From Candidatus Omnitrophota bacterium (GTDB taxonomy: Bacteria > Omnitrophota > Gorgyraeia > JAHJTE01), in assembly GCA_020058285.1 (NCBI GenBank), contig JAGVEL010000006.1, forward strand, positions 1 to 33,777: a stretch of DNA of 33,777 nucleotides, given 5' to 3'. Below the pieces are notes generated by a model. That model did no database searches. It was not told the origin of the DNA and worked only from the letters and a program-made list of their open reading frames with translations. Within the stretch, counting starts at the first letter, position 1. Each line of letters starts with the position of its first letter. Made by a program: the position numbers and the translations under genes. Of the stretch, positions 1 through 33,777 are shown piece by piece.

Positions 1-39
1 AAACGGGAGATACGGGAGCGCCGGCCCAGGCGCGGCGCC

Positions 40-757
40 TTAAATCATCATTGATGACTTAAAATAGATTCTGATTTTGTCGCATGACCGCCGCCATTCA
101 ACATTTGTGTGGGAAACCCCCACAAATGAAAACGGCGAAACCCAAGAAACAGAGAGAGTTCGGTCTTTTAGGATAAAGTTCGAACCGCATTTTTTTAAGA
201 ATTCTCTCTGGCTGTTGAAATTTCCTTTCAAAGCGACGTAGCTTACGGAATTGTAAGTAGTTATAAAATTTCTTACCCGTTCGAACCGAGATCAACCTTT
301 CTGTGAGCAATTTCTGTTTTTTGGTAAGGTAGTCTTCCTGCACAATTTTCTCACTTAGATAAAAATCGAGCAGTCGTTCAAGCTACGCTTCTAGTGTTTC
401 AATTTTTTCTTTAAGCTGCTGCTTAATAGAAAAATTTGAGGTCTTACTGGCGTCACTTACCCTTTACAATTCCGTAAGCACGAGGTTGCTAGCTTCGCCA
501 CTAATAGATAATCATTGAACATGCTTACCAATTTGTGTGGTCAGCGTTTCTTCACGGATGTAACGCTGTGAGTATTTAACCTTGCGTTTAGTGCAGTGGT
601 AATAGTAATGACCTTTTTTCGTCTCGGCAGTCACTAGGCAACCCCGCTCCCCACATCTTATAAATCGAAGCTTTCCCGAATTTGTAGCAAGCTTTTTCTG
701 TAATGTGTTATTTATCATCGAGTTAAGGCAAAATTTTGTGTATTGGGTTAATTTCAT
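40..757 (-). pseudogene. Decayed large serine recombinase (zinc-ribbon, coiled-coil and C-terminal parts only)
   Basis: ORF 512..757(-) contains a recombinase zinc beta-ribbon-like segment (RCGERGCLVTAETKKGHYYYHCTKRK...YIREETLTTQI). Minus-strand reading continues as QQQLKEKIETLEA*LERLLDFYLSEKIVQEDYLTKKQKLLTERL with an in-frame TAG at 383..385. The C-terminal segment (EFLKKCGSNFILKDRTLSVSWVSPF) is in another frame (ORF 40..231). No catalytic N-terminal domain is visible. Confidence 0.75.
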
Positions 758-965
758 GAGGAAAGCTTCTGATTACAGCGATTAAATACAGATTGCAGAG
801 ATTGATTGCCGACGAAAAATCACTGCAATCTTTTTTAAAATCTCTGTAATCAAGTTCTTTCCAATTGCTACAAATTTGGGAGAGAACTTATAAATCCTCT
901 TGACCTGACCACCTTAAACTGTGCCAGTATTTAAGGTATAGTATGGCAACAGAAAAGGAATCTTC

Positions 966-1220
966 ATGGCCAAGAAAATGTTCAAAGTGGAACAGATAGT
1001 AATGATGCTGCTAGAAGCAGAGATGCATCTGGCAAAAGTACTTGTAGATCTCCGGAAGACAGAATATAATACGGTCAGGTCGCATAGTTCATTGAATTAC
1101 CAGCTTTCTGCTCCAGAAGCTATTAAGCCGGGATGGCTAGAAAATGCGGTTGTTCCCTCTCAAGAACTAGTACAACTTATGGGGGTAGGTCATTATCAAG
1201 GAGATTCAGGGCTTCCTTAA
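966..1220 (+). pseudogene. Internally deleted IS3-type transposase remnant (OrfA N-terminus joined to OrfB C-terminus)
   Basis: N-terminus KKMFKVEQIVMMLLEAEMHLAK resembles IS3 OrfA. It is followed directly by LRKTEYNTVRSHSSLNYQLSAPEAIKPGW, typical of the IS3 OrfB C-terminus. The HTH region and the DDE core between them are missing. Confidence 0.75.
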
Positions 1221-1460
1221 AGACGGGGGTAATCCTTTTTGCTGGAGAATGGATATTTTTCTTTCGGCTATTTACTCAGTTTTTAGGTCAATTATAGATT
1301 TTGATATTTAGCGTGTAAGCAAGCTATTAATATTTTTTCTGATGCATTGAAATTATCCATGGAGGCGCCATGAATACGGAAAAAAGGAATCTGACTTCTG
1401 TCGGTCTTTTGCCAAAAGATTACTAGATTTAAAATAAATGTAAAGGTGTAGGTTAGTAAA

Positions 1461-2882
1461 ATGGCAAAAATACTGTTTATTCATAAACTTTGGTATGAAT
1501 CCATTGGCGTAATGCAGATTTCTGCTGTAGTGAAAAATGCTGGCCACGAGTCATACCTTTACATGGATAATGGTAGTGCATATAAGTTGATTCAGTTTAT
1601 TGGGGAAATTAAACCAGATATCATTGGCTATTCGATAATGACCGGACAACACCACTGGGCTTTAGAAACCGCTTCAATTTTAAAAAGAAAATTGAAAACA
1701 ATTAAACCTCTCATTGTTTTTGGGGGGCCTCATCCTACTTTTTCGCCTGAGATTATAGATAATGAGCCGGTTGATATTATTTGCCGCGGGGAAGGAGAAG
1801 GAGCAGTTTTGGATTTGATGAATTCTATCGAAAACAAGAAAAGTTTTTTAAATATTCCAAATCTTTGGGTCAAAAAAAACGGAGAAATTATTAAAAATAT
1901 ATTAAGGCCCTTGATAAAGGATTTGGATTCTTTGCCTTTTTTAGATCGGGACCTTTTTTATAAATATAGTTATTTTCGGGATAACCCGAACAAAATGGTG
2001 ATGGCTTCAAGGGGTTGCCCTTTTAATTGCTCTTTTTGTTTTAATGAAAAGTATAGGGAGCTTTACAACATAAAAGGATCAAAGATTAAAAGGAGAGGTT
2101 ATCAAAATGTGATAGAGGAGATAGAGTTATTAAAAAGGAAATATAAGAAGACGAGAATCGTTAGATTTCATGACGATATCTTTACTTTTGATAAAGAATG
2201 GCTTGATAATTTTTTAAAGCTTTACAAGAGAAAAATAATGCTTCCTTTTATGTGTTATATAAAAGCCGGGTTGGATGACGAGGAAACGATAAAAAAACTC
2301 TCAGAAACTGGTTGCGTAGGCGTTACCTTTGGGATAGAAACCGGGAACGAAAATCTACGGTTTCGCCTGTTAAATAAAAAAATTTCTAATAGGCAAATAT
2401 GTCATACAGCTTATTTATTAAAGAAATACAAAATTCCTTTTTATGTTAATAACATCTTTTTTATTCCCGAAATTAGCATTGATAATGTATGGGAAACTGT
2501 AGCAATGAATCAGAAAATAAAAGCAGATTATGTTGTGGCCAGCATCTTTCAACCTTTACCAGGCACATCAATCAATGAAAGCTTATTCAAAACTGGAGCA
2601 ATAAAAGAAGGTTACTTAAATGACATAAAAAATATTTATTCTTTCTCCGCAGTTAAATCCAAGAATGAGGACATAGAGAAAAATATTTACTATCTTTTCT
2701 ATTTATTAGTAAAATTTCCATGGATAACCCCTTTTGTCAAGCAAGTGATTAAATGCAGGCCCAATATTTTATTTTCATTAATTTTTAAAATAACAGCAGG
2801 TATTGACTATTGGCTGCGAAACAGATTGAGCTTTGCGAGATTCCTTAGAGAAGCGTATCATCATTATGACTTTAGAGGGTAA
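1461..2882 (+). CDS. B12-binding-domain radical SAM protein (rSAM-1)
   Basis: N-terminal cobalamin-binding-like Rossmann region (GGPHPTF...ICRGEGEGAVLDL); radical SAM CxxxCxxC motif in ASRGCPFNCSFCFNEKYR; FGIETGNE downstream. Confidence 0.9.
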   Translation: MAKILFIHKLWYESIGVMQISAVVKNAGHESYLYMDNGSAYKLIQFIGEIKPDIIGYSIMTGQHHWALETASILKRKLKTIKPLIVFGGPHPTFSPEIIDNEPVDIICRGEGEGAVLDLMNSIENKKSFLNIPNLWVKKNGEIIKNILRPLIKDLDSLPFLDRDLFYKYSYFRDNPNKMVMASRGCPFNCSFCFNEKYRELYNIKGSKIKRRGYQNVIEEIELLKRKYKKTRIVRFHDDIFTFDKEWLDNFLKLYKRKIMLPFMCYIKAGLDDEETIKKLSETGCVGVTFGIETGNENLRFRLLNKKISNRQICHTAYLLKKYKIPFYVNNIFFIPEISIDNVWETVAMNQKIKADYVVASIFQPLPGTSINESLFKTGAIKEGYLNDIKNIYSFSAVKSKNEDIEKNIYYLFYLLVKFPWITPFVKQVIKCRPNILFSLIFKITAGIDYWLRNRLSFARFLREAYHHYDFRG

Positions 2883-4233
2883 AAAAATTATACTTTTACG
2901 ATTGGTTGCGGATGATGTTATTGATGGGCCGCATCCAAGAAACAAAATTCCTCCCCTAGAACTTAAGTATATCGAAGCCCTGCTGAAAGAAATGAAAGGT
3001 ATAAATGTGGAATTATTCGATCAAATTATTTATAAATATAAAGATACTGAAGTTATAGATTATATTAATAAAGTCAACCCGCAGATTATTTTAATTTCTT
3101 TTACGACCCTAGAAAGACACAAAATAGAAAAACTTGTCAAATCGTGTAAGAAAGACAACACTTTATTTGTTGGCGTTGGACAGGGCGTAGCTTTCTATAG
3201 CGATAGATACAGAGATTGGTTAATGGGGTATTTTGATTTGCTTATCCCGGGAGAGCCAGAAATAATCTTTATCTCATGTATAGATAAGATTTTAAACGGA
3301 TATAATTCCTATGAATTACGTAAGGAAATATGGGATAGTTATCTTCGAGAAGGGGCGTATATAGTAGAAGATGTAAATCTTTTACCTATCCCCAAATACG
3401 AACCTTTAGAAATAAAGAATTATGGATCTATATATCCCGTTAGAATTAATAAAAGATTAAAATGGGGTTACGTGCTCTCTAGCAGAGGTTGTCCGCATAG
3501 TTGTATCTTTTGCAGTCCATGCATGAGAAAATCATATGGACATAAGATTAGATATAGAAATGTTAGTTCCGTTATCGATGAGATAGAAGAGTTGATTGTA
3601 TTGGGCGTTAATATAATTTCTTTTGAGGATGATGATTTTACATATTCTTCTAGGCAAGTAGAATTGGTTTGCAGAGAGATAATAGAAAGAGGTATTAAAA
3701 TAAATTGGATAGCACATGCTAGAGTCGATGAGATTACCTTGGGTTTAATCAGGATTATGGAAAAAAGCGGGTGCAAACTGTTAAGATTTGGAATCGAGTC
3801 TGGCCAAGAGAAGGTAATAAATTGTATTAGAAAAGGAAATGGAGCGACATGGAGGGTACAAACAGAAGAGGTGTTTTTTCAGCTAAAAAAATCTGGGATA
3901 GATGTCAGCGCCATGTTTATGGTAGGGAATCCTAAAGAAACAAAAAAGGATATTGAAGACACAATAGAGTTTTCTAAAAAAATAAAACCGGATTCTATAC
4001 AAGTTGCTTTATTTGAAGTTTATCCTGGATCTTCTTTATTCAGTTCTTTAAACCAAGAAGACAGGGATAAGATACTTGAATATCCTTCGTATCATTATAG
4101 AGATATTTCGTTGAACATGAGCAGCTTAAAAAAAGAAGAGTTGATGTGTTTACACAGTAAATTCTATAGAGATTTTATATTAAGATTACAGTACCTTTTT
4201 TTACATATAGGTAAATTTTTTTATTTTATTTAA
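2866..4233 (+). CDS. B12-binding-domain radical SAM protein (rSAM-2)
   Basis: SSRGCPHSCIFCSPCMRK (CxxxCxxC); FGIESGQEKV; PGEPEIIF in the N-terminal B12-like domain. ATG at 2866 preferred over the TTG at 2833 in the track; overlaps rSAM-1 by 17 nt. Confidence 0.88.
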   Translation: MTLEGKKIILLRLVADDVIDGPHPRNKIPPLELKYIEALLKEMKGINVELFDQIIYKYKDTEVIDYINKVNPQIILISFTTLERHKIEKLVKSCKKDNTLFVGVGQGVAFYSDRYRDWLMGYFDLLIPGEPEIIFISCIDKILNGYNSYELRKEIWDSYLREGAYIVEDVNLLPIPKYEPLEIKNYGSIYPVRINKRLKWGYVLSSRGCPHSCIFCSPCMRKSYGHKIRYRNVSSVIDEIEELIVLGVNIISFEDDDFTYSSRQVELVCREIIERGIKINWIAHARVDEITLGLIRIMEKSGCKLLRFGIESGQEKVINCIRKGNGATWRVQTEEVFFQLKKSGIDVSAMFMVGNPKETKKDIEDTIEFSKKIKPDSIQVALFEVYPGSSLFSSLNQEDRDKILEYPSYHYRDISLNMSSLKKEELMCLHSKFYRDFILRLQYLFLHIGKFFYFI

Positions 4234-4297
4234 AAAATCAGGCAGTTTTTAGGAGTTTGCTTAAGGGGTTGTTCAAGTTTTCAATTTTTCGAAAAAT

Positions 4298-5542
4298 ATG
4301 TATATAAGAATTTTACCTCGCCGGAAAGTCGAAATCTCATTGAAAGAAGTCAGCGCGCTATGGAAATCTATATGTCTAAGAGGTTGGAGAGCGGAAATAC
4401 AGAAGGAAAATTTTGAAAAAGAATTCGCCCGTTATATAGGGGTTAAACATGCGATAATTGTTCCAAGCGCAAGAGCGGGTCTTTCTATTCTTTTAGATAG
4501 TTTAGAGTTTCAAGAAGGCGATGAAATAGTGCTTTCTTCTTACAATTACCATGTTATACCAGCTTTAATAAAGCTCAAAGGGTTTAAACCTGTATTTATT
4601 GATATAGATCCTGACAGCTGGAATATCAATACGGCATTAATTGAAGGTTATATTACACCTAAAACACGGTGTATAATAGCCACTCATCTTTTTGGAAAGG
4701 CTTGTAATATAGAAGAGATAGTGTGTATTTGCAAAAAATATAGTTTGATCCTCATAGAAGACGTTGCCCATTCCTGCGGAGCGGTATATAGGGGCATAAA
4801 GCTTGGAAAATTCGGAGATGCTGCTTATTTCAGCTTTGGTACGGGAAAGGCATTAGTTGCTTTTGGAGGAGGCATGCTTGTGACCGACAAGGATTCTATT
4901 CATACAAATGTCCGAGAAAGACTGGGTAATATAACCTACAGTAAACACAACCTCAGGGCTTTTATAAAAATAGCCGCTGAAGTCTATTTTACTAATAAAG
5001 CAATCTTTTCTCTTTTCGTATATCCGGTTATAGTAATTATGAACTTTATCGGTTCTGATCTTGTAGATAGATTGATTGAAGACAAATACACTTTAGAAGA
5101 CGGGAAGATAGTTGGAAACCTGCCTTTTTATGACTTTCAAGTCGCTGTCGGCCAGGTACAATTAAAACGGCTTGAGGGGCTGAACAATAAACGGATATGT
5201 AATGCACGTTTATTATCCAAACTGCTCAGCGATATCGATAAAATAAAGGTTCCCCCTGTGGCTGATGATGGAACAGATGTTGCTTTATACTATTGTGTAG
5301 TTACGGATAAAATAAAGGCATTAAGAAAGTATCTTACTTTGAGAGGGGTGGACACAAAAAGAGGCACGATTAAGGCATGTTCTGCGCTAAATTTTTTCAA
5401 TAATTCAACAAGATGTCCTGTTGCAGAAAAAATTTCGGACAACGTTATTGAATTGCCATGCTATCCGGATCTTACTATAAGGGATATTTATTATCAGGCG
5501 AATCTCATACGAAAGTTTTATGGTAGCAAGTTATTGAAATAA
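4298..5542 (+). CDS. DegT/DnrJ/EryC1/StrS-family PLP aminotransferase
   Basis: HAIIVPSARAGLSILLDSL, PVFIDIDPDSWNI, IEDVAHSCGAVYRGIKLGKFGDAAYFSFGTGKAL; typical fold-type I sugar aminotransferase segments. Confidence 0.88.
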   Translation: MYIRILPRRKVEISLKEVSALWKSICLRGWRAEIQKENFEKEFARYIGVKHAIIVPSARAGLSILLDSLEFQEGDEIVLSSYNYHVIPALIKLKGFKPVFIDIDPDSWNINTALIEGYITPKTRCIIATHLFGKACNIEEIVCICKKYSLILIEDVAHSCGAVYRGIKLGKFGDAAYFSFGTGKALVAFGGGMLVTDKDSIHTNVRERLGNITYSKHNLRAFIKIAAEVYFTNKAIFSLFVYPVIVIMNFIGSDLVDRLIEDKYTLEDGKIVGNLPFYDFQVAVGQVQLKRLEGLNNKRICNARLLSKLLSDIDKIKVPPVADDGTDVALYYCVVTDKIKALRKYLTLRGVDTKRGTIKACSALNFFNNSTRCPVAEKISDNVIELPCYPDLTIRDIYYQANLIRKFYGSKLLK

Positions 5543-5552
5543 GCTTTTCAAA

Positions 5553-5876
5553 CATGTTTTAAGAAGGCACAAAACGGAAGAATGTAACTATTCAGTAATT
5601 ATACCGATATATAACGAATCTGGTTATGTTTTACTTCTATGTAACGCGCTTCGTGATGTAATGGATAATTTGCACGAATCATACGAGATAATTTTTATAA
5701 ATGATGGTTCAATTCCGGCAGGCATAGATTATTTAGAAAACAAGATGGATAAAAGCATCGTCAGAATTATCAATCCTCCTAAGCATGTTGGCCAGGTAAA
5801 TGTTTTGGCGAGCGGTAAAGTATGCTTTGGTTGTTCTTTTTGGACGGGAGCCATTGTCAGCTATAAAAAATTTTAG
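5553..5876 (+). pseudogene. Truncated GT2 (dolichyl-phosphate-mannose-synthase-like) glycosyltransferase fragment
   Basis: In-frame reading RHKTEECNYSVIIPIYNESGYVLLLCNALRDVMDNLHESYEIIFINDGS is a GT2 N-terminus. No plausible start codon lies before SVIIPIYNES, and the frame ends after about 100 aa, without the catalytic C-terminal half. Confidence 0.7.
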
Positions 5877-5887
5877 AGGGAAATGAA

Positions 5888-6922
5888 ATGCAAGCTGCGG
5901 TAATTATTCCTGTCACTAGGCCAAAATCTCTTTATCTATGCATGCAAGGACTGATGCGTCAGACATTCCCTCATGATCAATTTGAAATTATTTTAATTAA
6001 AGATAGTGATATGATTTTGGAATTGGAGAATGCGGATATAAAAATAACCCAGATTAAAGAGGATATATTACTTCCGACTTTTCGGAGAAACTTAGGTGTT
6101 AAAAAGACAGATGCTAATATATTAGCATTCTTAGGCGATGATACTCTTCCTCCTGTAGGCTGGCTCCAGAATGCTATCTGGCATATAGAAGAGGAAAAAA
6201 TAGACGGGGCCAGCGGTCCCTTTTTGCATTTACAAAATAATTTATCCTTGGGGAGTAGGTTAGCTAATGCTACCAGGGAGTCTTTTTTTTTAGAAGGAGA
6301 TGAAATTTGCAATATTCATGAAAAAAAACTAGTGAAGTTTTATAATATTCCATTATGTAATGTTGTGATTAAAAGAGAGGTTTGGGATTCAGTCGGAGGA
6401 TTTAATGAGGTAGTCGCGAATTACCATATGGACGATTGCGAATTTTTTTACCTGGCCAATAAGAGAGGGTATAAATTTTATAATATCCCTCAAATCGCAG
6501 TTCAGCATGCTATTGAATCATTTCCGCTAGGGTACTTGAAAAAGAAATTTACCACGCGGTTCTATACAGGAGTAAACGCCGCTATCTTTAATGAAATTTA
6601 CCGCGAAATCCCCGTTATACGTTTAGGATTCTTGGTCTATCCTTTTATAATTATTGTATTTTTATTAGTGATTAATAACTGGTTTAATATGGCAGTATTT
6701 CTTATAATTTATTTTGGATTAGCAATTTGGTTTTCTCGAAAGACGTTCACCAAGAATAAAAAAGTGTTTATATTGTTGCCCATAGTGTTTTTTCTAACTC
6801 ACCTGACAATTTTTATAGCATTTACTTCGGGCATCCTTTACTTTTTAATGAAAAAGAAGAGTTTCCAGGTAATTATTGAGAATAAAAAGATAAGATTAAA
6901 GAAGTGTCTGAATGCGGTCTGA
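5888..6922 (+). CDS. GT2-family glycosyltransferase with C-terminal transmembrane segments
   Basis: AAVIIPVTRPKSLYLCMQGLMRQTFPHDQFEIILIKD; FLGDDTLPPVGWL; MDDCEFFYLANKRGYKFYNIPQIAVQH; hydrophobic C-terminus. Confidence 0.85.
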   Translation: MQAAVIIPVTRPKSLYLCMQGLMRQTFPHDQFEIILIKDSDMILELENADIKITQIKEDILLPTFRRNLGVKKTDANILAFLGDDTLPPVGWLQNAIWHIEEEKIDGASGPFLHLQNNLSLGSRLANATRESFFLEGDEICNIHEKKLVKFYNIPLCNVVIKREVWDSVGGFNEVVANYHMDDCEFFYLANKRGYKFYNIPQIAVQHAIESFPLGYLKKKFTTRFYTGVNAAIFNEIYREIPVIRLGFLVYPFIIIVFLLVINNWFNMAVFLIIYFGLAIWFSRKTFTKNKKVFILLPIVFFLTHLTIFIAFTSGILYFLMKKKSFQVIIENKKIRLKKCLNAV

Positions 6923-6952
6923 AGTTGTGGAATCTACTAGAGGATATTTACC

Positions 6953-8452
6953 TTGATAAACAATAACCCCAAGCGCATATTTAACTTTCCAGTTTTAATT
7001 ATTATCTCGGCAGTTCCAATTTTTGGGTTAGCCATTTGGTTCATCGCTGATCCGGTAAGAGCTGCTCGGCTGGATAGGTATATTCTTTACCATGTCGATG
7101 AGTTATTAAGATATGCCTACATAAAAATGTCCCTTTACAATCACTGGATATTTTTAAACCCATATGCAAAATTGGGTTATGTGTTGATCAATTCCTTATT
7201 TTTACATATCCTATTCTTGGGTATATCTTCGCTGAGAATAGTCAATTCTATTTTTTCTTTGGGTGTACTTTTTTCGATATATAAAATAACCCAAAAAATA
7301 AAATTTTCCGAAAGCGGTTCATCACTAGCGTTACTTTTAACATTGACCTTCCCAGTATATTTTCTGACCTCTATCTCGGCATTAGTAGAGATCATGTTTT
7401 GTTTTGTTCTTATTTACGCGGTTTATTTATTGTATTGCAAAAGATATTTTTTATCCTCTTTAATGGCTGCCCTTCTTCCGGTTATTAGGCAAGAAGGTGT
7501 GGTATTTTTGTTGATCTGGCTATTAGTGTTACCTAAAAAACTTAAAATCAGATTTGGATTGTTTATACCGTTGCCCTTTTTGATCTGGAGCATGTTGAAT
7601 AAGATCTTATTAGGGCATCCATTTTTTTACACTTTTTTTTGCAATTTGCCTGATCAAGCCCCGCCTAATTCTGTAGCTCCATTATCTCAATTTTCCCATC
7701 TCGTCGGTGTATTAGGTATTCATCCCATATTTATCAGCTGTTGCCTAGGATTGGTGGTTAGTTATAGAAAGATTAAATACCGGTATCTGTTTATCCCCTT
7801 TATTTCTTATCTAGCAATAATTTTAGCGGCAAATATTCTGCATTTAATAGACGCCAAGGCTTTCTCGCGGGAAATAAGATTTTTGATACCCTTAATTCCT
7901 TTTATGGCAATCTATGGGGCTTCTGTCTTTGAATGCCTGTTCGCTGATAGAAAAACAATAAAAAAATATCTTTTGTTATTTAGTGTAGCAATATTACCAT
8001 TTATTACTATTTATCAGATAGGACAATTGCAGAAAGACCCTACCGTTATTGGTGATTCTCTTAATCCAGAAGAGGAGATTTTGATAAAAGAGATAGGTTG
8101 TTGGTTAAATGCGTATATGGAAGCAAATAAAGTTACAAATATTTATATTCCCGGAGATTTAGTTCCGGACAAGATTATACGCCGTTTGTGGATCTATTTA
8201 CGGGGTAATATAACATATTATGCTATAATTGGGCTCATGGAATCTTACAAGCCAAAAGGGCATCAGCCATTAGATATGGCCACATATGTTATTGTTCCGC
8301 CAGAGAAAGGCATGAGAGGAATATTCATTACAAAGAGACAATATGATAAAACTGAGAATACGCTGAGTGAAGTTGATTACGTATCGTTGAGAACCGAGGC
8401 CTCGTTGCCTTTGTTTATTTATCTTATACAGAAAAGTGGTAACTACAGATAA
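6953..8452 (+). CDS. Polytopic GT39/ArnT-like membrane glycosyltransferase (paralog A)
   Basis: Many predicted TM helices; clear paralogy to 17782..19275 (RAARLDRYILYHVDELLRYAYIKMSLYNHWIFLNPYAK; LLPVIRQEG). TTG start. Confidence 0.65.
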   Translation: MINNNPKRIFNFPVLIIISAVPIFGLAIWFIADPVRAARLDRYILYHVDELLRYAYIKMSLYNHWIFLNPYAKLGYVLINSLFLHILFLGISSLRIVNSIFSLGVLFSIYKITQKIKFSESGSSLALLLTLTFPVYFLTSISALVEIMFCFVLIYAVYLLYCKRYFLSSLMAALLPVIRQEGVVFLLIWLLVLPKKLKIRFGLFIPLPFLIWSMLNKILLGHPFFYTFFCNLPDQAPPNSVAPLSQFSHLVGVLGIHPIFISCCLGLVVSYRKIKYRYLFIPFISYLAIILAANILHLIDAKAFSREIRFLIPLIPFMAIYGASVFECLFADRKTIKKYLLLFSVAILPFITIYQIGQLQKDPTVIGDSLNPEEEILIKEIGCWLNAYMEANKVTNIYIPGDLVPDKIIRRLWIYLRGNITYYAIIGLMESYKPKGHQPLDMATYVIVPPEKGMRGIFITKRQYDKTENTLSEVDYVSLRTEASLPLFIYLIQKSGNYR

Positions 8453-9521
8453 GAGGGCAAAAGGGGGATTTTTTTTGTTTATTGTCGCTCCAATAAGTAG
8501 AGTCGCGGAAGTAACCTCTGTTATTGAAGCAGGGGCTGATGAAATATATTGCGGATTGTTGGTTAACGAGCAATTGGATAGTTATGCCAATGTTAATTGT
8601 CTTAATCGTCGGGCCGAAATCTCATCTAACCTTACAAACTATGAGGAGCTTAAAGAAGTTATCAGAATAGCTCGCTCGAAAAATATCCCGGTCAATCTTA
8701 CTTTAAACGAATTTTACGATCAAGCTCAGGTCTTTATGGCTTTGAGGCAATTAGAAAAAAGCATGGAGTGTGGCATAGACAGGATTATTGTGGCAGATAT
8801 CGGACTTCTATCTGAAATTAAAAAAAGAAAATATCCAAACTTGAAATTACATATTAGTTCTTGCGCCTCTGTTTTTAATTCTGAGACCGTAGAGTTTTAC
8901 AAAATGTTTAATCCTTCTAGAATGATACTTAATAGACAACTTACCCTTTCTGAAATTGAACATTTAAAGAGATCTTTCAGTAAGCTGGAAATGGAGGTAT
9001 TTATTTTGAATGAAAGATGCTATAACATCGATGGATTCTGCACTTTTCTCCATGGGAGATTTTCTCCCATCTACAATAACTTTACACGTCTGGCATTGAA
9101 TATAATGCAGAATAGAATTATAGAATATATCCCACGCGGTATATTGCAAGTATTGCATAGGCATGTCGTGAGAAATAGCCTTACCTGTTGTTCACCTTAT
9201 GCAGCGCAATATGGCCTGGCAGGAGCTAATATTGAGGCAGGAAGCCATAAAGAAAAGGTGGTTTTTAGTAAGCCGGATTCATTTTTACAAGCCTGTGGCA
9301 TTTGCGCTTTGTATGATTTTTATAAAATAGGGCTAAAGTTCTTTAAGATTTCAGGAAGATCTTTATTGGCCAATAAAACAGCGGACATTCGTTTAGTAAA
9401 AGAGGCAATCAGCATTTTACAAAAAGAGCAATTGGTGAAAGAAAAATTTTGTATAAAAATAAAAGAGCTTGTTCAACAAAAATATTCCAGGACATGTTCT
9501 CCCGAATATTGTTATTATTAG
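8436..9521 (+). CDS. U32-family protein, UbiU/PrtC-like
   Basis: EAGADEIYCGL and ANVNCLNRRAEISSNLTNYEEL; cysteine pattern ERCYNIDGFC ... LTCCSPY ... CGICALYDFY typical of [4Fe-4S]-binding U32 proteins. Confidence 0.82.
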   Translation: MVTTDKRAKGGFFLFIVAPISRVAEVTSVIEAGADEIYCGLLVNEQLDSYANVNCLNRRAEISSNLTNYEELKEVIRIARSKNIPVNLTLNEFYDQAQVFMALRQLEKSMECGIDRIIVADIGLLSEIKKRKYPNLKLHISSCASVFNSETVEFYKMFNPSRMILNRQLTLSEIEHLKRSFSKLEMEVFILNERCYNIDGFCTFLHGRFSPIYNNFTRLALNIMQNRIIEYIPRGILQVLHRHVVRNSLTCCSPYAAQYGLAGANIEAGSHKEKVVFSKPDSFLQACGICALYDFYKIGLKFFKISGRSLLANKTADIRLVKEAISILQKEQLVKEKFCIKIKELVQQKYSRTCSPEYCYY

Positions 9522-9577
9522 GATAGTACTGCATTTAAAAAATAAAGAAACTCAAGGACTTCATAAAGCTTGAAATT

Positions 9578-10366
9578 ATGGAAAAGGCTGTCTATTTTTC
9601 AGACATCAATAAGTTAAGATCGCATAACTTTGATTATGATAGGATATATTTTGGCAATGAATTTTGCGATGAGCTGATACCATCCTTAGACGACCTTAAA
9701 TTCGCTATTTCTGTAGCTAAAGAAAAAAATAAAGACCTTAGCTTTGTTACTTGTTATGTCAGCGAATATAAAATAAAAAAGTATTACCATCTTCTTAATA
9801 CCTTGGCAGGATTAGCCCCTCGTAGTGAAGTAATCATTAATGATTGGGGTGTATTAGGGATATGCCTTCAAAATAATCTTACGCCAGTTTTAGGGAGGTT
9901 ATTAGTAAGGCAGAAACGAGACCCGCGCATCTCGTTTTTTATGAAGCTACTCCCGGATTTATCAAGATTACGCGTACATCAGACAGGATTGAACAATTAT
10001 TTTAAGGACTTTTTGAAAACGCAGAGCATAAATAGAATAGAATTAGATAATTTAATCCAAGGAATAGATATGAATGAATTGCAGGATGTAAATTTTGGAT
10101 ATTCCGTTTATATACCGTATGGGTATGTAACTACCACAAGGATATGTTTCTTTCGTAATAAAAATATAAGCAAAAATAAAAGGTTTAGTATACTGCCGTG
10201 TATTAATAAATCAGAATGTGGTTTGGCTAAATTATATAATAAGCAGATAAAAGACAATTTATTTATGAGAGGTAATACGATATTTTTTAAAAATACTTCC
10301 CAATCTTTTTTAAAGTTGGATTCCAGAATCAACAGGATTGTGCATGAACCTGAGATACCAGATTAA
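9578..10366 (+). CDS. Short U32-like protein, UbiV-like partner
   Basis: IYFGNEFCDEL near the N-terminus; EVIINDWGVL; later Cys cluster RICFF...ILPCINKSECGL; directly follows the UbiU-like gene. Confidence 0.65.
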   Translation: MEKAVYFSDINKLRSHNFDYDRIYFGNEFCDELIPSLDDLKFAISVAKEKNKDLSFVTCYVSEYKIKKYYHLLNTLAGLAPRSEVIINDWGVLGICLQNNLTPVLGRLLVRQKRDPRISFFMKLLPDLSRLRVHQTGLNNYFKDFLKTQSINRIELDNLIQGIDMNELQDVNFGYSVYIPYGYVTTTRICFFRNKNISKNKRFSILPCINKSECGLAKLYNKQIKDNLFMRGNTIFFKNTSQSFLKLDSRINRIVHEPEIPD

Positions 10367-10497
10367 AAATAAAATCAAAACCAATTTTTTGCTTGTTTTG
10401 CGAATATTTCGCAGGTATATGCAGCTGAGCGGATTGATGTAAATTATGCCAGAGTAGCAGAAGAAAAAATCAGAGGCCTTACGATATACATAGGAAA

Positions 10498-11544
10498 ATG
10501 TTTAGTAAATTAATAATTTTGATCTCACTTTTATTATGCTGTGTTATATTATCTATATGGCATTGCTATTTTAAAAGAGGGGCAAGATTAACCTTTACTT
10601 TTTTCTTTTTTGCTTTTCTTTATATTTTGAGATGGGTATTAAAAAATATGGTTAGTCCTTCGCTTTTGTTAAAAACAGCCAAACAATTGACCTTAGGTGG
10701 ATTGTTTACAAATTCTGATCCGGCATTTAATTGGGTGTATATCTTTTTAGTGGCTGTTATTACTTTATTGGAATGGATATTTTTATTTTATCTAGGTTGG
10801 TTTGTGGCAGAGAAAATTATGCAGCGCTTTAGTTTTTTTCAGAGGCGTCTTTTTCCTACCTTGTTGTTAAGTTCCTTGGCAACAGCGAGCTTTCTATATC
10901 CCATTGAAGCAATTGGGCATAATCTTGGCTGGTGGCGATGGCAATCATTTATTCAAGTGTCTTATGATGTATTTTTTATAGATTGTCCTCCCCATGCTTT
11001 AAAGTCAGGATTTTATTTTATTTTGTACTTTCTAGCAGCCTATTTTTTGATCGAGTGCTCAAAGTTTAAACATAGGAATTGGAAAATGATATTTTTTATA
11101 TTACCATTTGTGCATCTCTGGACAATAAGATTTTTTGGTAATAGTTTACCGAGGGTAGTTGAGCGCATGGGGATTTTTCTAATAGTGGTGGCGCTAACAT
11201 TTCTTAGTACCTTGGAATTGGAAAATGTAAATCCGGGCAATCTTTATAAGTTTAGAATTATAGACAGGATTTTTTCCTTGCTAGTAATTTCTATATTGTC
11301 CATTTTATGTTTTACGGTTATATTTATAACTAATAAACCAGTGCTTATTTTTACCCTCTTACCAGCATTATTTTTTTATTTGTTTTCTATGAAAAATATG
11401 TCTCTGGGGGTAATTTTCATTTTTTGTATTCTGGCATTTCTTATGGGTAAAACTGTAGCAACTGTTAGCTTAATTCCGGTATCGATATTTTTTATTTTTA
11501 AAATATGCGACTATAGCGAAAGGGATTTGATAAGATGGACTTAA
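10498..11544 (+). CDS. Polytopic membrane protein, tandem paralog 1 (unassigned family)
   Basis: CYFKRGARLTFTFFFFAF, LYPIEAIGHNLGWWRW, AAYFLIECSKFKHRNWKMIFFILPF; shares blocks with the next three ORFs. Confidence 0.85.
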   Translation: MFSKLIILISLLLCCVILSIWHCYFKRGARLTFTFFFFAFLYILRWVLKNMVSPSLLLKTAKQLTLGGLFTNSDPAFNWVYIFLVAVITLLEWIFLFYLGWFVAEKIMQRFSFFQRRLFPTLLLSSLATASFLYPIEAIGHNLGWWRWQSFIQVSYDVFFIDCPPHALKSGFYFILYFLAAYFLIECSKFKHRNWKMIFFILPFVHLWTIRFFGNSLPRVVERMGIFLIVVALTFLSTLELENVNPGNLYKFRIIDRIFSLLVISILSILCFTVIFITNKPVLIFTLLPALFFYLFSMKNMSLGVIFIFCILAFLMGKTVATVSLIPVSIFFIFKICDYSERDLIRWT

Positions 11545-12548
11545 AAATAGTTCTTCTAATATGTTTTTTTAGTATTTTTATATTTATTGTTCATTCATAT
11601 TTTAGCAGAGGGTTTAGACTGACATTTAATTTTTTCTTTTTCGCCTTTCTCGTAGCTATTATCAAAGAAGGACCGATGATGATAAATGGAATATTAGTTA
11701 AGAATCCGACTATGCCGTATGAATTCTTAACAAAGAATACTTCTGTAATGATCGAAACGATGCTTGCGATAGTAGGGTGGGTTTTTACTATTTATTTGGG
11801 TTGGTATATTGCTAATAGGATTGCGCAAAGGCTAGGCGTATGGGAAAATCGGATTTTTCCGGTCGTATTTATAAGTGGCCTAGTGACAGCAAGCGTTGGT
11901 TATGCAGTAGAAGCTACAGCTATAGGGATCGGGTGGTGGCAATGGACAATAGAGGACATAAGATTAGCCGGATTTTTGGCTGGGGGCGTGCCATTGATCG
12001 TTTTTGAAACATGGACGCATTTTCCTACACAATATTTGCTTATGCCTTATTCTATTATAGAATGCTCAAGATTCAAAAGGGCCAGCTGGAAAGGTATATT
12101 TTTTCTTATCCCTTTTGTGCATAGCGTTAGTACGCAGTTCAGACCAGAACTAATAAGAACCAGCATCGAGCATATTGCTTTAATTATTCTTTTCATTCTT
12201 GCTGTTATAAGTCCATTGCGCTTTGAGTATTCAGGGGTTCGACGTCCGTCTCTAAGATGGAATTTGAACTTGAAATTATTGGAATCGCTGCCGATGTTGA
12301 TTATAATGATGTTGGTATTGATTTTGGTTTTTCTCGATTTGATTAAGATACATAATGCGCAGTTACTTATATCGCTATTACCAGTAATATTTTTTATATT
12401 ACTTGCAATCAAAAGGATACCTTTATTGTGGATAGTATTTTTTGCTTTGTTATGCCCATTGATATTAAATAGGCAGGCACTAGTGGCGGTAGTACCGGTT
12501 ACTGTTATATTAGGATTTAAAATTTTAGCAAGAATTAAGGCTGGTTAA
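11535..12548 (+). CDS. Polytopic membrane protein, tandem paralog 2
   Basis: SYFSRGFRLTFNFFFFAF, YAVEATAIGIGWWQW, YSIIECSRFKRASWKGIFFLIPF; 10-nt overlap with paralog 1. Confidence 0.85.
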   Translation: MDLKIVLLICFFSIFIFIVHSYFSRGFRLTFNFFFFAFLVAIIKEGPMMINGILVKNPTMPYEFLTKNTSVMIETMLAIVGWVFTIYLGWYIANRIAQRLGVWENRIFPVVFISGLVTASVGYAVEATAIGIGWWQWTIEDIRLAGFLAGGVPLIVFETWTHFPTQYLLMPYSIIECSRFKRASWKGIFFLIPFVHSVSTQFRPELIRTSIEHIALIILFILAVISPLRFEYSGVRRPSLRWNLNLKLLESLPMLIIMMLVLILVFLDLIKIHNAQLLISLLPVIFFILLAIKRIPLLWIVFFALLCPLILNRQALVAVVPVTVILGFKILARIKAG

Positions 12549-12564
12549 GTAGAAAGATAATCGC

Positions 12565-13560
12565 ATGAATCAGGCATTGTTGATTAATTTTTGCGGTATT
12601 GGGATTATTACACTTATCCTGCATTCCTATTTTAAAAGAGGGCTAGCTTTAACATTAAATTTTTTTTTATTTGCGTTTATGTTGACTTTTACCAAAGGCG
12701 GAGAGCATAGTTTTAAATTCATGATTTTGGCTAAAGCTGGCCCTCAGACTATATTTCCTGCGGTAATTTCTACCCTGATATGGATATTATCATTTTACCT
12801 CTCATGGTGCATAGCTGAGAAGGTTGTTGAAAGAATGCCTTATTTTAAAAATAGAGTTTTTCCCGTGTTATTCTTTGCTGGGATATTTGTTGCTACTTTC
12901 GCTTATGCTATTGAGGCAGCAGCAATAAATATTGGCGGGTGGAATGCCCCAGTTGTTAATGGTAATGAGTTTTTACTTATCCCCTTTTATGTAGTCAAGA
13001 GGCAGTTTTATTTTTCTGTATATTTTTTGGCAGCGTATTTTTTAATAGCGTGTTCTGAGTATAAAAATAAAGACTGGAAGATAGTTTTCTTTATATTGCC
13101 ATTTATCAATACCTGGATTCCGCAATTTTTTGGCTTAGGCCTGGCACAATTTATTAAAGAGATACTAACGTTGATCATTCTCCTTTTGCTTGCTTTCAGG
13201 AGTCCTTTACGCTTTTATCCTGCGGGCACTAAACAATCTAGTGGAGGGGTTTTTTTAAAGACAGAATTAGTAGATTTATTGCCGGTAGCAGTTATGGTAA
13301 TATTGACTTTCATTTTATTTTTTATTGATACAGTTAAGTTACACGATATGAGACTGCTTGTGTCGTTACTACCTATGGGATTTTTTATATTACTTGCTAT
13401 TAAGAGAATTCCTTTATTCTGGATAACATTTATTGCTCTTTTGTGTCTTGTGGCATTAAAAAAGCTAGCAATACCAGCTATGCTGCCAGTTGGATTATTA
13501 GTTCTTTTTCAGTTGATCATTAAATCTTCCTTTATAAAAAATAATTCTTTCTCTCAATGA
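12565..13560 (+). CDS. Polytopic membrane protein, tandem paralog 3 (GWW motif altered)
   Basis: SYFKRGLALTLNFFLFAF, YAIEAAAINIGGWNAP, AAYFLIACSEYKNKDWKIVFFILPF; ends LLVSLLPMGFFILLAIKRIPLF. Confidence 0.85.
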   Translation: MNQALLINFCGIGIITLILHSYFKRGLALTLNFFLFAFMLTFTKGGEHSFKFMILAKAGPQTIFPAVISTLIWILSFYLSWCIAEKVVERMPYFKNRVFPVLFFAGIFVATFAYAIEAAAINIGGWNAPVVNGNEFLLIPFYVVKRQFYFSVYFLAAYFLIACSEYKNKDWKIVFFILPFINTWIPQFFGLGLAQFIKEILTLIILLLLAFRSPLRFYPAGTKQSSGGVFLKTELVDLLPVAVMVILTFILFFIDTVKLHDMRLLVSLLPMGFFILLAIKRIPLFWITFIALLCLVALKKLAIPAMLPVGLLVLFQLIIKSSFIKNNSFSQ

Positions 13561-14573
13561 CTGTTTTACACCTATTTTCTTTTGCGTTTATAGGGCTTGT
13601 CTTACTCGTAGTCCATTCATATTTTAAACGTGGATTTCGACTAACCTTGAGTTTTTTTCTATTTTCTTTTATTGTTGGAATGAGAAAAGAAGCTGGTACT
13701 TTCTTGGGGCCAGCTTTGTCTAACATGAGATACCCCACACCTTTTATATATACTACCAATTACCCGTTGCTATTTTCTGTACTGAATACAACTATTGGTT
13801 GGATGCTTGCTTTTTACCTCTCATGGTGCATTGCCGAAAAAATTGTTGAGAGGTCAGCTCGTCTTCAAGGCAAGATTTTTCCTACATTGTTGTTTGCCGG
13901 TATGGTTATTGCCGCGCTTTCGTATGCCATCGAAGCCACTGCTATAAATATTGGTTGGTGGAAGTGGGTTTTTTTTGATCTACACTTAGCCGGATATCTA
14001 GTTGGCGGAGTACATCTTTTTGCGCTCAGCGCATGGTTTTATTTTGCCCTTAATTTTTTAACCCCATATTTTCTGATAGAATGCTCGCGCTTTCGTAAAA
14101 CCAATTGGAAATGCATATTTTTTCTTATTCCTTTTTCGAGGACCTGCACAATGCTTTTCCTTGGTTCAGATTTACCGCGCATGACTCACGAGTTTGGCAC
14201 ATTCTTTATACTGATGACGCTTGTTATCACTAATCCACTATCTTTTAATTATCCAAACTTTAAAGAAAGATTAGTTGGTGATTCTCTTGTGCGCAGGATG
14301 GTAGATATTATTCCTTATATTGTGATGTTTATCATTTTGGCTGTACTTATTTTCATCGATATCATCCAGATAAAGAATCCTCATCTACTGATTAGCCTTT
14401 TTCCGCTAGCCGTTTTTATCTTTTTGAGCTTACAGAAGATACCCGTACGGTTAATTGTATTATTTACTTTAGTAATAGGATTAATTTTCGGCAAAGTCGG
14501 GATTTCAGCATGCCTACCTGGGTTGATTTTTTTATGCCTGGATTACTTTTTAAGTTTAAGACACACCCTTTAA
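13557..14573 (+). CDS. Polytopic membrane protein, tandem paralog 4
   Basis: SYFKRGFRLTLSFFLFSF, YAIEATAINIGWWKW, TPYFLIECSRFRKTNWKCIFFLIPF; ATGA overlap with paralog 3. Confidence 0.85.
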   Translation: MTVLHLFSFAFIGLVLLVVHSYFKRGFRLTLSFFLFSFIVGMRKEAGTFLGPALSNMRYPTPFIYTTNYPLLFSVLNTTIGWMLAFYLSWCIAEKIVERSARLQGKIFPTLLFAGMVIAALSYAIEATAINIGWWKWVFFDLHLAGYLVGGVHLFALSAWFYFALNFLTPYFLIECSRFRKTNWKCIFFLIPFSRTCTMLFLGSDLPRMTHEFGTFFILMTLVITNPLSFNYPNFKERLVGDSLVRRMVDIIPYIVMFIILAVLIFIDIIQIKNPHLLISLFPLAVFIFLSLQKIPVRLIVLFTLVIGLIFGKVGISACLPGLIFLCLDYFLSLRHTL

Positions 14574-14576
14574 AAT

Positions 14577-15944
14577 ATGAAAAAGATATTATTAGTATCC
14601 TTGGCAATGGATAAATTCAGCTATTCAGCTGAAGGGAGATTTAAGTTTAAGTATATGCAACGCCGACCTTTACTTGGACTATTGTATATATTCTCAGCCA
14701 TAGAGTCTAGAGGAGTAGAGTGTGATTTTTTAGACCAGTCAATAGGCAATTTTTCTGTGGAAGATTTAATCAACCGTATTAATATCCAGGATTATCTTTT
14801 TGTTGGATTCTATGCTCAGTTGTTAGTAAAAGATAAAGTGATTGAATATATAAGAGCTATCAAAGAAAAATGCTTAGATAAGAATATTATTGTAGGAGGT
14901 CCGGGTTATTTATGTTACGAAGAATTTTTAGATAATGGCTGTGATATTGTTTGCCGGGGTGAAGGAGAGCTTACTATTACCGAGATCGTTGATTATATGC
15001 AAGGAAAGAAAAGAATCGAGGAGATAGACGGCATTGTTTATAAAAGAAATGGCGTTATTAATTATAATAAAGACAGAGAGTTAATCAGTAATTTAGACTC
15101 TGTCTCTTTTCCTTTGTGGCACAAAGTAGACATTGGTTTGTATTATGATTATTCTGTATTACCTATGCAGAAGCCCTTTGCGGTTATGATTACTTCCAGG
15201 GGGTGTTTGTTTCAGTGCGCTTTTTGCAGCTCACCGTTTTTATGGAGAAATATTTTCCGGAGTCGTTCAGTTGAAAATGTCATTCAAGAGATCGATATCC
15301 TTGTGCTTAGGCATGGCATTAGATATATTATTTTTCAAGACGACGTATTTGGCATAGATAATAACTGGCTTAAAGAATTTTGCAATTCTTTGATAAGTAG
15401 AGGTTATAGAAATTTGAGATGGATGTGTATATTGCACCCCCTCACCTTAAAAAAAGAATCTTGTTCACTCATTAAATTAATGAAGAAAGCAGGGTGTAAT
15501 TTATTCACCTTTGGCCTTCAATCTGCTAACCCACTTATTTTGGAAAAAATTGGACGAAACCCCATCGAGCCTAGGGCATTAAAAGATATAATTAAAATTG
15601 CAAATAGGCTTGGCATTATGACCTCCGTTGATTTTATACTTGGTTTTCCATTGGAGACAAAAGATACTGTCCGTGAAAATATTAATTTTGCATTGAATCT
15701 AAAGCCACATCTTGTCAATTTTCATCCTTTACTACTGGAACCGGGTTCAGAATTAGAAAGGGACTACAAGAAATGTGGCTTTTCTGAAGAAGAGTTGCTT
15801 AGACTCTGTTCTAGTGCTAACCGGGAGTTTTATTTTAAGATTCAAAATATATTCAGGATTATGAAGTTCATGTTTAGAGAAAATGTGTTTCTTTTTTTAA
15901 AAATAGCGAAGTTTTTTGTAGCCCTGAGATATTATCTAAAATAA
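14577..15944 (+). CDS. B12-binding-domain radical SAM protein (rSAM-3)
   Basis: VGGPGYLCYEEFLDNGCDIVCRGEGELTI; ITSRGCLFQCAFCSSPFLWR (CxxxCxxC); FGLQSANPLILEKIGR. Confidence 0.9.
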   Translation: MKKILLVSLAMDKFSYSAEGRFKFKYMQRRPLLGLLYIFSAIESRGVECDFLDQSIGNFSVEDLINRINIQDYLFVGFYAQLLVKDKVIEYIRAIKEKCLDKNIIVGGPGYLCYEEFLDNGCDIVCRGEGELTITEIVDYMQGKKRIEEIDGIVYKRNGVINYNKDRELISNLDSVSFPLWHKVDIGLYYDYSVLPMQKPFAVMITSRGCLFQCAFCSSPFLWRNIFRSRSVENVIQEIDILVLRHGIRYIIFQDDVFGIDNNWLKEFCNSLISRGYRNLRWMCILHPLTLKKESCSLIKLMKKAGCNLFTFGLQSANPLILEKIGRNPIEPRALKDIIKIANRLGIMTSVDFILGFPLETKDTVRENINFALNLKPHLVNFHPLLLEPGSELERDYKKCGFSEEELLRLCSSANREFYFKIQNIFRIMKFMFRENVFLFLKIAKFFVALRYYLK

Positions 15945-16156
15945 TATGATCTCCAAGATGCGTCAGATATCGATCTCTTTGTGGCTTTATTAAGTATTTC
16001 ATGAATATGGCTGTGCAGCTACTTCAGGTAAGGAATGCCGATATTGTTATAATCTAGCACGTAAAGTTGCGCGAATACGCGAATAAATTAAAAAATGATA
16101 GAAGATTATAAATCTTATCGATAAAGTTTAGTGTCTATAGATATATTTAAATATTT

Positions 16157-17773
16157 ATGAGTCTTATACTTAAAATTAAGAATATTTTTTATAACAAAAT
16201 ATACAGTAAGTATAAAATTGAATTATTTTTATTCAGTTTGATGTTTTTTCTAGGATTGCCGTTAAGATTGTATAAGTTGAGTAATAAAAGTCTATGGTTT
16301 GATGAGGCAGATGTGGTTCTGGATTCTGTAAATATATTAGATTCTTTTAAGGTATTAGAACTCCATAATCCAATTATAGGTTATAAAATATTTGTTTTTT
16401 ATTGGCGTCAGATTTGCCCATATATACATGAGTGGATGCTTCGGTTGCCCTCGGTTATCTTTGCAATAGCAGCAATATTTTTTATATATAAATTAGCTGC
16501 TTTATTGTTTAATAAAGATGTTGGAATAATAAGTTCTTTTTTGCTTTCCATTTCCCCCGTGCATATATATTATTCACAAGAAGCAGTTGCCTATTCATTT
16601 TTAGCATTTAGTACTATAGTAACCGTTTATTGTTTGATGCGATTTACTAGAGACGGGCATCCCGTTTTTTTCTACTATTATATTTTATTAAATATAATAA
16701 ATATATATACGCATCCCATAATGTGGTTTCTATTTTTAATAGAAAATATTATTGTTATTCTTAGAATAAAAAAATTTGAAGGAATTTACAGGAAAATAAT
16801 TTTATGTAATTTAATAGTAGTTATTATTTCTATACCATGTTTTTATTCGGTTTTTTTAGGAAGAAATTTTCTATTTGTGAAAAACAATTTTTATTTTGAA
16901 CGAACAGCAGGGTATATACCTCTTCCCACTTGGAAAAGTTTTTATCTTTTATTTAAAAATCTTACCATAGGCTATAATGCTCCAGATTTTATTTATCCGG
17001 CAGGCATATTCTTGTTTTTAATATTATTTCTTAAAGGAGTAGGGCAGCTGATTAAGAGAGAGAATGGAATCATAGTATTATTAGTTACATTATTGCCTCC
17101 TTTTATGGTATTTTTTATTGCTAGGGTCACCTCAATTTCCTATTATTTGGATAGGTATTTTGTTCCATTAGCGCCATTTTTTTATATCATAATTGCTTTT
17201 GCTATATGGAAGTTTAATGAAAAGAATATTAAAATTTTATTGATAGCCAGCACCTTGGTTTTATCAACAATTAGTTTAGGCAATTACTATCGCGATATTC
17301 TTCCTTTTGACGTTATAGCTGTACCTACAAAAAAAGAGATAAGAGAAGCGGCTGCTTATATAAACCAATCCTTAGAAAAAAAAGATATGATATTGCATAC
17401 TTGTCGAAATACGGCCTTACCTTTTGAATATTATTTTGATTTTTATTTTAATAAAACACAGGATGTTTTCAAAGATTATCCAGAGCGTAAAACTAATAAA
17501 CAGTATATTATATTTTGTCAGAAATTGGAAAATTCGATGCAATTATATAAATATATGATGCGAGATAAAAATCTGCAAAGCGAATACGTTCCTGTAGACA
17601 ATTATGAAATTAATAACGGTAGAGTTTTTTTGGTATTTTCATCATGGAAATTTGATGATTCAAGTATACCTGAGATATATGCCCTGCAATGGCTTGAGAA
17701 AAAATACACAATGGAAACGAAAAAGAATTTTAACGGTATTTCAGTCTATCTATTCACTAAGAGGGATATTTAA
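16157..17773 (+). CDS. GT39/ArnT-like polytopic membrane glycosyltransferase
   Basis: LPLRLYKLSNKSLWFDEADVVLDSV (LWxDEA signature); SPVHIYYSQEAVAYSFLAF; many TM segments and a soluble C-terminus. Confidence 0.8.
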   Translation: MSLILKIKNIFYNKIYSKYKIELFLFSLMFFLGLPLRLYKLSNKSLWFDEADVVLDSVNILDSFKVLELHNPIIGYKIFVFYWRQICPYIHEWMLRLPSVIFAIAAIFFIYKLAALLFNKDVGIISSFLLSISPVHIYYSQEAVAYSFLAFSTIVTVYCLMRFTRDGHPVFFYYYILLNIINIYTHPIMWFLFLIENIIVILRIKKFEGIYRKIILCNLIVVIISIPCFYSVFLGRNFLFVKNNFYFERTAGYIPLPTWKSFYLLFKNLTIGYNAPDFIYPAGIFLFLILFLKGVGQLIKRENGIIVLLVTLLPPFMVFFIARVTSISYYLDRYFVPLAPFFYIIIAFAIWKFNEKNIKILLIASTLVLSTISLGNYYRDILPFDVIAVPTKKEIREAAAYINQSLEKKDMILHTCRNTALPFEYYFDFYFNKTQDVFKDYPERKTNKQYIIFCQKLENSMQLYKYMMRDKNLQSEYVPVDNYEINNGRVFLVFSSWKFDDSSIPEIYALQWLEKKYTMETKKNFNGISVYLFTKRDI

Positions 17774-17781
17774 AAATATCG

Positions 17782-19275
17782 GTGAAAAACAAATCGCCTA
17801 ATTTATTTCAATCATTTTGTGGCTGGGTTAACCTGCCAGGCTATTGCGTAATCTCTTTTTCCCTGATTTTAATTATATTTTTGATATTCGATTGGCTTGT
17901 GGCTACTTCTTTACGAGCAGCTAAAATAGATCATTATATTTTATTCTCATTGGCTGAGACCTCCCGTCTTTTTTATGCAAAAACCGCCTTGCACAATCCT
18001 TTTGTATTTCTTAATCCTAATGCCAAACCTATTTATTCAATAATTTCTGCTATGTTTATCTTTATTTTTCCATTAGGCTTGTTTTCTTTAAAAGTATTAA
18101 ATTCCCTGCTTTCCATTGGCACTCTGGTGATTCTCTATAAATTAATAAGAAAAATGGGGTATGGAGATTTTGTAGCTACGATAGCCATAATACTTACCCT
18201 AACATTTCCTTTGTTTTTCTTGCTTTCAATATCGGCTTTGACTGAGATCTTATTTTGTTTTTTCTTGACCCTAGCTTTTTATTGCTTCTATTTGAAAAGA
18301 TATTTTAGTTCCGTTTTATTAATTTCTTTATTGCCGCTTATTCGACAGGAAGGAGCCCTGTATATCTTTATTATGTTATTTCTTCTGTTAAAAGAGAAAA
18401 AAATATACTACGCGTTCATTTTACCGATACCTTTGCTGGTTTGGATTTTATTGAATTTCTTTCTGTTAGAGCATTCTTTTATTTATCCACTTTTTGTATG
18501 TGTTGATTTACCGGGACCAACTGCTAAAAGCGACATAATGTCATTGGCTGAATTAAAAAATTTTCTTCCCGCGATATTTTGTCATCCTTTATTCTTCCTA
18601 TTTCCTATCGGATTTATACTTGCGATCTCAAAAAAACATTATTTACCTATTATAATCTCGTTAATATGCCAGAGCCTTTTTTTTATTATTGCCGCGATTA
18701 TTCAATTTTTAATTACAAAGCAAGTTTCTTATGCCTTTCGTTATATTGTACCTCTGATTCCTTTTATGGCTCTCATAACTGCAGGGATTTTTAATAACCT
18801 TGTCTTGGGGAAAAAATCAAAAATTATTGTTGTAGTTTTTATGTCAATTGTTTTAATAGGAATACTTATAAACAGAATAACTGCACTCCAAAAACATCCT
18901 AGAGTTGTTGCTGAAAGCATTACAGAAAAACAAGAGAGAGCAATAGAGGAAGCCGTTGTTTGGCTAAAAGCTTTTATTAAAGAAACTGGGATTCAGTATA
19001 TCTTTTATTCAGGGGATATGACTGACAATAAAATGATAAGGAGACTAAAAACTTATTTGGTTGATAGTATAGCAATGTATCCGGTTAAAGAGTTTAGGGA
19101 AGTTTACGACCCAGTAACTTTTAAAATTATCGAGAGAGAGTTTCGTAATTCTACTCTTACGGGACTTGTTTTGTTACTTGATCCTGAAAGAGAGAAAGAT
19201 TTTATTTTAAGTAAAAAAATAGAATCTTTAAAAAATTTTCCAGATATTCCTGTTTACCTGTATAGAAAATATTAG
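17782..19275 (+). CDS. Polytopic GT39/ArnT-like membrane glycosyltransferase (paralog B)
   Basis: Collinear similarity to 6953..8452 (RAAKIDHYILFSLAETSRLFYAKTALHNPFVFLNPNAKP; LLPLIRQEGALYIF). GTG start. Confidence 0.65.
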   Translation: MKNKSPNLFQSFCGWVNLPGYCVISFSLILIIFLIFDWLVATSLRAAKIDHYILFSLAETSRLFYAKTALHNPFVFLNPNAKPIYSIISAMFIFIFPLGLFSLKVLNSLLSIGTLVILYKLIRKMGYGDFVATIAIILTLTFPLFFLLSISALTEILFCFFLTLAFYCFYLKRYFSSVLLISLLPLIRQEGALYIFIMLFLLLKEKKIYYAFILPIPLLVWILLNFFLLEHSFIYPLFVCVDLPGPTAKSDIMSLAELKNFLPAIFCHPLFFLFPIGFILAISKKHYLPIIISLICQSLFFIIAAIIQFLITKQVSYAFRYIVPLIPFMALITAGIFNNLVLGKKSKIIVVVFMSIVLIGILINRITALQKHPRVVAESITEKQERAIEEAVVWLKAFIKETGIQYIFYSGDMTDNKMIRRLKTYLVDSIAMYPVKEFREVYDPVTFKIIEREFRNSTLTGLVLLLDPEREKDFILSKKIESLKNFPDIPVYLYRKY

Positions 19276-19694
19276 AAAAGATGTTCGATCTCTTCAAGAC
19301 TAGTGAGCTCTATTCTGTGTAAAAATGCATATCTATATATCGGAAACCAGAAGTCAAATTTCTAAATAAATGGTTTTAGTTAAATAAGCAAGAAGCAGTA
19401 GTCTCTATTGAATAGTTCCGGCACGATTCTTTGGCGGACCATAAGGAGATTTGTGAGCTGTAATCCCTGCTAAAAAAGAACATTGATAATACATAAAAAT
19501 ATTTTAACATATTATTAATCAATTCGCTCCAGGATATCTAGGGTGAAGATTATACTAGGGGGAGGGGAAACTGATGGAGTTTTTTATGCCTCAGATTAGG
19601 CAGATTGAGTATTAGTTTTTGATTTGCCTTGAGTGTTTCCTACTCGAATGTTATCATAAGATTAAGTTTTTTCCTAAAGTCAGTTTTATCAAAG

Positions 19695-21215
19695 GTGGAG
19701 AAATTTCCAAAAAGAATTTGTTTCCTGATTTTGGCCTTAGGCTGTACTTCTTTAGCCTACAGCTATGAATTACTGAATACTGAGCAGCTAGCGCTGCAAC
19801 TTGATGCTTATCTGCGTACGGATTTAGTTACGCTAAAAAATGTCGTGGATTTAGATAGCCATAATAAAGATGACCAAACTACTTATTTAGGTATTGATTA
19901 TAGTCTGGCCTTTAACGCGGAGTTTAAGAATTCAGGAAACAAGTTTTACCTTAAGCTTGAGCGTAACGGGCCTTATGATTATAGTGCTCCACTTTTTATC
20001 CAGAACACGTTGATTAATTCCGGCGGAAGAGTAGAAAAGTACCGTAACGCAGAGCTACTACCGCAGGTGGAAGAGTTTTGGTTGGATAATAAGCTGGGGG
20101 GTCATTTTGGCCTTAAGGCCGGGATGTATATTTATGAAGTAGGCAATGGTTTTAGTTTGAATGGCGGTTATGAAAATTACGGGGTTACTTTATACCGCCA
20201 GACGCAAAATATGTTTTGGCGCCTATATTATTGCCGTCCGGATTTAGTTTACAAAAATCCTTTAGGCCCGCATATTCAGCAGGAAAAGGATCATGGCCAG
20301 AAATATGAACCGAATGCGGCTAATTTTTTTGCCACGGATGTTAAAATTACAGCAGGTAAACAGACCTTTTGGCCCTATGTGGGTATGCTGGCAGATTATA
20401 CCTCTAGTGGTAAAAGAGAGAATCTTTTTGCCGCTCCGATAAAAAGAGATTTGTTGGGGACCTTTGGAGTTGCCTGGGAGTATGCGGCAAATGATTTTAC
20501 GTTAAAATTAGAAGCGGCGCGTAACTTTGGGTATGCGCAAAGTCAGGATAGTAAATATAAGAATATTCAGCATACCGGTTACATGTTTTACTCTGGATTA
20601 AATTATGTTTTAGGAAAATTTATTCCGGAGTTGCAATTTTTACTTTGTTCTGGGAATAAGGCTACGCCAGAAATGGCAGAAAATGAGGATATAACCTATC
20701 CGGGTAGCAAGAATCGAGCATTTAGCTACTCTTCTCCCACTAATCGGTACTTGAGTGACTCAGTTAGTACTAGCAATGTTAACATGCTCCCGATTGTGGC
20801 GATGGGTGGAGGATACGGTTTAAATTATGGCGTACCGCGGCCAGGCACATTTTCTTCCGGAGATTTTGAAGACTTGATTTTGCCTTCAATCGGTTTTGAT
20901 TATAATTTTACGGATAAGCTTTGTGTGAGCCTATATGGATATTATTTAAGCGCGTTTGATCGTCCGGTAGGTGTTTTAGGCGGGGAAGGAAAATATCTTT
21001 CCCGGGATTTGGGGATGGAAGCGGACTTATTTATTGATTATAAAGCGACTGAGCATCTGAGTGTGGGTTTTTTAGGGGGTTATTTTATTCCGGGCAGGTA
21101 TTATCAAGAAAAACGTGATGACGTAGATGGAAGCCCGTTTAGCCCTTATCTGCGCGGGGATGGCAATGTTAATAATGCCTATCAGCTTGAATTTTATGTA
21201 GAGTTTAAATTTTGA
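19695..21215 (+). CDS. Outer-membrane beta-barrel, porin/alginate-export-like
   Basis: Signal-like VEKFPKRICFLILALGCTSLAYS from an in-frame GTG at 19695 (track starts at TTG 19629); alternating beta-strand-like body; C-terminal ...QLEFYVEFKF with terminal Phe. Confidence 0.7.
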   Translation: MEKFPKRICFLILALGCTSLAYSYELLNTEQLALQLDAYLRTDLVTLKNVVDLDSHNKDDQTTYLGIDYSLAFNAEFKNSGNKFYLKLERNGPYDYSAPLFIQNTLINSGGRVEKYRNAELLPQVEEFWLDNKLGGHFGLKAGMYIYEVGNGFSLNGGYENYGVTLYRQTQNMFWRLYYCRPDLVYKNPLGPHIQQEKDHGQKYEPNAANFFATDVKITAGKQTFWPYVGMLADYTSSGKRENLFAAPIKRDLLGTFGVAWEYAANDFTLKLEAARNFGYAQSQDSKYKNIQHTGYMFYSGLNYVLGKFIPELQFLLCSGNKATPEMAENEDITYPGSKNRAFSYSSPTNRYLSDSVSTSNVNMLPIVAMGGGYGLNYGVPRPGTFSSGDFEDLILPSIGFDYNFTDKLCVSLYGYYLSAFDRPVGVLGGEGKYLSRDLGMEADLFIDYKATEHLSVGFLGGYFIPGRYYQEKRDDVDGSPFSPYLRGDGNVNNAYQLEFYVEFKF

Positions 21216-21226
21216 CCGGCAAGGTC

Positions 21227-21259
21227 ATACCCGCGCAAATCCTTATAAGCGCGGGGTAT
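21227..21259. repeat. GC-rich palindrome (ATACCCGCGC ... GCGCGGGGTAT)
   Basis: Inverted arms read directly; a related unit occurs near 29556..29604. Confidence 0.7.
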
Positions 21260-21262
21260 AAG

Positions 21263-21294
21263 CGGTTCTATTTTTAAAATAGAACCGTCCCCAT
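21263..21294. repeat. Degenerate copy of the GGGGACGGTTCTATTTT palindrome
   Basis: CGGTTCTATTTTTAAAATAGAACCG (21263..21287) followed by TCCCC; left GGGGA arm replaced. Confidence 0.8.
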
Positions 21295-21314
21295 AATTCT
21301 AAGCAGGAGAAAAA

Positions 21315-21635
21315 ATGGCGACAATTGATGATTTTAGAAAACTAGATCTTAGGATAGCTCAGATCAAAGAAGCTAATGATCATCCGCATGCAGACAAGCT
21401 AGTAATTTTAACCCTGGATTTAGGTGATCGGCAAAAACAGGTGGTGGCCGGGATTAAGAATTATTATTCCAAAGAAGAGCTGATCGGTAGACAGGTGGTT
21501 TTAGTGGATAATTTGGACCCGGTAATTTTACGGGGGGTAGAAAGCCAGGGAATGATTCTGGCGGGTTCAGATGAAAGTATCCTGGCGATAGTCAGCCCCG
21601 ACAAAAACCTGAAATTGGGGAGTATCGTAAGATGA
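21315..21635 (+). CDS. Stand-alone tRNA-binding domain protein (MetRS C-terminal/beta-subunit-like)
   Basis: FRKLDLRIAQIKEANDHPHADKLVILTLDLG...VVAGIKNYY...VVLVDNLDPVILRGVESQGMILAG: OB-fold EMAP/tRNA-binding domain. Confidence 0.9.
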   Translation: MATIDDFRKLDLRIAQIKEANDHPHADKLVILTLDLGDRQKQVVAGIKNYYSKEELIGRQVVLVDNLDPVILRGVESQGMILAGSDESILAIVSPDKNLKLGSIVR

Positions 21636-22141
21636 TTAAGCAATTTGTTCCGCAGGAGTTTTGCCTTAAATGCCGGGGTTGTTGCCGGTTTAAAGAAGCA
21701 AACTCTGTGTGGAGCCCCTGTCTTTTGGATGAAGAGATCCAGGAATTATTAGATAAACCGGGAATTCCAGCAGCCTCTATCGCTATTGACCGTCGGATAC
21801 AACCGATAGCTAATCCGCAGGGCATAGATTTTATCTGTCCGTTTTTGGAGACTTTGGATAATCAATGTAGAATTTATGATCTCCGGCCATTTGAATGCCA
21901 GCTCTATCCTTTTTTGATTAATTTACGCAAGGGTAAAGTTTTGTTAACGGTAGATTTAAATTGTCCTTACGTCTATGAGAAGATAAACAGCCAGGAGGCC
22001 AAGGAGTACATTGTTTGTCTGACGAATTATCTTAATTCTAGGGCACTACGTTCGATGTTTAAGGATAATCCTCAAATTATTCAGGCCTATGGAGAGGTAA
22101 GAGAAGTTGCGGAATTAAACCTGCCCCATGAAATTAAATAA
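21632..22141 (+). CDS. YkgJ-family cysteine cluster protein
   Basis: CLKCRGCCRFKE...CPFLETLDNQCRIYDLRPFECQLYPF. Confidence 0.88.
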   Translation: MIKQFVPQEFCLKCRGCCRFKEANSVWSPCLLDEEIQELLDKPGIPAASIAIDRRIQPIANPQGIDFICPFLETLDNQCRIYDLRPFECQLYPFLINLRKGKVLLTVDLNCPYVYEKINSQEAKEYIVCLTNYLNSRALRSMFKDNPQIIQAYGEVREVAELNLPHEIK

Positions 22142-23033
22142 ATTATCCTTAAAAGATCGGAAACTGTTAAACCAGCATCTGGCTCTTTCCTGGCATGAGC
22201 TGGCGGGATTTTCATTTACTAATATCTATATCTGGCGGCCGTTTTATGATATTGAATGGACAGTGATTGAGGATAGCCTCTGCATATTTTTTCGTGATCA
22301 AGTAGGTTGTTTTATGTATCTGCCACCCCTGGCTAAACAACCGCAGTTAGGGGTTATTCAGCAGGCTTTTGTGATCATGGATAAGATTAATAAAAATAAG
22401 GATATCTCACGTATTGAAAATATCCAGCAGGAGGATTTAAATTATTATCGCTCCTTAGGGTATCTCTGTCATGAAAAATATCCGGATTATCTTTGTTTAC
22501 GCAGCGATTTAGCGCTGCTTAAAGGAAATAAATTTAAGTCTCAGCGTGCCGCTTATAATTATTTTATCAAACATTATGATTTTGATGCGGGCGTACTGAA
22601 ATTAGCGGATCAGGTGGGCTGTTTAAGCTTATTTAGTTCCTGGATAAAAGAGCGCCAGGCCCAATCTAACGACGATCTCTATTGCGGCATGCTCGAGGAT
22701 AATCGCCGGGTAATCCAGGAGGCATTCGCTAATTATAAACAGTTGGATTTAGAGGGCATTGTGGTCAGGGTGGATAAACAGATTAAGGCTTTTAGTTTTG
22801 GTTACCGGCTAAATAGCAGTATATTTTGCATACTTTACGAGATCACGGATCTGGCGATTAAAGGGCTGGCCCAGTTTATCTTTCGCCAGTTTAGCCAAGA
22901 TTTAAAAGGTTATCAGTACATTAATATTATGGATGATTCAGGCCTGGAGAATTTACGCAAAACCAAGCTGGCTTATAAGCCTGCACGTTTAATCCCAGCT
23001 TATATTGTAACCAGAGATGACCGAAAATATTGA
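22128..23033 (+). CDS. DUF2156/phosphatidylglycerol lysyltransferase C-terminal-like protein
   Basis: SWHELAGFSFTNIYIWRPFYDIEW...QEDLNYYRSLGYLCHEKYPDYLCLRSDLALLKGNKFKSQRAAYNYF. Confidence 0.75.
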   Translation: MKLNKLSLKDRKLLNQHLALSWHELAGFSFTNIYIWRPFYDIEWTVIEDSLCIFFRDQVGCFMYLPPLAKQPQLGVIQQAFVIMDKINKNKDISRIENIQQEDLNYYRSLGYLCHEKYPDYLCLRSDLALLKGNKFKSQRAAYNYFIKHYDFDAGVLKLADQVGCLSLFSSWIKERQAQSNDDLYCGMLEDNRRVIQEAFANYKQLDLEGIVVRVDKQIKAFSFGYRLNSSIFCILYEITDLAIKGLAQFIFRQFSQDLKGYQYINIMDDSGLENLRKTKLAYKPARLIPAYIVTRDDRKY

Positions 23034-23604
23034 GGAGGTAGAGTTTACTATATTTGATACCGAGACTACTGGACTTAATCCGGTTTCCGGGGACCGCATC
23101 GTGGAATTAGCCGGCTTAAGAGTTAAAGGCAAAGCAAGGATAGCTGAATTTGATACCCTGGTTAATCCGCAACGGGGGATTTCTCCGGGAGCTTTTGCGG
23201 TAAATAAAATTACTCCGGAAATGCTGCAAGGCGCCCCGAGGATAGAGAAGGTGATGCCGGAGTTTTTAGCTTTTATCCAAGGCAGCTGTCTTTGTTCTTA
23301 TAACGCGGAGTTTGACTTAAGTTTTTTAAACCAGGAGCTAAAATTAATGGGCCAAGCGGTAATTGCGGATATCGCTATTTTTGATGTGTTGACCATGGCC
23401 AAAAGGCTGCTGCCCGGTTTGACGCGTTATGCGCTTTGGTTTGTAGCAGAAAAGCTAGGAATTAAGTTGACGCAAAAACATCGGGCTTTTGCCGACGTGG
23501 AGATGACTTGGAAGGTTTTTAGTAAGTTTAAAATTATCTGCGAACAAAAAGGCATCACAAATTTTACTGACTTCTCCAACCTTTTTGCTTTTAAGTTCAC
23601 TTGA
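23017..23604 (+). CDS. DnaQ-like 3'-5' exonuclease
   Basis: FTIFDTETTGLNPVSGDRIVELAGLRV; YNAEFDLSFLNQEL; KHRAFADVEMTWKVF: ExoI-III motifs. Confidence 0.9.
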   Translation: MTENIEEVEFTIFDTETTGLNPVSGDRIVELAGLRVKGKARIAEFDTLVNPQRGISPGAFAVNKITPEMLQGAPRIEKVMPEFLAFIQGSCLCSYNAEFDLSFLNQELKLMGQAVIADIAIFDVLTMAKRLLPGLTRYALWFVAEKLGIKLTQKHRAFADVEMTWKVFSKFKIICEQKGITNFTDFSNLFAFKFT

Positions 23605-23612
23605 TAAAACAA

Positions 23613-23646
23613 GGGGACGGTTCTATTTTTAAATAGAACCGTCCCC
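23613..23646. repeat. Perfect palindrome GGGGACGGTTCTATTT-TT-AAATAGAACCGTCCCC
   Basis: 16-nt arms with a 2-nt centre read directly, immediately 3' of the exonuclease gene. Confidence 0.95.
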
Positions 23647-23737
23647 TGATTCTATCCCCCTTTTTACGTACCTTTTGTATTGCTTTAGTTGATATTTATT
23701 ATAGAATATAGTTTATAAATATTTAACCCATAAAAAA

Positions 23738-25684
23738 ATGCCGCATAAAAATAACCCATTAATTCCTGCAGAGCATAGAAAATATCTTCGCTTGGATACG
23801 GTATTTCCGGTACAGTTCCGCTTGGAAGAGCCGGAAGGGGAAGTTTTTCTTTCTGGCTGGTTACAGGGGTTTACCAATAATATTAGCCGGAGCGGGATCT
23901 GCCTGAAGATAAATAATCTTGCCCCGGAGTTGTTCGAGTCACTCAAGAAAAAAGATATTAAATTATCCTTAGAGATTGATATTCCGATTAGCAGGAAACC
24001 TATCTGCGCGCGGGTGAGCATAGTTTGGGTTAAAGATATTTTTGAGGATAAACATCAGTACCTGGTAGGTATAAATTATGATTATATATCGGCTAAGCAA
24101 AATAATAAGCTCATGCGCTACGGCTGGCTAAAAAAACTTTTTGTCCCGGTAACTTTGGCGTTAGTTATTATTTTAGCGGTGGGCTTAGGCGCCAACAGCT
24201 ATTTAAACTTTAAGCTAACCCAGGGCAATAAGCTGCTTATTGAAAAGCTGGCCAGGGTATTAAAAGATTCCAGCCTGGCTAAACAAAAAATAGAAGAGGT
24301 GATTGCCCAGCGGGAAAGCTTTGGGTCAAAGTTAATAATTCTCCAAGAGCAGATTAAATCCGTTCAATCTCAAAAGGAAAAAATCCAAGCTGGTGATTTA
24401 GCTCAAATTAAACAGCTAAATGATCTGATCACTAGTTTAGCTAAGGAAAAACTTGTTTTGGAGAGTAAGTTGGCTGGGGTGGTGCGCGATGAGAATATTG
24501 CCAGTCAAGAATTGACCCAGCTGGATCAAAAGAAGATAGTGCTGGAGAAAGCAAATTTTGACAAAATGTATCAGTGGCTTAAGATCCATCAAAATAACCG
24601 TACGGGGTTAGTGGCAAGTTTTGAAGGGGATCAAGAGATTGCTAACTGGTCATTTACTTATGATTTAGCTTTGTTGGTTCAGGTTTACGTGCAATTTTCA
24701 GATTTTGACCGCGCCAAGAAAATCCTGGATTTTTTTGCCCAGGATGCCAAAAGAGAGAACGGCTGGTTTCTTAATGCCTATTATGTTGATGATGGCGCTC
24801 CGGCAGAGTTTATCACGCATAGCGGGCCTAATCTTTGGGTGGGGCTGGCGATTATGCAGTATATGCAAAGTACCCAGGATAAAAGTTATTTAGGTTTAGT
24901 GGAAAGTATCGCGGCTACGATTATTGATCTGCAGGATCAAGACGCCGGTGGCGGTATCCGGGGTGGCCCCATAGTAAAATGGTATTCCACGGAGCATAAT
25001 CTTGATGCTTATGCATTTTTTAATATGTTAGCCAAAGTTACGGGGAAAACAATTTACTCTCAAGCTGCTGCCAAGGCCATCAACTGGATGGTGGATAATA
25101 CTTATGACCGTCAGGATTTACCGGTTAAGCGCGGCAAAGGTGATTCGACTATTGCTACCGATACTTATGCCTGGAGTATTGCGGCGATTGGGCCGCAGAA
25201 GTTGTTAGCCTTGGGTTTGGATCCGGATAAGATCCTGGAGTTCGTAGAGGAAAATTGCAGCGTCGAAGTTAATTTTGTGCGTTCAAACGCGCAGAGTGTA
25301 AAAATAAAAGGGTTTGATTTTGCCCCGCAGCGCCATACGGCTAGAGGCGGTGTAGTTTCCTCTGAATGGACGGCGCAGATGGTCGTATCTTATAAAATTA
25401 TGGAAGAATTTTATTTGAAAAAAGGCGATAAAATCAAAGCGGTTAATTACGGCGCCAAAGCCCAGATGTACTTGAGCGAATTAGGCAAGATGATTATCTC
25501 TAGTGCTTCCGCGTCCGGCCAAGGTCAGGGTTGCCTTCCTTACGCCACGCAGGATCAGGTAGATACCGGGCATGGCTGGACGACTCCTAAGGGTAGCCAT
25601 ACAGGTTCAGTATCGGGTACGGCCTATACTCTTTTTGCCTATTATGGTTTTAATCCTCTAGAACTTATTGATCATAAAGAATGA
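23738..25684 (+). CDS. PilZ domain / TM / coiled-coil / alpha-toroid (six-hairpin-like) fusion protein
   Basis: N-terminal HRKYLRLDTVFPVQFRL...TNNISRSGICLKI (PilZ-like); TM FVPVTLALVIILAVGLGANSY; long coiled coil; C-terminal WSFTYDLALLVQVYVQFSDFDRAKKILDFF...GPNLWVGLAIMQYM...TYAWSIAAIG repeats. Confidence 0.78.
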   Translation: MPHKNNPLIPAEHRKYLRLDTVFPVQFRLEEPEGEVFLSGWLQGFTNNISRSGICLKINNLAPELFESLKKKDIKLSLEIDIPISRKPICARVSIVWVKDIFEDKHQYLVGINYDYISAKQNNKLMRYGWLKKLFVPVTLALVIILAVGLGANSYLNFKLTQGNKLLIEKLARVLKDSSLAKQKIEEVIAQRESFGSKLIILQEQIKSVQSQKEKIQAGDLAQIKQLNDLITSLAKEKLVLESKLAGVVRDENIASQELTQLDQKKIVLEKANFDKMYQWLKIHQNNRTGLVASFEGDQEIANWSFTYDLALLVQVYVQFSDFDRAKKILDFFAQDAKRENGWFLNAYYVDDGAPAEFITHSGPNLWVGLAIMQYMQSTQDKSYLGLVESIAATIIDLQDQDAGGGIRGGPIVKWYSTEHNLDAYAFFNMLAKVTGKTIYSQAAAKAINWMVDNTYDRQDLPVKRGKGDSTIATDTYAWSIAAIGPQKLLALGLDPDKILEFVEENCSVEVNFVRSNAQSVKIKGFDFAPQRHTARGGVVSSEWTAQMVVSYKIMEEFYLKKGDKIKAVNYGAKAQMYLSELGKMIISSASASGQGQGCLPYATQDQVDTGHGWTTPKGSHTGSVSGTAYTLFAYYGFNPLELIDHKE

Positions 25685-26328
25685 AACGCAAGTTAGAAGG
25701 TATATTTAAGCGGCTTTATTCTGTTTTTGGCCCGCAACATTGGTGGCCTGCGGATAGCATCTTTGAGATAATGATCGGCTCAATTCTTACTCAGAATACT
25801 AATTGGTCCAATGTCCAGAAGGCAATCTCTGTGCTTAAAGAAAAGAAGCTTCTCAATGCCCGCAGGCTTTATCAATTACCGAAAAAGCATCTTGCCGGTT
25901 TGATTAAAAGCGTAGGGTATTATAATGTTAAGACCGCCAGGCTTAAAAGTTTTCTTAAATTTTTCTTTAATACTTACGCAGCAAAGATCAAGCTGATGAG
26001 TAGGTCAGATCTGCCAACTTTGCGTAAGCAAATGTTGGCAGTTAAAGGCATCGGACAGGAGACTGCCGATTCCATACTACTCTACGCTTTAAATAAACCC
26101 GTATTTGTCGTCGATACATATACTAAAAGGATATTATCCCGGCACGGATTAATTAAGGCAGAAGAGGACTATTCTCAGTGTCAGGATATTTTTATGCGCA
26201 ATCTTAAAAAAGATGTGCAGCTGTTTGGCGAATATCATGCGCTATTAGTAAAACTAGGTAAGGATTATTGCCGTAAGCAAAATCCTAAATGCAAAATTTG
26301 TCCCTTATGGTCAATAAAAAACGCCTGA
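25681..26328 (+). CDS. Endonuclease III-like HhH-GPD/Fe-S DNA glycosylase
   Basis: ILTQNTNWSNVQKAI; LAVKGIGQETADSILLYALNKPVFVVDTYTKRILSRHG; C-terminal CRKQNPKCKICPL Fe-S loop. Confidence 0.9.
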   Translation: MKRKLEGIFKRLYSVFGPQHWWPADSIFEIMIGSILTQNTNWSNVQKAISVLKEKKLLNARRLYQLPKKHLAGLIKSVGYYNVKTARLKSFLKFFFNTYAAKIKLMSRSDLPTLRKQMLAVKGIGQETADSILLYALNKPVFVVDTYTKRILSRHGLIKAEEDYSQCQDIFMRNLKKDVQLFGEYHALLVKLGKDYCRKQNPKCKICPLWSIKNA

Positions 26329-27431
26329 TAAAAACTATTCAGAAATTAATTTCCCTGGATTCCCAGAATCCTCCCGGAGATGAGCGTAAAATTGCCGAGT
26401 TTGTAGGTAAATACTTAAAGGGCTTAGGATTAAAAATTAAAACCTACACCTTTAGTAATAAAAGAGTCAATGTTTTGGCAACACTGCCAGGAAAAAAACG
26501 CCTAAAATCACTCCTGCTTACTCCGCACTTGGATACTGTTCCAGCCGGATCCAGCTGGAAAGCCCCGGCATTAAGGGCTAAAATTATCGGTAGCCGGATT
26601 TATGGTTTAGGTGCCACAGATTGTAAGGGGAATTTAGCCAGCGCACTCGAAGCAATTAGCGCCATAGTTGAAGATGGCGTTAAGCTTGATTATGATTTAA
26701 TTTTTGCCGCAACCGCTGATGAAGAAAGCGGTTCAACCTTAGGCTTGATACCCTTGCTTGAGCGCAAGCTTTTAAAGGCCGATGTTGCGGTGGTCTTGGA
26801 TGCCGATGACTTTGAAATTGTAATCACGCAAAAAGGGCTGATGCATCTATCGGTGCGGGTAGCCGGTAAAAAAGCACACGGCGCCTACCCCTGGTTAGGA
26901 GTTAATGCTATAGATCTGGCAGCTAAAATAATCATTGATCTTAAAAGCAGGCACCAGCATTATGTTAAAAACAAATATCTGCGTGCGCCTACGATAAACG
27001 TGGGGACGATCAAGGGGGGAGATAAAGTTAATGTCGTCAGCGACTGGTGTGAATTTGAGCTGGATTTTAGATTCCTCCCCGGTTCCTCTGAGAAAGAAAT
27101 CTTGCGTTCTTTGAGAGAAATAATTACTCGGCATACCAGGAATTATAAAATCCAAATTCAGGGAATTCAAAATCCTTATTACATTGATCCGGGCCATCCT
27201 TTGGTAAGCAGCTTAGTTTTTGCGATGAAGAGTTTAAAAATTAAGCCGCGCATCACTGGATCGGAGGGGGCGACGGTAATAACTTTTTTTAAAGCGATGA
27301 ATATTCCGGCCATTGCTACCGGTTTTGGCACAGCAGGTTGTGCCCACATCGCTGATGAGTATGCCTGTTTGGATAATTTGTATAACGGTTCAAGAGTTCT
27401 AGTGGAATTTTTAAAAAAATATAAATTCTGA
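26289..27431 (+). CDS. M20-family metallopeptidase (ArgE/DapE-like)
   Basis: LLLTPHLDTVPAG; GLGATDCKGNLASALEAI; AATADEESGSTLG; TVITFFKAMNIPAIATGFG. A start at ATG 26307 is also possible. Confidence 0.9.
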   Translation: MQNLSLMVNKKRLIKTIQKLISLDSQNPPGDERKIAEFVGKYLKGLGLKIKTYTFSNKRVNVLATLPGKKRLKSLLLTPHLDTVPAGSSWKAPALRAKIIGSRIYGLGATDCKGNLASALEAISAIVEDGVKLDYDLIFAATADEESGSTLGLIPLLERKLLKADVAVVLDADDFEIVITQKGLMHLSVRVAGKKAHGAYPWLGVNAIDLAAKIIIDLKSRHQHYVKNKYLRAPTINVGTIKGGDKVNVVSDWCEFELDFRFLPGSSEKEILRSLREIITRHTRNYKIQIQGIQNPYYIDPGHPLVSSLVFAMKSLKIKPRITGSEGATVITFFKAMNIPAIATGFGTAGCAHIADEYACLDNLYNGSRVLVEFLKKYKF

Positions 27432-27458
27432 GCACCTATAGTTTTTATCCAGGGAAGT

Positions 27459-27482
27459 CCCTGTGAGCGTTAGCGAACAGGG
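27459..27482. repeat. Small inverted repeat CCCTGTGAGCGTTAGCGAACAGGG
   Basis: CCCTGT/ACAGGG arms around GAGCGTTAGCGA in an intergenic region. Confidence 0.65.
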
Positions 27483-27616
27483 GTTGAACACCTTAAGTTT
27501 TGGTCTAGAGTTGAGCTTTTTAGTTTTAAATCTAGCTAAAAATCATTGCGCTTGGCACAAGGATCCAAACTTCACTAAACCAGAACAAGGATTAATCTAT
27601 AACATAGGGAGACCAT

Positions 27617-28606
27617 ATGAACGCTTTAATCATTACTAAAAAACCTCGACTGAATAAACCGTATCTTATTGTTGCTTGGCCAGGAATGGGTGAGGTGGCA
27701 TTTAAAGCCGCAGAATATTTGATTCAGGAGCTTAAGGCCCAAGAATTTGCGCGGATTATGCCGGAGGAGTTTTTTTATTTGACTGGGAGTGTTATTTCAG
27801 CTGGAATATTAGAAGTCCCGTTTCTTCCTCAGGGGAAATTCTATTATTGGAAAAATCCCGCTGCCAAAGGTGTTATCTCCGGCAAAAATGATTTAGTTAT
27901 TTTTTTAAGTAATGCTCAGCCGGATCTATCTAAGGCAGATAGTTATGCCAAGATCATTATCGGCCTGGCCAAGGATCTCGGCGTAGAATCAATTGTGAGT
28001 TTTGCTTCTATGCCTCAGCCTACTGATCACACTCAGGATTCCGGAGTGTGGTTTGCCGCTACAGATCAGAAAATAAAAGAAAATTTAAAGAAATATAATT
28101 TTACGGCTTTAGTGGATGGCCAGATCAGCGGGATGAATGGTTTATTTTTAGGCATCGCCAAGAAGGCGAAATTAAAAGGATTTTGTCTGTTGGGGGAAAT
28201 TCCTCTTTATACTATACAGATTGAAAATCCCAAGGCTTCAGCAGCGGTACTTGCGGCTTTAGGAAAAATATTGAATATTCAGATAAATGTAGCGCCGCTA
28301 AAAGAGCAGTCACAGGTGATGGAAAATGAAATTAATAAATTGCTGGAGTATTTGAAGTTGGGCAGCGCCGGTGTATCGGCCCCGATCGGCGAAGAAGAGG
28401 TGGAGTTGATCAAAAAAACCTTAAGCCAGTTTGCCCACTTACCTGTTTCGGTAAAAGAAAAAATTGAGAAGCTTTTTGCAGAAAGCCGCTTGGATATTGC
28501 CAAAGCTAAAGAATTAAAAGTCCAACTGGATAAGTGGAATGTTTATAAGGAGTACGAAGATAAATTTCTGGATCTTTTTAAAAAGAATACGGATAAGGGG
28601 AATTAG
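27617..28606 (+). CDS. PAC2-family (proteasome assembly chaperone-like) protein
   Basis: PYLIVAWPGMGEVAFKAAEYLIQEL; GQISGMNGLFLGIAKKAKLKGFCLLGEIPLY. Confidence 0.85.
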   Translation: MNALIITKKPRLNKPYLIVAWPGMGEVAFKAAEYLIQELKAQEFARIMPEEFFYLTGSVISAGILEVPFLPQGKFYYWKNPAAKGVISGKNDLVIFLSNAQPDLSKADSYAKIIIGLAKDLGVESIVSFASMPQPTDHTQDSGVWFAATDQKIKENLKKYNFTALVDGQISGMNGLFLGIAKKAKLKGFCLLGEIPLYTIQIENPKASAAVLAALGKILNIQINVAPLKEQSQVMENEINKLLEYLKLGSAGVSAPIGEEEVELIKKTLSQFAHLPVSVKEKIEKLFAESRLDIAKAKELKVQLDKWNVYKEYEDKFLDLFKKNTDKGN

Positions 28607-28610
28607 CCTA

Positions 28611-29258
28611 ATGGCTCAAACGATTAAGGTTTTGCTTTTTGATTTGGGTAGAGTACTCGTGGATTTTGATCATTTAAGGTCAGCACAGAGGATATCGGCC
28701 TTTTGTTCTAAGACCCCACGCCAGATTTATGATCTTTTTTTTGAATCTCAAGCGACTATTGCCTTTGAGGCCGGTAAAATAACACCTGAGGATTTTTATC
28801 GTCAGGTTAAACAGATGTTGGACCTGAAACTTAGCTATGCTTCCTTTGAGCCGATTTGGAATGATATATTTTTCCTCAGTGCTAAGAACCGTTCGGTTTT
28901 TGGTTTAGTAAATGCCTTACGCGCTAACTATAAAATAGCGATGCTTTCTAATATAAATGTCCTGCACTATGAGTATTTAAAGAAAAATTTTCCGGTATTC
29001 GAAGTTTTTGATAAAGTATTTCTTTCTTTTCAGCTGGGCTTAATTAAGCCGGATAAAGAAATCTATAATTTGGTTATCCGGGATTTAGGAGTCAGTCCGC
29101 AAGAGATATTTTATACTGATGACCGGCCGGAATTAGTGGAAAGCGCAAAATCTTTGGGCATTAAAGGCTGCGTTTTTACTAATTTTGGCCAATTAATCAG
29201 TGATCTTGAGGATAGCGGGATAACCTTTTTGCCGCAAGAAAAAATCCACCTATTTTAG
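28611..29258 (+). CDS. HAD-superfamily hydrolase
   Basis: KVLLFDLGRVLVDFD; AMLSNINVLHYEYL; GLIKPDKEIYNLVIRDLG; FYTDDRPELVESAKSLGIKG. ATG at 28611 preferred over the upstream start in the track. Confidence 0.88.
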   Translation: MAQTIKVLLFDLGRVLVDFDHLRSAQRISAFCSKTPRQIYDLFFESQATIAFEAGKITPEDFYRQVKQMLDLKLSYASFEPIWNDIFFLSAKNRSVFGLVNALRANYKIAMLSNINVLHYEYLKKNFPVFEVFDKVFLSFQLGLIKPDKEIYNLVIRDLGVSPQEIFYTDDRPELVESAKSLGIKGCVFTNFGQLISDLEDSGITFLPQEKIHLF

Positions 29259-29349
29259 TTTTATAAAATAGAGCATCCTCACTCTAAAAAACCACATCTT
29301 CCGACGATAAAATTAAGAATACCGCTTTGTGTATTTAAACAAAAAATAC

Positions 29350-29497
29350 TTGACAATGCCAATATAATGTGGTAAAAAATAACATAGCTACTATATCTTG
29401 TGTAAATTTATTGGAGGTTTATAACTAAGTTGGAAAAAATTGGATAGATATTTAAGGGCTCTCTAGCAAAGTAATTGAAAGTGAGCCCTTATTTTTT
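29350..29497 (+). ncRNA. Candidate short transcript: TTGACA-N17-TAAAAA promoter to intrinsic terminator
   Basis: TTGACA at 29350..29355, 17 nt, TAAAAA at 29373..29378; terminator AAGGGCTC...GAGCCCTTATTTTTT at 29454..29497; only a very short possible peptide (TTG GAA AAA ATT GGA TAG) after GGAGG. Confidence 0.35.
29454..29497 (+). terminator. Rho-independent terminator
   Basis: 8-bp stem AAGGGCTC (29454..29461)/GAGCCCTT (29483..29490) followed by ATTTTTT. Confidence 0.7.
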
Positions 29498-29619
29498 GCC
29501 GCAGGTAGTGGCACACGTCGCAGAGGCGACGTACTTGTTGTTCAAATAAAACAAGGTACCCGCGCAATTCCAATTAGCGCGGAGTGCCTCTTAGCGCGGG
29601 GTGTAGGCGCACCTGCGGC
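29498..29619. repeat. GC-rich block with outer inverted ends and nested hairpins
   Basis: GCCGCAGGT (29498..29506) pairs with ACCTGCGGC (29611..29619); internal hairpin ACGTCGCAGAGGCGACGT (29515..29532); internal TACCCGCGCAATTCCAATTAGCGCGG related to 21227..21259. Confidence 0.65.
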
Positions 29620-29643
29620 AGGCGATAAAGCGAGTACATAATT

Positions 29644-30633
29644 ATGAAAACAGTCGGATTAACCTACGATTTAAAAACTGATTATAAATTTAAAGAAGGG
29701 GATCCGTTGGATGCCAACGCGGAATTTGATTCTTTATCGACTATTGATATTATCGCTGATGCCATCGCCGCCAACGGTTTTAAAGTAAAGAAGATCGGCA
29801 ATGCCGCTAATCTGTTAGAAAAAATCGATCACTTAGGGGTGGACATTGTTTTTAATATCTCCGAGGGTTTAAGCGGAAGAAATCGGGAATCCCAGGTGCC
29901 CATTTTACTTGAAATGGCCGGGGTTCCTTTTGTGGGAGCGGATGCCTTAACTTTAGGGCTTACTTTGGATAAGGTGATGGCGAAGAAAATTTTTATTGCC
30001 GAAGGAATACCTACTCCTAAATTTTTTGAAGTTAACTCTGCTTTGGGCCTGATTAATCAGGATCACTGTGAGTTCCCCTTAATTGTTAAGCCGCGTTTTG
30101 AAGGTTCATCCAAGGGGTTAAGTGAAAGTTCACGCGTAGAAAATATGGATGAACTTAAGCAACAAGTAGATTTTATCATTAAAACCTATAAGCAGCCTGC
30201 TCTGGTTGAGGAATTTATCTCCGGGCAGGAATTTACGGTGGCGATCGTCGGCAATGAAAATCCCGAAGTGCTGCCGGTGGTGCAGATAAAAATAGACGGA
30301 AAATTAAAATTAAATGACAAATTTTATACCTTTGCGCGGATTACTTCTGACCGCCTAGAGTATATCTGTCCGGCCAAGATTACCAGCGACTTGAAGAAAA
30401 AGCTGGATGAACTGGCTTTAAAGGTTTACCGTGCTGTTGAGTGCCGGGATTTTGGTAGAATCGATTTTCGAGTTGACAGTAACGACAATCCCTATGTCTT
30501 AGAGATAAATCCGCTGCCTTCTTTATCTACGGAAGATGTTTTTATGCTTCTAGCAAAAACTATCGGCATTACTTATGAACAGATGGTGGGTAAAATTCTC
30601 AATAGCGCTATTGACAGGAATAAGTTAAATTAA
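29644..30633 (+). CDS. D-Ala-D-Ala-ligase-like ATP-grasp ligase 1
   Basis: VFNISEGLSGRNRESQVPILLEMAGVPFVGADALTLGLTLDK; PLIVKPRFEGSSKGLS; YVLEINPLPSL. Confidence 0.85.
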   Translation: MKTVGLTYDLKTDYKFKEGDPLDANAEFDSLSTIDIIADAIAANGFKVKKIGNAANLLEKIDHLGVDIVFNISEGLSGRNRESQVPILLEMAGVPFVGADALTLGLTLDKVMAKKIFIAEGIPTPKFFEVNSALGLINQDHCEFPLIVKPRFEGSSKGLSESSRVENMDELKQQVDFIIKTYKQPALVEEFISGQEFTVAIVGNENPEVLPVVQIKIDGKLKLNDKFYTFARITSDRLEYICPAKITSDLKKKLDELALKVYRAVECRDFGRIDFRVDSNDNPYVLEINPLPSLSTEDVFMLLAKTIGITYEQMVGKILNSAIDRNKLN

Positions 30634-31635
30634 ATGCGCGTTGCCTTGACTTATAATTTAAAAAAGAAAGATCCCTTAAAGCCGGCGGATTATTTTTCTG
30701 AATGCGATTCCGAGGAGACAATTAATTCCGTAGTTCTAGCGCTTAGAACCAAAGGGCATTCGGTGGAGGCGATCGACGTGGAATATCCGGCACTGTTCTC
30801 CTATTTTAAAAAGAACCGGGTAGATATGGTGTTTAATATTGCCGAAGGAAAACACGGCCGCTTCCGCGAAAGCGAGGTACCAGCGGTATTAGACTATTTA
30901 AATATACCTTATACAGGTAGCGACACTTTTTCTTTGGCTTTGGCATTAAACAAGACACTGACTAAGAAGATCCTGAGGGCAGAGAATATTCCTACTCCTA
31001 ATTTTCAACTTTTTGTCAAGGGGGATGAGGTATTGGATCCGGATTTAAAATTTCCTCTGATTGTTAAGCCTAACTGTGAAGGGTCAGCCAAAGGCATTAA
31101 CAAAACAAATGTCGTGAATAACCCGGGGGACCTTCAGGTTCAGGTTAAGGAGTGTATTCATATCTACCGGCAGGAGGCTTTGGTTGAGGAGTTTATCGAG
31201 GGTAAAGAGCTGACGGTGGGCATCCTGGAAAATGGTAAAACGCGCGTGTTACCGATCTTAGAGATTGACTTTTCTAATTGTAAAAAAAGCGGAGAATATT
31301 TTTATTCCTGGAAGATGAAAGAATTCCAGGGTAATCGTGAGCTGGGATTGGTTCCTGAATTTCATTGCCCGGCCAGGCTAGATAAGGATATAGAAGAAAA
31401 AGTAAAGGATGTTGCTTTGCGAACACATCGGGCTGTAGGGTGTTTGGATATTTCCCGTACGGATATTCGTTTGGATAAATTTAATGTGCCCTATGTTTTA
31501 GAGATTAATCCCCTGCCAGGGTTAGACCCTAAAGAATCTAATTTTCCGATCATGGCTTATGCTGCCGGGATGAAATATGAAGATCTTATTGAGGCTATAC
31601 TGTTAAGCGCCTCGGAAAGGAAAAGGCTGAATTGA
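30634..31635 (+). CDS. D-Ala-D-Ala-ligase-like ATP-grasp ligase 2
   Basis: VFNIAEGKHGRFRESEVPAVLDYLNIPYTGSDTFSLALALNK; PLIVKPNCEGSAKGIN; YVLEINPLPGLDP; adjacent paralog of ligase 1. Confidence 0.85.
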   Translation: MRVALTYNLKKKDPLKPADYFSECDSEETINSVVLALRTKGHSVEAIDVEYPALFSYFKKNRVDMVFNIAEGKHGRFRESEVPAVLDYLNIPYTGSDTFSLALALNKTLTKKILRAENIPTPNFQLFVKGDEVLDPDLKFPLIVKPNCEGSAKGINKTNVVNNPGDLQVQVKECIHIYRQEALVEEFIEGKELTVGILENGKTRVLPILEIDFSNCKKSGEYFYSWKMKEFQGNRELGLVPEFHCPARLDKDIEEKVKDVALRTHRAVGCLDISRTDIRLDKFNVPYVLEINPLPGLDPKESNFPIMAYAAGMKYEDLIEAILLSASERKRLN

Positions 31636-32819
31636 ATAACCCCACAGGCTTAGAAAACCAGAAAGTACAGATTGAAACTCCCGTTATTTACCGGCCTGCT
31701 AAACGCGCACGTGATTATCAGCAAATCTCTCTTTACAAAGATGTTAATCCTTTGGATTGGGAAGATTGGCATTGGCAGCTCAATCACAGAATTCGTACCA
31801 AAGAAGAATTAGCCCAGATTATTAAACTTACTCCGGAGGAGGAGAAAGGCGTTGATAAAGCTAAGGGTAGGCTGGCCATGGCGATTACTCCTTATTGGGC
31901 AAGCCAGATTGATGCTGAAGATCCAAATTGCCCCATCAGGAGGCAATCCGTTCCGGTAAATGATGAATTTTCTGTTTCTCCGCATGAGATGGCTGATCCT
32001 TGCGCTGAAGACCGGGATTCTCCTGCAGCGCATTTGGTACACCGTTATCCGGATAGAGTGCTGTTGTTATCGACAGATCATTGTGCGATGTATTGCCGGC
32101 ATTGTACCCGCCGGCGTTTAGTAGGAGATCATGAAGAAAAAGATCTTAATCCGGAAACTAAATTTGATGCGGCGATAGAGTATATTAAAGCCAACCGCAA
32201 GATCCGGGATGTATTAATTTCCGGAGGCGACCCGCTTACTTTGGAAGACGAAGCATTAGAGTCTTTAATTTCAAAAATTCGCGCGATATCGCATGTGGAA
32301 TTACTAAGGATCGGTACGCGTATTCCGGTAACTTTGCCGCAACGGATTACTGAACAGTTAGTCCAGATGCTTAAAAAATATTCACCGATTTGGATGAGCA
32401 TTCATTTTAACCATCCTAAAGAAATCACTAAGCGTTGTAAAAATGCCTGTGATATGCTGGCTGAAAGCGGCATACCTTTAGGCAGCCAATCCGTGTTGCT
32501 TAAGGGGATTAACGACCGTCCATTTATTATGAAGCGCTTGGTGCATGATCTTTTGCAGATCAGGGTCAGGCCGTATTATATTTATCAGTGTGATCCGGTC
32601 AGAGGCACACAGCATTTTCGTACTCCGGTAGCCACCGGAATAAATATTATTGAGAAATTACGCGGCCACACCTCCGGCTATGCTGTCCCGACCTATGTCA
32701 TTGACGGCCCGGGCGGCGGCGGGAAAATCCCTGTGGGGCCAAATTATATTCTTTCTCAGGCCAAGGGTAAATATGTATTGCGTAATTACAAGGGCAAGAT
32801 TTATACCTATCTGGAATAA
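31632..32819 (+). CDS. kamA: Lysine 2,3-aminomutase (KamA-family radical SAM/PLP)
   Basis: DHCAMYCRHCTRRRLVG (CxxxCxxC), VLISGGDPLTL, YYIYQCDPVRGTQHFRTPVATG, HTSGYAVPTYVIDGPGGGGKIPVGPNY. TTG start overlaps the upstream stop. Confidence 0.9.
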   Translation: MNNPTGLENQKVQIETPVIYRPAKRARDYQQISLYKDVNPLDWEDWHWQLNHRIRTKEELAQIIKLTPEEEKGVDKAKGRLAMAITPYWASQIDAEDPNCPIRRQSVPVNDEFSVSPHEMADPCAEDRDSPAAHLVHRYPDRVLLLSTDHCAMYCRHCTRRRLVGDHEEKDLNPETKFDAAIEYIKANRKIRDVLISGGDPLTLEDEALESLISKIRAISHVELLRIGTRIPVTLPQRITEQLVQMLKKYSPIWMSIHFNHPKEITKRCKNACDMLAESGIPLGSQSVLLKGINDRPFIMKRLVHDLLQIRVRPYYIYQCDPVRGTQHFRTPVATGINIIEKLRGHTSGYAVPTYVIDGPGGGGKIPVGPNYILSQAKGKYVLRNYKGKIYTYLE

Positions 32820-32832
32820 TTTTTTATTATAA

Positions 32833-32897
32833 ATAAAGGGGACGGTTCTATTTTTCCGTCGTTCGATTTGATTGAAAAATAGAACCGTCCCCTTTAT
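32833..32897. repeat. Long inverted repeat ATAAAGGGGACGGTTCTATTTTT ... AAAAATAGAACCGTCCCCTTTAT
   Basis: 23-nt arms flank a 19-nt loop (CCGTCGTTCGATTTGATTG), directly 3' of kamA. Confidence 0.95.
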
Positions 32898-33000
32898 ACC
32901 CCGCGGCCTAAAACCGCACCCTTCAGGGCGCGGATGGTTGTGGCCGCTTGGGCATTCCGCCCTAAGGGAACCTCGGGCTTTAGCCCGGGTGGGCTCCATT
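32898..33000. repeat. GC-rich multi-hairpin intergenic block
   Basis: CCGCACCCTTCAGGGCGCGG (32914..32933) and CGGGCTTTAGCCCG (32974..32987) hairpins; base composition differs sharply from flanks. Confidence 0.5.
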
Positions 33001-33042
33001 TTAAAAAACTATGAGGGAGTTAGCTTTTAACTTAATCTATTT

Positions 33043-33744
33043 ATGAAAATAAGCGCATTTGCTATTAGCGAGATTGTTTTAGGTAAGCACAGTGTTAAAG
33101 AAACCCGGCTTGATCAAGCAGATAAATTAGTCAAGGCTAAGAAGAAGACTTATCCTCAGGTGGAGTTAGTCGGCCAGGAGGGGGCCTTGGAAGCAGAGAT
33201 TATCATCATCCCCGGAGATGCTAAGATGGATCTGATTCTTAAAGATTTAGATTTTGTGGAGACCCGCTTGGCCAAGGCTCCGGCGGAGAATGAAAAAGTA
33301 ATCTTAAATAAGATCAAGGCAGCCTTAGAAAAAGAGGATTTTATTTCTACGCTGGGTTTAACCAGCCTGGAAAAAGAACTTATTTCCGGATATGGTTTAT
33401 TTACACTCAAACCGGTGGTGGTGATAAATAAAGAAGAATTAGAAGATCTGGGTAGCCTATTGGCTAAAGTTTTAGCCCAAAGCGGGCTTATCTGTTTTTT
33501 GACTGTAGGCGATAAGGAAAATCGCGCTTGGCTGATTAAAAAAGGTACTACCGCTTGGGAGGCAGCTGGAGTTATCCACTCTGATATCCAGCAAGGTTTT
33601 ATCCGCGCGGAAATTATAGGTTTTGCTGATTTTATTGCTTGCGGAGGAGAAACTCAAGCTAAGCAGGCCGGAAAGATGCGTTTGGAGTTAAAAGATTATA
33701 TTATGCAAGATGCGGACTTAGTTAATTTCCGGTTTAATAAATAG
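33043..33744 (+). CDS. YchF-like protein retaining helical/TGS regions but lacking GTPase motifs
   Basis: C-terminus TAWEAAGVIHSDIQQGFIRAEIIGFADFIACGGETQAKQAGKMRLELKDYIMQDADLVNFRFNK matches the YchF TGS/C-terminal pattern; no GxPNVGKS P-loop or DIAGLVKGAS-type motif. Confidence 0.85.
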   Translation: MKISAFAISEIVLGKHSVKETRLDQADKLVKAKKKTYPQVELVGQEGALEAEIIIIPGDAKMDLILKDLDFVETRLAKAPAENEKVILNKIKAALEKEDFISTLGLTSLEKELISGYGLFTLKPVVVINKEELEDLGSLLAKVLAQSGLICFLTVGDKENRAWLIKKGTTAWEAAGVIHSDIQQGFIRAEIIGFADFIACGGETQAKQAGKMRLELKDYIMQDADLVNFRFNK

Positions 33745-33750
33745 AATCCA

Positions 33751-33777
33751 GGGGACGGTTCTCTTAAAACTAAGAGA
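33751..33777. repeat. Start of another GGGGACGGTTCT-type palindrome, cut by the window end
   Basis: GGGGACGGTTCTCTTAAAACTAAGAGA; right arm appears to begin at AAGAGA. Confidence 0.75.

Follow-up and report, generated by a model that had tools for sequence, protein, structure and literature searches.

A putatively mobile AT-rich island of radical SAM, U32 and membrane-protein genes in an Omnitrophota genome

Gene Content and Composition of the Island

The window analyzed here, a stretch of 33,777 nt, is an entire contig of a Candidatus Omnitrophota genome (G000), and the left boundary of the island lies close to the contig end. An earlier note had described about 14 tightly packed genes on one strand with lower GC than the genes to their right, and both points were borne out. 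The features are as follows.

512-757, minus strand: serine recombinase zinc-ribbon remnant (PF13408, E=6e-4, below cut-off, weak)
966-1220, plus strand: integrase/transposase core remnant (PF13683 rve_3, E=0.0018, below cut-off, weak)
1461-19275, plus strand: the island, filled by 14 predicted ORFs of 262-538 aa each
1461-2882, plus strand: B12-binding radical SAM protein 1, rSAM1 (PF04055 5e-19, PF02310 6e-17)
2833-4233, plus strand: B12-binding radical SAM protein 2, rSAM2 (PF04055 2e-17, PF02310 3e-7)
4298-5542, plus strand: DegT/DnrJ/EryC1-type aminotransferase, amino-sugar type by family (PF01041 1e-68)
5661-5876, plus strand: GT2 gene fragment, apparently decayed (weak PF00535, E=0.047)
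5888-6922, plus strand: GT2 glycosyltransferase with C-terminal membrane segments (PF13632 5e-7, PF00535 1e-6)
6953-8452, plus strand: GTC1, GT-C-like polytopic membrane glycosyltransferase (weak LA_3751/LA_3752 similarity)
8436-9521, plus strand: U32a, UbiU-like U32 protein (PF01136 2e-29)
9578-10366, plus strand: U32b, U32-fold partner with UbiV-like cysteine layout (no Pfam family over cut-off)
10498-11544, plus strand: M1, polytopic membrane protein (paralogue alignment)
11535-12548, plus strand: M2, polytopic membrane protein (M family)
12565-13560, plus strand: M3, polytopic membrane protein (M family)
13557-14573, plus strand: M4, polytopic membrane protein (AF2 model, pLDDT 82.6; remote CruF-like match)
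14577-15944, plus strand: B12-binding radical SAM protein 3, rSAM3 (PF04055 3e-20, PF02310 1e-10)
16157-17773, plus strand: PMT_2/GT-C type glycosyltransferase (PF13231, 30.2 bits, cut-off 26.1)
17782-19275, plus strand: GTC2, second GTC1-family GT-C-like protein (weak PF02366)

The ORFs mostly overlap or lie a few bases apart, the biggest gaps being 345 and 212 nt, and multi-pass membrane proteins take up about half of the island length. The island has a GC content of 0.333, the sequence on its right 0.414, and the initial 1.4 kb 0.397. Tetranucleotide profiling, which the earlier note had proposed, also set the island apart: the distance was 0.143 inside it, 0.31-0.34 against the right flank, and 0.22-0.30 against further contigs sampled from this genome. 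The M cluster L028 of a different genome was nearer to the island (0.16) than the island's own flank. Scanning the window for Rfam families and tRNAs gave no matches, and promoter and terminator scans gave nothing beyond chance level.

Insertion and Putative Mobility

At the matching site of two related genomes, G051 and G067, the island is missing, while the right flank is syntenic and continues toward a V-ATPase operon. The locus thus combines an empty site in relatives with deviant composition, as a genomic island does; on the left, the contig ends near the junction. The recombinase/IS remnants claimed for the left edge are present, though both matches are weak and below cut-off. M genes were found in no plasmid or viral contig, so carriage by a phage or plasmid is not indicated.

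Mis-binning was considered as a source of the GC step and is unlikely because island and flank share one contig and because in G067, where the flank genes show 71-91% identity, AT-rich M genes occur as well (74-82%).

Radical SAM, DegT and Glycosyltransferase Genes

The labels given earlier to the radical SAM, DegT and GT2 genes hold at the level of Pfam domains. All three rSAM proteins have the radical SAM and B12-binding domains of the superfamily with a CX3CX2C motif, at residue 186 in rSAM1; the B12 domain of rSAM2 (PF02310) is 1.4 bits short of its cut-off, and the likelier start of this gene is ATG at 2866 rather than TTG. B12-radical SAM enzymes often methylate or rearrange unactivated carbons. 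HpnJ and BchE are among the top NCBIfam hits of each of the three proteins and are the nearest families of rSAM1, at scores far under cut-off. These enzymes and the ladderane-type TIGR04072 share with the island proteins both domains and CX3CX2C, but the latter score 80-140 bits against cut-offs of 360-580 and thus fall outside the curated families, as unnamed subfamilies in which the DxHxxG motif is absent (including rSAM1).

The DegT gene scored 232 bits for PF01041 (cut-off 19.8), as expected of a DegT sugar aminotransferase. The apparently decayed GT2 fragment shares 36% identity with an intact GT2 of G234 (255 aa, locus L031).

GT39/ArnT-type proteins use polyprenyl-linked sugars. This label, also proposed earlier, fits the protein at 16157-17773, which alone passes the PF13231 cut-off; the other PMT match is weak. 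The island proteins are multi-pass like the GT-C/PMT (GT39-like) families, but GTC1 and GTC2, 34% identical to each other in alignment, stay under all cut-offs, including that of the LA_3751/LA_3752 type (GTC1 against NCBIfam NF047440: 7e-9, 35/200 bits). GTC1 relatives are present in G016, G198, G234 and G125, and the family was detected in 3 of 232 genomes scanned, every one M-positive.

The U32a-U32b Pair

UbiU-UbiV (E. coli yhbU/yhbV) are O2-independent hydroxylases, and UbiU has four Fe-S cysteines arranged as CX6CX16CX38C (PMC6747719). The island likewise has an adjacent pair of U32 proteins. The UbiU/V-type assignment made earlier stands in part: U32a is UbiU-like (hhalign probability 99.4 against E. 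coli UbiU), but at 94/440 bits it lies far below the cut-off of the curated UbiU family. Eight cysteine columns are conserved. The first two Fe-S cysteines of UbiU are kept as CX6C (C195, C202) in 15/15 sequences and C251 in 14/15; C287 and C290 occur in 15/15 with a spacing unlike that of UbiU, and the conserved cysteines 287, 290, 354 and 359 are additional to it.

For U32b the profile match to UbiV was insignificant (E=0.05). Structure prediction, a step suggested in the earlier note, gave a U32 fold: the AF2 model (pLDDT 79) matches the U32 protein 5d88 (E=3.5e-5, prob 1.0). The cysteine pattern of UbiV is CXnCX12CX3C. In U32b, C30, C190, C208 and a third C-terminal cysteine are conserved in 11-13 of 13 sequences with spacings X17 and X3 (X5 in the window), which is a CXnC...CX3-5C layout. 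On the basis of fold, cysteine layout and pairing with U32a, we assign U32b as a U32 protein; judged by its model, it is the second U32-like protein of the island. The two genes are neighbours in 12 of 14 loci, as two adjacent U32-fold proteins. In contrast to the UbiU-UbiV system, the ubiquinone-pathway gene UbiA (PF01040) was not found in G000, so far as this 93% complete genome extends, and the pair has apparently been repurposed.

In surroundings that lack M, the U32 pair is also found with SPASM radical SAM genes. A U32a-type gene occurs at about 10 other Omnitrophota loci beside SPASM and, in many cases, B12 radical SAM genes, and such loci also carry DegT, FAD amine oxidase-like genes and ABC transporters. 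With this company the clusters look more peptide- or small-molecule-like. By inspection, IorA/IorB-like genes were also seen in U32a-type SPASM loci.

The M Family and its Recurrence

M1-M4 are multi-pass proteins of 330-350 aa in four tandem copies and had no match in Pfam or NCBIfam. Judged from these searches, M is a new membrane protein family, undescribed in either database. The fold gave no match against PDB and viral models (best E 0.4-0.6). M appears remotely related to CruF-like proteins (PF04240): hhalign against three such Omnitrophota proteins gave 32-35, with a maximum of 23 in a null of 71 membrane proteins. Against classic CruF sequences alone the values were 13-18, with no significant match. 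Like CruF, M is multi-pass and carries, in the aligned region, an acidic residue just ahead of a GWWxW/GYWxW motif, namely E126 where CruF-like proteins have Asp. Unlike CruF, it is longer and multi-copy and stays under the Pfam cut-off; PF04240 has no match in M proteins at E<=10 and none in G000 or G016, and phytoene synthase (PF00494) is missing from four of five M genomes (G000, G016, G067, G234), where the search covered phytoene and squalene synthases alike (SQS_PSY). With no SQS_PSY match in G000, carotenoid and hopanoid pathways were both rejected.

The M family was found in 5 of 384 Omnitrophota genomes, which span five families. A scan of the named-genome collection returned Omnitrophota records only, with patterns suited to detecting no more than fairly close relatives, and the order-level search was confined to one genome. 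The surroundings of M could be read in G016, G198 and G234, and in all three M adjoins B12-rSAM genes, a GTC1-type GT-C and PMT, while gene order and composition vary. Synteny of the whole rSAM/U32/four-membrane-gene set, as envisaged earlier, recurs in part: a U32a-U32b pair lies beside M only in G198 among the other M clusters. A SPASM maturase relative was noticed in L028.

UbiA is linked to the M contigs of the same three genomes (p=2e-5, from few events, i.e. five M genomes, and with kinship ignored) and is followed there by a radical SAM gene of one shared type (NF045502 where scanned). In G016 an FPP synthase over cut-off adjoins UbiA. The UbiA linkage together with this synthase indicates a lipid link in the sister clusters. 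In G067 the single UbiA detected is on a separate contig, beside Rnf-like and MenA/HepT-like genes.

O-antigen and other surface glycan loci with ABC export offer a further comparison, since a Wzt-like ABC protein occurs in the sister clusters of G198 and of the M-negative G125. The latter also has, by inspection, an ABC-2 type permease and a WecA-like protein. In contrast, the island has none of these genes, and its heavy radical SAM content is unusual for such loci.

Discussion

What can a cluster of this composition build? Established directly are the gene set and its insertion, the repeated occurrence of M together with GT-C and B12-rSAM genes, the pairing and fold of the U32 proteins, and the remote similarity of M to CruF-like proteins. 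Our best reading, to which we give a probability of roughly 0.48, sees in the island a modular cluster, moved by horizontal transfer, that would build and tailor a membrane-anchored glycoconjugate (either a glycolipid or a lipid-linked glycan) by chemistry independent of O2. The DegT and GT2 enzymes would produce or attach (amino)sugars, and the GT-C proteins would transfer sugars at the membrane from polyprenyl-phosphate donors. The three B12-radical SAM enzymes may change unactivated carbons by methylation or by BchE/HpnJ-type oxidation or rearrangement, the U32a-U32b pair may hydroxylate without O2, and the four M proteins may be enzymes embedded in the membrane that work on the lipid part, perhaps adding water as CruF does. 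Since genes of these kinds are also clustered in distant relatives, there is probably a genuine, hitherto undescribed pathway that decorates a surface lipid or glycan. The earlier note recognised no known pathway, and we found neither a described locus matching the gene set nor a lack of co-occurrence elsewhere, so that its idea was not refuted. Its further proposal of a lipid or lipid-linked glycan pathway in an anoxic organism, to which all 14 genes may belong, is partly supported, being favoured by the co-occurrence and weakened by the lack of detectable UbiA and phytoene/squalene synthase in this genome. Of genes that would define the substrate (UbiA, a prenyl synthase, an acyl enzyme, a flippase, a polymerase) the window has none.

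A prenyl-lipid pathway proper, in which a prenylated core comes from FPP synthase and UbiA, M hydrates the prenyl chain, its hydroxylation and methylation fall to the U32 and B12-rSAM enzymes, and glycosyltransferases add sugars, seems to us unlikely for the island. CruF hydrates carotenoids, and the resemblance of M to CruF-like proteins with E126 at their Asp, the UbiA-M linkage with its shared radical SAM type, and the FPP synthase of G016 all point this way; the negative comparison with classic CruF, the missing phytoene/squalene synthases, and the situation of UbiA in G000 (not found) and G067 (on another contig) point away from it. The island would then be a tailoring half, the UbiA half being lost or lying past the contig end. 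Doubtful, too, is the specific form in which an undescribed anaerobic pathway, spread among Omnitrophota by horizontal transfer, yields a hydroxylated, methylated prenyl glycolipid, with M as a new membrane-enzyme family and distant relative of CruF, and with a UbiU/UbiV-like hydroxylase whose substrate is not ubiquinone.

Still less probable is a specialised-metabolite cluster, whose B12-rSAM and U32 enzymes would modify a peptide or a small molecule derived from an aromatic amino acid, with glycosylation by GT and DegT. The U32a-type SPASM loci and the SPASM maturase relative of L028 would suit it, but the island yielded neither a SPASM protein nor an ABC exporter or NRPS/PKS gene, and multi-pass membrane proteins occupy about half of its length. 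Least probable, we think, is a hypervariable surface-polysaccharide region gathering unrelated genes, where the glycosyltransferases make a glycan and rSAM, U32 and M are passengers that serve other pathways. Low GC, the decayed GT2 fragment, the recombinase remnants and the differing cluster composition agree with it; the recurrence of M, GTC1, PMT and B12-rSAM across families in differing orders and the co-occurrence of two rare families, M and UbiA (p=2e-5), speak against it.

To our knowledge Omnitrophota have no isolates, and little has been learned of their envelope chemistry. With its M family and an apparently repurposed UbiU/UbiV-type pair, the recurring cluster supplies specific genes for testing. 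If the glycoconjugate reading is true, O2-independent hydroxylation by U32 proteins would extend beyond ubiquinone and tRNA/rRNA, and the cluster could point to a source of unusual anaerobic lipids or glycans.

Gene Content and Composition

The window is one complete contig of 33,777 nt in a genome totalling 1.24 Mb, which its named relatives place in the phylum Omnitrophota. Much as the earlier note had described, 14 genes, all on the plus strand and nearly all abutting or overlapping, fill positions 1461-19275 (the island). Its claim that GC is lower there than in the genes to the right also holds (0.333 vs. 0.414; GC3 is lower as well), and the tetranucleotide distance sets the island apart, being 0.14 inside it (homogeneous) and 0.31-0.34 between the island and its own flank. 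This compositional contrast is more than local fluctuation. The distance to the M cluster of genome G016, another Omnitrophota, is 0.16 (close). The recombinase/IS remnants noted at the left edge are weak: the recombinase and integrase pieces there both fall below cut-off.

In two other Omnitrophota genomes, G067 and G051, the right flank is syntenic: porin-like gene, CsaA, YkgJ-like, LPG_synthase_C, RNase T, PilZ, HhH-GPD, M20, PAC2, HAD, two Ddl-like ligases, and KamA, with YchF additionally in G067. Beyond the porin gene, neither has the island; by sequence inspection, a V-ATPase operon follows directly in G051, and after four pilin-like genes in G067. Therefore, the island was inserted there in the window genome or lost from both relatives. 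At 29644-32819 of the window, the two tandem D-Ala-D-Ala ligase-like genes precede the lysine 2,3-aminomutase-like gene, as they do in G067 and G051. The YchF-like gene (33043-33744), like its G067 counterpart, codes for 233 aa, less than the usual YchF size.

Besides three B12-binding radical SAM proteins, the island encodes one DegT aminotransferase, one GT2, one PMT_2 protein (PMT), and two mutually related GT-C-like proteins (one is GTC1), and has one isolated gene remnant:

5661-5876 (+), GT2 gene fragment, standing alone between the DegT and GT2 genes; one intact relative of 255 aa belongs to the M cluster of genome G234 (L031:1128-1895)

All three radical SAM proteins have CX3CX2C and none has DxHxxG; none reaches a curated family cut-off, the nearest families being HpnJ and BchE. 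HpnJ and BchE belong to the few non-methylating B12-radical SAM enzymes, and the oxygen of BchE comes from water (PMC13142503).

The U32a-U32b Pair and the M Family

U32a matches PF01136 and E. coli UbiU (prob 99.4, with 15 family members compared); like UbiU it has the CX6C pair, and at each of six more columns 14-15 of the 15 sequences have a cysteine. U32b reached no family cut-off and its UbiV profile match is not significant (E=0.05); however, its predicted structure matches that of 5d88, a U32 protein (E=3.5e-5, prob 1.0), and one N-terminal and three C-terminal cysteines are retained in most relatives. UbiU-UbiV is described as a heterodimer carrying one 4Fe-4S cluster in each subunit (motifs CX6CX16CX38C and CXnCX12CX3C; PMC6747719), and we infer a UbiU/UbiV-like heterodimer here. 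U32a relatives occur in 28/384 genomes, and U32b adjoins U32a in 12 of the 14 loci examined. At L144, L145 and L147, a U32a-type gene lies near SPASM radical SAM, FAD amine oxidase-like and, by inspection, IorA/IorB-like (indolepyruvate oxidoreductase-like) genes, which hints at a pathway connected with aromatic amino acids.

The four tandem membrane proteins M1-M4 (331-348 aa, 31-38% identity to M2) had no match in Pfam or NCBIfam. The AF2 model (pLDDT 82.6, pTM 0.86) matched nothing among solved structures and viral models. Profile comparison with Omnitrophota PF04240 (CruF-like) proteins gave prob 46-59. For comparison, 71 unrelated polytopic proteins served as the null and averaged 15.8 (sd 2.4, maximum 23.1); three CruF-like proteins scored 32-35 and classic CruF sequences 13-18. 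Taken together, these scores make M a probable remote homolog of the CruF-like branch, rather than a member. E126, invariant in 15 M proteins, aligns (hhalign) with an Asp of CruF-like proteins. In two distant Omnitrophota (L036, L038), CruF-like genes adjoin a DNA polymerase IV (DinB)-like gene, with no carotenoid genes nearby. The classic CruF-type gene of genome G044 (L035), beside two short genes resembling lycopene-cyclase domains, is in a genuine carotenoid setting.

Recurrence in Other Genomes

M was found in 5/384 genomes, from five families, each genome giving 3-5 matches. In G016, four B12-radical SAM genes come first, followed by three intact M genes, two sulfatases, a broken M copy, and then GTC1-type and PMT genes; the sulfatase-family genes are in tandem (L028:13160-16005), with M genes on either side. 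G198 has three M genes, GTC1-U32a-U32b ordered as in the window, PMT, three B12-radical SAM genes, further U32s, and a PEMT/ICMT methyltransferase. At least eight tandem radical SAM-like genes adjoin its M cluster (C5:62000-93000; L061, L099), seemingly a very large radical SAM region. In G234, M is spread over several contigs, with GTC1, PMT, GT2, U32 and B12-radical SAM genes, while a 3 kb contig of G067 carries M3, M4 and the third radical SAM gene (74-87% identity). The GTC1 family occurs in 3/232 genomes scanned, all three M-positive; M-negative G125, possibly outside that sample, also has relatives.

Possible Product of the Island

A connection to lipids comes from UbiA: in G016, G198 and G234, M contigs are linked to one specific subtype of it. 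This subtype occurs in 6/384 genomes (Fisher p = 2e-5 for association with M, a raw count of genomes ignoring relatedness). An NF045502-type radical SAM gene follows it, and in G016 an FPP synthase (above its cut-off) precedes it. Profile searches of the window genome showed neither UbiA nor SQS_PSY, the phytoene/squalene synthase family. In G125, a decayed UbiA and radical SAM copy adjoins B12-radical SAM, GT-C, PMT, GDSL and U32a-U32b genes and a Wzt-like ABC protein; at L136:16352-18683, the UbiA module is in decay, with frameshifts or stops breaking UbiA, the radical SAM gene next to it and a SPASM gene. One study has reported ladderane-like gene clusters from Omnitrophota MAGs (PMC9902471); in the open-access literature, we found no paper describing the present gene set in this phylum.

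Among the rivals of the glycoconjugate reading, a prenyl-lipid version of the pathway is less likely, a peptide or small molecule as the product is improbable, and an incidental gene assembly still more so. On the small-molecule reading bears the main weakness of the glycoconjugate one: U32a-U32b, among the most informative parts, also occurs in SPASM-rich clusters without M. On incidental assembly bears the recurrence of the gene set elsewhere, for which the earlier note had proposed to search: M recurs with B12-radical SAM, GTC1 and PMT genes in G016, G198 and G234, in differing gene orders, and with the U32 pair also in G198. We put at roughly 0.48 the probability that the island is a pathway for a membrane glycoconjugate, in which its O2-independent enzymes would tailor a glycolipid or lipid-linked glycan.

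Follow-up and report, generated by a model that had tools for sequence, protein, structure and literature searches.

A tandem array of four CruF/DUF422-like membrane proteins beside glycosyltransferase and radical SAM genes in a Candidatus Omnitrophota genome

The window analysed here, a stretch of 33,777 nucleotides from a Candidatus Omnitrophota bacterium, carries four tandem genes on its + strand at positions 10498-14573. Paralog 1 (p1, 10498..11544) encodes a CruF/DUF422-like membrane protein of 348 aa and is followed by p2 (11535..12548, 337 aa), which holds a full set of the hallmark residues described below, p3 (12565..13560, 331 aa), in which this site is degenerate, and p4 (13557..14573, 338 aa), which again holds the full set. 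All four are complete open reading frames encoding polytopic proteins that are homologous end to end, as an initial annotation of this DNA had proposed, and the spacing that it described (a 10 nt overlap, a 16-nt gap and an ATGA overlap, in gene order) is equally borne out. Identity among the paralogs is about 30-36% in the end-to-end alignment (31, 33 and 33% for p2, p3 and p4 against p1), and BLASTP pairs p1 with p2 at E = 2e-37 over 326 columns and with p3 at E = 9e-48 over 339 columns. A failure of the proteins to align end to end had been named as grounds against the array, and all four align over their full length.

The array lies within an AT-rich island (1461-19275, 33% GC vs 41.5% downstream), and the neighbouring genes named here are likewise on the + strand. 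They include three radical SAM genes with B12-binding, of which one (14577..15944) starts 3 nt past p4 and keeps the same order in the genome CG11 (L006), while the others lie at 1461..2882 and 2833..4233, the latter with a weak B12-binding match. A DegT/DnrJ-type sugar aminotransferase (4298..5542) and a family 2 glycosyltransferase with C-terminal membrane segments (5888..6922) are accompanied by two GT-C-like membrane proteins of family A4 (6953..8452, a type that adjoins the array in other genomes, and 17782..19275, with a weak PMT match) and by a GT39-like (PMT_2) membrane glycosyltransferase (16157..17773). Horizontal transfer of the island is not claimed: it is AT-rich, yet a KamA-like flank protein is 91% identical between the window's genome (G000) and G118, taken to be CG11, and the island may equally well have been inherited vertically, with losses.

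Directly upstream of the array, a UbiU-like U32 family protein (8436..9521), which recurs beside the array family in the bearer genome G175, is paired with a small UbiV-like partner (9578..10366), named for its size, pairing and cysteine positions and without a Pfam match over the cut-off. UbiU and UbiV are an O2-independent hydroxylase pair with conserved cysteines (PMC6747719), and the neighbouring pair likewise consists of a U32 protein and a smaller partner with CX6C and other conserved cysteines. However, with 94 bits the neighbouring U32 protein stays far short of the 440 bits set for the UbiU equivalog, and the small partner in G175 lacks three of the cysteines. The neighbourhood as a whole suggests a link with a glycolipid or surface glycan. 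Of the five genomes that bear array proteins, four have the GT-C family, which occurs in 8/384 genomes overall. In one further genome (G262), GT-C, radical SAM, U32-pair and SGNH genes adjoin Wzm/Wzt-like and O-antigen-ligase-like genes in a stretch with no array-family member. Because the U32, radical SAM and GT-C genes co-occur there without the array, their functional link to it is one of neighbourhood only, and the array seems to be an accessory to a locus of the surface-glycan type.

Within the survey sample of 384 Omnitrophota genomes, the family was found in five, each with at least two copies, so that multi-copy arrays do recur in other genomes, a point raised by the initial annotation. 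The window's own genome has four copies, G175 three, and G018 three and a broken one; a short CG11 contig carries p3 and p4 together with the end of p2, and GMC4 (taken to be G314) has five copies, with p1-p4 spread across two contigs that have a gene common to their ends and the fifth on a third contig. In a maximum-likelihood tree, in which many deep forks are weak, clades were recovered for p1 (window and GMC4, support 96/99), p2 (window and GMC4, 99/97), p3 (window and CG11, 99/96) and p4 (window, CG11, GMC4 and G175_a, 95/95), while GMC4_3 holds the p3 place and is unplaced in the tree. The gene order p1-p2-p3-p4 of GMC4 is that of the window, but a transferase gene sits between p1 and p2. 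Because supported orthologs of p1, p2 and p4 exist in the same order in GMC4, a genome of another family, the array is old, and the stepwise duplication suggested earlier must be read as a series of old rather than recent events. The paralogs have kept distinct residue sets as orthogroups.

That the proteins are unassigned, as first noted, agrees with every database searched. HMMER searches of Pfam, NCBIfam and PDB sequences gave no meaningful match for family members, and the DUF422/Caroten_synth profile PF04240 gave none against them even at E 10, leaving the Pfam gathering cut-off unreached. AlphaFold2, run on 10 sequences, gave models of p4 (pTM 0.83) and p2 (pTM 0.79) with nearly identical helices and low confidence in the loop after GWWxW. 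Foldseek, which had been proposed as a check, retrieved no PDB relative of the p4 and p2 models (best E 0.22 and 0.33, TM-scores near 0.2); a search of BFVD with one model returned nothing at E <0.2, and the best partial viral match there was to an unnamed protein, A0A5K0U9U1 (TMt 0.50, E 3.1).

Parts of the array had been said to recall CruF/DUF422 faintly, and this likeness is real at the profile-profile level. Aligned by hhalign with 10-16 DUF422 proteins, 17-18 members of the family gave Prob 89-94, P 2e-6 to 2e-7 and scores of 52-60, the comparison of 17 members with 10 Omnitrophota DUF422 proteins giving Prob 93.5, P 2.2e-7 and a score of 59.8, and the four window paralogs alone scored 47-49 against full DUF422 sets. 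The P-values are those of single comparisons, with no large search behind them, because DUF422 was chosen as the family already named in the initial annotation. The DUF422 proteins draw on a PF04240 profile search, which matched 10 other Omnitrophota genomes, and on three tblastn searches of DUF422 proteins against plasmids, which returned one record, none and nine records; the DUF422 profile was enlarged with five proteins of the nine-record set and the protein from the first search.

It is improbable that this match reflects a shared membrane-helix composition in a family unrelated to DUF422, although the aligned span of about 135-160 columns is only about 16-19% identical, and a profile of non-Omnitrophota DUF422 proteins only (Bacillota, Nostoc, Vibrio, Deinococcus) reached just P 0.007-0.058 in the same register. 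Against the scores of 52-60, reversed profiles scored 11.8 and 13.0, 100 column shuffles preserving the hydrophobicity classes had a mean of 14.2 (SD 2.6, maximum 21.7), 100 block shuffles reached at most 15.9, and alignments of GT-C, GT39, Wzm and O-antigen-ligase-like proteins from the same loci at most 21.7. Further, the columns conserved in 15-16 of 16 DUF422 sequences (E, Y, W, D/E, W-x-W, W) fall, under three column references, on seven residues of p4 (E45, F63, W82, E126, W135, W137 and W160; numbering follows p4 throughout). Descent from the DUF422 superfamily is therefore judged, from sequence, to be very probable, and the placement of the four proteins as a divergent, Pfam-invisible sister branch of DUF422/Caroten_synth, lengthened at the C-terminus by about 130 residues, is well supported.

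Both p2 and p4 have all seven hallmark residues (the Y being either F or Y), whereas p1 lacks E45, F63 and W160, and p3 lacks E45, W137, W160 and E175. The motifs originally described as common to all four proteins are thus real, but not universal: p3 reads IGGWNA in place of GWWxW and IACS in place of ECS, and p1 is without E45 and W160. Retention was scored in 17 copies, the one broken copy being unscorable. E45 is present in 10 of these, all of which keep the six other hallmark residues (Y or F at 63), while each of the seven copies without E45 has lost at least one further hallmark residue; H20, T30, W90 and W184 are kept in all 17. Both complete and incomplete copies occur in each of the five bearer genomes. 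A perfect 10/7 split would arise by chance about once in 19,448 if copies were independent, which, being related, they are not. Only about four independent losses can be counted (p1-type, p3-type, G018_2 and G175_b), and since the copies are related, the all-or-none pattern, which was noticed after the fact, is taken as suggestive. Relative to their CG11 orthologs, p3 and p4 are under purifying selection (dN/dS 0.16-0.32), p3 despite the partial loss of its hallmark site.

The charge of the loops gives an indication of membrane orientation. The mean number of K+R is 2.3, 3.7, 3.5, 3.7 and 1.4 in the odd loops and 0-1.6 in the even loops, and by the positive-inside rule the N-terminus and the loop of the EA...GWWxW motif would therefore lie outside, while HSYFKRG, E94 and ECSxFK would lie inside, on a positively charged and probably cytoplasmic face. 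By this placement the two conserved patches are on opposite faces. The earlier proposal of an active site or ligand pocket formed by both motifs is accordingly retained in part: a pocket at EA...GWWxW agrees with the way in which the DUF422 residues are kept all or none, but ECSxFK lies outside the DUF422-type site and on the opposite face.

CruF is a cofactor-free hydratase that adds water onto a carotenoid end double bond, toward a glycosylated carotenoid (PMC6013536). From the distribution of hallmark residues, p2 and p4 look catalytic and p1 and p3 look like non-catalytic partners, and we lean towards such an arrangement of active and inactive subunits, possibly in a hetero-oligomer. In p2 and p4, the carboxylates E45 and E126 and the aromatics W82, W135, W137 and W160 would act on a lipid at the periplasmic side, protonating an isoprenoid C=C, after which water would add or the bond would shift, as with CruF on carotenoids. 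The likely substrate would be an isoprenoid lipid, for example a polyprenyl one, that belongs to a surface-glycan pathway, and the product would then be glycosylated by the neighbouring transferases, much as CruF leads to myxoxanthophyll, a glycosylated carotenoid. By analogy, a reaction of the hydratase or isomerase type on an isoprenoid other than a carotenoid is a possibility that we entertain with reserve. As a whole, a CruF-like sister branch with p2 and p4 as enzymes and p1 and p3 as partners in lipid isoprenoid C=C chemistry is the best explanation at hand, though a tentative one. In its most specific form, two CruF-like catalytic and two pseudo-catalytic subunits would hydrate, isomerise or cyclise a non-carotenoid isoprenoid lipid without oxygen, beside U32-type hydroxylases and B12-radical SAM enzymes, as one step toward an undescribed glycosylated membrane lipid; this is unlikely to hold in every part.

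The strongest alternative to the enzyme reading, albeit a somewhat unlikely one, is that these descendants of the DUF422 fold perform no chemistry and assist the GT-C transferases as a partner that binds lipid, as a scaffold or as a flippase complex, with the conserved acids and tryptophans holding a polyprenyl lipid. Four tandem copies beside GT-C genes, two of them maintained despite an incomplete site, would suit such a role, as would the patch of conserved basic residues, probably on the cytoplasmic side, which could hold a lipid phosphate. However, all the DUF422 hallmark residues, two carboxylates among them, are kept in 10 copies, and binding alone would not necessarily demand this. Generic transporters or permeases that have expanded in number are considered highly improbable: the proteins are polytopic, multi-copy and hydrophobic, but neither Pfam and NCBIfam nor the fold searches matched a transporter family, and old paralogs with a distinct residue set per orthogroup do not fit this reading.

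Carotenoid metabolism itself was assessed through phytoene/squalene synthase (PF00494). No match turned up in G000 (the window's genome), G018, G118 or G314, four of the five bearers, an absence that rests on draft genomes 88-97% complete. The fifth bearer, G175, has the synthase, as do G262 and all three of the genomes tested that carry DUF422; in two of these three, the synthase gene and the true PF04240 gene share a contig and are no more than about 8 kb apart. A role of the family in carotenoid synthesis or modification, with a synthase that the drafts miss or that comes from elsewhere, is thus hardly credible in spite of the kinship to CruF-type proteins and the synthase of G175, as the array is surrounded by transferases and radical SAM genes with no carotenoid gene. 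Since the proteins stay under the Pfam threshold and a carotenoid context was not found, they are not filed as members of PF04240 or CruF.

The assignment gives an annotation-less family an ancestry and a testable site, in which predicted enzymes can be told from predicted partner subunits by the seven residues that are kept all or none. It suggests the reuse of a CruF/DUF422-type membrane protein outside carotenoid metabolism, in organisms with little-known lipids. The recurrent set of a CruF-like array, a UbiU/UbiV-like pair, B12-radical SAM and GT-C proteins flags loci that may encode an undescribed anaerobic modification of a lipid or glycan.

In comparison with DUF422/CruF, the array proteins share the hallmark E, Y/F, W, D/E, W-x-W and W in register, and differ in their sub-HMMER-threshold likeness, the ~130-residue C-terminal extra, the presence of four paralogs and two broken sites. 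Among the Omnitrophota DUF422 proteins L052-L057, the loop charge pattern looks, by eye, the same as that of the array proteins. The long forms (L052-L054, L056 and L057, about 300-340 aa) also resemble them in length and C-terminal extension, and their motif DAIAIRxGyWxW...GVP..N..AWM resembles EATAINIGWWKW...GV.....AWF of the array; they differ in being clear PF04240 members and single genes. CrtYc/CrtYd-type lycopene cyclase domains are small polytopic membrane enzymes that act on carotenoid end groups, and the window proteins do not have their LPLEE motif. In Deinococcus deserti, a lycopene cyclase domain, by eye of this heterodimeric type, is fused N-terminally to a DUF422 part (L091).

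Within the AT-rich island, a U32 protein is encoded together with a smaller partner (window 8436-9521 and 9578-10366), and the same pair is found in two of the compared loci (L020 10159-11969 and L084 11750-13638). With its conserved cysteines, the pair resembles the O2-independent hydroxylase pair UbiU/UbiV. The family of the small partner is present in 28 of the 384 genomes, and its representative in G175 is without three of the conserved cysteines.

A third type of U32-like protein (L045 298-1524, L020 6025-7254 and L086 5454-7858), of about 400 aa with PTNW at its start and numerous conserved cysteines, is encoded immediately adjacent to members of the array in both G314 and G175; in G328 it occurs as two tandem copies. 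Also in G175, about ten radical SAM genes, several of them SPASM-like by eye, form an unbroken row (L041 2663-16776) that adjoins Wzt/Wzm-like genes and the array.

Nearest to the window family in layout are the long Omnitrophota DUF422 proteins (L052-L054, L056 and L057), which bear a C-terminal extension. In the fourth family member of G018 (L019 14540-15611), several stops interrupt the first half of the gene; the second half is still mostly open.

A secreted protein of short repeated segments (GxVxxxxYxxGxIxV...PGxYxLxVPKNxGxIYI...NPIxVxxxDIxxIDI) recurs in the glycan-type loci (L019 7776-8483, L020 16108-16833, L084 2472-3257 and L085 6091-7173); two of these proteins had no Pfam matches. 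Close to the island's left edge, a fragment (window 512-757, minus strand) whose match to a recombinase zinc ribbon lies under the Pfam cut-off may mark what is left of a mobile element.
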